Shown here: piece by piece, positions 1 through 64,000 of the stretch
How positions within the stretch are numbered: the first letter of the stretch is position 1
Layout of the letters: the number at the start of each line of letters is the position of its first letter
Origin: Bolinopsis microptera
Taxonomy: Eukaryota; Ctenophora; Tentaculata; Lobata; Bolinopsidae
Length of the DNA stretch: 64,000 bases
Assembly (NCBI RefSeq): GCF_026151205.1
Contig: NC_087074.1
Coordinates: 8,659,726 to 8,723,725 of the forward strand
Direction: 5' to 3'
Translations under genes and position numbers: made by a program
The notes under the pieces: model-generated
What the model was told of the DNA's origin: nothing
The model's database searches: none
Seen by the model: the letters and a program-made list of their open reading frames with translations, nothing else

Positions 1-1949
1 TTTGTTTTGCGTATCAGACCGCTGGTTTTGGGAATACGAGCGTATTTGTGGACTCAGCATGGTCAAACGTTTGTAAGAAGTAGGACAGTGCGTGAGTTGT
101 GAGTACGAAGGCAATTTACGGAATTTACCTTTTAAAAAGAGTGAACAGTGCAGAATTAGTAAATGCCAAACCTCACTTATGTATTATTATCCTGGCTCTA
201 GCTGCATGATTACAGATACTATAAGTATAAAACTATATATTAGAATCCCTAGAAAAGTGGACTCAGTCAATTATTTTCTAACAACGTTCTTCGTAAAAGT
301 CAGATTATACTTTGGTTTGAATTGGAGCATGGATTCGCTGTTTAAATCTTCATGGCAGCTGAACTTCAAAGTCTCTGTTTTTTCGAAATATCTAACTTTG
401 GACCACCTGGACCTCATTATATACCGACTTTGCTAATCAATTTCCTTGATTCTGATGGCGAATTGTCTTTTATTTGCTCTGAAGATTTCTGTTTTACTAT
501 TAATGCACGAAATGTCTATTGTTTCGTCGTATTTACATTGTCGGAGAAGTGTATGGGGGTCGTCAGATTGCGGTTCAATATTAGCAGATGAAAAACCTGT
601 CATATATTAATATACGCTATATGATTGAAGCAGGTGGCTGTTTCTGGAAGTTTTCTTGTTGGACTACTGGCTTTCATTTCTTATAGAACTTATGTTACGA
701 TTATACTATTACTGGTTGATTATACTGGTTGAAACATGATGATAATTCATAACATAACACTTGTGTTCAACATTACGTTTTGGATTTCAATTTATTTCTC
801 TTGAACAGAAGCTGTTGTCTCGACCTAATCTCTGTTTAATGGCTGTGTGCGATACATAAAATATCCATTTTCTAAACTTTAATCAGCTTGTTGCTCAGGA
901 TTGTGCGATCTGTAAGTTTCCGGTCAAATTCCCTCTAATTTCATAACATAAACCTAGCAAATGAAGATGGCAAAATTATCGGCTGTCATTCTCTCAAAAA
1001 GGCCACGCCAGACTGACGAATGCCACCGTCGACAAAATTAATTTATCACTATGCGTCAGCTATAAATATTAGAGCAAAAACTTAAATCTTAATCTTATAA
1101 CCTATTTGGCGCAGCAGGCGCGTTGAAAGAGCGGTGCTTTTAAAAGAAACTGGACAGTTTCCACTCCTTTCAATGAGTCGCCCTGTCAAGGTCTGTTCAT
1201 TAGTGTTTATAAGCACAGTGTTGAGGGCGACTGCTGGACACTTCCACATCTTTTCTCATAAGAAAAAGCAGCGAACTATCCCTCATATTCGCTTTTAAAA
1301 CACAGAGTACCGTTTGCATCAAAGGTCGTCCCTCAATTTGTTGTCAAGTGCATAGTGCAAGTGTCGTTACTAAACCCTATAAATTCACATTATAATTATA
1401 AAACTGCTTCTGATCCAGTTTTAAGACAAAGCTCAACTTCTATAGAATAACTCGATTAATACTTCACCGCAGTTATTTTGTACGGCCTATATTAGGTACA
1501 CCGTATTTCATATTTTCAGCGTCAATACTTTTGCATTCGATGGCAACTACTGAAAAAGGACAACAAATTTCTTGTAGAGTTTGCACCTCCTGGCTTGCCT
1601 TGATAATCTGAGATTTTGTAACATTATCTGCCAGCTGCCTACTTCGACGTTTTGATTAAAATTAACCACACTTACTCAAAACACAGATAGTGTATGATGA
1701 TATCCAGCCAGCTGGTTGATAAATTGTCAACAATGTATTTTGTACATTCCCTGTCCCCGATGTGGCCTTAGCTCCATTCCTTCAGATATATCCTTGACTG
1801 TTTCATGTTGGCTATTGATATCTCGCACAACTTAAGTCTGCATATTAGGTTTGGTTTTCATTAATTAAATTTAATCTAAACCTAGTCAACCAGGAGCTCC
1901 AAGCTCACCGATACATTGCTATAAAGTTAATTGAATTATGTAAGTCAAT
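1..1949. other. No supported gene
   Basis: About 2 kb with only short open frames of random composition. I see no exon bounded by good splice signals and no repeat arms. It may be upstream flank of the first GPCR gene or the intron of a gene lying off the left edge. Confidence 0.5.
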
Positions 1950-2290
1950 TGTAAAATTGGGACAAATTATAGAAAGATACAAATTTAATTATAGATACAC
2001 ATTACACTTGCTGTTTCTCTTATTGCCACTTTTCTGATTAAAGTTTTTGTGTGTCTAATTCATCATATATATATGATATATACGATATATATATATTATA
2101 TATATATACGATAATATATATATACGATAATATATATATATACGATAATATATATTATATACGATAATATCACAGACTTGAAGCGCGACCCTAGGTGATA
2201 TTAGTTTATTAATCTAACAGGCGAGTTTGATTATTGTACGCATCACACAACAGTGAAGCGTGATTCGTACAGTGTTAACACATTAGTCTG
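1950..2290. repeat. Dispersed repeat, copy 1, with AT microsatellite
   Basis: A block containing TCTCTTATTGCCACTTTTCTG, then an AT-rich microsatellite with ATATATACGATA units (about 2065-2170), then CACAGACTTGAAGCGCG and GTGATATTAG. Related blocks recur at 3765-3935 and 39970-40165. It lies just upstream of the first GPCR gene, and the second copy lies between the two GPCR genes, so it probably travelled with the gene duplication. The third copy, in the Kv intron, shows that it is also dispersed. Confidence 0.6.
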
Positions 2291-2467
2291 TAATTATTGA
2301 AATAATTGCACTGCTACTGTATGTTTATAATTCTAAATATAATAGGTAAGGCTTGCTCATTCATAGTTTCGAGGTCATCCGTCACATTTACAATCACACT
2401 GTAAAACATTTATTACCAAATTCATATTTAAGATCTCAACTTTTCGCCCTCAGCTACAACTGTATTA

Positions 2468-3682
2468 ATGTCTCACAACGAATCTATCTTTGATTTGTAC
2501 GATATAAAGATGCAGGGTTTCGAATTGTACGCAGCTACATGCTGGTTCATCACCATCTTCTTCTTCACCCTGATCGGAGATGCCATCATCCTTGTTGCTT
2601 CAATCAAATACAACGCATTCAAACTTCATGATGGCGTAGTTGTATTCATACAGCATATTGCTGTTTGTGACCTGTTAATGGCTGTCACTTGCATTCTCCC
2701 CCAAATAGTGTCACTTGTCGCCAACAGGTGGGTTTTGGGGACTGTCGTTCTCTACATCAATGTCTATGGTCCTCGTTTAGGATTTCCAGCTGGATTATAC
2801 CTACTCTGTGGGATGACAACAACGAAATTGTTTCTTCTGAGAAATCCCTTGAAATCAAGGTCTATATCAAGAAAGCACATCCACATACTGTGTACCGCTA
2901 TTTGGGGGTTTGCCTGCTACTTTCCAGCTACACTGATGCTCGTTGATAAAGATGACGTCTACTTCGACTTCAGAATATACACCTGTGTTTATGCATACTC
3001 AACTGATAAGAAAAAGTGGAAACTATTAAAACCTTTGGTTCTTGGACTGCTGTCGATCATTCCAACAATCATAATAGTTTTAGCATCTGTCCTTCTGGTA
3101 AAATATCTGATCGAGGCAAGGAAACTCTCCAGTAAATGCAACGGAAGCCTCCAATGGAAAGGTATTGCGACTGTTTTGTTCACAGCGACAGTTTTTATAA
3201 TCTCATCAGCTCCGTTAACTGTCTTTAATCTTACCGAATCTTACGTGGAGCTAGAATACCATTCCTTTCATGTGCATTTCTACAGGACAGCCTACTCTTT
3301 CATGTATTTCACTGTTGCTACTAACATTTTTATTTACTATTTCACCGTACCAAGCTTTCAAGAATTCTTGAAGTCGAGGATCAAAACCACCTCCTCTCAA
3401 AACAGTAAGAATTTATTATATTCAGCTCTAGACATTCTCAATTTCAAATTTAATCACGATATGATTCCTGTTCAATGCCAGATGTATACATACTGCATAA
3501 TTTAGTTTAGCTTGTTAACATGATCACAATACTTTTCAGCAGAAATATCGACAAACAGTGAAGCTAGTCTAAGAAACAAGAAAACAAATACAGCCATCTC
3601 GCGGGTGCAACTAAATTCCTTAAGTTCAATGAAGAGCACACAAGATTATGGGACAAATTTAAAGAGGGCAAACACGCAATAG
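2468..3682 (+). CDS. Class A (rhodopsin-like) GPCR, copy 1, two exons
   Basis: Exon 1 is 2468-3404 and exon 2 is 3540-3682 (donor A|GTAAGA, acceptor TTTTCAG, phase 1). Together they encode 359 aa and the join stays open to TAG. The protein has seven hydrophobic segments (first near residues 24-48), the TM2 Asp in AVCDLL, W in the first extracellular loop and a Cys in the second. DRY is replaced by TKL, TM7 NPxxY by TNIFIYY, and TM6 lacks CWxP, so it is a divergent orphan class A receptor. N4 in NES is a possible N-glycosylation site in the short N-terminus. The spliced tail is rich in Ser, Thr, Lys and Arg, as in regulatory receptor tails. The ligand cannot be guessed. Without splicing, exon 1 would read on to a stop at 3505, but the second gene has the same phase and junction, which supports the spliced form. 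Confidence 0.9.
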
Positions 3683-3764
3683 ATTGTATTATACGATAAA
3701 TATAATTTAGAATAAGATAGTTGTATCGGATTGTATCAGTTGTATCGGATTGTATAAAATTAAA

Positions 3765-3935
3765 ATTGGGATACATTGTATAAAGATACAAGTTCAATTA
3801 TAAACACACTTTTATATTTCATTTATTGTTTCTCTTGTTGCTACTTTTCTGACTAAAGTGTTAGTGCGTCTAGACTCTAGTTCATCATATCATATATACG
3901 ATAATATCACAGACTTGAAGTTGAAGTGCGATCCT
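3765..3935. repeat. Dispersed repeat, copy 2
   Basis: Matches 1950-2200 through TTTCTCTTGTTGCTACTTTTCTGAC, the ATATATACGATAATATCACAGACTTGAAG stretch and CCTAGGTGAT, with small gaps. It marks the border of the duplicated GPCR unit. Confidence 0.6.
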
Positions 3936-4735
3936 AGGTGATTCGTACACCTGCAAAACATTAGACTCGAAACTCAAGTAGGAACCGACCGACCGTTTAT
4001 GTGAGATTTTTGTAACACAAAGAAAAGAGTAAAATCAGCTACCCAGACCGATGACAAAACAATTCTTTATTCATGAGCATTGCAAGCAGGGGGTTCCTGC
4101 TTTATTTTGGTTTAAAAAAACCCAACGCCAGACGCTAACTCCCCTAATGCCGTTACCAAGGATTAAAACAAAGGCCATTATGCCATTAGAAAAACTTTGG
4201 ACATTATCTCTCGGTTATATTGACGCCATAAACTTGTGAGAGCTGGATCTTTGGTTTTAATTCTAGAACAATCTCTACATTTGTACAACGCAAATCGCAG
4301 TGAATTCTTGAAATGTACGTTTTGATTTTATTCCAACTCGTTTCTAGCTCTGCTCATACAGCAGAGCAATCAGTGACCTCTGCACTGCTCGGCGCTTGCA
4401 CAACTTATCAACCAATGACTGCTACTTGCAGGGTATGAAAACAATTAGTCGGACTGTAAACACTGTTTTATTGTGTCAACATGGCTTTTAATATTGTAAT
4501 TGAGCCCAAAAATATAAGGATTAATTTCAATTTCCGGCAGCCTCAAATTTCCTCTTCTTAACAGCCGGTCCCAGTCCGGCAGCCAAAACAACAGACAGGT
4601 CGAATCCTAAACTCAAGTGTGTGAATATTGAAATAATTGCACTGCTATTGTAATTGTAAACTTGCTTATTCAGAGTTTTGAGGTCATGATAGGCCAATTA
4701 CAATCACACTGAAGCGTATTCATATTTCAAACGTA
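3936..4735. other. Intergenic region between GPCR copies, no gene seen
   Basis: Short frames only. The stretch 4620-4720 (isolated AAATAATTGCACTGCTA and GAGTTTTGAGGTCATGA) resembles 2295-2380 upstream of copy 1, so it is part of the duplicated promoter region of the second receptor gene. Confidence 0.5.
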
Positions 4736-5045
4736 TATTCAATAATTCATATTTCAATCGTGAATGTAGCACAGAAAGTGGTTCAACATTTATCTTTTCA
4801 AATTCCTCAAAAAAAGTCGCCATACATTCTGTCGGAATAAACTGGTCTTAAGTCTAGAGACCTTTTTCTGTCTTCTGACTTACTTAATTATATTCAATAA
4901 TTCATATTTCAATCGTGAATGTAGCACAGAAAGTGGTTCAACATTTATCTTTTCAAATTCCTCAAAAAAAGTCGCCATACATTCTGTCGGAATAAACTGG
5001 TCTTAAGTCTAGAGACCTTTGTCTGTCTTCTGACTTACTTAATTA
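4736..5045. repeat. 155-bp direct tandem duplication
   Basis: Two nearly identical 155-bp units begin at 4736 and 4891 with TATTCAATAATTCATATTTC and run through TGTCTTCTGACTTACTTAAT. They lie upstream of the second GPCR gene and could alter its promoter relative to copy 1. Confidence 0.9.
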
Positions 5046-5295
5046 AATTATGTATATTTTCAATCCACCGCAGTCATTGATATTAAAGGCAGTTAATTTG
5101 GGCGTAAGCCGGTAAGCTTGCCCGAAAACCTTTTGTCATCCGAGTTAATCGTGAATTGATCGTGAATTATTCGTGAATTAATCGTGATTATTGTGGTACG
5201 CACGTGAATTTCCCTATTTAAATCTTAACTTTTCGCCCTCAGCTTCAATTGTATTAATGTCTCGCAACGACTCGATCTGATGGCACGATATAAAG

Positions 5296-6569
5296 ATGCA
5301 GGGTTTCGAATTGTACGCAGCTACATGCTGGTTCATCACCATCTTCTTCTTCACCCTGATCGGAGATGCCATCATCCTTGTTGCTTCAATCAAATACAAC
5401 GCATTCAAACTTCATGATGGCGTAGTTGTATTCATACAGCATATTGCTGTTTGTGACCTGTTAATGGCTGTCACTTGCATTCTCCCCCAAATAGTGTCAC
5501 TTGTCGCCAACAGGTGGGTTTTGGGGACTGTCGTTCTCTACATCAATGTCTATGGTCCTCGTTTAGGATTTCCAGCTGGATTATACCTACTCTGTGGGAT
5601 GACAATAACAAAATTGTTTCTTCTGAGAAATCCCTTGAAATCGAGGTGCATTACGAGAAAGCACATCCACATACTGTGTACCGCTATTTGGGGGTTTGCT
5701 TGCTACTTTCCAGCTACACTGATGCTCGTTGATAAAGATGACGTCTACTTCGACTTCAGAATATACACCTGTGTTTATGCATACTCAACTGATAAGAAAA
5801 AGTGGAAACTATTAAAACCTTTGGTTCTTGGACTGCTGTCGATCATTCCAACAATCATTATCGTTTTTGCATCTGTCCTTCTGGTGAAATTTCTGATTGA
5901 GGCAAGGAAACTCTCCAATAATTGTAACGGAAGCCTCCAATGGAAAGGTATTGCGACTGTTTTGTTCACAGCGACAGTTTTTATAATCTCATCAGCTCCG
6001 TTAACCGTCTTCAATCTTACCGAATCTTACGTGGAGCTAGAAAACCATTCCTTTCATGTGCATTTCTACAGGACAGCCTACTCTTTCATGTATTTCACTA
6101 TCGCAACTAACATTCTTATCTACTATTTCACCGTACCAAGCTTTCAAGAATTCCTGAAGTCAAGGATAGGATCTATCTTCTCTCAAAACGGTAAGATTTT
6201 CAGCTGTAAACATTCTAAAATTGAATCATGAATCATGATAGTATTCCTGTTGAAAGCCAATTGCCAGCTGTGTGTACTGCATAATTTAAGCCAGGAGTGA
6301 TTGGAGCACGTACTTGATAATATTGTCCAGAAGATATCCCTGCCATAACTATATAAAGTTAGTTATACTTATAGTGAACATGACAATACTTTTCAGAAGA
6401 AATATCGACAAACACTGAAGCTAGTCAAAGAATCAAGAGATCAGACACAGTGATATCGCTGCTGCGACTGAATTCTACAAGTAGTATCACGAAAGATTAT
6501 GGGTTAAGTTTAAAGAAAGCAAGCATACAACAGATGACTGTTCTTGAAGAAAAAGATAATTTAGAATAG
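5296..6569 (+). CDS. Class A GPCR, copy 2, two exons, altered 5' end
   Basis: Exon 1 is 5296-6190 and exon 2 is 6397-6569 (phase 1, G|GTAAGA and TTTTCAG), giving 355 aa if translation starts at the Met of MQGFELYAA. It is nearly identical to copy 1 through TM1-TM5, with few silent or conservative changes, and diverges in the cytoplasmic tail. The ATG matching the start of copy 1 is at 5260, but after seven codons it meets an in-frame TGA, with one codon lost relative to copy 1. The N-terminus must therefore start 14 residues later, or another exon must supply it. This removes the N-glycosylation site but leaves all seven membrane segments. The gene may be functional with a very short N-terminus, or a very young pseudogene. 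Confidence 0.8.
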
Positions 6570-7700
6570 AATAATTGTATTAGATAGTTTTATCATCCTT
6601 TATTTCATCGCCTTTTAGTGTGCGCTGAAGCCCACACTCCACAGCCGTCGTGCATTTAAAATCAGTAGAAAATAGTAGGGCCGTGAAAAATTGAGTGAAC
6701 ATTTTTTAAAATTTATCTTCTACCTTCAATTTGTAAATTATATACTCGTAAGTTTAAATTAACATGTTTACACGTGAAGTAGTAATCCCCGGTTAAAATT
6801 ATGTAAGCTTTTCGTTCACCAGACAGAAAATATTTGGGATATTTGTCAATTTGTACTGAATAACTTTCAACCTTTCATGTTATTTGGACTTTGATTGAAA
6901 CAAACGATCAACATTAATGTAAATCAACGGGCAGTTAGTATTCAATCGGTCGTTTAACATTGAAAAATTGAACGGCCAATTATATGAAAGTATGAACCTG
7001 GCTTAAATCATGTACGGTTTAAATTATGAACGCTTCGACTATTTACCTGCAAATTATAACCCTAACGAACTTACCTAAAATAAAAAGTAATTACCGGTTG
7101 AAAAAACGGTAAGCAATAACCTATAATATCTGTTACGTAGGGTGGTCATAGCACTCCACATTGACTCATTGATAAGATTAATTTCTTACCTGTACAAAGT
7201 TTGTATTTTAATCTGTATTGGATAAGTATTAATTATTAGCGGAAACCTATCTATTGTATTAAATAATTTGAGACACAAAGCACCGTTCTAATCTAATAGT
7301 TCTTTCTATTGTCTAAAATTAGATATCCAGTGAATTTGGTATAATTATTAAGCTTTCATGTTTGAATGGAATAGTTTTTAATAAGATGTGATAAATGACT
7401 TGTTATACTGGATCATTGATTAAGTTAACGATAATACTTATTAAACTGTGTTTTGTTCGAACTATATGCGTGATGGTCATACAAGTATGATAACAGCTTC
7501 ATATCAGTTACACCTTTTTTCACTTAGAAATTAGAATGGTGTTAAAATTTAGGGCAAATCGTTAAAATATTGCAGTTTTGAACACACCAAGAAAATGTTC
7601 ACAATAACGCAAACAACTTTGCTTTAGCGTTACCTTCCTGTTTATGGCGAAAAATATATAAGCGAATATCAAATATTAGTCAAAAATCAAATGCTAACGC
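6570..7700. other. Intergenic region, no gene seen
   Basis: AT-rich sequence without a convincing exon on either strand. The next exon of the minus-strand gene that enters at 7705 should lie here or beyond, but I could not find an acceptor with a sensible continuation. Confidence 0.45.
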
Positions 7701-7704
7701 TTAC

Positions 7705-10700
7705 CTCCGAGTATTTTCTCCAACTTAGAGTTCTCTCTGGCGAACTGCTCGACAGCTAATAAGTCCACCGCCGTGTCACTCTGTCCAACCTTGCCATCAG
7801 AATCAAAGAAGGAAGTCATCACCACTTCTCTACCTCTGATAGTCAGCAAGTTTGAGGAAGTGAAACTTTCAATTCCCATGAAGTCAAGTTTGGAAAGTTC
7901 AATAGTGTCTCCGAAGAAACCATAGTAGAGAGAGTTGGCAGTTTGGATCACGTATTTACCTGTTGAATCTACTTTCAGAGCTATGTTAACGGTCTGCAGC
8001 GAAAATCGGGGTGTAATTAGAAGTGTAACTTGTATATAAGAGATTGAATTTTATAAATAAGCTGTTGAGGAAGGCTTTCTGTTGTTTCAATTTTCTGTTG
8101 TTTTATATTTACTCTGTTGATAGTATACCTGCCTTATCAAGATCCACACGATATCCAGCATCAGGCTCAGCACTGTGACTGACAGGTAACAAGTACCAGG
8201 AACATCCAAAACAAGGTGAGTATACCACCACACTTCCCAAACCCAACACGTGGGGTGACGAGGGGTGGAGCGAGAGGAGCTGGTCTATACGGAATGTGGT
8301 GGGGCCGGTGGGGACTTGATCCAGGGACGTGCTCTCCGAAACAGAGGAAACTGATGTCGGGAACTTGTGACATGTAGTGGGAGACTCCCCGTTTAGGAGA
8401 AGGTAGAAGTAAGTTGTGGTGGAGTCGGAGATGTGCTCCATTAGGATTATTTGCTTGGAATTCACACTGAGTACATCAAGAAACCGGAGGCTGGTGTATT
8501 TAAAACTGGACTTTGGAGTGTCGTCTCCCGAGCAAATAAAGCTGTTGCTGTCCGAATCTAAAAACTTGGAGACAGTTCCATCCAATGTGACACGATATAT
8601 TGAGTTTGTTATGATGGAGTCGGTCACATGATCCTCACTTATTGCAAACAGATATTTCTCAATTAGGTCCGAGCTGGCAGAGACTCTTGTGATACATTCT
8701 TCTATCTGAACCTGTGTGGTACCGGAGGAGGAAGTCGTGCTGAGGGTCCCATTGTAAAGAATTGCAAGAATGGTTGATGAGAGTTCGTAGAGGTAGGGAG
8801 TGTTGTCTAGAAGACCCTGAGGAGTAAGGATTATTATTTCTATCGCATATTTCAATTTTTAGAAATACCTGAACATCCTAATAACCATCACCATTACATC
8901 AAAGACTTAATTAACCAGCATGTTCAGCAACGATATCCACACACAATTGACAATTCACTCTTCACGACTTACTGCGGGACATGATAAGGTGGATTTTGTT
9001 GATTTAGAAAGTGTGATGAGAGAAGATCCTGTCCTGCTCCAGTAGAGCAAGCTCGACTTTCCTGTTAGAGAAGACAAGTCTAATTCAAGGTCTGTTTGTA
9101 TCGGTGACTGTAGCTCCTCCATGTAATCTTGACTCGGCTCTGTTTCAGTTGTTAGATTCTGATGAAAAGCGCACAAGTTTTTATAACAATAGGATTCAGA
9201 TTATACGTTGCAATGTGTAATTTAGCTTGATCTATAGTCTATACGAGAATCGGACTAAAAAACAAGGACATGAAGGCCTAAAAAACGCTGTATGAGTTAA
9301 TATTCACCAACCTGGAAGAGAAAGGAACTGATACGAACGTGAACTTGTTCGAACTCAGGGGTGCAGGACTGAGGGATGACAGACAAAAGCAAGTCCTCCG
9401 ACACAGGACCAAACAATGTCATGTCTATCCTTCCTAGAGTGCTGCAACTTGCAGAGTCTGGCGGCTCCCAGTTCACCAAGGAGTCTGAGCCCCAATCTGT
9501 TGACGACCTTTAAATATAAATACTGGTGTTAATAATTGTTAACTGTTTAGAACAATAACAATGTACAATGTATTGTTTTTGTATATTAGAGCTTTAGCCA
9601 CAGGTAGGTTGGTCTGCACGGAGCCCCACAGTTTCAATTCCTTGTTTAACTAGCCGTACAGCAAGGATATCCACTGTGCTCACAAGGTTAGGCACTAATA
9701 CACTCCGAGGGTCTACTCTGTTCAATGTTACCAGAAATGAGACCATTTACTTGATCAGTATCGTCAGCTTAATAAATTTAATTTAAACTCTCCGCACATG
9801 TTGACAGGTCATCATTTCAACTAATAAATAATGTTATAGTAACGGCTCATAAATGTCGTATTACGGAGTAAAATTGAATTGGTCTAATATTGTGTATTTA
9901 GTAAGTCAGTATAGGCATTGAATGAATTTTAACAAAAGGTCTTAAATTCAATGAGGTGAGGTACAACAAGTTACTTATCATGCATGAGCCACGACATTAT
10001 CTTTGACCCTATTTTATGTTCATCAGCAGTAGTCAAACCATGGATACTGCCACCAATTCACCTTCAAGCACATCCATTGATCCAGCAATTGATGCTAGTA
10101 TTCACACTGTTCAAAGACACTTGGTTGCTCTAGTTTTTGCGTTCAGTATTGTGTGTGTTTTCTTCTTTCTTTGTCTGGAGATTTTCCCACCTCTTTGCCG
10201 GTCTAAACCCAGCAAACTACACTCTGGTAATGTTACCCGGAAGATCGAACGAAATTGAAGCGGACAGTGAATTGGAGCGAATTGGAGAGACAGTATATTT
10301 TATTGGAACTAAATATAAAACTAGTAAGTGAAACTGAAACTACAAGCTCGTGATGATCAGTCAATGTATGTGGCTTGTTCAATTCAGTTCAAGTTTACCC
10401 AAGATTTCATGCGGTTATTACAAAAGGTTGGAAACATGTATCAACATTTCTTGTTCTATATTAAATTGTCTTGATATGCCTTAATGTCGATCCAGTCGAG
10501 TAGTATGCCAGAGTTACGATCGGAGCCAGCTTCAGAGTCCGACGGAACTGGTTGAATATTGTAAGTTGGTATAGGCATTGGATGAACTTTAAAAAAGGTC
10601 TCAAATTTGATGAGGTGAGGTACAACCGAGAATTTTATACAATACCTCACTAACTTTCTGACAAACAAATTACTTATCATGCGACATGCATGACTGCATG

Positions 10701-11864
10701 AGCCACGACATTTTCTTTGACTCTATTTTATGTTAATCAGCAGCAGTAGTCAAACCATGGATACTGCCACCAATTCACCGTCAAGTTCAAGCACATCTAT
10801 TGATCCAGCGATTGATGCCGGTATTCACACCGTTCAAGGACGCTTGGTTGCTCTAGTTTTTGCGTTCAGCATTGTGTGTGTCTTCTTCTTTCTTTGTCTG
10901 GAGATTTTCCCACCACTTTGCCGGTCTAAACCCAGCAAACTACACTCTGGTAATGTTACCCGGAAGATAGACTTGTAACTTAGAACGAAATTTAAACGGA
11001 CAGTGAATTGGAGCGAATAGGAGAGTGTATTTGGTTGGAACTCAAGATCATGAAACTAGTACGTGGAACTAGAACTACAAGCTCACTTGTAAGTGTGGCT
11101 TGTTCAAGTTTATCCACTATTTCATGCGGTTATTACAAAGGGCACATGGCATGGTAATACTCAATAGCGGTTAGAAACATGTATCTACATTACCTGTTCT
11201 ACATTAAATTGTCTTGTTATGCCTTTGTCGATCCAGTCGAGAAGTTTGCCAGAGCCACCTTCAGAGTCTGACGGAACTGCTATTAACGCCCTTCCGCCAC
11301 TGAGTCCTATACCCCTTGGCAGAGACACGCTTATAATTGTGATTTTCGTGTTGGGGCTGTTGTGTATCGTCTTCTATATCTTGCTTTTGTTATGTCCACC
11401 CTTCTGTCGATCGAAACCCTTGCATTTAAAGATGGGATCCAGGAGGAAGCCAGGTAGTGGAAATGATGTCGCAGAACCACCAAACATGATATAACGCATG
11501 TAAACTTTCTAGAATCACAAAATATATCAGTTTCGATCCAGACTCCGTACTTACCTAAAAAGAACAAATGGATAGCATTTGGTGATAACGATGTTACAGT
11601 CCGAGCAAGAAGCACCAATTTCTACCGTGTTCAGACTTCTGAAAGAAAAAGGTAAACTGACCTCTGTGATATTCAAAAATTCAGAGATTTCATCGGTGAA
11701 TTACAAAATTATAACATCACAGAAGAGAACAACTACATCTAGAAAGAGAAACTAATTTAGAAATTAGAAACTCACGAGAATAGAAATTGCGGTGAAACAG
11801 TGAACTTGCAGCCTTCCAGGGAGACTATAAGGTTCAACACAACAGTAAACACTAGTATCACCAT
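7705..11864 (-). CDS. Secreted or membrane ectodomain protein, six exons, possibly CatSper auxiliary-like (3' part not found)
   Basis: Exons by hand: 11776-11864, 11555-11638, 9312-9507, 8973-9158, 8129-8816 and about 7705-7971. Phases match throughout and give about 503 codons before a further donor G|GTAAGC. Exon 1 encodes a clear signal peptide (MVILVFTVVLNLIVSLEG). The rest is beta-rich and has paired Cys in exons 2 and 3 (CSDC, SCST, SCTP) and in exon 5 (PCFGCSWYLLP). The segment GKYVIQTANSLYYGFFGD resembles the LYYG strand of CatSper delta/epsilon-type ectodomains; this is my only family clue and it is weak. The exon-6 acceptor is uncertain by one codon (AAAG|TA or GTAG|AT). No transmembrane segment is seen, so the C-terminal part is missing, spliced farther away or lost. 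The large intron 9508-11554 holds three genes on the opposite strand. Confidence 0.6.
10040..10258 (+). CDS. Small single-pass membrane protein, tandem copy 1
   Basis: Starts at the ATG of MDTATNSPSS (Kozak-like AAACCATGG); an in-frame ATG at 10016 is also possible. A Ser/Thr-rich N-terminus is followed by one long hydrophobic helix (VALVFAFSIVCVFFFLCLEI) and a juxtamembrane PPLCRSKPSKLH segment, with a short basic end. No family is recognised. It lies inside an intron of the minus-strand gene, and the preceding CATCAG could be a splice acceptor for a 5' UTR exon. It is about 90% identical to the copy at 10757 and shares its upstream 130 bp. Confidence 0.65.
   Translation: MDTATNSPSSTSIDPAIDASIHTVQRHLVALVFAFSIVCVFFFLCLEIFPPLCRSKPSKLHSGNVTRKIERN
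10475..10555 (+). pseudogene. Relic of the 5' end of the third small membrane-protein gene
   Basis: CGATCCAGTCGAGTAGT and TTCAGAGTCCGACGGAACTG match the start of the gene at 11219, but the frame is closed by an early TAA and the piece runs directly into the promoter-like sequence of copy 2. It records an earlier duplication or unequal crossover in this small array. Confidence 0.6.
10757..10978 (+). CDS. Small single-pass membrane protein, tandem copy 2
   Basis: Starts with MDTATNSPSS like copy 1, has a few more Ser residues, the same hydrophobic helix and PPLCRSKPSKLH, and ends in RKIDL. The duplication includes the upstream region (GAGGTGAGGTACAAC and CATGAGCCACGACATT recur). Preservation of the frame over the whole length of both copies argues that they are expressed proteins rather than chance frames. 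Function is unknown. Confidence 0.65.
   Translation: MDTATNSPSSSSTSIDPAIDAGIHTVQGRLVALVFAFSIVCVFFFLCLEIFPPLCRSKPSKLHSGNVTRKIDL
11219..11494 (+). CDS. Small single-pass membrane protein, divergent tandem copy 3
   Basis: 91 aa: a Ser/Pro-rich N-terminus with acidic residues, one hydrophobic helix (IIVIFVLGLLCIVFYILLLL), then CPPFCRSKPLHLK, clearly the same juxtamembrane motif as copies 1 and 2, and a basic Gly/Pro tail. It is an older paralogue. It ends just 60 bp from an exon of the opposite-strand gene, so transcripts of the two overlap in antisense. AAGCCAG|GTAGTG near the end may be a donor for a longer tail. Confidence 0.6.
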   Translation: MPLSIQSRSLPEPPSESDGTAINALPPLSPIPLGRDTLIIVIFVLGLLCIVFYILLLLCPPFCRSKPLHLKMGSRRKPGSGNDVAEPPNMI

Positions 11865-12245
11865 CCTTCCTATTTCATATTAAGTTTCATCAAAATAAGG
11901 CGTAAAATTGTTGATTAAGTTCACTTGAAATGTTTGCCATCACTACACACTAAGACGTAAATTATTTATACAAATGTGTATCAACAACCAGGAATATTTG
12001 GTTGATTTTCCATCGGAGAATTTGGTTTTGATCAGATTATCAAATAGACTAATAGAAATAAGTATTCAATCAACTGAAAATTGTTTAATATAAACATTTT
12101 TGTAAAAGTATATATAATATAATGAACTGTCTAGTAAATAAACTTTTTGTGGTCGTTCCTTCGTAGTATGATTAAATTGGACATATTTATTTAACTTCAC
12201 GTCATAATTTTACAATATTGTAATGGTAATATCAAATAAACCCTT

Positions 12246-15200
12246 TCAACCAAAAAGTGCATTGCAATTGTTCTCCGATGAGTTGCCGGAGTCTTCTTCC
12301 CCAAAACTGAAGGCAAATCCGGTCGAATTTCCGCCACTGGAACCTGAGCCTCCGCCAAAATCTGAGGAATCCTCGGCGCCACCAAACATACCGAAAGCTG
12401 AGGTAGAAGCGGACTCTGACTCAACGAAACCGAAGTTAAACTGGTCACCAGTCGAGTCTGCAGCTTCAAACATTGATTCCCCGGCTTGTGCTGTTGCAAA
12501 CTGAAACGGTAAATTTTTCGATTAGAATTTCCAAACATAAATTGTACACAGTTGCAGTATAACAGGAAGGGTGAAAAATTTACACTCAAAGCTGAGTCAG
12601 ATCATCTCAGAGATTGGGGACGGGTCACAAACAAAGCAGAGGTGAACAATTGTAACGTTACTCCGCTACTCTAGAGTCTTGGTAGTACCGTAGTTGGTCA
12701 GCTAAAATCTATGAACATCCGTTAATACCTTAATATCCTTTGTTGGGATAAGACCAAAAAATAAAATATCTAACAAATTATTGCTTCGAACTCCACGATG
12801 CCGACGTAACGTACCGACTCAAATTGGTTCGAGCTCAGCCACCAGAAAGTTTAACTTATGTCATGGTGGATGCGCGGACGTCGCACTTTTCACAACTTTT
12901 AGAATTTAGCGCGTTACTGTCTGCGACAAACTTTATGAAGGAGCATTAAGGTGTAGGAGCATTTGACCAATTTTTTAAATTATAAGTGTTGTTCAAGTTG
13001 ACACCGATGATTGGCATTGTTTATCAATATCATGGCACGATTCATTGGTTCACCGTTTTTAATAGTTTCAATCAATATTCAATATAAACATCGTGGCAAA
13101 AGTCTTCCTGTCAGTCTTATTTCAACATTATCAATATCTTGAATTACTACTGTATACATCGCATTCTTCAACGACAAAAGAAAAGATGATCATCGAAGCC
13201 GCAGACAGCGGATACTAGCACTCAAACAGATGAGCTGCCATCTGCTACAGTGGTCCCACATGTTACTAGAGAAGTGGTCCTGGTGAAGCCGGAACTACAG
13301 TAACTGCAGCTCCACCTGCACCCAAGACAATGCAGTCAGTTCCACTGCCCTGCATTATTGAAGTGAAACCGATCACTGCTCAAAGTATGAGCCTTCGATT
13401 TATCGGTTCTCATCCTGTCATCTGAGGTGACGTACAAAGAAGATATCCTGGTGACCCCATCACAAAAGAGGAACCCTAACCGTGTCTGCGTTTTAGTAAA
13501 CTACGATTTCATCATTTTAGCAGATACTATCAAGATTTTATCAGGATTTTAGCAACCACGACTTGGATTTTACCTACCACGTTGAGATTTTAAAAAGACA
13601 CGGGGAGAATACTAAAATAGCATAACAGATCAGTCCTACAGTGCCTCCTTGTAGAAAGGCAACCTGAAAAGAAGAACACTTCACATAAAGAGTCTTTGTC
13701 TCGATGAATGTCGCCATTCTACAAAATTTGTAGTTTGAAATTCGTTTTAGGAACATTTCAGGTTTGAGAGTTATTTTTCGATTGTTGCTACGGCTAGTTT
13801 TGTACCAACAACAGTAATCCGAGGACAACTCTAGCTAAATGGCTATCATAAAAAACATAATATCTAAAGACTCTAAATTAAAGAAAATCTCCGTTCCATC
13901 CGAAACTTACACTTCTCAACCATTCCTTCCATCATTTACTGAACACCAACTCATACAATGCCCATACAATGCCCAATGGCGAACTGTTTGCGTTGTCTTT
14001 AACACTAACGGCCTGATATCAAAGCTCGAGGATTCTATAGGGCTGGCCAAGTATGCTTCTTTGATGTAAAAGTTATAAACCCTAATTCAAAGTCTTATTT
14101 ACATCAGACAACAAAGAAAGTAATGGAAAAAGCCGAAAAACAGATGATCCGGAGCTATTATAACGATAGTATTATAAAGCAACAAGCAAAAACATTTGAA
14201 AATGTATTAGGTAATAAAATAGCTCACAAAAAGAGACAAAATTATAAATATAATGATGTGATTAGTTTTTTGCGTGGTAAATTTTTATTTTTAATTGTAT
14301 GTAATATACTATACTTCCCAAAAAAATGATGATTCATACACGAAACTTAGAGTTGGATAAATATATTTAGTTTGCTTTGTACAAAATCATAACTGTATAA
14401 TTCAATAATTCATAACTGTATAATTGAAAATATATAGTTAAGCTCGTTTAAAAACTCCTACTGCTCAATCGGATTTAAGTGTTTACCTGGTCAAATGTAA
14501 AACTAGCATCCTGTGCTTTAGTATTTTCAGTGGACGTCGCCTGATATGATTTAAGGGTTAACTATTGCATAACATAAAGACTAAAGAAAGGTTAAAAGTT
14601 TAAGAAAGAGATGAGTGGAATAATTTCGAAACTTCCTACGTTGGAACTGTTCATGCAATTTCGCCATAACTTTTTGCAGAAAATCTGACCAGGGATCAAT
14701 AATTGCGATGATATTTGTTTTTAGCTTACATTTGCCGGAGTGGTGTAAACACTAGTATCTTGAACATCATTATTATTTGTTGGGGCAACTGCAACTGGAG
14801 TAAAATATTCCTCTTTACCTGAAAATATTAGAGGCTGATTTCTTAGATGACATGACAAAGATTATCAATTAAATTTAACTTAATTAAATATGGGATTTTT
14901 TTAAACAAGTTGATAACACTCACTCGGATTTTTGGTTCGCTGGGAACCAGCAAATTTAGGAGGGTTAGCGGAAGCAAGGTCAGGAACATTCTTTGTGGAG
15001 ATATGTTTCGGAGTAACATACACATTTGGAGTGCTGGATGAATTGGGAGTGCTAAAAGTCTTCGGAGTAGTAAATGACTTTGGGGTGCTAAGATGTTTTG
15101 GGGTGCTAAGAGGTCTTGGAGTATGGACTGGTTTTGGTTTGCTCAGAGGTTTAGGAGAACTAAATGGTTTAAGAGAGCTGAATACTTTGGAGGTGGTGAC

Positions 15201-17911
15201 AGGTCTTGGAGTCTGCACCACCCTAGGTGAAGTTAACTTGGGTGTTGTGACTCCCACTGTGTTATATGACGATGAATTAGGTGTGGTTGGTACAGGTATC
15301 TGTGAAACAGGCCTGGGAAGAGGTTTGGGCGAGGCCACTAGGGCGGGTTTGCTAAGTTTGGGTGAAGGACAAAAGGAGACATGAGACGCTGGTTTCAACA
15401 ACTTGGGTACAAAGACCTTTACTGGCAGTACTTTAGGGGATGCAGGGAGAGAGGGTTTCTGTAGAGTGTTAATCCTGTAACTAGGAACGCTACGTCTTGT
15501 AACCGAGGCTGATGTAACCATCCCTGGGTTGGTAACTTTTGCTGAAGAAAGGTTTGGTGATGTGGCTGGTGAGGGAACTATCGTATTGGAATCTGAAGAA
15601 ACTGGGTCAGGTAGGACAGGAGAGAGGTTGTTGAATGGACTGGCCGAGGGTATGCTGCTGGTTATGTAAGGTGTGGAGGAGGGCAGCGGAATAGTTGCTG
15701 GCTCTTTTCCTACCCCCTGAAAATTATTTCGTGAAATAAAATGTAATTTAGGCCACTATATATATTTTGCAAAAAAAACATATTTTTCATTCAAGCCATG
15801 ATTTAAAAGGGCAATATTTTGCAGTTTATTCCTTTTCACCTGCATGAGGTCATCTTTTTCCGAAGTTTGCGGATTACTGAAGTAAGGACTACTTTGAACG
15901 TTCATTTTTTCAGAAACACTGTCCATCACTTTCCTATCGTCTACAGCTATCGTATTACCTGCAATTAAAACTATTTATTTGTAAGTTTTTACCAAGTTTT
16001 TATCAAGTACAACCCGACTATTTGTTGAGAATTAGTATTGTAAATATTTTTATTTTACTAGTTCTTTGCAATTTATTCCCTTGTTTTGTCTGCTCTAATG
16101 TTCAGGCTTCACTAACCTTGAATTGTATCCATTTCTTCCTCATTATTTTGACTTGTTCCATCATGCTGATTCGATTCATTCACTTCACACATCCTCTCAG
16201 TTGTTTCCATAGAGATCTCACAAACTGTAATTTGCTCAACTACTTCAGATGAATTGCCAGCGTCTTCATCCTGTCAAATAGATTTTGTGAGTTTAAATGA
16301 CACTTAATTTAGGAAATTTTAGATATTCTGATCTGACATTAATGTACGAGTACCTCGTATTAACGGCTCGACAAAAATTATATCAATTTATTAGGTGCAT
16401 GGATAATACACAATATTGATGTGGCGGGTCCATTATACCTGTTCTTGTTGATCAGCGATCATCGAATTTCTCTTATTATCATTTCGTTCATCGCAATCTT
16501 TAATACTCAGCTCCTTCATTTCTTCCTCTGAAAATCGCATTAATAATTTTAGAATGTTTTTACAAAACTGAACTTTAATAATTGCCTCAACAAGGTACCC
16601 GAGCTGAGGAAGATTTCTAATTATAGGAGGACAATAGTTTATTCAGGGAGGACAATACCTACTCATTATAATTACTTACTTTTTTCTCTGATCCCTTTTA
16701 ACTGTTCCTCCCGTTCTTGAACTGCAATATTGTTGTGTAAGCTGGACTTTCATGTTGGGTGATGCTATAATTGGAATTGATTGACTTAACATAAGATCAT
16801 TAACGTCGATGATATTTAAAGATATTATGGCCTTTCATATCATATTAGTATTGACCAATACTGTTAGAGTTCACATTCCTATTAAGAACTGAATTTATTC
16901 GTTTAAATCAATACAAATATCAATTTGACAATGTACCTTTATTTCTAAGAGCTGCAACCTCATCCTCCAACAACATGATCTGTGGTACCCCAGGAAAGGA
17001 ACAGTATACCTTCTGGTGACTGGCCCAGGTATCACGGTAACGTTGCAGGGCCTTCTCGTACTGATCAGCTCGCTTCTTACCATCCTCTTGTAGCCGGCCA
17101 AGCTTCTTGTATGTTTCACTGACATGCTGGTGGGACATCTTGTTGGCGCAGGTTAACCTGGAGAGGTTGTACTGTTATTATGTATGCAATAAGAATAAAA
17201 CAAAGTTGCAGGAATAAAACAACATTTAATTTGAATCATTTATATCAAGTTTATTGAAGTATTTCAACATCGGAATGGAGGAAAAAAACAGTATTCATCC
17301 ATGACACAATGAAGCCTACAGGTTCTACAAATTGGTACTTGCATACTCAATTGCACAGGCAAGTACTCAACCGGCGAGTATAAGTACTCAACCAAAACAA
17401 TAACTTTCTCACGTGACAATTAGAGACTGATTAGCAGTGACCTGTCTCTCCACATCCTGAACTTCCCGGCTGAGTAGAGCGTTCTGTTGCTCTGTTTCAC
17501 CTGTCTGACTCTTCAGTGTATTGATCTGATTCTGGAGAGCTTTTTTATGTAAAAACGAGGTTTGATGTAATAAAGGTAAGAAGTATTGTATTCAAATATA
17601 GGCAGAACAGATATTTGAAGCAGACAGGGCCCACTGCACCATAATCTTAAGATTTACTTTTACTCACTTGTTTGTTTTTCTTTCTCGTAATCAATCAATC
17701 TGACTAACTTCTTATTTTCATACTCTGAAGAGTATCAAGTTACTTTGGCTGATGATAATTTATATTTATAACCACGTACGAGCTTTATTAAATGGATGGT
17801 ATCACTTTTATCTGACAATTAATAATAAATATAAGTTTATATGGTTTATTGTAGTGCCCACCTTCTTTGTTGATCAGCTCATGAAGATTCTCGGTCAGCA
17901 AATCACACATC
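12246..17911 (-). CDS. SIX6OS1-like synaptonemal complex central element protein, 12 exons
   Basis: Exons: 17862-17911 (ATG 17910), 17668-17724, 17413-17539, 16937-17157, 16680-16721, 16439-16527, 16117-16270, 15840-15958, 14924-15716, 14730-14818, 14487-14510 (24-nt microexon) and 12246-12500. All phases agree and give 672 aa. An N-terminal coiled coil (about residues 1-135) contains YEKALQRYRDTWASHQKVY and a following FPG, resembling the QYKEVLKQYQLKYSET region of vertebrate SIX6OS1. A long Ser/Thr/Pro/Lys-rich middle follows. The C-terminus has FG and FxFxFG motifs (GFAFSFGEE), like the FSFPFSFG end of SIX6OS1. In vertebrates that protein acts in meiotic chromosome synapsis. The assignment rests on layout and these motifs. 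An upstream coding exon before 17911 cannot be excluded. Exon 14924-15716 has many TPK/SPK repeats. Confidence 0.65.
12501..14486 (-). other. Last intron of the SIX6OS1-like gene; nothing identified inside
   Basis: A 2-kb intron. It holds short open stretches at 13839-14069 and 14123-14329 on + that look like remnants of something once coding, but I recognise no domain, terminal repeat or target duplication. Confidence 0.5.
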
Positions 17912-18482
17912 CTAAGAAAATTGTTTTAATTGTTTCAATATTCCTCAACACATCATATTCCAAGAACATCATCTTTCAAGAACTGCCTCGCAGTTCTTAA
18001 TCACGAAAAATAATGGAATAAAAGGGAATCGGAAACCTCGTAGTCGTATTCATATTATCAAGGTTTCCTTTTCAGAAAATCATATCTTAGCTTAGTAGTT
18101 GGTTAATCTTACTCATCATTCTGAGAATGTGTGTCTAACACTTATGATAATTTCCATTGTTTGACTTCAATCTATTATTTGGAAATGGTTTCACAAGTTA
18201 CTGCTAACGGTCCTAGTGACAAACATCACAACAGAGCTGACAGTTAACAACTAGTTCTGCAGATGGTACATAAAGAAATTACCGTGGTCACAAACTAAAG
18301 TTTGTTGTAGATCCATATATTCAGTAAAAACTGGACGTGTCTGAGATCATCTGATAAGCTGGTGTTAACACCTACTTTCTAAACTTCTCACCGAAGGAAA
18401 CAATTGAGCACCATCGTATTTAAGGCAGAACACCGATGGGTGCAGGTCATATTCTCGGTTTCTGAAGCAGAAAAGTATCGCT
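17912..18482. promoter_or_regulatory. Intergenic region with TATA-like box before the PLAT-like gene
   Basis: A region of about 570 bp between two divergent genes, likely holding promoters for both. TATTTAAG at about 18417 lies 66 bp upstream of the ATG at 18483 and could be its TATA box. No other motif stands out. Confidence 0.35.
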
Positions 18483-19277
18483 ATGTTGCGTGGTATTCTA
18501 TTCTTGTCCTGTCTCTATTTGAGTGGTGCAGAGTCGACAACCTACTACTTGGAAGTGCTGCTTCACAAGATAGATGATGCAAGTTGTGACAACTGCAAAA
18601 TCTCCGCTCTAGTCTACTCTCAAGAAGATAAATTAGGTAGGGTATATTCTGCTGACCTTGGACAGCTTGACAAGCCACAACAAAACGACTTCAAGTCAGA
18701 TGAATGGGACTATTTCTCTGCGAGAGCGGAGGATATTGGAATCATTGAGTGCATTGAGTTCTATGCAAAGAGTAGTGACGGAATCCTTGTAAGTCAAGTG
18801 AGAATATTTTCAACTTCTCATTCTCAGCCAATACACGTTTACAATACAGTAGGCAAATGGCTATCCAACAAATCCATCAAAGATCATGTTCCCAAATTGA
18901 AGCTTTGTTCCCAAGGAATAGAGACATACTTCATCACCACAAAAGTGTCCACAAAAGATAGTGCTGAATCCAGCAACATTCATTTGACAGCAGTTATTGA
19001 AGGAGCAGAGGCATCAACGAAAACAGGATACTTTAGGCATGCAAGACAAAACGACTTTAGAAGGGGGACACACGACACATTCGTATTTCAGAATCTAAAG
19101 GAGGTGCATGGTGTAAAATGTATAACCTTGAAAGCTGGTGGAGATGACTGTCTGAAACTGGAATGGATAAAAGTTGAGTCCTCCACACAACCGACAGTTA
19201 CGTTCGAGAATGAGAACCTCACAAGTCTCTCCAGTGACAGAAGAGAAGGTGCTAGTTCTCTTAAACTTTGCAAATAA
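18483..19277 (+). CDS. Secreted protein with two PLAT/LH2-like repeats, single exon
   Basis: 264 aa. A signal peptide (MLRGILFLSCLYLSGAES) is followed by two similar beta-rich repeats, about residues 20-110 and 145-235. Both carry the PLAT-like pattern of an opening strand (YYLEVLLHK; YFITTKVST), then QNDFKSDEWDYF or QNDFRRGTHDTF, then a strand ending in I or L before an acidic stretch (IECIEFY; VKCITLK). Cys pairs (CDNC in repeat 1; single Cys in repeat 2) suggest an extracellular site. PLAT domains bind lipids or proteins. The enzyme-free, two-repeat layout suggests a lectin- or mucus-type secreted factor, but that is inference. No intron is needed. Confidence 0.75.
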   Translation: MLRGILFLSCLYLSGAESTTYYLEVLLHKIDDASCDNCKISALVYSQEDKLGRVYSADLGQLDKPQQNDFKSDEWDYFSARAEDIGIIECIEFYAKSSDGILVSQVRIFSTSHSQPIHVYNTVGKWLSNKSIKDHVPKLKLCSQGIETYFITTKVSTKDSAESSNIHLTAVIEGAEASTKTGYFRHARQNDFRRGTHDTFVFQNLKEVHGVKCITLKAGGDDCLKLEWIKVESSTQPTVTFENENLTSLSSDRREGASSLKLCK

Positions 19278-19643
19278 CTTTGCAAAGAAAATAGACACCT
19301 TTCAACTCATCGAATTTATTTTAAACTTTTTTTCATCCCTAAATATAAATCAAGTCGTTTTACTTCCTTTGATAAGATGACCTGAAGTGTGCTAAATTGC
19401 TAAATTGTGTCTGAGGATGTGATGTCACACTGCAAATGCAAGTCATGATAAGCTGCAGCGTAACACACACCACTCAATTACCTCGTCCTCACAATTACAT
19501 CATGTTTTACATCTGTGTTTGGCTACCCAGTTACAGCCTCAGCTGAGGGTGCTATTATTAAGTTCACACAATCTTCACATCCAAGAAACACTTCAATTGT
19601 TATGCCAGGTAAACTGAATAACTAAACCATCTAGCAAAGTACA
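19278..19643. other. Intergenic region, no gene seen
   Basis: 3' flank of the PLAT-like gene, running into the repeat block. No feature seen. Confidence 0.5.
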
Positions 19644-19669
19644 GGGGGGGGGGGGGGCGGCGCGGGGGG
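19644..19669. repeat. Poly-G run
   Basis: Fourteen G, then CGGCGCGGGGGG. The first of several long G or C runs in 19.6-23.0 kb; elsewhere such runs form the ends of inverted-repeat elements. Confidence 0.9.
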
Positions 19670-20009
19670 CTAAAATTCAATACCCATACGTTGGGTCTTA
19701 TACCTACCGCCGTATTTTATATTTGAGATTTGTTGCTTTGCAGATGGCATACTGTACCTACTTGTTCGATGATTCAGTCACAAAAATTAGAAAATTCGAT
19801 TTTTAGGGGCCACACCCGATCAACATTGAATTGCTTATACTCGTGTGTGTGAACATGTTAGAGACTCTGTTGTAACATATTGCAATAGGTTATTGAATCT
19901 GGAATATAATCTGAAAAGATGGTGCAAAACGGATTTAAAATGACGAAATTATCATGCAATTTGTTTATCTTGTTAGCAAAATTGACAGGAATCGACCGGA
20001 ATTGGCAAT

Positions 20010-20150
20010 TTTGAGCTATCCCGGTCCCGGTCCCGGTCAAATGCTGATTTATGATCCCGGTCCCGGTCCCGGTTAATTCATGATTCTTGGTCCCGGTCCT
20101 GGTCCCCGGGTCCCGGTCAATCACTCAAATTTGCTGGGATTTTGACCGGG
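20010..20150. repeat. CCGGTC hexamer repeat block, unit 1
   Basis: Repeats of CCCGGT with spacers such as CAAATGCTGATTTATGAT and TTAATTCATGATTCTTGG, following AATCGACCGGAATTGGCAAT. The same ordered block recurs at 21675-21826 plus 22537-22620, where it is split by an inserted element. Confidence 0.85.
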
Positions 20151-20296
20151 ATCTTTTACATAATTTCATTCACTGTGATTTTAAGTTTTTCCTTTCATTC
20201 ATTGTGAATTTCATCTTTAAATATCCTCTGAGCCAAATAAAACAATGTTTAAAATTGCTAAACAAGTTTGAGTAATAAATTATGATCATGAATTAA

Positions 20297-21669
20297 GGGG
20301 GGGGGGGGGGTTCACCCTGATTTTTTTGTGAAACTTGGTTTCGAGATAGCAGTTGACCAACAAACTAGGACCGGTGACCGAACTTTTGAGGGGGTCCCCG
20401 ACCCCGACCGCCAAACGGTGCCCGCGGGGCAGCCACGCCCATATTTGGTTCAAATTAGGCCCAATTTAGCCAAATACCCTGAACATGCCCAAAACCCAGA
20501 TTTTATGTGCTCTTCTTGTAGCTAGTGGTCCCCTGAACAAGTATATGAATTTTCATCAAGATTGGGCAAAAAATGACTGAGTTATGAGCCAAAAACCATA
20601 TGACCATATTTGGGCATACGCACCAAATTTGATCGATTTTGGCCCATAAATTGGTCAAATATCAATATTTTTGAATGAAACCAACTTTATATGAAAGGTA
20701 AGCTTATACTACACATTCTCCATGATTATCAGCTCAGTATCTACCTAACTGTGGATTCTGTGTTCAAATAATCACAAAAAATGAACTAAATCGTGCTCCA
20801 TATCTCAGTTCGCGATATTTGCGAAACTGATTTCGCTCAAAACAATAGAACTCAATAGGGTTTCAATATTTTTACATGAAATTTTCAGAATCAACGTAGA
20901 ATCGCATTTCGACCTTATCTCTTGTATTGAAATTTTGAGTTAGGCCTTTAAAAAATTTGGCGGCCAAATTCCAAAATTTGCCAGGCATTTTTCAGAATTT
21001 GGCCGCCAAATTTTTTTAAAGGCCTAACTCAAAATTTCAATACAAGAGATAAGGTCGAAATGCGATTCTACGTTGATTCTGAAAATTTCATGTAAAAATA
21101 TTGAAACCCTATTGAGTTCTATTGTTTTGAGCGAAATCAGTTTCGCAAATATCGCGAACTGAGATATGGAGCACGATTTAGTTCATTTTTTGTGATTATT
21201 TGAACACAGAATCCACAGTTAGGTAGATACTGAGCTGATAATCATGGAGAATGTGTAGTATAAGCTTACCTTTCATATAAAGTTGGTTTCATTCAAAAAT
21301 ATTGATATTTGACCAATTTATGGGCCAAAATCGATCAAATTTGGTGCGTATGCCCAAATATGGTCATATGGTTTTTGGCTCATAACTCAGTCATTTTTTG
21401 CCCAATCTTGATGAAAATTCATATACTTGTTCAGGGGACCACTAGCTACAAGAAGAGCGCATAAAATCTGGGTTTTGGGCATGTTCAGGGTATTTGGCTA
21501 AATTGGGCCTAATTTGAACCAAATATGGGCGTGGCTGCCCCGCGGGCACCGTTTGGCGGTCGGGGTCGGGGACCCCCTCAAAAGTTCGGTCACCGGTCCT
21601 AGTTTGTTGGTCAACTGCTATCTCGAAACCAAGTTTCACAAAAAAATCAGGGTGAACCCCCCCCCCCCC
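20297..21669. mobile_element. Long foldback (hairpin) element with G-run and C-run ends
   Basis: Two arms of about 675 bp (20297-20971 and 20995-21669) are almost perfect inverted copies around a 23-bp spacer. The outer ends are 14 G on the left and 13 C on the right, followed inward by TTCACCCTGATTTTTTTGTG and its complement. Both sides are flanked by TTAA, a possible target duplication. The arms differ at only a few sites (for example a C/T change near 20511 and 21454), so the inversion is young or kept alike by conversion. A transcript would fold into a long double-stranded RNA. No transposase is present. Confidence 0.9.
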
Positions 21670-21674
21670 TTAAC

Positions 21675-21826
21675 CAGTAATCGACCGGAATTCCCGGTAC
21701 CGGGATTGGCAATTTTGAGCTATCCTGGTCCCGGTCCTGGTCCCGGTCAAGTCACATTTTTCATCCCGGTCCCGGTCAAATACTGATTTATGATCCCGGT
21801 CCTGGTCCCGGTTAATTCAGGATTCT
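21675..21826. repeat. CCGGTC hexamer repeat block, unit 2 (left part)
   Basis: Same order as unit 1: ATCGACCGGAATT, GGCAATTTTGAGCTATCC, hexamers, TGATTTATGATCCCGG, TTAATTCAGGATTCT. It then breaks off at a G-run and resumes at 22537. Confidence 0.85.
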
Positions 21827-22505
21827 GGGGGGGGGGGGGGGGGGGCCAACCATATTAAAGTATATTAAAATGTAGGATTTTTCCCGACTTTAATATACTT
21901 TAATATACCTACAATATACTTTAATATATCCCTATTTCCTTGGAGGCCTACATCAAAAATTGTTGCCCAAAATAAGCTTGAAATGCAATTCTTAATCGAT
22001 TCCAAAAAGTTCTTGAAAAAATATTGAAAACTGATGGAGTTATTTCAATTTTAATGAATAGAAGTCATTTTTGCTAGTATTCCGAACCGAGATATTATGT
22101 GCAATTTTCCCAATTTTGTTCATGGAGGTCTTTTTACTTAGTATCCACTATATTCAACAAACACTGAGTTATATCTTTCACATAGATCAGAGTTAGTATC
22201 ATTAAAAAATATCGAAATTTTATCGAATTTGGGCAAAAGCGAATTTGGGCAAAAGTGTATGCCCAAATATGGGCATATTTTTTAAAGCTCATAGCTCAGC
22301 CAATTTTCGACCAATCGCGATGGAAATTCATGTACTAGTCCTAAAACAGGCTTATCTTGCGAATCTGAGTGAAAAATATAGTTCATCATGAAGATCTTAA
22401 CGAAGAATATAAATTTTCTAATTGTAGGTATATTAAAGTATATTAAAATGTAGGATTTTTTCCGATTTTGCCCCGGGGATATACTTTAATATACTTTAAT
22501 ATGGT

Positions 22506-22536
<31 letters not shown>
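21827..22536. mobile_element. 710-bp TIR element with G-run/C-run ends and 5-bp target duplication
   Basis: The left end is 19 G then CCAACCATATTAAAGTATAT; the right end is the complement of CAACCATATTAAAGTATATT preceded by 29 C. ATTCT lies immediately on both sides (21822-21826 and 22537-22541). Unit 1 of the host repeat shows the empty site (GATTCTTGG at about 20090), so insertion and target duplication are directly visible. Internal ATATTAAAGTATATTAAA motifs recur as subterminal repeats. It is non-autonomous. Confidence 0.85.
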
Positions 22537-22537
<1 letters not shown>

Positions 22538-22620
22538 TTCTTGGTCCTGGTCCTGGTCCCGGTCCCGGTCAGGCCTGAAATCATGTCCCGGTCGATTCCT
22601 GAAAATTTATTGGGTAATCG
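22537..22620. repeat. CCGGTC hexamer repeat block, unit 2 (right part)
   Basis: Continues unit 2 after the 710-bp insertion with ATTCTTGGTCCTGGTCC and further CCGGTC hexamers. Confidence 0.85.
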
Positions 22621-22981
22621 ATGATTACCCAATTACGACACCGTAATTGGGCTCTCTGCACGATTCCCATAGTGCGGATCTAGCCTCAACCCACAAACTC
22701 GTTATGCTTCATATTGCGGTCATCTGAGAAGCTAGTACTCTCATTTTTCAGGACAAATTTAAATGGTCAAACACAAGTCAATAAAATTTGGCTCGATCCA
22801 ACTATCCAAACTATCAAATAAATGCGAAAATTAACCTCCATTTGAAAAACATGAACACGAATATTTTTCGATTTGACAAATTCCTCAAACCAGTGGTGGT
22901 AGTAGGTCATACCAGTTGTTGTTGTGTATCTTTTGTACTCAGTGACCGAGATATTAAGTTCAACTAATGGGTACTGACTAT

Positions 22982-22984
<3 letters not shown>

Positions 22985-23020
<36 letters not shown>
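22985..23020. repeat. Poly-C run
   Basis: Thirty-six consecutive C between ordinary AT-rich sequence. It could be the end of a third element of the G-run/C-run type, but no partner end was found. Confidence 0.9.
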
Positions 23021-23445
23021 TGTATTTTATCGCAACCAATTTTGGATAACAAATATAATCACTTTTCGATTTAGATCTACATCTGAAGGCTGAAATAATC
23101 ACTTAAAAATCCAAACAATCTACATTGAAACCCGAATTGTTTTGAAATAAATGAAACATGAAATTTCAATGAAACAAGAAATTTAATTTTAGCACATTTT
23201 GCAGAATCAACAAATTTATATAACAATAAAAATATAATTCTCATTTTGCGTATGACTTTCTATCCTTGACTGCTAATTGGGTTGAAAACGGACAGGGGCA
23301 AGGAATGTGCGGGCCTGAATTCTGAAAGCTTTTGCCGACACACCGAAACATTAGTCCAATGGTTTTTTGGAGACAACAAAGCTTGAACCCAGGCAAACAT
23401 CCGAATTATTCAAAATACTGCTGCACCACAAGCCCCAAAAATTAT

Positions 23446-23528
23446 TACCAGAGATGGGGTTCGAACCCATGCGTGCATCTGCACATTGGAACTTAAGTCC
23501 AACTCCTTAACCACTCGGACACCCTGGT
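23446..23528 (-). tRNA. tRNA-Leu (UAA), copy 1
   Basis: 83 nt on minus: acceptor ACCAGGG pairs with CTCTGGT and the discriminator is A. The A box is TGTCCGAGTGG, the anticodon arm TTGGA-CTTAAGT-TCCAA has anticodon TAA, a long variable arm (TGTGCAGATGCACG) fits a class II tRNA, and the B box is GGGTTCGAACCC. No intron. An identical copy lies at 33223-33305. The preceding 250 bp are also similar at both sites, so the gene was duplicated with its flank. Confidence 0.93.
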
Positions 23529-23545
23529 ATGTAAGTAAAACATTC

Positions 23546-24238
23546 TAGGGCCTGTCGTGATATCATGGATCGCTTAGGTTCCACCAGGATCTGGTAGTCC
23601 TCATAATTCTGCGGCCTCTATGTTTTGTCATCTCGCACAACTTTAAGAATCTTGTGGATTTGGCATGTGAAAATTTGCAGCCTTCCAGACATTGATTGGG
23701 TTAACGAGTGGTCGTACGTCACCTCAAGATCGGGTGACAGGGGGCTGACCAGGCCAGAACCCAATTGATTGGGTCTGAGGTCACGTGATTATGAGCCTGA
23801 GGTCACGTGACTATGACGTCACCAGACCTTCCTCTCCGTTTCCCGCTCATTGGACCAGGTGAGCTTGCATGCATGTGAATGTGGGTGTAAGAATAGCTGT
23901 ACTGTAGTTTATACCTAATTAAACCGCTATAGAAACCGAAAATTTATCTTCTGGCAGAAAGTTAGAAATTTACCAAAATATCGTCATTGTTTTAAATTTA
24001 TTTTGATGACCATTCCTGACCTAAAATCGCACGAGAAATCGATTAAACTTGGTTTCAGAACTCAACAATGCTTCCTTATGCCTCAAAATCCATGTTTTAT
24101 CGATACAATCAACATCTCGATCCTGTAGTTCAACTTATTACTTAAAGGGTTCAAGTATAGTTACGCGGAAGTAACTCGTAGTCATATATGTGTGAAAAGA
24201 TGCCGATAATACTTCCAGATTATTTCTCGAATAAATTC
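23546..24238 (+). mobile_element. ~694-bp dispersed element, copy 1
   Basis: Begins TAGGGCCTGTCGTGATATCA and ends CTCGAATAAATTC. It is almost identical to 26845-27539 (the main difference is a short indel after GCACAACT), with a third, inverted copy at 32228-32834. No coding capacity of transposase length. Near identity means recent movement or duplication. Its class is not clear; I see no inverted terminal repeat or target duplication. Confidence 0.85.
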
Positions 24239-24429
24239 CAGATTGTTAGGTAGGTGTATCACTCATGATAAAATTCTGCTGTTTATTTTTTAATTGTTAG
24301 TTAGTAACTATAGCACGGCTGATTGTTTTAACGGGTCAAATTTTTAGTTATTACCAAGTATTTATAAGTAATAAATTATGTTAGGATTATTAGATTCCTA
24401 TGGTAATAAACTGCTCTTTCAAGGCAGTG

Positions 24430-24990
24430 TAACATTTATTTATTCTAAATTTTGATTAAAAGATAGGGTCCTTCTACGATTGCGAGACAACGTAACATTT
24501 AGGAATTTTAATGCTTAATATTTATTATAATTATATATGTTTTTGACAGTTTTACCAATTTCATATTTTTACGTTTATAACGGTATTTGTTTTTATAAAG
24601 ACATGCCTATTGTAAGGTCATTAATCTATAAGTATATTAACAATTTGTTAGAAATAATTAGGGCTTGGTGGTTTCTAGTTTTACCGACTTTTAGAAAATT
24701 CTTTATTACCATTTCTAAATTTCATTTAATGGAGTAGACAATTTTAGAACATAATAGATTTGCTGAATTAACAATTGCAATATTAGGTTTCAATACATTA
24801 ATTATAGTTATAGTTCTTTGTAAGTTTTACTGGTTTATATAATAAATAAATATTACACTCAAATGTCAGATCCAAAATTACTTCAAAATATTCTCGGTTG
24901 CGGACTATGGAGATATTTCAACAGAATAATATTGCCAATCTTGTGGGGCTTTCAGATACCATGTCTTTATGAAGAGTTCTAGAAGAACTA
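24430..24990 (+). other. AT-rich block of short hydrophobic frames, origin unknown
   Basis: Three short, closely packed frames with strong A/T third-position bias, the first (24537-24737) Phe/Tyr/Ile-rich and membrane-like, the last (from 24864) beginning MSDPKLLQNILGCG. Spacing and composition differ from the host genes and recall the compact genes of a virus-like insertion, but no hallmark gene is present. If it is one, it is a small broken fossil. Confidence 0.3.
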
Positions 24991-25004
24991 AATTGATTAC
25001 TGGT

Positions 25005-25112
25005 CATTATGATAATTATGATAATTATGATAATTATGATAAATTATGATAATATGATAATTATGATAATTATGATAATTATGATCATTAGATAATTATG
25101 ATAATTATAATA
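25005..25112. repeat. GATAATTAT microsatellite
   Basis: About ten imperfect copies of a 9-bp AT-rich unit GATAATTAT. Confidence 0.9.
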
Positions 25113-25326
25113 ATTAAAATTATAATATGATGATACTGCTGTCTTTACTCTCATCGAACAAACATAATTGGAATTTATTTTAGACTTTTAGATTAGATTA
25201 TAATGCAATAACATACCGACCGCCTAGCCTCTTTCTTAGGACCTAGGTTTAATTATTAAAATACCAAACAAATCGAGTGTGATAGTATAATTCATGTGAT
25301 AAACGAGAAGAATGATACTATCATTA

Positions 25327-26460
25327 TTATATTTTCTTAGTTGTGATCTCGCTATCATAGCTCAGCAAAGGGAAGCCATCCTCATCAAATTTGGTATACC
25401 CCAATATTTCAAAATCTCTGCTATACTTATTGAGAATAATCTGTTTCTGTTCCTCGTTTAGACCAGCCCAATACTGATTAACAAAATCCATACTATCGTG
25501 CGAATCCGTACCCTGTTCTTTTCTTGACCCTGGATACTCAACATGCTCAGTTCCGGTCAGTTTCTGTATCAGTGGAATGTACCGTCCAACTTCTTCGATT
25601 TGAACCACCAGATCGTACGGGAATTGGCAGATACACATATTGTGCCACTGGGGTTGCAAATGCACATCCGACTCCTTTTCTTTGGGCAGTCTATTCTGTA
25701 CGAACAGAGCAAAATCTTCACTGTCCGTGATATTTTGAGGAGCTTTGAAGTATTTGTTGTGTCGAAGTTGCTTGTCTCGAAATGCTGATACCACTCGAAC
25801 TATTGGGTTTCTGATTGCCATGATCTTAACGTATTGATTGAAATCGGCCTCATTTTCGAAGAAATTTGTATTATACACCGTTTTATAGTGCCCCCCTGCA
25901 TTTCGATGAAATTCGTGGTCCTCATCTGTTACACCATCAATACGAAACAGAAACTTTTTAAAACTAGTACTGCCAGTTTTAGGATTACTTCCATAGAGTA
26001 TGTGATACTCTTTCTTTGCTATGAGTAATCGTGGCTTTAAAAACTTATCCCTGAAGTTCCAGACTGTCGATATGTTTCGTGCTGCACAGTTCTCTCTTAT
26101 TTTAGCTAGAATTTTGTGAGACTTTTCCAGTGTATGTTTCTGGAGGTCGGTGAGTTCCGAGTTGTTAATGTGGTAATTGTTATCGTTGGCCGGCTCCACT
26201 CCTAATGTTGATGATTTATTCGTTGAAGCCTCTGTATCAGATATAAGGTTTTGATCTAAAAGTAAGGTCGTATTCTCTATTGAATCCGTGCTTTTACTGT
26301 TAAAGTTTCCCTGAACAGATGAAAACTTATCCTTTTCAGGTTGACTGTTGGTCAAAACTGATATTCCGCTCTGATCTTGATCGTGACTGTAATTAAATAG
26401 CAATAGCAGAAGTAGTCCTAAGGATATGCAAATTAGCACTAATGTCCGGTTTTCTTCCAT
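25327..26460 (-). CDS. Golgi carbohydrate sulfotransferase (Sulfotransfer_2/CHST-like)
   Basis: 377 aa from the ATG at 26460, preferred over upstream in-frame ATGs because the type II signal-anchor (LVLICISLGLLLLLLF, residues 7-22) then sits at the N-terminus. A Ser/Thr/Asn-rich stem (about 23-110) carries several N-x-S/T sites. The catalytic domain has the PAPS 5'-phosphosulfate loop YGSNPKTGSTSFKKF (about 156-170) and the 3'-phosphate site AIRNPIVRVVSAFRDK (about 215-230), then HLQPQWHNMCICQFPYD, which matches the conserved HxxPQ...C.C...YD region of chondroitin and HNK-1 type sulfotransferases. It should transfer sulfate from PAPS to glycosaminoglycan or glycoprotein sugars in the Golgi lumen. 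A single exon surrounded by mobile repeats; the frame is intact. Confidence 0.9.
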   Translation of the reverse strand: MEENRTLVLICISLGLLLLLLFNYSHDQDQSGISVLTNSQPEKDKFSSVQGNFNSKSTDSIENTTLLLDQNLISDTEASTNKSSTLGVEPANDNNYHINNSELTDLQKHTLEKSHKILAKIRENCAARNISTVWNFRDKFLKPRLLIAKKEYHILYGSNPKTGSTSFKKFLFRIDGVTDEDHEFHRNAGGHYKTVYNTNFFENEADFNQYVKIMAIRNPIVRVVSAFRDKQLRHNKYFKAPQNITDSEDFALFVQNRLPKEKESDVHLQPQWHNMCICQFPYDLVVQIEEVGRYIPLIQKLTGTEHVEYPGSRKEQGTDSHDSMDFVNQYWAGLNEEQKQIILNKYSRDFEILGYTKFDEDGFPLLSYDSEITTKKI

Positions 26461-26691
26461 CTTTCTAACCTGCATTATAATTTTTATAATGTTTAGCATT
26501 ATTATTAATATTTTATGCATTAATTTTACCACTAAGGTAAATGTAAAAATCTGAGCGTTTTAAAAGGATACGCACAATGTACACGGTGAACGAAATGAAA
26601 TTTAAAATTGGACAACAGATTTTATTTTCAGAACTGATAATAAGGTAACCCATTGTAGTGGCTCCTCATCAAATATTGTACTACATCATGT

Positions 26692-26743
26692 ATAATTAAT
26701 AGACAATGAACATGCATCTTCATGTCCATTGTCTATTAATTAT
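26692..26743. repeat. Perfect 17-bp stem hairpin
   Basis: ATAATTAATAGACAATG and its exact complement are separated by 18 bp. It lies upstream of the sulfotransferase gene. Confidence 0.85.
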
Positions 26744-26844
26744 TTGATCCAGTACTATCATTATCAATTATGGATAAGATGTGAAATAAAAAGGAGATAA
26801 TTTAAAATAATCCACATGCTATCCTCTCGTGGGCCACCCAGCCG

Positions 26845-27539
26845 TAGGGCCTGTCGTGATATCATGGATCGCTTAGGTTCCACCAGGATCTGGTAGTCCT
26901 CATAATTCTGCGGCCTCTATGTTTTGTCATCTCGCACAACTCTTTAAGAATCTTGTGGATTTGGCATGTGAAAATTTGCAGCCTTCCAGACATTGATTGG
27001 GTTAACGAGTGGTCGTACGTCACCTCAAGATCGGGTGACAGGGGGCTGACCAGGCCAGAACCCAATTGATTGGGTCTGAGGTCACGTGATTATGAGCCTG
27101 AGGTCACGTGACTATGACGTCACCAGACCTTCCTCTCCGTTTCCCGCTCATTGGACCAGGTGAGCTTGCATGCATGTGAATGTGGGTGTAAGAATAGCTG
27201 TACTGTAGTTTATACCTAATTAAACCGCTATAGAAACCGAAAATTTATCTTCTGGCAGAAAGTTAGAAATTTACCAAAATATCGTCATTGTTTTAAATTT
27301 ATTTTGATGACCATTCCTGACCTAAAATCGCACGAGAAATCGATTAAACTTGGTTTCAGAACTCAACAATGCTTCCTTATGCCTCAAAATCCATGTTTTA
27401 TCGATACAATCAACATCTCGATCCTGTAGTTCAACTTATTACTTAAAGGGTTCAAGTATAGTTACGCGGAAGTAACTCGTAGTCATATATGTGTGAAAAG
27501 ATGCCGATAATACTTCCAGATTATTTCTCGAATAAATTC
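26845..27539 (+). mobile_element. ~694-bp dispersed element, copy 2
   Basis: Same ends (TAGGGCCTGTCG and CGAATAAATTC) as copy 1 and almost identical over the whole length. It lies 385 bp upstream of the sulfotransferase start. Confidence 0.85.
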
Positions 27540-27573
27540 ATAAGTAACCTTATAAAATAAATCATTATATTAA

Positions 27574-27905
27574 TTTGACCAAAACCCATAATCATGGGTA
27601 GAGTGTACCGCTGCCAGTGTCTCTCTTTTCCAAACAAAAGGAAATGATATTAATTTGAGGAACCGTCCGCTAATGCAAATTGAAACCGAGAATGAAATCG
27701 GTCGCTCGCTTTTCCGATCCCATTTAATAAGCTTTATTACAATTCGTAAGCCGTGAATGAATGGGAAAAGCGAGCGACCGATTTCATTCTCGGTTTCAAT
27801 TTGCATTAGCGGACGGTTCCTCAAATTAATATCATTTCCTTTTGTTTGGAAAAGAGAGACACTGGCAGCGGTACACTCTACCCATGATTATGGGTTTTGG
27901 TCAAA
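27574..27905. mobile_element. 332-bp foldback element
   Basis: Arms of about 142 bp (27574-27715 and 27764-27905) are perfect inverted repeats, starting TTTGACCAAAACCCATAATC and ending in its complement, around a 48-bp spacer. A MITE-like hairpin unrelated in sequence to the one at 20297. Confidence 0.9.
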
Positions 27906-28920
27906 TATCATCTCTTTTTGATTATAATGTCAGGATAATTTACACAGTCGAAACTTCATTAATAAGGAGGTAATTTCAACGATTTCGAAATTCTGCCTTT
28001 GAAAACGTTTCCTTGTGTTTAGGTAGGTATATCTGTCGATAACCGACTGAATATGGCACTTTTTACTCATTCAAGTTGGCATTAAATTCATATATAATGC
28101 CATTTAAATATCGTGGAAAGCAGAATATATTCGAAATCACGAATGAGCAAAATTCTCACCTTTCGCACGTGCAATCTTTGAGCAGACGTTGCATGCGCAT
28201 ACAATATTGAATCACCGTAAATTTTTGCATAGTGGTATTTAATATATAGTTTAATAAGCATGAAAAGTTTCAGAAGATTTCAAAAAGAACTTGGATCAAC
28301 TCCAAAGTTGATAAAAATCGTGAAAATCAAAATTTTTAGTGGTTTTAGCTATTTTAAATCAATTTGGGCGTGTCCCCACGTGTGCAACTTTTCGATTTTT
28401 AACTTTAAAACTAGCCTATAACACAATTTACACCTTTAAGAAGCAAAATTGAGCTCCACAACCCAAGGGATGGCCCAACACCAGAGAATACTAATTCACA
28501 ACTTTTGTGTTTTTATAAAATTATTCTTTAAAAAAGCACTAACTTCAATAGCAAATATCTTTATGAAGGAGCAAGGTAGGAAACTTTTCCGGTAGATTTT
28601 CGGAATGCTTGAACAATTATCTCAGGTGAAAATGTCCTCAGATTTTGAATATAATTACTCCTTAATGGTGTAAAATTGATTTGAAAATTTCTTACTTTGT
28701 CAAAAATCAAGTTTTAAAAACACTTAATTTGATGACGTCATCAAGTGATGATGATGACGTTAAATTATTTTTCAATACAATGTAAACTGAAGTTTAAACG
28801 ATTATCTTTAAAACCTGTGGTTCGAGATGACTGTATCGTTTATACTTTTGGATATACGGACACTTAAATGTAGGCTACAATTGACTGCCAAAGCGTCTAT
28901 ACATACATATATATTATATA
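27906..28920. other. Unassigned sequence, no gene seen
   Basis: No exon or clear repeat arms. Contains TGACGTCATC (28734), a CRE-like octamer, without a gene nearby. Confidence 0.45.
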
Positions 28921-28921
28921 A

Positions 28922-30570
28922 TAAATAGTTGTTGTTTGGTTTCCCAAAGAGAGTGCTCGACTGCAGTTAAGCAGGAGCATTATAATTCGAACAATTGAAA
29001 CAAATCAAATTGGCGGGCAAACGATCCGTTTCATGATATGTATAAAAACAATCATCAGTGCCAAATAATGAATTGTAGCGCTATGACATGTTGCTCCTTT
29101 ATAAAATAATTTTTATCGATCATGAAACATTTTCAAAATTATCAAAATTTACAAAACTTTTGTTAGTTATGCTCCTTCGACTCGTCGTTGTTGAGCACTC
29201 TCGTTTGATAACCAGAATCAACAATTAACTCTCAAATACGGATCCTAATTCTACCAGCTTCACGGAACTCAGTAAAGAATTTTCCTCTACCACTACACGA
29301 AGGCCAACGCAGTTTACAACTTTAAAAGCCAGAGATATCTTACTACCTTACTTCATAGACAATTTTAAAATTGGGACGGACACAATAAACTGTTTTTTTT
29401 GGAAATTTTGTAAATTTTGATAATTTTGAAAATGTTTCATGATCGATAAAAATTATTTTATAAAGGAGCAACATGTCATAGCGCTACAATTCATTATTCT
29501 ATTTGGCACTGATGATTGGTATTGTTTTTATACATATCATGAAACGGATCGTTTGCCCGCCAATTTGATTTGTTTCAATTGTTCGAATTATAATGCTCCT
29601 GCTTAACTGCAGTCGAGCACTCTCTTTGGGAAACCAAACAACAACTATTTATTAGTTATGCTCCTTCGACTCGTCGTTGTTGAGCACTCTCGTTTGATAA
29701 CCAGAATCAACAATTAACTCTCAAATACGGATCCTAATTCTACCAGCTTCACGGAACTCAGTAAAGAATTTTCCTCTACCACTACACGAAGGCCAACGCA
29801 GTTTACAACTTTAAAAGCCAGAGATATCTTACTACCTTACTTCATAGACAATTTTAAAATTGGGACGGACACAATAAACTGTTTTTTTTTGGAAATTTTG
29901 TAAATTTTGATAATTTTGAAAATGTTTCATGATCGATAAAAATTATTTTATAAAGGAGCAACATGTCATAGCGCTACAATTCATTATTCTATTTGGCACT
30001 GATGATTGGTATTGTTTTTATACATATCATGAAACGGATCGTTTGCCCGCCAATTTGATTTGTTTCAATTGTTCGAATTATAATGCTCCTGCTTAACTGC
30101 AGTCGAGCACTCTCTTTGGGAAACCAAACAACAACTATTTATTAGTTATGCTCCTTCGACTCGTCGTTGTTGAGCACTCTCGTTTGATAACCAGAATCAA
30201 CAATTAACTCTCAAATACGGATCCTAATTCTACCAGCTTCACGGAACTCAGTAAAGAATTTTCCTCTACCACTACACGAAGGCCAACGCAGTTTACAACT
30301 TTAAAAGCCAGAGATATCTTACTACCTTACTTCATAGACAATTTTAAAATTGGGACGGACACAATAAACTGTTTTTTTTGTAAATTTTGTAAATTTTGAT
30401 AATTTTGAAAATGTTTCATGATCGATAAAAATTATTTTATAAAGGAGCAACATGTCATAGCGCTACAATTCATTATTCTATTTGGCACTGATGATTGGTA
30501 TTGTTTTTATACATATCATGAAACGGATCGTTTGCCCGCCAATTTGATTTGTTTCAATTGTTCGAATTAT
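28922..30570. mobile_element. Long-TIR element expanded into a tandem array
   Basis: A left arm (28922-29160) is the inverted copy of sequence that recurs at 29405-29651, 29895-30141 and 30375-30570. Between arms lies a 240-bp core starting TTAGTTATGCTCCTTCGACT. Core plus right arm repeats three times with a 489-490 bp period (starts 29163, 29652, 30142), and the last unit is cut short. So one transposon-like unit with inverted ends was amplified into a satellite-like array. No transposase. Confidence 0.85.
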
Positions 30571-31322
30571 ATATTATATATATATGCTTCACGACAATCT
30601 GTTGTAAAACAGGGGTTCCAGAAAACCCACTTGCCGATACTGCTGAAACATGAAATTTTGTTTACAGTCGATTTGGGCAAGTTCTAGACGCCCTGCAAAG
30701 TTTCAGATCTCTAACTCAATTTTAACACGGTTTTTAAGGCACCTGAATATGGCGATTTTGGGTTTTTTACCTAATTTCGTATAACATGCTGGCGCGTATT
30801 TTGCGCAAATTTCTTAAAAACCTCCATATAACTATTTCTTATTCCTGTCATCTTTAACATTGAATTAGAATGTTTTGAACTTAAATATACCTGCTGAACT
30901 ACTTTCGATGAGTCTTAATGCCTGGAAAACAATAAAGGGGATATAATACTAGTATAGGGGGTAAATAGTATTGTGAATATAAGGGCGACGGTAATGCTTG
31001 CCAGCATTGTGATATAAAAAGTAGTTGTCTTTTCCATTTATACTGTACCAATCGCCGACTCACTTTTAACATTTAGCCTCACCAGCGCAACTTGAATTTT
31101 ATTAGAAATTGTTAACAAAATATTTTAGGAAAGTAGATCTGCTGGATTTGCAAAGTGCTAGTTATAACCAAAGATGGTCACCTTTTTAATTCATAACATT
31201 CCCAGGTAGTAGGTTTACGAAAATTGAAATAACAGACACTTAAAAAAAGCTGCCCAACTGAAATTGCACAAATTGCAATACAACTGCCACATAACACAAG
31301 GTTTTTATACATATAAGTTTAT
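30571..31322. other. Unassigned sequence, no gene seen
   Basis: Short frames only. No recognised repeat or splice-bounded exon. Confidence 0.45.
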
Positions 31323-31412
31323 TTAACGGGTGATACTCGTAAAATATTTGTTCCAAATATTACCTTCGGCGAGTTTAACTCTGCGCACGTCCTGGTAGGT
31401 TATAAACCTACA
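31323..31412 (+). repeat. GGTGATACTCGTAAAAT repeat, copy 1
   Basis: Starts TTAACGGGTGATACTCG and ends CCTGGTAGGTTATAAACCTA, a short hairpin (GTAGGTT ATA AACCTAC). Related copies at 35563, 36525 and 36810. Confidence 0.7.
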
Positions 31413-31458
31413 ATTTTGTTTTAGTTTGTCTACTGCGTAACTATACTTGAACCCTTTA

Positions 31459-32226
31459 TCACCTTAATAACACCAGAATGTGTGTGTGTGTGTGTCTGTC
31501 TGTCTGTCTGTCCGTGTGTAATTTCCGGTCGGTTATACAAAAAAAACGGTAAGAGTTACGGGACTGATTTTTTCGGTATAGTGTCGACAAAACTCTGATG
31601 AAGCCCATAGGAAATTTTTAAAAAAATCGGTCGGTGGTAAGTGGTTTTATTGATGGTTTTGTACCACAAATGTTACATAAAGTTGCTTGAGCAGAACGGC
31701 AAGAGTTACGGGGCCTGCTCTCTCTTTCTCTCGCTCTCTCTCTCATTACTGTGTAATATGTTATCTGCTGCATTTAAGTAGCGTCATAATTGGATTAGCC
31801 CGGAAGATTTGCTGTAATGTTATACCTTAAGCTTATTAGGGGAGGGAGTACTGTTAGTGTTTGGGGTCTGTTTGGACTGCAGAGAGAGAGAGAGAGAGTT
31901 CATACGACAATGTTATGCGTGTTTTCAAATATAATATGCGGGTGTGGTGCGGAGTTAACAAGGGTTAATTTCTATAACGATTTAAATAAAAATAGAAAGC
32001 GGTTCAGGACGGGAGTGATGAGGTGTAATACTCGGTGTTCAGACCTTATGATCATGGAATGTGGTGCCTAATAATGATTAAATTATCCACAAGAAATAAC
32101 TGATTATGAGATTATTGTTTAAGAAACTATTGGGTCACCTAATGCGGGTTTTGACTCAGCGGGTAATTACTCCTACCCTTTTTAACTGCGGCAGTGAAAT
32201 CCCGGCCGTAGGCCGGGTTACACTAG
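31459..32226 (+). mobile_element. Non-autonomous Helitron, inserted into the third ~694-bp element
   Basis: Starts with TC (TCACCTTAATAACACCAG) preceded by A. Ends with a GC hairpin (CCCGGCC GTA GGCCGGG) followed by TTACACTAG and flanked by T, which are the 5' TC, 3' hairpin-plus-CTAG and A/T target hallmarks of Helitrons. A (TG)n(TCTG)n tract lies near the 5' end. The insertion splits the element whose halves lie at about 31433-31458 and 32228-32834, since the intact copies run straight through this point apart from a 2-bp difference. Confidence 0.75.
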
Positions 32227-32227
32227 T

Positions 32228-32834
32228 AAGTAATAAGTTGAACTAGAGGATCGAGATGTTGATTGTATCGATAAAACATGGATTTTGAGGCATAAGGAAG
32301 CATTGTTGAGTTCTGAAACCAAGTTTAATCGATTTGTCGTGCGATTTTAGGTCAGGAATGGTCATCAAAATAAATTTAAAACAATGACGATATTTTGGTA
32401 AATTTCTAGCTTTCTGCCAGAAAATAAATTTTCGGTTTCTATAGCATATAGGGGTTTAATTAGGTATAAACTACAGTACAGCTATACTTACACCCACATT
32501 CACATGCATGCAAGCTCACCTGGTCCAATGAGCAGGAAACGGAGAGGAAGGTCTAGTGACGTCATAGTCATGTGACCTCAGGCTCATAATCACGTGACCT
32601 CAGACCCAATCAATTGGGTTCTGGCCTGGTCAGCCCCCTGTCACCCGATCTTGAGGTGACGTACGACCACTCGTTAACCCAATCAATGTCTGGAAGGCTG
32701 CAAATTTTCACATGCCAAATCCACAAGATTCTTAAAGAGTTGTGCGAGATGACAAAACATAGAGGCCGCAGAATTATGAGGACTACCAGATCCTGGTGGA
32801 ACCTAAGCGATCCATGATATCACGACAGGCCCTA
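32228..32834 (-). mobile_element. ~694-bp dispersed element, copy 3 (inverted, split by Helitron)
   Basis: Inverted and slightly more diverged than copies 1 and 2, ending at CGACAGGCCCTA. A further 26 bp of it lie on the other side of the Helitron (31433-31458). Confidence 0.8.
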
Positions 32835-33067
32835 AAAACATTCTCAAAAATTATAATTTTTTTCTCAAAAAGTAAATATACAACATAATTGTTATTCAAT
32901 CTAAATAGCTAATAATTAACTAATTATAATTATTAACCGCCCCCTTCGACTAGTCAATAACATATTGTTCAATGTAAAAAAACCAATAAGCATACATAAT
33001 TTAACATTACAATTTTTTAAGAGACTTTGAACACAAGGAAATTTATTCCCTAATTTCTTATCGTAAT

Positions 33068-33145
33068 CAATGAAACAAGAAGTTTCAATGAATCAAGAAG
33101 TTTCAATGAAACAAGAGGTTTCAATGAAACAATAAATTTAATTTT
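33068..33145. repeat. TTTCAATGAAACAAGAAG minisatellite
   Basis: About four copies of an 18-bp unit. Two copies of the same motif also precede the first tRNA-Leu (about 23150), part of the duplicated flank. Confidence 0.75.
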
Positions 33146-33222
33146 AGCATATTGTACAGGATTGACAAATTTATAACAATAAAAATATAATGTTCACTTT
33201 GTGTATGAGCCCCAAAAGTTAT

Positions 33223-33305
33223 TACCAGAGATGGGGTTCGAACCCATGCGTGCATCTGCACATTGGAACTTAAGTCCAACTCCTTAACCACTCGGACACC
33301 CTGGT
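33223..33305 (-). tRNA. tRNA-Leu (UAA), copy 2
   Basis: Identical in sequence to the tRNA at 23446-23528, with the same anticodon TAA and an intact cloverleaf. The flank (GAGCCCCAAAAGTTATTACC and upstream AT-rich sequence) also matches, about 9.8 kb apart. Confidence 0.93.
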
Positions 33306-33351
33306 ATGTCAGTAAAGCATTCTCAAAAAGTATAATTTTTTTTTCTCTAAC

Positions 33352-33560
33352 CTAGGTGGCCTAGTGGTTAGAGCATCCGCCTTCTGGGCAGAAGGATCAG
33401 GGTTCGAATCTTAATGTCACAGAGTCTATTGAGTAGCTAAGGATCCATTGGATCTATATGATCTCCTCGGTCGACTCAGACGAATGATAGGAAACCTAAT
33501 GCATAAGTTAAGGGTTAAATGAGGAGAGAAACCTGTTAAAAGTTCAAAAAACTTCCTAAA
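33352..33560 (+). mobile_element. tRNA-derived SINE
   Basis: The head has Pol III A and B boxes (TGGCCTAGTGGTTAGAGCA and GGGTTCGAATC) but no good acceptor stem. It continues into a non-tRNA body and A/T-rich tail. A SINE is more likely than a tRNA gene. Confidence 0.6.
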
Positions 33561-33589
33561 TTTTTTTTTTTAATTTTTTTTTTTTTAAT

Positions 33590-34560
33590 TAGAATATATA
33601 AAATTATTCAAACAATATACACATAATATAGCAATGACCCTATATAAAATCAAACCTTTAAGAATATAAAAAATTCCCTAAACACTCAAAAATTACCCTT
33701 GGCCTTGTGGCTCCAAGTTAAGATCTAGACTGTTTATATTAACAATGTTTTTTCTCGCACCTCTGTCTCCACGGAGAGAAATCACTGTTGTTCTTAGGAT
33801 TTCAAAGCGAAGGCGCTTTCTGATGTAACCTACAGCATCCGAGTACCTCTGGCCAGTGTGGTACTCCATCTTACTGGCCAGCTTTTTTACCAGTCTTTCA
33901 GCTTCACTACCCATTCCACCAGAAGTCGAGAACACTAAAGGTGTGAAGCTTCCTTTCTCCACTTCCAGAACCCTTGCGTTGTAACATCGCTTTTTCTCAT
34001 TTTCATGGGACTGGTACATTGCTGGGATCGATTTGCTTGCATTGGAGGGGGCTGGGGCATGAAATACCCTTACATCAAAATATGCCCTCTCTGAAGCATT
34101 CCAAATCGATCTTGCAGAAATGTCCAGCCTAGCTTGGTCTCCAAGTACTGTTCCCTTAGGCAACTTCAGACCATCAACTGGAAGAAGAACTGGCTCAGTC
34201 TGCACATCCTTGCATTTCACAGTTCCTAAAAACTTCCTAAATACCCCTTTATGCAGTGCATACTGTAAATATATATAAATATATAAATCCATAAAAGTCC
34301 TTTTGAAAACTGTAGATGTTTTTCTTTTAAATTTCAATTGCTATTCATTTTTAATATATAAAATTATTCAAACAATATACACATAATATAGCAATGACCC
34401 TATATAAAATCTACCCTTTAAGAATTTAAACAGTTTCCTAAAAAATCAAAAATTACCCTTGGCCTTGTGGCTCCAAGTTAAGATCTAGACTGTTTATATC
34501 AACAATGTTTTTTCTCGCACCTCTGTCTCCACGGAGAGAAATCACAGTATTCATTTTCAT
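33590..34560 (-). mobile_element. 3' end fragment of a retroelement with nuclease-like domain (fossil)
   Basis: The minus-strand frame at about 33693-34337 carries LDISARSIWNASERAYFDVR, then NENEKKRCYNARVLEVEKGS and FTPLVFSTSGGMGSEAERL, a block I know from the C-terminal nuclease-like region of retroelement polyproteins common in cnidarians (LINE or DIRS type; I cannot say which). About 200 bp at the 3' end (33590-33790) recur in direct order at 34345-34545. Only this terminal part is present, so the element is an incomplete fossil. Confidence 0.55.
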
Positions 34561-35420
34561 ACTGCAAAATTTATGGTTGACAAGGTTATTTATACATGAT
34601 AAGACAGTTTACGTACATACATCAAAGTATCTTTGTTTAAAAGCCTGGTCGTACTCGGTAAACATTCCAGTACATCCGGACAAATAATTAAAATTTTAAG
34701 GCAATGAAAATTTTGAATATGTCCTACCGTTAATTGACGATGTCAATTCATGGCAGTTCGGCGCGGCACAGTAGCGCATCTCGCCGATCTAAGTGTGAGA
34801 AGCCTCATTGAGTGCGCAGCGCGGCACAGTAACGCATCGCGCTACAAGTCCTACCGGTATAGCATATAGTACGATGCAGGACATTTTCAAATTTCAGCTT
34901 TCCGCGACCCAAATTCAAAATTTCACAGATTTGACTGAATTTTCCTTGATACATGTTACGTATCACAAATATTTGGAGGACTTCGCCGCTTCGACGTGCC
35001 GCGCGAACTAGCATTCTTGCTTCGCATCGTCGATCGTTGCTCTGCTTCGCAGAGCAACGATCTCGATGGGTTGACATCGTCAACCAACACAAATATCGGC
35101 GGCGCGCGCTTCGCGCGCGAAAAGTGGCATGCAACGTATGTCAAAATTTTCCTCAATGACCATTTTTTCAAAGTCACTGAGGATGGCACAAGGCACAAGC
35201 TAAGACACGATTGAGGTATTCAAAGTTTTGTTCCCAAAGAAATTGCTTCGATAAACAGAAAATCATCAAAATGTAAAAAGAGTTTTTGGATGATTTTTGA
35301 AAGGAGCTTTTCTGCCATACCCTCAACCCTTGACCGAAATTTCGTAATTTTGACTGAAATTTTTACCAGTGACCAATTAGTGAGGTCACGGTCGGTGAAA
35401 GTGACACAAGTCGCCATCTT

Positions 35421-35500
35421 ACCTGGGGCCGGGACCTCAGACTATCATGTTCATAAACATAGAGATTAGGCGGAATGACAGGCTGAGCGCGACCCAGTAA
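35421..35500 (+). repeat. GGCGGAATGACAGGCTGAGC unit, copy 1
   Basis: Starts ACCTGGGGCCGGGACCTCAG and ends GAGCGCGACCCAGTA. The 3' 30 bp are almost invariant among three copies while the middle varies. Confidence 0.75.
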
Positions 35501-35562
35501 GTCTGAAGTCATTGTATCACGTGGTGACCCCCACGGTCGCTTAAATATAGAGTTTCAACGAT

Positions 35563-35622
35563 ATTAACAGGTGATACTCGTAAAATATCTGTTCCAGTCC
35601 TGGTAGGTTGTAAACCTACAAC
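35563..35622 (+). repeat. GGTGATACTCGTAAAAT repeat, copy 2
   Basis: ATTAACAGGTGATACTCG through CCTGGTAGGTTGTAAACCTA; a shorter version of the unit at 31323. Confidence 0.7.
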
Positions 35623-36090
35623 AACGATACAGGGCCGGGGGAGCCGCGCACCCGTACGCGGCGGGTCATACAACGTATGACAACTAAAGCATAAACAGCT
35701 GAAATATCGTTTTACAAGCCTGTACGTCACCTGCGCGCGCACGTTTGAAAAAATGGTTATTTGCTCACAGCTTGTCAAGAAATAATTAATTTCATGCTAA
35801 GTAATAGGTCTTATTCGAAATCAAAATAAAAAGTACATTCAACATTGGTATATAGTTTACTTTCACAATCCCACAGCTTATTTATATACCAAAAATGTTT
35901 GTAGCGCGATGCACTACTGGGTCGCGCGCGCATCAAATAATGCTTCTCGCAACCACGTATGCAGATCGGCGAGATGCGAAGGATTAACATCGCGAATCAA
36001 CAAAAATGTATATGGTATAACGATAAGCATATCCACAGAACGGTCCAAATCTAATTGCCACCAGCTTTGTGCAGTGCACGCTATACTTGT

Positions 36091-36163
36091 TACCTGAGGA
36101 CCCCAGGCTTTAATGTTGGTAAATAGAGATTAGGCGGAATGACAGGCTGAGCGCGGCCCAGTA
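36091..36163 (+). repeat. GGCGGAATGACAGGCTGAGC unit, copy 2
   Basis: Starts TACCTGAGGACCCCAGGC (near-palindromic) and ends GAGCGCGGCCCAGTA. Confidence 0.75.
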
Positions 36164-36305
36164 ATATACTTGATACTATACTTTGAAGAAATTTAGACGA
36201 GTATCGTCCGTCAAACAGCGTGTATCACAATCAAGTATCAACTCTTATTTATTTTAAACTTAGAGCGAGAAATAGACTAGCATGAGCAATTAGCTAGCAA
36301 TTAGT

Positions 36306-36409
36306 TACCTGAGGACCTCAGGCTATCATTAAACACATTTCGCCGAATATGAAATAGATATTAGTGATTAGGATTTAGGCGGAATGACAGGCTGAGCGCC
36401 GCCCAGTAA
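36306..36409 (+). repeat. GGCGGAATGACAGGCTGAGC unit, copy 3
   Basis: Starts with the perfect inverted repeat CCTGAGG A CCTCAGG and ends GAGCGCCGCCCAGTA. Confidence 0.75.
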
Positions 36410-36524
36410 ACTGTAACCCCTAATAGTATTAGCAGTACATAAAGATATTGTAAAAGTTCTAAGTACATCAAATCACAATCTGGGTCTGATTTGCTACACC
36501 AGTATTATTTATAGCCGTCGGTTT

Positions 36525-36640
36525 ATTAACGGGTGATACTCGTAAAATGTTTGTTTTAAATATTAGACTGTCGACGACTCGACGAGTCCAACTAAATCAG
36601 CGTGCGGTGCGCGCGTCTTGGTAAGTTAAAAACCTACAAT
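36525..36640 (+). repeat. GGTGATACTCGTAAAAT repeat, copy 3
   Basis: Full version with a GACGAGTCCAACT middle and a decayed GTAAGTTAAAAACCTAC end. The neighbouring partial copy at 36810-36858 has the GTAGGTTATAAACCTAC hairpin intact. Confidence 0.7.
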
Positions 36641-36869
36641 CGGTTTTAAGCAGGCCAGGCATTTGTAATTGTATAACTTCGCATGTGCACCCCTGACCAC
36701 CGTCTCGCCATTACATCGATGAGATGATAGGTTGCCATGCAGCGTCTGGCAAGTGGCAAGCCATGCAACTTATTATAGCAGCGCGTATATAGCAATATAC
36801 AATGATCTAGTCGACGAGTCCAACTCGGCGCGCGTCCTGGTAGGTTATAAACCTACAAGTCATTGGTCA

Positions 36870-38013
36870 ATCACCGTGTTATTTTCAAGTTCAAAAGACT
36901 TTGTTATTGATTTAATAAATTGTCAATAATTTGTTATACTTATCAATATCATGTGTTTGTTCCATCCTCAATCTTGCTCTTTTGTCGTTTGTCGTTGAAC
37001 TTAAAGTTTCATGCAATTAAAAACGAGGAGATTTTACTTTCTCAGGAGCCATGTTGATGATTTATTGCTCCCATATGTCCCAACCTGCAGTCATGAGTCA
37101 TATGGCGATCTCCCCAGCAAGACTATGCACTGGCACACTATGACTAAGTTGGCTGTCAAAAATCATATTTATAATTTGGTTTGACCGTCACATGAACTGT
37201 TTCATGTTTTTTGATGAGTATGTCATGGAATTGCTAGTTAAAGTTCCGTCGCTAGTTTTGTCTCTACATTTGAAATACCGATTACGGATTAAACACGTGC
37301 AAAATCTAAATGGACTTAGCAAACTTTTGACATCCGACTAGGTTGAATAATGAAAAAGGTCGTTAACAAATTGGTGATTACTAGCGTTTAGCAAACTTTG
37401 TCTTCAGCTTAGCTACATAAGCATTACCGACAAGGACAATCACCAAGTAAATCACATTATTTTGATGTACATGTAATCGGATTTAAACTCAGTTTATTAA
37501 CAACAAAATTAATCATTGATATAAATACAAAACACTTTCGTAAGGACAAAACTCTGGCTAAAACAATTTCTGTCGTTCATCCTTTTCGGTTTTTATATTC
37601 ATATTCATTAAATGGAAATAAAACTGAAAAAATGTCGATTTACTAAATCTTACTTGATGATATCTTTATCAACTGTAAGTAAACACAATTCTCATTATTG
37701 TATTCAATAAAATTCGTGTCATTGGACCATTTTAATTTAGTCTCGCCATTACTTTGAATTAACGGTAACACTAATCTAGTAGAATTAAAAATATCTAAAA
37801 GAGGCAACAACGCAATTTCAAGGGCTGAAACGTGGACTTCTTATTTCTTTCATCTTATGCTGAAAACTAGCCACTGAAATATCTCAATAACAAATTCGAC
37901 ACACCCCTTATAAATACAAACCAACTTGCGTATCTTTATTTCTTCTCCACTACAATCGCGTGGAGCATGCACTTAAATTTGGTTCAGGACAGTGAAGTTA
38001 TCCGGGATAAATC
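36870..38013. other. 3' flank of the Kv gene, no further exon seen
   Basis: AT-rich. It would contain the 3' UTR of the Kv gene. I found no convincing C-terminal exon that could follow the possible donor at the end of the last exon. Confidence 0.4.
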
Positions 38014-41000
38014 TCATACCTTGCCATCCTCTGCAGCCTCCTTTTCAATAGCTAGTCCTGCTCTTGCACGAATTTTGGCAAGAGTCTTCTTCTCTGCTTT
38101 CCTCTTTTCTGCCCCATAAGACTCGTTGAATTTAGAAACGATAACAGTCATAGGAAGAGCTAAGATAACAATCCCGAGCACCACGGCTACGGAGCCGATC
38201 AGTCTACCAACGGGAGACTGGGGATAAAGGTCTCCATAGCCAACTGTTGTAACGGTCACTATACTCCACCAGCAACCCAACAAAATGCTATCAAATCCAG
38301 AGTCCCGGCCTAACTCTGCGTAGTACATGAGCGTGCCGAAAAGAAGAACAAATATTGCGATTAGAAGAGATAGCAGGACGAATTCTCGGGCAGCTCCGGC
38401 GATCACTTTCATCACCACAATCAGCTCTTTGGAATGCCTGATAAAACGGAATATACGGACCACTCTGCTTGTTCTACAGATTCGCAGAACAACGAATTTG
38501 TCACCAGCAGCTCCTGATTCCGAGGTGAACATGGCAATGAGTTCAATGTAAAATGGCAAAATTGCCAGCAAGTCTAACACGTTGAGAACGTTCTTAAAGA
38601 AAAGCCACGGTTTGGGCCACGATATTATTTTTAAAGTAAAGTCCAGAGTGAAGAAGCCATTGATCAAGATTTCAAGACCGTATAGAACGTAGTAGTAGTA
38701 TTTTTGAGGGTATTCATCTGTGTCGTCAAAGTAGGGCGAACAATCAGGGACAGATTCTGCTACTAGGAGTATTACAGACAGTACAATAGCCATCATGTCA
38801 CAGAATGCCCACAACATTGCCGCTTTGCTGTAGTGGGGATCCATCAAAAAGTTGTGTAGCTTTTCTCTTAAGGACAACTGAAAATAATAAAGGTTTCAAC
38901 GTTGAAAATTATGTAAACTTAATTGTGAAAAATCAATCAAAGTGATTAACCATGGCATTTATTTTAGCTCGGTACCCGATATCGTGATTGAACTTGAAAT
39001 GTTTGGCATGTTGCCAAACTACCCTTTCAGCTCAGCCTGGCACCAAGTTTGAATGATTGTTTTTTAAACGAAAATGCGAGTTTCTGTTTTTAGCGAAAAA
39101 AAGCTCCTTCCGATATTAAAATATACTCACACTTGCAATAATCCCACACAATTATGCACGCAACCTATTATTTGTTTACAATTACCTTCCAGCACAGCTC
39201 AATCCAAATAATCGATATCATTTAATTATTAATCTCCGGAAGCGTCTAATAATATACCTTTACAAATTCTAAAGAACGGATCAGAAATTAAAGAGCAGGA
39301 CTGAAGCGGTCTTCTATGAAATAAGAGGATAATTCGTCAATAAAGAAGAGAACAATCGTCCAGCCCATGCCAAAAACTGTCATGTTAGGATGCCATTGTA
39401 CTTAAATTTAAAGTTGGTTACGTCAAAATCCGTATCCTGCTCATTATACTAAATTGGTCAGGTTGTATAGAATATCCGAAGACTGAATTGTGCAGTGATG
39501 CTGCGTGTCCGTGTTTTTATCTTGAAAACATGATTACAAATATGGAAATGTCAAAAAGATCATGAAAATATCAATATCTGTGCAGATTTTGATATGGAAA
39601 TTGGCTATTTATATAGTTTAAAGTGAGGATAAAGGCGCGCTTATGGTAGAAGAATTCTAATAACTGGCTGTGTGCCATGTATCTCTAAGTTAAACGTTAC
39701 ACAATGCAAATTTAAACAGATTTAGTGCAGATCGTATACTGATGTGGCTGTGAATGCAAGCATCGCTAATATAAGTTCACGTGACTTATGTTTGCTATAT
39801 TTCTAACTTTTCTATCAACCTACTTCTTCTGTGATCACTTCTTCCTCTTCGTCATCAAAAGTGAATATCTTTGCCAAATCGACCTGAATAGTTTATTCCA
39901 TTATCTGACAGATACTTCCAGTCAAAGTATTAATCTATGAAACACACAACCGCACTTCATTCAATTATGAGTCAATTTTGAAATTGGGGTACATTGTAAA
40001 AAGATAAAAGACGAATTATTGGCACACTTTTTATTGGTTTGCTTGTTTTCTGACAAAAGTGTTTGTGTGTTTACTACATTATATACGAAAATATAACTCC
40101 CTTGTAGTGTTATTTCTAAACTTATGGTATCGCTTTTGGTGATATTAGTTCACGCAACCTGCGAGAGAGTACACAACACTGTAATAATTCTAATCATCGA
40201 TTAAAATTAATGTTGATTAAATTAACAGAGCATCAGACTGGAGACTTTATTGTTTGATTGTCGAATAAATAGAATTGCTACATTGTATAACTGCAGATGC
40301 GTAAGACAACTAATCTAATAAAATCAAATGAAAATTTCTTGACATCAACCGCATACTGCAGATATGTCCACACTCCACTATAATAGTGCTCGAGAATCAA
40401 CCAAATTCTACCTTGAAAAACTCTAGCTCCTCCTCGACAATGTCCCGGTCGATATTTGTCGGAGACCGGAACACCCCACGTGACTGATAGAAGAATAGGA
40501 TGGCAGTGAACATGCCCCGGTGACGATCAAAGTAATAAGCTTTAACTTCCTCGTTGTAGTAGTCTTCTATATCGCTCGATCCGAGCAGAGTATCTGGAAA
40601 AAACCTGAGGGAATGGAAATTTAGCTACCGGGCGCAAGTGTGGAATTTAGTTTTGAAATCCACAATTTTTATCCTAGCAGAATTTCTCGATAAATGCAAT
40701 AATTTGTTTTTGAAATGAAATTTGTAAATTAATCCCAAAGCAGTCATATTCAATGGATAATTCAATTCAAAATGAGAAAATATTTTACTTTGTGGAATCA
40801 TTACGACAGTCAAGCTAAAGATTTCAAGTCAAATGGTCGGAATAGTTCTCTTTTGTCGGGAAATCATAAAAATTATACTCCTTTCATACTTCGTCCTTAA
40901 GTACAAAGGATAAACATAAGAATAATCAAAACATTGAAGCAAAGTTATGACGCGTTTATAGGCTTGGGAAAGCTACAATTTTATAAAAAAATTTCCGACT

Positions 41001-41420
41001 CAAAATTAATTATGATATCCGACTGAACAAAGATGACCATCATCGCAACTATTTGAGACTTCCGGGAGAAATAGTGCAAAAAATGTTCGCGCATACCGGA
41101 AATTAAGATGGTAAATGGCAACAATGTTCACTATTTTAGCCGAAAAAATGTTCGCCCAAAAAAAAAAATAGTCCCCGAAGATTTTGCCAACGGGGATTTG
41201 GCTTTTTGGGTCAAAGCAAACAATCGTGTTCAGCTAAATACTAACAAACCCAATCCTTACAGAACTAATAATACTGAGTTTTTTATAAAATTACCTGAGA
41301 GTTTCTTTCGTCGTAGTGAACTCTTTTCCGCTCACGTTTATCTTGATAAGACTGTTTTCGGTCTGATGAAGGTACTCGTGGTGATTCTGACCAGAGTCGT
41401 ATTTCATCGGCAAGTTGTTC
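38014..41420 (-). CDS. Shaker-type voltage-gated K+ channel, constant core (four exons)
   Basis: Exons 41295-41420, 40412-40604, 39824-39883 and 38014-38880. All phases match; the first is entered in phase 2, so a 5' exon must supply the start. T1 tetramerisation domain: INVSGKEFTTTKETL, then FFPDTLLGSSD, YYFDRHRG and AILFFYQSRG, without the Zn-binding HxxxxC...CC of Kv2-4, so Kv1-like. The last exon encodes S1-S6: S4 VLRICRTSRVVRIFRFIRHS with Arg every third residue, the S4-S5 linker, selectivity filter TTVGYGDLYP, and S6 with PMT where Shaker has PVP. Four subunits would form a plasma-membrane delayed or inactivating K+ channel. The coding end is GKV-stop; AAG|GTATGA there could also be a donor to an unseen exon. 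Which N-terminus is used depends on the alternative first exons upstream. Confidence 0.92.
39970..40165 (+). repeat. Dispersed repeat, copy 3 (in Kv intron)
   Basis: ATTGGGGTACATTGTAAAAAG, TTTCTGACAAAAGTGTTTGTG and GGTGATATTAGTTCACGCA match the blocks at 1950 and 3765. Confidence 0.6.
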
Positions 41421-41914
41421 CTGAAAAGGGTGTGTCAGAGCTTTTTAGCATCAGGCTGAAAGGAAAACTCCTTGAAAATCGCGATAAGGATGATGTTTCT
41501 GAAATTAATAGTTTATAAAAAAATTGGTGGGTCCATTTTATCACGTCCTGGAAGATTCATTAGGATTTAAAAACAATATTAAGCTCAAACGTTAAAGAAT
41601 GTTTTTACTGTCGGCCAAGTAGGCTGATCTTCTATCGAAGCTGCATCTCCCTTCGGACAACTTTGCTCGGAAAATTAGACAAATTTCCAGAGAAAAATAC
41701 AGATGAATAGAGACGAAAAATGGAACTTATATACCAGGATCAGAATAAAATGTATCTACTATTTCTTGGGTGGTTCTATAATTAGTGTTCAGAAATGAGC
41801 ACTGTTGAAGCTAGCTTGATCATTAGAAGAGTAAGGGTCTAGACATGATTTTAAAATAACAAAAGGGAATGATCTGGGAGAGTGTAAAATCGGGGAAAAT
41901 AATATCTATCATAC

Positions 41915-42072
41915 TGTGGCTGAAATTCTGGGCAGGCCATGACGTTGTTAATGGCCCGGCCCCAAGCCTCCGATGTTACAGCCCCGACCACCAAAGTCTG
42001 CATGGACATCTCCATACCATTGTACGGGTCCTGTTTTATCCTCGTCTTGTATCCTCGGTAATACGAAGCCAT
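41915..42072 (-). CDS. Kv alternative first exon A (ball-like N-terminus)
   Basis: ATG at 42072, 52 codons, donor CCACA|GTATGA in phase 2. It lies 495 bp upstream of the first constant exon and joins in frame to a 467-aa channel. The N-terminus MASYYRGYKTRIKQ is short and aromatic, then strongly basic, like the inactivation ball of mammalian Kv3.4 (SSYRGRKSGNK). A less basic linker follows. Confidence 0.75.
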
Positions 42073-43154
42073 CGTAAATCAAGATTTCGGAAGACAAATT
42101 GACAGAAGTGACAAACGATTATAGTTCCATCAGCCGAAGACAAAGGAGATATACTTTGGAGAATATTATTTCTTCGTGGGAAAAGTGAGCAGCAAAGCTC
42201 GATCGCAGATTCATCAGACACTGATTCACACAAGCACTACACCACGCCAGTCGGTGGCCACAATTTATACCAAATCAGACCGGGTATTGTTCTCTTAAAC
42301 CACCTTTATGGTTTAAATAATCTTATCCGCACTGCGTGGCGTGGCATTTATTGAATTGCAACGATCTTTAATATAGCTCATAATCAATTTTAATTAGATA
42401 CTGGAGCACTCACAACGGTTTATAATTCTATTAATCAAATGGTTCACTTCAACGATATGTAATTTGGAGAGTACGTGGTTGTAAAACTAAAAGAGGCAGT
42501 GATCTTAAATCAAGCGCGTAATGTAGATTATATCCACTATCAGACGACAGAGCTGTCAAAACTAAAAATATGAACAACAATTATTTAAATATTGAACATT
42601 GGTTGATCAATGACGTTATTCATTATTATACTTTTGCTTTCCGGGATAAAGAAAAGTTGTTTGTTCCCTTGCTACTAAAAATAAATGTTCACAGAGGAGA
42701 ACAACCTAAAAACATATCAGAAAATAATTGCAGTACATAATAACATTTATCTTGCAAATAATCTATCTCTAAAGTTCAATTTAGCTTTTTTATATAAAAA
42801 CATGAAATCGAAGAGTTGAATGAGAAAGAAGATACTGAATGTGGTAAACCTCTTATCAACATAAGGATAGTGTTCATGATAAGTTCAAGAGTGTTTTCAA
42901 TTTCTAATCCAGATACTCAAATGTTAACAAAACAACAAAAAAACGGCTCTCCTAAAAAGATAGGACGTGACATATTGCTCATGACTCAAAGCTCAATACA
43001 TCATTGGTCAGTCATGCTCTAGAGAAGATCTCTGTGTTGGTGTCAGGTATGAGGTATAACCATGCTCATAATTTCAACTGCAGTCTAACCTTCTGACAGT
43101 GTGAGAGTTTAGAACTCTCAACTACAAGTACGAACAACCAACTCCCTGACTTAC

Positions 43155-43225
43155 CCTGTCCCTTTGATAGTGGTTGTCATGTTCATCGACCGATTGGGTC
43201 TGCACGCACTGCTGTAGACCGCCAT
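43155..43225 (-). CDS. Kv alternative first exon B (ball-like N-terminus)
   Basis: ATG at 43225, 23 codons, perfect donor GG|GTAAGTCAG in phase 2. N-terminus MAVYSSACRPNRS: hydrophobic head with a Cys, then Arg residues, as in redox-sensitive balls. Splicing to 41420 would give a 438-aa channel. No other gene on this strand could use it. Confidence 0.72.
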
Positions 43226-43980
43226 GATTACGTAGATCACTCCCCGTACTTATACCACTTTCAAAACAGCTGGAAACAAACACAACCCAATGCTATCTGC
43301 CACCACTCTCAGGGTTAACTATCGTCCTCCTTAGGAAGCGATTCAGGACGATTATAAGTCTGGAGATAAGACGTAAGGCAGGTAACTAAGACGTGGTAAC
43401 TGGTGGAGAGAGCTCCTCTCAAGGTTTGTGTTGGCGGTCTCTTGAGAAGATCTGACCTCCTCCTGACAGACCACTTATACAGACTATACAGACTCAACTA
43501 ACAACCCCAAGTTACTGACCTACTCTTTCTGGTATATGTCTTGGCTTAATTTTGACCTGATTTTCGAATCAGATATTTAAGTAGGTTAAATAAACTAGAT
43601 AATGTTCTAAGCTCTCAAGTTTTGTAATTTCATGGCCTGACGGTATAATAAATGGCGGTGTTGCGGCATGGTTAAGTGCCCATTAAGATGGTTATTCTCC
43701 AGTACGCTTTGTGCGGTAATGGAGCATACTTAAATTATTATGGTCAGGTGGTCAGGAGTACTCAGCGAATCTGACAGAGGAGGAACTCTCACACAACCTT
43801 TCCATGTGAAACTCAGCCAAACAACTTTAATTGGTTAATAGACATAATTGGTGGTGGTAGATATATTCCCAAATAGAATAGAAACCACCATAGAAATCAT
43901 AATGAACAGTAATGATGATGGGCGTAACTGAAGTTAACTAGTAGCATAAGTAGTATGGTCAGGTCTAGCAGTAAGTATAC

Positions 43981-43994
43981 GTCGAGTAGAGCAT
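43981..43994 (-). CDS. Possible Kv first exon, MLYST (weak)
   Basis: ATG CTC TAC TCG AC then GTATAC in phase 2. Only 14 nt and a mediocre donor; may be chance. Confidence 0.15.
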
Positions 43995-44423
43995 ACAATA
44001 TAATCTTATATAATAGTAGAATCCAGATCAAGTTTTAATGACATAATTGTAGTCAATACTCAGTAAAAATATAGTTGAGGATTGCTAGGTTCTCACCAGA
44101 CGTGGTCATTGTCCGTTACACGGCCGTATTGCTTCTTTAGTCGTTTATAGCAAGCCTGAGACGAGGAATCCGATGAAACTAGGCCGAAACTAAATCACGG
44201 TAATTCTGGCTAGATAGCTGTCTAACTATACTGATACTTCGTCTTGATGAAGAACGTTATAATTTATAATAAAGGTTCGTTTAAATCTCGAAGTTTGATT
44301 AAGAGGAACCTTTTGTGGTTAAAATGGCTACGTTGGGAAAAGGTAACATTTGATTGCAGAGAAAATGAGGTTTTGAAAAAAAAATGAGCTGTTTTTACCG
44401 TCCACATATACCGACATCCATAC

Positions 44424-44482
44424 CCGCCCCGTCGTCTTCCTCTGTTTTTAGTGTAAAATTTGCAGTCTGAGTAAACAGTCAT
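44424..44482 (-). CDS. Kv alternative first exon O (ball-like N-terminus)
   Basis: ATG at 44482, 19 codons, donor GG|GTATGG in phase 2 (a second phase-2 donor CG|GTATAT lies slightly downstream). MTVYSDCKFYTKNRGRRRG starts like exon B (M-x-V-Y-S) and ends in a strongly basic cluster, a good ball-and-chain layout. Confidence 0.6.
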
Positions 44483-45533
44483 TACAACTAAAAGCTTATA
44501 GAAAAACAAAGGCTTATGTCTGGAGATGCAACTAGTTAATTACTATTTTAACTGTACTGCAAGGGTTAACTGATTTAGGCTGCTGATAATGCTATTAACC
44601 GATTAGGATATTGTTAAATATTACCCGTACTGAATCACCCGCACTTGTGTGTTATGTGTTGATTTTACATTCGTACACGAGATATAATTATTCCACCATG
44701 TCCATGGTGCATACAGCGTTGTGAATCTTTTCCATGGTTCATCCACACCAATTTGGACCAATTATAAACCCTTGAAATCAAAATTGTTTCAACCACGTTA
44801 CATCCTATGTTATGGCATATTCAAATCATTTACATGGCTTCTTAGCCTCTATAAGTTATCAAATTGAATTACAGTCGCAGTTAATGGTCGAAATAAACTT
44901 CTTAGAATTTAGTGAAGAATATTAAAGTCTGAAGTATCTCAGAAATAAAAGAAATAGATGTTCCGCCGATAAAGACGCCGTGCAGTCTTTAACTTAGTCG
45001 ATTAAAGGAGACTACTTTAATCATTTATAAGTTTATAGGGTGGAGCATGCCATTCTTCAAAGTGACCCATTAAGGAACTATTACTCGGAGTATTTCCGAC
45101 TTCTTACAGTCTTGCGCGAGCAACTTGGATTCATTTTGCATTGCAACAGTATCCAAAAAGGATACAGTTAGAAAGGCTTTGTCTCTGATTTATCCGGAAC
45201 AAAGGTGGTTGAAACCCAGTATACTATAAGAATATTGCTTATATAATTAGTGTATAATACAAGCTAATGATCATGGGAAGGTTGTGATAAACATGAAATT
45301 GTTTTTCCTACGAATAATAGGGCACGAGGTTTAAGAACAATATAAATTAAGGATATAATTATAGATCAGCAGTACGATTGTTGTAGGGAAATTGTCAGAA
45401 TAAAAGATCAATAGAAAAATAGAAGATGTAAAACCAAACTATAGAAATGGTCCATGTGCTGGGTGAAACATTTGTTCATGCTGAGAGATAAAAATAAAAC
45501 TCTAAAACTGACAATATAATATATAATACTCAC

Positions 45534-45628
45534 ATGCGCATTTCGGCCATGACCTCGAAGACAGCATTGCTGAATCTGCCACCACCAAAGCGGCGACCTG
45601 ACGTACTGTAAGCAGCAGCGAACGCCAT
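45534..45628 (-). CDS. Kv alternative first exon C (ball-like N-terminus)
   Basis: ATG at 45628, 31 codons, strong donor AT|GTGAGTATT in phase 2. MAFAAAYSTSGRRFGGGRF has an Ala-rich head followed by Arg residues, the arrangement of the Shaker B ball. Frame-compatible with the constant exon at 41420. Confidence 0.74.
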
Positions 45629-46453
45629 CTATTCCTCATCTAGCGTCTCTAGAGTTCATTCAGAGGAACTTCGGGCAGGAAATGTTAGACGAGTTGTCCA
45701 GGAAATGGCTACATAACAAGACAGTCACAGAGTGTCAGAATATCTGAGGATTCCAGCCGAACAAAAGGCCTTCAGTTAACACAGGTGGTTGAGAAGGTGG
45801 CGCTATTTGCGAGTTGCTTACTTCAGAGATGGCTTTAGGGTTAAACAAGAGCCACGTATAATTGAGACCTGTGGGCACAATCTAGACTGGGAACAATGTG
45901 CGCAACGGGAAATAGACTTCTAGCCATTGTATCTCCAGCCCACTGTCTTAAATAACTCCACCACCGTCTAATGTTTGCTAAGATTAGACTTTCTCAGCCA
46001 ACCCTGTTTTCTGTCTACACCCGAATTACCAAATCAGATACCTATATGGAGCCTAAATCACGAGAAACGGCACGGTAACTGACTAATTGTTGAGGCATCA
46101 CTAAAATATTGAGCAGTTGAAACTGGCAGCATTTTCCAGAAGATTTTGAGACCCAGGCATTTTGATTTAGGAAGGTCACGGAGTGAAGGCTTGCTACCTG
46201 CATCAACTGCTTTGTTTGAAACATTACGAGCGATGAATATGTTTTGCGACTTATAATAAATGTGGCGTGATCATCATCGTGAGAAATTATCTGATATAAT
46301 GCTAAAATATATCGCACAATAATAAAATTACTGCCCATGTGTTTTCCTTAAATGCTCTTGTAACTTATTGGTTATATCAAGTTAGTCAACTCACCAGCAC
46401 GTACGTCTAGGTTACAGAAATATCCCGACCCGTCATATCGTAAAAATACTCAC

Positions 46454-46461
46454 TGAACCAT
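46454..46461 (-). CDS. Possible 8-nt Kv first exon D
   Basis: ATG GTT CA followed by GTGAGTATT, phase 2. If used, the channel would have almost no N-terminal extension before the T1 exon. A very short coding part cannot be distinguished from chance by eye. Confidence 0.25.
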
Positions 46462-46805
46462 GCTCATAATCTCATTAACGTTTGATCGTAGGAAAATTAC
46501 TAAATGTAGCGTAAAATACCACGTTAGGGCCGTTACCATGTGACATGAAAAAAAAAATTATTACCGATTGTGGTGGACTAATTTCCGTATAAGGACTGTC
46601 AGTGATCATGTGTTAAAGTCACACTAGCATACAGCATACTATTTGGTTTTATTTCCTGTTAGACCACAGTCCACAATACATATCACCATTGGATGATTAC
46701 TTTATTCAACAAGTACAATTGCAATAAGTAGGTTGCTAGACATCAGAGAGATATTGATGGTGTTCTTTACGTAAGGCTGCTAAGATCTGACACTGATGAT
46801 TACAG

Positions 46806-46956
46806 AATGAGCTACACATTACTGGCACATTACTGGCACAACACGTGAAGTATCACATTACTGTCACAACACGTGAGCTACACATTACTGGCACTACACA
46901 TTACTGGCACAACACGTGAGCTACACATTACTGGCACAACACGTGAGGTATCACAG
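46806..46956. repeat. ACACATTACTGGCACAACACGTGAGCT minisatellite (split unit)
   Basis: Four to five imperfect units built of ACACATTACTGGCACA and ACACGTGAGCT. Each full unit holds an ACGTGA core. It lies in the Kv first-exon region. Confidence 0.85.
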
Positions 46957-47460
46957 ATATTCAACAGAATGAACACCCAGCCTGCTAGTAGACAGTTGAC
47001 ATAGGGAAACGACGGTACAAATTAGGACGAATCCAGACGGGCACCTATTTAATAGCTAATTAACACCCTGAAAATAGGATTCCAGTTAAACTGAGGTCAA
47101 CAATAAACATATAATAACAAAGCGACCAAGATAATCGGAATAGGGTCGTTAGTTTACTTAGCAATCACTAGATTAGACTGCATGGAGCGTGCTGCAAAGT
47201 GCACAGCAGACTCTAAATCACGGACACAAGCAATAAAAATGAAAGATTATGACGACTCATTTTTTTCTCGGTGATTTTATCTTTTTAATTAGACTGTAAC
47301 TTAGATCGAGAGCAAGAAACCTTGACGAAACATGATCACGAAACGGGAATTTACATTGTCTAACACAAAAAAGTCAATGTGCAGTTACTGCATTGTTCAC
47401 GATGATGATAATGATACAAGCAATATATCAGTAAATAACAGTAATACATAACACAGTGAT

Positions 47461-47497
47461 AAGTCATGTAACTGCAACTACTGGAGTTACATGACTT
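47461..47497. repeat. Hairpin with 13-bp stem
   Basis: AAGTCATGTAACT and its exact complement AGTTACATGACTT with an 11-nt loop. Confidence 0.85.
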
Positions 47498-47499
47498 GT

Positions 47500-50400
47500 G
47501 CTTGACTCAACCTCGGAACAAGTGAATATTAATATTTGTCATTATCTCATAACTTTGATCTCAAGATTGGCGCAGCAAAAGAGCAGATATATAGAGGCGA
47601 ATTTAATTGTAATGAGTTATACAGGGTGCGGTTGTTAGAGACTTGGGATTGGAGTGTAGGCTAATGGGTATGGAGCTTTTGAAAGAGAAGAACTTAGAAA
47701 CAAATCTTCTTTGCAGCAATACTAAGATGGCACATACTCTCTCTAGAGTACGGGAAATAAAATTAATTCCTCAACGTCCTTTTCCCCTTTAATTTGGTGA
47801 GGTTATTTGTCAAGCTCTCTAAAGTCGACTAACTTCCCATACGGTAATTCGGATATTATGTGGACAAATTGTCCTTAGTGTTCCATACTGTTCAATGTCT
47901 AATTATTTGGCCTAACCACTGAAATTATCGTTCTGACAGTAATTCCCGATAATGATTTCATTACCATTGCTCTGAGTGGAATACTGAAACATTACTCTTT
48001 AAGCTAAATTAAGACATGACATTTTTAACTTAGTCAAACCGCCGCTTGACAAAATGTCGCTCACTGTCAGTGATAGACAACATTTAATTCAGGTCTCACA
48101 TTAAATTAATTTGCGGATTCTGCTTATTATGATGAGGATTTATCTGGAAAGTTTACAGTTTCTAGTATTGGTTCTTTCCGATAATGAGAAGTTACTTTAA
48201 ATTAATCTTATTAAGCACACCATTACTAAGAACCATGTGTATTTAAAGGTGTCGCCACACATATCCACACTTGAAGCGCGACACTAAATGTAACCAAAGA
48301 AACAAGGAAATAACACAAGGAGTGAAGGACGGCTGCAGAATGAAGGACGGCTGCGGCTCTGTATTCTGGAAACTTTCTGGGGAGTTTAGGCCTGTCACTG
48401 TTCAATATCAATAGACATAGTTGACCATGGAATGAAACAAAGCCTCCTTCAAGAGGAGAAGAATGTGACCTGGATTAGTGTGGTACTAGACCCTGTATGT
48501 GCATTGTGCATAACCAGCAAAATTGTTGATTAGTATTTGGGGAGAATGCCATACATGTGTAATGTCCTGCGTTTGAATTGTGTATCACAAAACGGCAGCT
48601 AGTGTTGTGATATTACAAGTATGTTTCATTAAGGGTTTGAAGCATCTAATTTCCCTCATCCATATTGTCGTTGTTGGCATTTCTGAGACATAACTATTGA
48701 AGCTAACCTAAATACTCCAATGATCATTCTTTTCTTGCGTGCCGACACATAGACATTGAAATATCTGGCTCGAGAGGCTTGCTATAGACGAAATATAATT
48801 GAAAAATTACATAGTATGTATCGCTTGAGATTTTCTTGGGCGCTCGAGAAACAGGTTCAAGATATGAACTCGAATCTAAATCGATACCAGGTTAATCTAA
48901 AATTAATCAGCTTGGATCCAGGAATGTGTTAAGCGCCTCAAATATAACAGCTGGAATTTCACTGTGTAGTTGTATGATTGAAATTTCTCTACCGGGAACA
49001 CAATATATCTTAACGACAGTGTAGAATAGACATTCCAGCAAGGCAAAAATAAGAAGGAAATCTGAACAATGAACTTAATTGGCAAACAATATCCACAAAT
49101 CTGGTCAAACTGAACCACTGGACCAGACTCTTGTTTGAATTCCACTCTTATTTTAAATTCAGCAAAACACACAAATTTACCGAACTATTCGAGGATGGGA
49201 CAGAGAAATGCGTCAAAAAGGCGGTCTAATATGGTCAGTATACTCGGTGTAAAACTTCCCGTAATAAAACAGGGCTAACAAGGCGCCTGGGTTAAAATTC
49301 TGGGGAATTACTCACACACATGTACCTTCAACCGCGGCAGTTTTCAACGACTATTAAATGTTCATTAATTTACTTGTATAAATTATTATAAATTCGAATG
49401 GTATGGAATGTGAACGAGTTATCGATTGTTTTGAAACTATGCAAAACTGTGGTCAGCAAAAATTTAGTGTTCGCACCTTAATTTTGAGGCCATTAAGAAA
49501 ATGAAGCTGATAATAAGAATATGTTTACGCCAGCGCTAACTGTCCTCGCAATTATATTCCCTTTTATTATCAGCCGCGTATAGTTTTTAGTAAAGTTGTA
49601 TGCTTCTGTTTTACCTTTATGCTATTCAATTAAAATAGGCAGATATAGGTAGGTATCCTACAGCATGGTAGTACCTATGAATACTTCTTTACGCTATTTG
49701 CTTGTTATATGTTTAAGGTATTATTTATTAGGTAGTTCAACTAAATATTAACACTATTGTAATTAAACACAGCAAAGCAGTAGTCCTGAACAGGAAAGGT
49801 AACCCCTAGTTTGTTGCCTATTTTTATGACACCAGGTACCAAATCCTCAACTTTTCATTTGCGCACTAAAACTGTGGAGCCTCGATAAACTCAGCAACAA
49901 ACACTTTGTCAGATAGCAAATGATAAGTCAGATAGCTAATAGTATGTCAGATACGGTCAGACTTTTTATATTTTGACTTTCTCACATAAACGGTTTAATT
50001 TTATCAAAATTAAATTTAAAGAAAATTTTGTAAGAAAATGTCTGTTTCAAAGAGGACAACTCTAATTTGTTGACAAAAGCCCAGTACGGTGGGGAAATAT
50101 ATCCACCTGAATATTTACGGACTATCGGAATTGGTGGTATTCTATTAATTAAGAGGGATTAAATCAGAACGCTAAACGAGTAATATTTACTGGTCTCTAT
50201 TATTTAGAATGGACACATATATGATTTAGAACGTACACCCACACACTCCCCACTCAAAACATCAACAGTATCTCCCCGCGTCGGGTAAAGTTAGACATTC
50301 GGGTGCCAGGCTCGGTCTCCTGATAATTGTAGAAGATATTCGAGACTTTGCTCAGCTCTGGACACCGCCGCGGAGCTGGCGGTTACGTAATTCTTGGTCT

Positions 50401-51180
50401 ACCTGTCCACTTTTACCAAGAATGGTTGGTGTTTGATCTCACATCTGATTCAATAATGTTCATGACAAGTTTCAACCCAAGATGGCGGTATTTTTAGATT
50501 GACAGAAGTTTTTTTTATTGTCAAACAATAGTTTATTAGGAATTAGAAGAATAATGAAAATCAATGCTTTGTGGATGAAAAGAGGGGGGTACAAATTTCG
50601 ATATCAAAGTAAAATATTGTTAGACTAGACACACAAAATGAGACAACAAACGAGTGTGATAAGGATAAATTGACTGGAAATCAGGTACAGGATTTTCTAA
50701 GGATAATATTTGACGTTGGAAAAGTGACTGATTCAATGAATGGCAACGCTCATGAATGCAGTCACAGAAGTGTGCAAAAAGTATTCTAATCAAAAGTAGG
50801 GAATATAGATTTTCTGAAGAAATTTCAGAAATCAAGGGGACAATTGAATAATGTTCTTTGATAAGACATAAGTATGTAGATTCGAAGAAACTCATTCAGA
50901 AATCAGGAAAAACAAGATAATTGTGAAAACAATGCGAGCAAAATTGATTTAAGTGAAAGAATGTTGCTTAATATTAATGCGGTAACATTGAAATAAAGTT
51001 GCTACCGCATGGCTCCATTGAAACTCACACGTTATTTCACATTTTCCCACCGTTTTCCTCACCTCAACTTCACACCAGTTTTATAGCATCTCCTTAAAAA
51101 ATTCCTTCCACTAAACTTTCAACAAACTTCAAAGTAACTACCTTCAGATTTCTAACATTAACCTAACACTAGCCAATCAC
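47500..51180 (-). other. Kv 5' intron region, no exon identified
   Basis: No ATG-plus-donor exon of good quality was found here by eye. Short open frames on minus (for example 50620-50895) have no recognised content. Confidence 0.4.
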
Positions 51181-51185
51181 AACAC

Positions 51186-51337
51186 TTACTCACTTACTCA
51201 CTTACTCACTTACTCACTTACTCACCTACTCACTTACTCACTTACTCACTTACTCACTTACTCACTTACTCACTTACTCACTTACTCACTTACTCACTTA
51301 CTCACTTACTCACTTACTCACTTACTCACTTACTCAC
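51186..51337 (-). repeat. GTGAGTAA octamer array (tandem perfect 5' splice-site motifs)
   Basis: About 19 nearly perfect 8-bp units, ACTCACTT on +. On the minus strand, the Kv transcript strand, it reads GTGAGTAAGTGAGTAAGT, so every unit holds GTGAGT and GTAAGT, both consensus U1-binding donor sites. It lies about 330 nt into the intron that follows first exon E. Confidence 0.9.
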
Positions 51338-51668
51338 ATGACATTTTATTCATTCACCACGGCCGGTCGCGGTCTAGACCCTTATTAAAATTTTACATAA
51401 AATAGAGGTGCTTCGAGTAGTCCTCAAGATCCCGATAGCACCGGCCTCGACAGGAGCTTTGGCAAACCAAAAATTGCTATCCATTCTCTCTGATCATACC
51501 TTAAATTTCTTTTATTCTCTGTACCTAACCGAAAACAAGATACGAAAAAAGCTTAACGACACTGCGAATAATTTCTATCACGTGAAGTTTAAAATTATAA
51601 CGCAGAAACCATTCCTCCAAATCATAATCATTCACCAGAACTAAATATTGAATAAAGATTATAATTAC

Positions 51669-51883
51669 CCTGATTCAGAGGAGACAGTCTTCTCGCAAAC
51701 TTCTGACAACCCATCTTTGATCGCGCTGATATCAAGTGTTGGGTAGTTTATCCTCTCCCCTGCATACGAGATCTTCCGGTTACGTGGTGTGTTCTTCTTG
51801 GGAGGTTCAAATGTGCAGAAAGATTTCCTAACTGGTCTCCGGTCGCTGAAGTTGCTGTAAGCGGCCCCACCACTCACAAACAT
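51669..51883 (-). CDS. Kv alternative first exon E (ball-like N-terminus)
   Basis: ATG at 51883, 71 codons, donor GG|GTAATT in phase 2. MFVSGGAAYSNFSDRRPVRK has a small-residue and aromatic head, then a basic stretch, and continues with a Lys/Arg-rich chain. The frame is clearly coding-like. If joined to 41420 it gives a channel of about 486 aa. A separate short gene is the alternative. Confidence 0.7.
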
Positions 51884-53245
51884 AGTGGAATGATACTATC
51901 TGTCCCGGATTTACGCAGATTTGTTATATTCCGTAGAATCAGAATCTGAACATGAGATACAACAGAGATACGATCTGAGATATGATTATAAGAACTAAAC
52001 TCTTCTGCGGACTTAGTGTGGATCTAGTACGGAGTACGGACCTAGTACGGACTTAGTACTGACCTAGTGCTGACCAAGGAAACGGAAGCAACTAACTCTA
52101 TTTATTCTAAGCAATGAATTGGAGCGGTGTGTAATACGAAGGGATATAAATAAACGAAGAGATATAGACACGAAGAGAAATATATACAGTATAATAAACA
52201 ATCCTGCTGCTTTATAACTTTAGATTAATATGCAATATAAACGTTTTGAGCATGGCTGTTACAAATATATTGCTCTTCAAGCCATTGTTCACTGAATAAT
52301 TAAGTCGATATTGTTCTCTGCTAGATATTGTGGCAACTGGAACGGTAAACAATACAAAGCAATAGCTCGTTACTGCATGGGTAACTTAAGTAGTAGCTGA
52401 AGCTGATCAGTTATAACAAATAACAGTGCCGTGCCACTATGTTAGGTTCTGCTAGATCATATCGTGTACACAAGATAAACTATACCGCACCATATACCAT
52501 CCCCTGGTAAGAGTAAGACAGAGTACTGCTATCGTTTAGCAAGTCTGTCGATTACTGATATATTATGCATTATTGCATCATTGCGTCCATAAACTAGCAG
52601 CACTTTATCAGGGAACTCAGGACTACCAAATACCAAATGGGCTTGTTAGGGTACCAAGATGAGATATAGTTTCAAATAATATATAAGGATATAGTAACGA
52701 CTAACGACATGGTAGGCGCCCTACAATGGCAATGTCTTAAGCTGTCTATATAATATGCGTGTCTAATTATCATAATATCATAGTATTGCTTGAGGATCTC
52801 GACTACAAATAATACCAAAAGATAACCATTCGAATAGAATTATGATGCAGCCACTTATTATGCAAATCCGAGGACCTCCAAGCTCTAAAGCCGACCCAAT
52901 TAATAAACCCTGATACACTTCACAGCTACTGCCACCACATCCGGGTCTATCTTTAAGAGAGTTCAGAGCGATGTTCGTTGTTCGGACAATAATAATTGAA
53001 CTTATAATAGAATTTTATAGGCTTATAAATATCTCCGGGATTTCGACGCGGGATCATATTATCACTCAGCCCGGCCCGCTGTTAGATAAACATCTCAAGG
53101 TGATATCATCCCGCCCCGGAAATTTGTATAAACCCGGCCCGCTTTTTAGTCGTAACTGATGTTTATCATTCAATTCTCCGACTTACAATAATCAATGATA
53201 CTGCTGATTAGAACTCGATAATAGTAGAACAGTTAGACGCGCGAT

Positions 53246-53329
53246 CACGTGGGCGCGTCACGTGCGTACCACGTGCCACCAATAGCATACGCCGAGTCTA
53301 TACCACGTGACACGAAAGCGCACCACGTG
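53246..53329. promoter_or_regulatory. Cluster of five CACGTG E-boxes
   Basis: CACGTG at 53246, 53259, 53270, 53304 and 53324, five palindromic sites in 84 bp within a CpG-rich patch. CACGTG binds bHLH-ZIP factors such as USF, Myc/Max and CLOCK relatives. It lies within the Kv first-exon region, 210 bp downstream of candidate exon F, and may be a promoter or enhancer. I see no other gene next to it. Confidence 0.6.
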
Positions 53330-53539
53330 ATATGAAACATCGTAACCGTCCACTTCTTTTACACGCAAATTCCTGGGAACGTTGCCAAAGCAGCTAATTC
53401 TTGGAATTTCTCCAACGCGTGGCGTGAGAAGTTGGCGACTAGCCAGCTACCCTTGTCCGTGCCCTAAAAATAGTATTGTTTTGCTTGCTCTCCTTCCAGC
53501 TCTTGTTCCTGCTAACGTTCAAGCTATTGCTCCACTTAC

Positions 53540-53562
53540 ACTATGACAGATCGGTTTGACAT
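53540..53562 (-). CDS. Candidate Kv first exon F
   Basis: ATG at 53562, MSNRSVI plus GT, then a strong donor GTAAGTGGAG, phase 2. Short and without conservation data, but the phase fits the array and it sits in a CpG-rich promoter-like stretch. Confidence 0.4.
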
Positions 53563-53656
53563 TCAGATTCTAATGTATTTCTAAAGTATATATCCCTTGT
53601 CGAAATCGCCGGAGATAATTATAATCCATAAACACTTCACGCTCAGGGCTAAATAA

Positions 53657-53794
53657 ATGTAATCCCTCAGCTGGCGCTTCGGGATTACATATTAACACAA
53701 AACTCGTGCGCTGCGCGCACTCGTATGTGTTTATCAGATCATCCCGCTAGCGCGGGATGATCTGTTATATAAACCCTTTGCGTGGCGGGTTTAT
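53657..53794. repeat. Four back-to-back hairpins
   Basis: Stems: ATGTAATCCC/GGGATTACAT (53657-53690); AACACA and GTGCGC with their complements (53694-53731); CAGATCATCCCGC TAGC GCGGGATGATCTG (53735-53764, perfect); ATAAACCC/GGGTTTAT (53769-53794). They differ in sequence but share layout and near-absent spacers, like the cluster at 35025-35125. Confidence 0.85.
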
Positions 53795-54111
53795 GTTATT
53801 ATAAGTTAATAACCCGTAGAGCTATCGTAAACGCAAGATTTGAATAGCAGCTTATTGGCCTGATGGCCTTGTTACCAAACTCATCGTTTAAAGATTGCAG
53901 AATCTTCTCAATGATTGAGGACACACAAGTGGACGAGTGAAGGTCAAAACCAAATTATCAAACCGTTCGCATAAATTTGCCAGATAAGTCATTATCATCC
54001 ACACGTGGCGCCTCTAATACAGGACTCCGACATAGTCATTTTATCTGATTTCATAATTCATGAGCTTAGATCATAAATAATCGCCCTCATCTTTAAAGAT
54101 GAAGGTAAATG

Positions 54112-54513
54112 TATTGTTCAGAAAGTCTGCATCCAGGTCAAATTGATACAATTATGCTAATAAGACGGGTCTATGAGGACAATGCAGCACCATCGCCAGT
54201 ACATTGTCAAGACAAACTATTTTCATTGATGGTGAGCATAGCGATTACTACACTACATGATCTGCATCACGGTAGGTCGAGAACTCTTAATTCTGATGTG
54301 GTAAGGATATTAACCACCGATATTGAAAGAAACAAGAGCCTTTCTTTATTCTTAGCTAACCCTCGTTCATCATATGATGGTTTTAACATAGGAAATTCTT
54401 GGATATTATTGGAAATATTTATATATTTGTTCCATTTAATGGGTAGATGTAAGATAACTTCCTGGATCCACAAGTTGCATGATGTAGATTGTAGATGGAG
54501 ATTGGAGAAGTAG
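54112..54513 (+). other. Unassigned 134-codon open frame
   Basis: An uninterrupted + frame ending in CRWRLEK, with a hydrophobic stretch (SWILLEIFIYLFHLM). No family recognised and no splice context. Its length is unusual for this AT-rich DNA, but I cannot support it as a gene. Confidence 0.15.
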
Positions 54514-55711
54514 TATAATCTGGATCAAGGTTGGGTCAAGGTCTACTATCAATCAGCCAATTTGTCTACCGTATAGTTTAGTGGAATATGACGCGGTATA
54601 GCAGCAGATCGTGTACTTCTGGCATTTGATCAGTAGACTACATCGTCTACTTTAAGGGCCTAATACTCTAAAATCTGAATACTGGGTGCACGTTGACGAA
54701 CCATCCAAATCTAATGTACTGGTTTAATCAAATATTAAATGAGAGATATTTGATAAACACCCCATCAACTTGCTGAATCTATCATCATCATAAAGGTTGA
54801 AGAAACGAAGCGAATGAGAAAGTTGAATTTTATAAACTAAAGGATATGGCTGTCTTGTGCCGACTCAGGAGTCATGAAGTCGAATCTTGGCTTGAAGTCA
54901 AAGTGATCACCGTCTTCAAGCGTCAAGATCACTAAAGGTTCGTAGCTCTGCGGCTGAACGTCATTAATACTTCTAGCTTAGGTCCTTAATCCATATTTAT
55001 TATATTACCTTTAGTTCCATGTGAATAACTTTAGACAGAGCTATTGTTTATTATGTAGCAAATTGATGGCGAGTGCGGGATAATTAGTTAAAATATTAAA
55101 ATTAGACACGCGGTTGAGGAACCATGTGATCTCCAAAATACGAGCAGCTTCATGTTTAAAGGAGTTACAAGCACAAAAGAGACAAAAGTTAAATGATATT
55201 TAATTAAATGCTTATGTGAATACATCAGAATAATTACGCTATGAATAATATGTTATTGAATTTTATTGGATACAAAGTTACATCTTGTCAAAGTCAAATC
55301 TAGGGTTATCCTAAAGCTAATTCACTAAGAGTAAGTTACCAAAATAGTCGTAAGGCGCCCAGACAGATAACAAGATAAGGAACCTCACAAGTTACATATT
55401 TGTCAGTATCTGAAAAGGTTAATTAACCAAATGTACTCGATTTGTATTATTATTGAGTGCGAGAAGTGAGCTACTGACCGAAAGGGTCGTACAATACAGA
55501 CACGGTCGGCAGCAAACACGTACGCAGTTTTATTTTATCAACAGTTTTTAAATGAATGATTTATGCGTAAAATTGATGCCAAAGCTCTTTTTACAATATA
55601 GATTGTAGAATTTAAGGATTAGGAATTCGAGAAGTTCATATCATTTAAAATAAATCTTATGAACATTTGCATGAAATAACTAAATGAGATGAGAGAGCTA
55701 GTGTTCCCCAC

Positions 55712-55803
55712 CGTATTTTATCCTGATCCAGTAGTTTCTTGTACTTCTTTTTAAGGTCTGTTATAAGTGATTGACTTGTCGAGAATCCCACTACCCCGTC
55801 CAT
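55712..55803 (-). CDS. Candidate Kv first exon G (Lys-rich)
   Basis: ATG at 55803, 30 codons, CG|GTGGGG in phase 2. MDGVVGFSTSQS is followed by a Lys-rich helix (LKKKYKKLLDQDKI), a ball-and-chain-like order. The donor is weak, which lowers confidence. Confidence 0.4.
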
Positions 55804-56028
55804 TGTTCAAGCGTACCTTTCATAAAACCAATAAAGCTTGTTCCACTCTGATCGAACACAAAAAATAATGAGAGCAAAATAGAAGCAGATCGAAAAACTT
55901 GAAACGCGAATAAGTTGACAATGACGCGATGAAAGCAGATTCCTACGTTAGGGCTTCTTAGACGTTCCCTGTATTTTTAACTTGGACTACTTGTCAGCAA
56001 ACATCTTGGACTCAACGGTAAATCTCAC

Positions 56029-56036
56029 GTCTGCAT
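56029..56036 (-). CDS. Possible 8-nt Kv first exon H
   Basis: ATG CAG AC then GTGAGATTT, phase 2. Too short to judge alone. Confidence 0.2.
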
Positions 56037-57415
56037 TTGAAGTAAAAGTTTATTTTATTTTTTGTCGTACAGACGATAACAACAGGACAAAATCAATTTG
56101 ATTTAAGGGATTATTATTAATAAACATGCTTTAATACTGATACGATCAGATTGTACTAATTTTGTATCTTAAGATCATATACTCAGTGATCGCTGTGACG
56201 TTATTGATCGATATTATCCTGAGGTGAAGTAGCCATGTTCGTTAAAGGACACATCCTCTTAAAGGCACCACTGTTACTGTAATATGACAGCTTAAAGGCT
56301 CGGGGCTCCCTTTTGTTGAAAGCCACCGTTGTGACGAGCGGTTTTAAAGTGTGAAATGTGCCGCTGAGTATTCAATTCTCTGACTCAATACAAGGCAAGT
56401 AGAGTTGTGAAACGTGGGGGTTGTTGTCGACTATATTAGGTACTGACAGATGAGTTTATAGTTAACATTGAAGTGCTGATAGTGGAAATAAGGCGAGTGA
56501 TGAGATACTACAAGTGCTGAAGTCGGGAGCACAACGGTGATCATGAACCAAGTATTAACAAGAAATTAAGGGAGTAGGTATTGTAAAATGTCTTTGTACG
56601 GTTTCGCATGCACCCTCTCAGCCCGGCCCGGCTACGATTTCATCGATGAGACGATGGTTCTGGCAGCGTCTGACAAAATATATATAAAATTATTAAATAC
56701 AAATTCTAATAAAAAGTTCTAAAAATACATAGAAATAATGTAAACTGTTTAACATTGTTTGTAGACTTCTTCAAGAGGAAGGTATAGAGTAAAGTTTATC
56801 ACGAGGATTTTCAGAAAAAAGTATGCCCCTATCCGTGTGTTGAAAGTTTTCTTCCCATAATGTTGATCATATCTTCAGGAGCTGTTTCTGGCGTCTGCAG
56901 CATCTAGTGTTGTTCTGATACTGGATATATCTTCAAAAAGTAACATCGTCTATTGAACTATCAAATCTCTGATCAGGAGAGTGAGAGAGTCCTATCACTT
57001 ATGCTTGATAATATGTATAAGTATGTATAAATGTAAGCAGGCTAATTATAATTAAAACAATAAGTACTTATCATGAGTACGCGGCGTTTATAATTATAGG
57101 GAACCTTTTGTAGATCTCGTAGATTATGTTTTTATCTATTGAACGTGATGATAAACCCGGAATACTTAGAGAGGGGAACATAGGCCAGTGTATTGGTGTA
57201 CTCTCTTTGTCAACGATTTGTCTTACGAATGTAAGTAATGCGCTGCTCGATTAATGCTAATGGAGTAATAGCTGTCTCTTTTTATTTGATCGAGAATTTT
57301 GGTGAAATATCGTGTTTTTTGTTGAAGAAGTAATGTTTTTCCAAAACTTCTAGTGCTACTCATATTGTTTGGTTATGAATATTTGGTGTTTGTAAATTAT
57401 TATTTTCCTTTCAGA

Positions 57416-57866
57416 ATGAAAATAACATTAGCTCTCGTGATAATAGTTCTGGTGATGGGCGGTGAAACTATAAATTGTCATATCTGTGAGGTAGTGGAGG
57501 ATGATGGTAACGAAGTAGAGTCCATTGCGTGCGAGAAAACGAGCATTAAAACATGCGGAGAAGGAGAGGACGTTTGCCGAACAATCACCGTGGGTTACAG
57601 TTTGTCTTATATGACTGCGCCTGGGCCAATTCTTGCTTCTTCAATATTCTACAAGTGTGGAACAAAAACCAAGGAGGGTGCGGATGATGCCGATTGCCGA
57701 CTGTGGAACCTTGACAGCAAGTTTTGACGGTTTCGCGGACTTCAAGTGCGAATCCAAATACTGCGACACTGACGCTTGTAACACAGGACAGGTTGCTCAG
57801 ATACCCTTCTTCATGATTGTTGCTACAATCGCCTTCTACGGACTTTCTAGATTTCCAAACTTTTAG
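57416..57866 (+). CDS. Ly6/uPAR-like GPI-anchored protein with an apparent frameshift
   Basis: Nested on the opposite strand in the Kv locus. The ATG at 57416 follows a good acceptor (CTTTCAG), suggesting a 5' UTR exon. Signal peptide (MKITLALVIIVLVMGG), CHIC, spaced Cys, and the LU-domain signature YCDTDACN, then a C-terminal hydrophobic tail (IPFFMIVATIAFYGL) for GPI attachment. The two parts lie in different frames. Near 57687 a 7-nt near-repeat (GCCGATT GCCGACT) adds seven bases, exactly the shift needed. Either the allele is broken by a 7-nt duplication or this is an assembly error. Ly6 proteins act at the cell surface, often modulating receptors or channels. Confidence 0.75.
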
Positions 57867-58092
57867 TCCTCATGCAACTACTTCAGAAAAAAATCAGCAT
57901 ATCATATCAATCAGCATATATATTTATTTAGTCGCTGGAAAGCAGTATAGATAAGTTACCATTTTCGACAGCGACCTAAAACGAGTTTGGTTACTGATTC
58001 ATTGACGAAAACTAGTTTCTTTTCCGTCAAAATCAGCAAAAATAATAAACGATAAACTAACACTGTAGTCATGGCGGCAAAATTAAACTTAC

Positions 58093-58112
58093 TTGATCAT
58101 AGCATAATCCAT
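58093..58112 (-). CDS. Candidate Kv first exon I
   Basis: ATG at 58112, MDYAMI plus AA, then a perfect donor GTAAGTTTA, phase 2. Twenty coding nucleotides only. Confidence 0.38.
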
Positions 58113-58263
58113 TGCTGTGGTGATCGACGAAATGGAACTAGTACGCTACAAATTGGAGAAAGAAATGCCGAAAAAAGTTAATGTATTGTAGGATTAGGAT
58201 GTGATGACAATCAACGTTAGAATTGGTTGATGAAGTTATCGGACATGATCTACGGTAACATAC

Positions 58264-58286
58264 CTATGATTGATATCACAGTACAT
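58264..58286 (-). CDS. Candidate Kv first exon J
   Basis: ATG at 58286, MYCDINH plus AG, donor GTATGTTAC, phase 2. Confidence 0.38.
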
Positions 58287-58660
58287 ATAAGAGCTCAAAT
58301 ACAATCATAACTGAGTCTGACTCATAAGAAATATGATTAGCGCAATTATAAGTCTGGGGGAGAGCGAGGAGGAATCAAGTACAACTAAGTTATTTAATCT
58401 ATTCCATTTTTCTTTACCTCGAAAACAATGTTACTATATGGGCACAAATGGACGAATGATGATGATACAGTCGATTGTCGAACCTCGATATACCGGTTAC
58501 CTCGATATACCGGGCCTCTTCTTTCCCCCAAACCTTTGGTTAATTATCTAATTTTTGCAAGAAATGATACCCTAAAGACACTGGGGATTGGTTTGATATT
58601 GGTTTGACTGTATACTCGATCTAACTCCAAACCTTTATTAAAAATACATGCATTACTTAC

Positions 58661-58668
58661 ACTGACAT
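58661..58668 (-). CDS. Possible 8-nt Kv first exon K
   Basis: ATG TCA GT then GTAAGTAATG, phase 2. Same size as candidates D and H. Confidence 0.22.
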
Positions 58669-58824
58669 ATGTACTGCTATTATAAGGGTTGATCGCATCA
58701 AAGCGCCGAGGTAGTAATATCAGCCCTCAACCTATATAGTGTGAGTCGCTCGTGATTCCTGAATTTAATCACTAATTTGTTTTCTCATACCAAAAAGTGA
58801 CTTGCAAATAAAATAAATTCTTAC

Positions 58825-59369
58825 ACAGATGTACAGGTGGTGTGTTCTCCTTTAGGGGCTATAGATCCAGTGTTTTTAGAGTGAGTAACTTCAACATCAG
58901 GATTATTCTTATGACCAGTCCAATTATTGCTCAAATTCATCGGTATTGCTTCATCTAAAGAAGAGTCCATTGTTCGTTTTTTCAGCAACAAACAAGTGCC
59001 ATTTCGTGGTTTTCTCTGTCTCAAGGGAGAATTTATGTTGTTTGAGAATAGGGATTTATCTTTGACAACGACCTCTAATTCATTTGCTTTTTCCTCTGTA
59101 GTTGTATCAGCAGTCAATTTAACATGTTCTGTAAGTAAGGGTGTGGTATTTCCACTATAGTCTTCAGTAGTTGAAGTTTGATACGTATCATCAGTATGAT
59201 TCGGATCTCCATGTAATGTCCCAAGAAGCAAGCCAGTGATTTTCTCTACATCATTGTCAACAATTTTCAGAAGACATTCCTTGCAATTTTTGTTGCCAGT
59301 ATTTCTAGCTGCTAAATCTGATTCATCTTCATTCTTTCTAGACATATAAAAACTCTTGATTGACCGCAT
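58825..59369 (-). CDS. Long acidic exon: Kv first exon L, or separate gene ending CTSV
   Basis: ATG at 59369 and 181 codons. Donor GT|GTAAGAATT in phase 2 would splice it to the Kv core, giving a large acidic Ser/Thr/Asn-rich N-terminus. Read through instead, it stops two codons later with C-terminal TCTSV, a class I PDZ-ligand ending. Contents: CKECLLKIVDND, many Asp/Glu/Thr, one Lys/Arg cluster (RQRKPR). No known domain. Phase and the shared donor style favour the first-exon reading; the PDZ-like ending makes a separate short gene or a last exon possible. Confidence 0.5.
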
Positions 59370-60580
59370 ATCTTCATTTCAGTTCCATGATGGCAAGGTT
59401 TTAGCTGTGGCTAAAAATATAGATTTTAAACAATTGTAGGTACATTTTTCCTGAAAAATGTGAAAAAGCTACCTTGTTAATTATAAAAAACACAATAATG
59501 GTTCTCATTTTGTAATAACATTCCCACTTCCCAGTTACGCCCACCCTTGCGGTCGGGTTGGGGTTAAAGTCGGGCAGAACAGAATTAATCATAATGTAGT
59601 GAACAACAACTGAAAAACTTATAAGATGATTCAATATAGATTACAGCATCGAGGTATTAATTTCATCGTTTCTGCTGAATTATCCTGTTAGTAAATAACT
59701 TAATTCCTGTTTACTACCACTACTGTTAATTTCACAAAAACAAACAACAGGCAATGAAAAAAGGAAATATATTTAACAAAGCTAATACTGATCAGTGTTT
59801 ACCACACAGTTCGTGATAAATTCCATCAGTATATTTCAAACAATTGACGTTTCGCCACCAATTCTTAGGCAGCTTGGTGTATCACACAGTCGAAAAGTAA
59901 GGGTTGTTTACCCGTTTATTAAATTACAAATTACGAATTGATATGGGATAAACGTTTAACGGGCTTAAAGTTTTATTTTAAATAACAATGTAATGTCAGT
60001 GACACCAATATATTGCGTAATAATGTATTTATTAGACACAATCTAATCTATTTATTAGACAAATGAAGTATCGTTCTAGACGAATGATTTTATCACTTCA
60101 TTAGCGAATAATAATAATAGAAAGTATAAGTGTTATTTCATTAAATGCATTTTAATCGCCTTTATCCGTTTGGTATAATGAATAAGGGTCGATAAAGCTG
60201 CCTTATCGTTTATCACACCTTAGTTATGATACCAAACAGTGAGGACCCAAAGTATTGGCAATTAATAGTGGCCATTGTCAGACTTGTATTCATTAAACAA
60301 TTACCACCTTGGCAATTACCATCTTGGCAATTGCCTGATAGCCCAATTTTGTCCCTCTAGCCGAATAGCCTTTTTTATTATTATTAATAACCTAACATTA
60401 GCCTAGTATAGGTCTTATAATTGAATTACAAAGTGATTAGCTTGAATTAATATTAATTTATTAATTAAACTACAAGTGCTGTTCAAATAAGGACTGATAA
60501 AGTAGTTTGTCTCATACATTTTCCACCCTTTGAAGGGAGTCCTGTTTTTAGTTGTAAGTAACCCGTTAGTTGTAACTAAC

Positions 60581-60636
60581 CCGTTGAGGAAACCTTTGAT
60601 AAGGACAGGCACTGCTAGCAGAGTTGGAGCCATCAT
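60581..60636 (-). CDS. Candidate Kv first exon N (hydrophobic N-terminus)
   Basis: ATG at 60636, 18 codons plus GG, donor GTTAGT in phase 2. MMAPTLLAVPVLIKGFLN is strongly hydrophobic with one Lys. As a first exon it could act as a sticky inactivation head; it could also be a signal peptide of another gene. Confidence 0.42.
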
Positions 60637-61508
60637 CCTGAACAGCAATTAAAAAAGGGGTTTTATCACAAGAAGCTATGAGCTACTCGAAATGTGAGTT
60701 GTATGCGGCTTATTCAGAGTAAATATAAGAAATAGAGCATAATGAAACAATGTATCATCGTTATGACGTTAGAATTAGAAAGAGCCACATTTCATTTGAG
60801 CGGAATGAATTCTTTATGAGATGGAGTTGAGCGACGGGTGGAACTGGAGCGTTGTTAATTGTTCGATTAACTCTGCATTGTGTTAAGTGAGCTATAACCA
60901 TATGTCCTTCAATAGATTGCTACAATATTTGGTAGTGGCCAACATTTCATCTGCAAAGACAATCGATCAATTAAGTTTGTTAACTTAGCAGCGTATCTAA
61001 TTTTGTACAGAGTTCGCCAAACCCAAGGTTAGTTATTCAACGAAAAAAGCGTTAATCTACGGCTGATGTTGTTTTTACATTGGACATTACGTTAAAAGAA
61101 TGTTCCAGTGAAAAAGTTTTAATGTTCGTGACAATACTTTCAACTTGTCACCAACCAATTTATTCCATTACAGAGCTGTTAGAATCGTTTGCGTCACTAC
61201 AAAATCGTCACTTCAATCACAAACATACATTGAAAACGTGGCCAAGTTGGCATGTGAATTCAAACATCAGACACCGAACAGAGCTGACCTGTCTTTGTGA
61301 TCAATATTTTCAAGTTTCAACTCCTATCTCATTAATCACTAATATAAGTTGGTCGGTAGAAATGAATCTGATGATCACTGCTTCACGAATTGACAAATAA
61401 TTTGACCTCATGATGATAACGATTCAAACAGAAATTGTCCATCCCATGTACTGTTATAGTAGTATAGACCAGCTAACCGTTAGAATTACACAAAAATAGT
61501 CAACTTAC

Positions 61509-61567
61509 CCGTCTATAGAACCGTAAATCTGCACATTTTCACAGTCCACGTCGGGACAATATGCCAT
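61509..61567 (-). CDS. Kv alternative first exon M
   Basis: ATG at 61567, 19 codons, perfect donor GG|GTAAGTTGAC in phase 2. MAYCPDVDCENVQIYGSID is acidic, without the basic chain of A, B, C, E and O, so this isoform might lack fast inactivation. It is the farthest upstream candidate found, 20 kb from the T1 exon. Confidence 0.55.
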
Positions 61568-61861
61568 CAGACGATGCCACAACCACGATCAAGAACTGCA
61601 AACAAATCCAACGCGAAACGAAACACCAAACAGCAATCCAAAAAGTTCACTTACCCACCTTTTTAACTGCAGTGTAAAATATCAAACAAGCAGCTTGGAG
61701 GAGGTGAGATAGCCAAGAAAAGTAAAAGGAGATATGCAGCTGCCGATAAGGTGACAGCAATTACCAGTGTGGACGTAACACAGCTGAGTATACGCTGCTG
61801 GTATACCGAATACACCTCCACCTGACAGATATATGACAATTAAAGGACAGATTACATACAG

Positions 61862-63291
<1,430 letters not shown>

Positions 63292-63516
63292 ATGAGTGAA
63301 ATTAGTAACCTCCTGAAATATTTCCAAACCAGTGACATAAATAATGCTTCTGATAAATTTATATGCGAGATGTATGTGTTCCAGGAGGAGTTAACAAGTA
63401 ATGAATTGGTTATTGAAACCTGTCAGTCAGTCATCAATAGGTTGTTTGTTGAAACGCTCACTAATTGCAGCACGAAAATGTTATCATATAAAGATAAAGC
63501 GTTCTTGACAAGGTGA
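63292..63516 (+). CDS. Possible first exon or small gene, helical protein of unknown family
   Basis: 74 codons from ATG at 63292, starting MSEISNLLKYFQ, with balanced codon use and an amphipathic helical look (NELVIETCQSVINRLFVETL). It ends at stop TGA or just before it at a donor AG|GTGAAG, so it may be the first exon of a gene running off the right edge. No family recognised. Confidence 0.35.
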   Translation: MSEISNLLKYFQTSDINNASDKFICEMYVFQEELTSNELVIETCQSVINRLFVETLTNCSTKMLSYKDKAFLTR

Positions 63517-63917
63517 AGTGTGGAGGTGGCTATGCAACTTAAGTGTATCAAGTCTTTGATCATAGATTGCAGCTCTATGAAGAGAAGGAAATTGACAAGA
63601 ACTGTATCAGAAGATTATTAACACGAAACGAGCTGTCTTTAAAGTTGCGCATCATTAGGCAGTAATGAAAAATTACGACGAAACTCGATCTTTGACTTGC
63701 ATTGAAATATTTTCCCAAAGAAAGAATCATAGCTCTGTTAGAATCAAATTATCAAAGATAACCGCTGTGAAATTTAGAGGAGTACGCTGTAAATCTTCGT
63801 CTAAACTCTAAGATGGAATATCAACAAAGTTATATAAGAAGAGAACTACTAATCCTGAATCGGGCCCTCACAGCTCCTGACAATGTTAGTAATCAGCTGT
63901 AACTAACAGAACTCACC

Positions 63918-63959
63918 TTCAATATCCAGTTATCAGTAAACGGATCGCCATTATCTTCC
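63918..63959 (-). CDS. Possible 42-nt internal exon of an unknown gene
   Basis: Acceptor TAGCAG, open phase-0 exon encoding EDNGDPFTDNWILK, strong donor AAG|GTGAGTTCTG. Could belong to a minus-strand gene entering from the right edge. Confidence 0.3.
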
Positions 63960-64000
63960 TGCTATCAGATCGGACAATAAGAAATTCACTGAATACTGAT

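Follow-up and report, generated by a model that had tools for sequence, protein, structure and literature searches.

A Shaker-family Kv channel gene of Bolinopsis microptera with a possible small set of alternative N-terminal coding exons

Splice variation in Drosophila Shaker includes several N-terminal exons, and in the clustered protocadherins constant exons are joined to variable first exons, which stand in tandem, are homologous to one another and have a promoter motif in common. Like the gene described here, Drosophila Shaker is a Shaker-type channel, and its alternatively spliced forms differ in inactivation kinetics (PMC3519636), so that calling such a layout on a Kv channel undescribed, as an earlier note on this DNA did, needs care; there the splicing is cited as established, whereas the present locus is known from sequence only. 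The same paper, a cnidarian study, holds alternative splicing to be unimportant for Shaker diversity in mammals and cnidarians, unlike in protostomes. A shared core with alternative 5′ exons is also described for the N-terminal variants of DPP6/DPP10 and KChIP, with five variants mentioned for DPP6 (PMC3973911), but these are Kv4 auxiliary subunits and not the pore-forming subunit. For ctenophores, Simonson et al. 2024 (Biophys J; cited in PMC12460158) concerns, by its title, Shaker channels with N-type inactivation. The annotation of Bolinopsis drew on RNA-seq and Iso-Seq reads (PMC10232365).

In the window, by which we mean the whole stretch of 64,000 nucleotides analyzed, the minus strand carries a T1-bearing Kv channel in four constant exons between 41420 and 38014:

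41295..41420, minus strand: constant exon 1 (T1a), acceptor TTTTCAG before 41420, BTB_2 match
40412..40604, minus strand: constant exon 2 (T1b), BTB_2 match C3:8700131-8700346
39824..39883, minus strand: constant exon 3, acidic T1-S1 linker, by splice-site reading
38014..38877, minus strand: constant exon 4, S1-S6 core, with S4 RICRTSRVVRIFRFIRHSK, TVGYGD filter and S6 ALPMTVIV

With BTB_2 (1e-18) followed by Ion_trans (5e-37), the charges of S4 and the TVGYGD filter, the constant part has the features of the Shaker family; as to the subfamily, Kv1 (Shaker proper) or Kv4, the best PDB scores were those of Kv4.2 (205.5 bits), Kv1.2 (199.4) and Shaker (199.0). A stop follows EDGKV in constant exon 4, and a GTATGA donor at the same place is a possible alternative. 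Reading the gene as a silent subunit from the PMT motif of S6 was dropped because, of 14 distinct genes in the alignment at this place, 11 have the motif. The splice reading and the BTB_2 match bear out two points of the earlier note, the constant exons on the minus strand and their entry in phase 2 at 41420; T1a ends at the donor CAG/GTAATT and has an in-frame ATG at 41407 (MKYDSGQNHH...), 13 nt past its acceptor.

Among the ATG-to-donor exons upstream on the same strand, five proximal candidates within 10.5 kb appear to fit best as alternative first exons:

41915..42072, minus strand: candidate first exon, ATG 42072, phase 2, MASYYRGYKTRIKQDPYN...ACPEFQP, weak donor ACA/GTATGA
43155..43225, minus strand: candidate first exon, ATG 43225, phase 2, MAVYSSACRPNRSMNMTTTIKGT, donor AGG/GTAAGT
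44424..44482, minus strand: candidate first exon, ATG 44482, phase 2, MTVYSDCKFYTKNRGRRRG, donor CGG/GTATGG
45534..45628, minus strand: candidate first exon, ATG 45628, phase 2, MAFAAAYSTSGRRFGGGRFSNAVFEVMAEMR, donor CAT/GTGAGT
51669..51883, minus strand: candidate first exon, ATG 51883, phase 2, 71 codons, MFVSGGAAYSNFSDRRPVRKSF..., donor AGG/GTAATT

Weaker candidates and one long exon lie further upstream:

55712..55803, minus strand: distal weaker candidate, phase 2, MDGVVGFSTSQSLITDLKKKYKKLLDQDKI, donor ACG/GTGGGG, codon score p 0.006
58825..59369, minus strand: 181-codon exon, phase-2 GTAAGA donor, also readable as a stop (GTG TAA)
60581..60636, minus strand: distal weaker candidate, phase 2, MMAPTLLAVPVLIKGFLN, donor CGG/GTTAGT, codon score p 0.005
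61509..61567, minus strand: distal weaker candidate, phase 2, MAYCPDVDCENVQIYGSID, donor CGG/GTAAGT, codon score p 0.058

We tentatively favor, with a probability of about 0.4, a Kv gene in which a small set of about two to five alternative N-terminal coding exons is spliced to T1. Each of the exons at 42072, 43225, 44482, 45628 and 51883 would supply an N-terminus of its own and be joined to T1 in phase 2, and the transcripts would yield channels with differing N-type inactivation peptides, or with none. The choice of exon could lie with separate promoters or with which acceptor receives a trans-spliced leader; a leader taken at 41420 would give a start at ATG 41407 and a channel without a ball. 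The fuller version, in which at least five first exons each bring a different ball and promoter or leader-acceptor choice gives fast, slow and non-inactivating channels, the ball-less ones by a leader at T1, we consider unlikely.

The channel exons, their phases, the open joins, the coding-like composition of some upstream exons and the leader-like sequences are direct observations. All eight named phase-2 candidates, each picked for phase 2, join T1 without a stop. By codon score 42072 (p 0.002), 45628 (p 0.004) and 51883 (p 0.018) are clearly coding-like, these values being uncorrected for the number tested, while 43225 is borderline (p 0.051 in one scoring, 0.037 in another) and 44482 is not significant (p 0.10); the nulls for this score take in 59700-61200, which contains the 60636 candidate itself. 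The 181-codon exon scores p 0.6, which shows that some real exons escape the score. Within the 42072 exon, a higher-scoring internal donor (ATG/GTATGG) would give phase 1. Acceptor-like sites upstream of the ATG are somewhat better for the eight named candidates than for minus-strand ATGs as a whole (p 0.016-0.027), and such a site stands 44 nt ahead of the ATG of 43225 and one base ahead of that of 60636.

An inactivation ball is generally hydrophobic and positively charged (PMC3634772). All five proximal exons have a net charge of +2 to +5 in 20 residues, compared with a mean of 0.62 in controls (n = 1343, 20% at +3 or more), and the hydrophobicity of their starts was judged by eye. Of the distal candidates, 55803 and 60636 carry +1 and 61567 carries -4, which is unlike a ball. 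Tyr-Ser occurs near the start of four of the five proximal candidates, and the pattern M-x(1,7)-Tyr-Ser, defined post hoc with the four upstream cases already in view, was found, at donor score >=1, in 4 of the 13 upstream candidates in phase 2, compared with 16 of 891 elsewhere; Tyr-Ser is also present in one upstream phase-0 and one phase-1 candidate (score >=0). These front ends might serve as N-type inactivation, or channel-closing, peptides, and it is by inference that we speak of the transcription and joining of the upstream exons, of how they are chosen and of pore inactivation by them.

Counting ATG-donor exons was rejected as proof of an array because the totals match shuffled sequence: at donor score >=2, the minus strand of 41421-64000 holds 22, against a mean of 22.7 in 15 shuffles, and the "at least a dozen" first exons of the earlier note are not borne out by this comparison. 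What stood from the proposed scan of the locus is a modest skew of phase. Phase-2 candidates numbered 12 against 8.2 +/- 3.0 in shuffles at score >=2 and 20 against 12.4 +/- 3.3 at score >=1, and at score >=0 the phase-2 share was 16/31 (52%) on the upstream minus strand versus 391/1389 (28%) elsewhere in the genome, a modest but present excess worth about seven exons. At score >=2, coding-like candidates upstream were in phase 2 in five of seven cases and all candidates in that comparison in 8 of 14, and the opposite strand gave a single coding-like candidate, in phase 1. Against a null with gene-bearing flanks only four upstream candidates reached p<0.05, all in phase 2; 45628 was the sole one to pass among the proximal five, 42072 lying below the donor cut used. 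A cut at score >=5 kept two upstream candidates, both in phase 2, but fails known junctions here (GTAATT, GTAGAA, GTAGGT), and for this reason the cut was loosened. A CT-microsatellite ORF at 62122 was left out of the candidates counted against the gene-flank null, in the phase share and among the coding-like exons, and is included in the shuffle counts and in the count of consensus donors. For the latter (GTAAGT, GTGAGT or GTATGT, >=12 codons) eight of nine in phase 2 had been claimed and we found seven of nine, four of them being 63186 (12 codons), the microsatellite ORF, 46539 and 58698.

The closest paralog found, L022 (63% identity over query residues 23-327), did not support phase-2 entry: its best T1 acceptor is in phase 1, and 1 of its 16 T1-open AGs, a poor one, is in phase 2. 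M-x(1,7)-Tyr-Ser was present in 2 of its 10 phase-2 candidates (Fisher p 0.015; 0.010-0.063 over four cut-offs, both cases having been seen before testing), and these two exons misfit its T1 because of the phase-1 acceptor. Own-genome searches with five of the eight exon peptides (42072, 45628, 51883, 55803 and 60636) found only themselves. Upstream of another Kv gene, L014, we observed a ball-like ATG-donor exon (MAGATLYAIVQR), read as being in the wrong phase.

It is quite possible, if short of an even chance, that the gene has one start only, with a leader or one 5′ exon at 41420, translation beginning at ATG 41407 or in the single 5′ exon, and the remaining upstream exons unused or due to chance. 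The ATG of T1a lies close behind a good acceptor, and by-eye alignment places a similar-looking ATG of L022 2 nt past an AG, against 13 nt in T1a, a difference in spacing by which the phase is not conserved, as with a 5′-UTR or leader acceptor. The genome has a ctenophore-like spliced-leader motif, with four exact copies clustered on C13, so the 41420 acceptor may simply take a leader; in Hormiphora, leaders were found on at least 56% of Iso-Seq reads, a lower bound (PMC8527503). A total candidate count at chance also suits a single start, but the excess of phase 2 and of coding score on the minus strand and the open N-terminal sequence ahead of T1 in several further Kv genes of the same genome speak against it.

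We judge it quite unlikely that the upstream exons, though real, are parts of other genes, for instance of neighboring minus-strand genes or of nested ones; in a ctenophore, nested genes are common (PMC8527503). The 181-codon exon, at first the best-looking member of an array, was dropped because an ORF on C8, the first exon of another gene, came up in the genome search at 43% identity (dN 0.38-0.39, dS 1.3-1.8); it is probably outside the Kv gene, and a same-strand phase-2 exon therefore need not be part of the Kv gene. An opposite-strand ORF runs from 57416 onward inside the upstream region. Against foreign exons, the minus strand has no ORF of >=150 codons between 41420 and 58821, and searching the window with chromodomain peptides of the C8 gene gave no convincing match (best E 0.40 and 0.44). 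Highly improbable is the earlier note's protocadherin-like array, with at least a dozen first exons out to 61567, even though eight candidates join T1 openly and the phase excess has the size given above: the total is at chance, the consensus-donor candidates 46539 (p 0.48) and 58698 (p 0.46) score as non-coding, and the distal candidates differ in charge. Neither the exon homology nor the shared motif of protocadherins was found, as in blastn of the upstream region against itself no pair overlaps any named exon at the DNA level, and 8-10-base words shared in the 300 nt upstream of eight window and two paralog exons stayed at the level of random stretches. A variable-first, constant-rest layout is thus favored at small scale, with about two to five proximal exons, and not at the size of a dozen.

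Should a single start prove true, this would be an ordinary Kv gene that shows how easily phase-matched ATG exons arise. If the small set of alternative N-terminal exons is real, swapping inactivation peptides by first exon would be a splicing route to channel diversity in a lineage for which a sister position to other animals has been proposed, and that diversity could be tied to the use of spliced leaders.

The window belongs to C3, a 21.3-Mb contig in a genome that totals 264.65 Mb over 232 contigs. In the constant part of the gene Pfam finds BTB_2 and Ion_trans:

41420-41295, 40604-40412, 39883-39824 and 38877-38014, minus strand: four constant exons of a T1-bearing Kv channel, junctions placed by eye

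Reading these exons bears out the phase-2 donor that the acceptor at 41420 had been said to require. The T1 exon also holds an in-frame ATG at 41407, 13 nt past the acceptor, which is absent from the earlier note.

Candidate ATG-to-donor exons were scored with a donor matrix of approximate metazoan frequencies. At a minimum length of 6 codons and a donor score of 2 or more, the minus strand upstream (41421-64000) carries 4, 6 and 12 of them in phases 0, 1 and 2, against means of 7.1, 7.4 and 8.2 in 15 first-order Markov shuffles. The total is not above these shuffles, and the phase-2 count lies 1.3 sd over them; at a donor score of at least 1 it is 20 against 12.4 +/- 3.3. A genomic comparison used the opposite strand, the remainder of the window and both strands of the other loci compared (at least 12 codons, score at least 0), where phase 2 makes up 391 of 1389 candidates, against 16 of 31 upstream, which points to a local, strand-specific excess of about seven exons; on its own minus strand, the paralog locus L022 gives 14 of 41. 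Such an excess does not prove the dozen alternative first exons claimed earlier.

Codon scores were trained on 6028 codons from Kv loci and 956 from other window ORFs, and detect the channel core at p<0.05 in 8/9 thirty-codon and 7/15 eighteen-codon windows. Uncorrected p values, with candidates named by ATG position, are 0.002 for 42072, 0.004 for 45628, 0.005 for 60636, 0.006 for 55803 and 0.018 for 51883, followed by 43225 (0.051), 61567 (0.058), 44482 (0.10), 53340 (0.11), 58698 (0.46) and 46539 (0.48). Under a stricter null that included gene-bearing flanking sequence, 60636, 59592, 55803 and 45628 pass, all four in phase 2; the minus strand of the extension 64001-84000 yields three passes, all in phase 0. 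Net charge over the first 20 residues is +2 to +5 in the five proximal candidates (42072, 43225, 44482, 45628, 51883) and +1, +1 and -4 in the three distal ones (55803, 60636, 61567), with a control mean of 0.62 (all eight against controls, p 0.04), and Tyr-Ser falls within 10 residues of the start in four of the five proximal candidates. About 330 nt downstream of candidate exon 51883-51669, an 8-base repeat (51183-51337, 19.4 copies) reads on the minus strand as consecutive consensus splice donors (GTGAGTAA).

One long exon was dropped from the proposed array:

59369-58827, minus strand: 181-codon ORF, whose phase-2 donor GTAAGA would put the exon end at 58825

It is a diverged relative of the first exon of a C8 gene (L033; 43% identity, query residues 1-166), which begins with a PIP-box-like sequence and adjoins chromodomain sequence. 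Identity by codon position is 0.68, 0.73 and 0.48, the third most changed, and dN/dS is about 0.2-0.3; no convincing chromodomain match turned up in the window or 20 kb beyond. A long phase-2 exon on the Kv strand is thus kin to another gene's exon. Also within the array region, on the opposite strand, 57416-57880 (+) holds a small secreted-looking cysteine-containing ORF, MKITLALVIIVLVMGGETINCHICEV..., that looks Ly6-like.

Of the loci compared, the nearest paralog is L022 on C1 (63% identity, query residues 23-327), which has two upstream phase-2 candidates with the Tyr-Ser motif, MLHYSKCTVFHR and MPVYSGEKTARI. The T1 exon of L022 has its best acceptor in phase 1, and only 1 of the 16 AGs open to T1 is phase 2, a poor site. 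The Met aligned by eye to the window Met at 41407 lies 2 nt after the AG in L022 and 13 nt in the window, a drift that fits a 5'-UTR or leader-receiving acceptor. This drift and the phase-1 acceptor argue against the array, and a Kv gene with one start only is almost as likely as the reading that we favour from the sequence, in which a few coding first exons are used alternatively and would give differing N-terminal inactivation peptides. A start at 41407 would possibly yield a ball-less channel.

A 17-base ctenophore spliced-leader motif matches 146 forward and 108 reverse sites with up to 2 mismatches (reversed control, 67 and 57), and its four exact copies all lie inside 83 kb of C13, as would fit a ctenophore. 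Three leader-like sequences of a cluster there (L036-L038, 12.81-12.83 Mb) end in ACAAATTAATTTGAG followed by GT. Aligned without gaps to the Hormiphora leader given in PMC8527503, they agree at 24-27 of 44 positions, of which the last 15 agree because the copies were selected on them.

Elsewhere in the window lie a tandem pair of very similar GPCR-like ORFs (2432-3505 and 5281-6231, +), of which the second matches 7tm_1 and slice 2471-3505 of the first has no match, and a sulfotransferase (25327-26559, minus; Sulfotransfer_2, 4e-22). At L016:1855-2409, next to one channel gene, Kv pore sequence WWSLVTITTVGYGDMV is matched six times, five of them in succession at 93-base intervals, and C8 carries two very similar Kv genes (L018, L019) and a third T1 copy, on the opposite strand, with a stop.

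N-type inactivation of ctenophore Shaker channels is reportedly the subject of a 2024 paper. Among the literature entries listed, mostly from outside subscription journals, none describes a ctenophore Kv gene with alternative first exons, which does not prove novelty. PMC3519636 describes distinct inactivation through alternative splicing in Drosophila Shaker and does not count splicing as important to the diversity of Shaker channels in either mammals or cnidarians, and PMC3973911 gives alternative 5' exons for the DPP6/DPP10 and KChIP genes. In the reading that we favour, different first exons would supply the channel with different, putatively inactivating, N-terminal peptides; we infer that the exons are joined to T1, that promoters or the leader choose among them, and that the peptides inactivate the channel.
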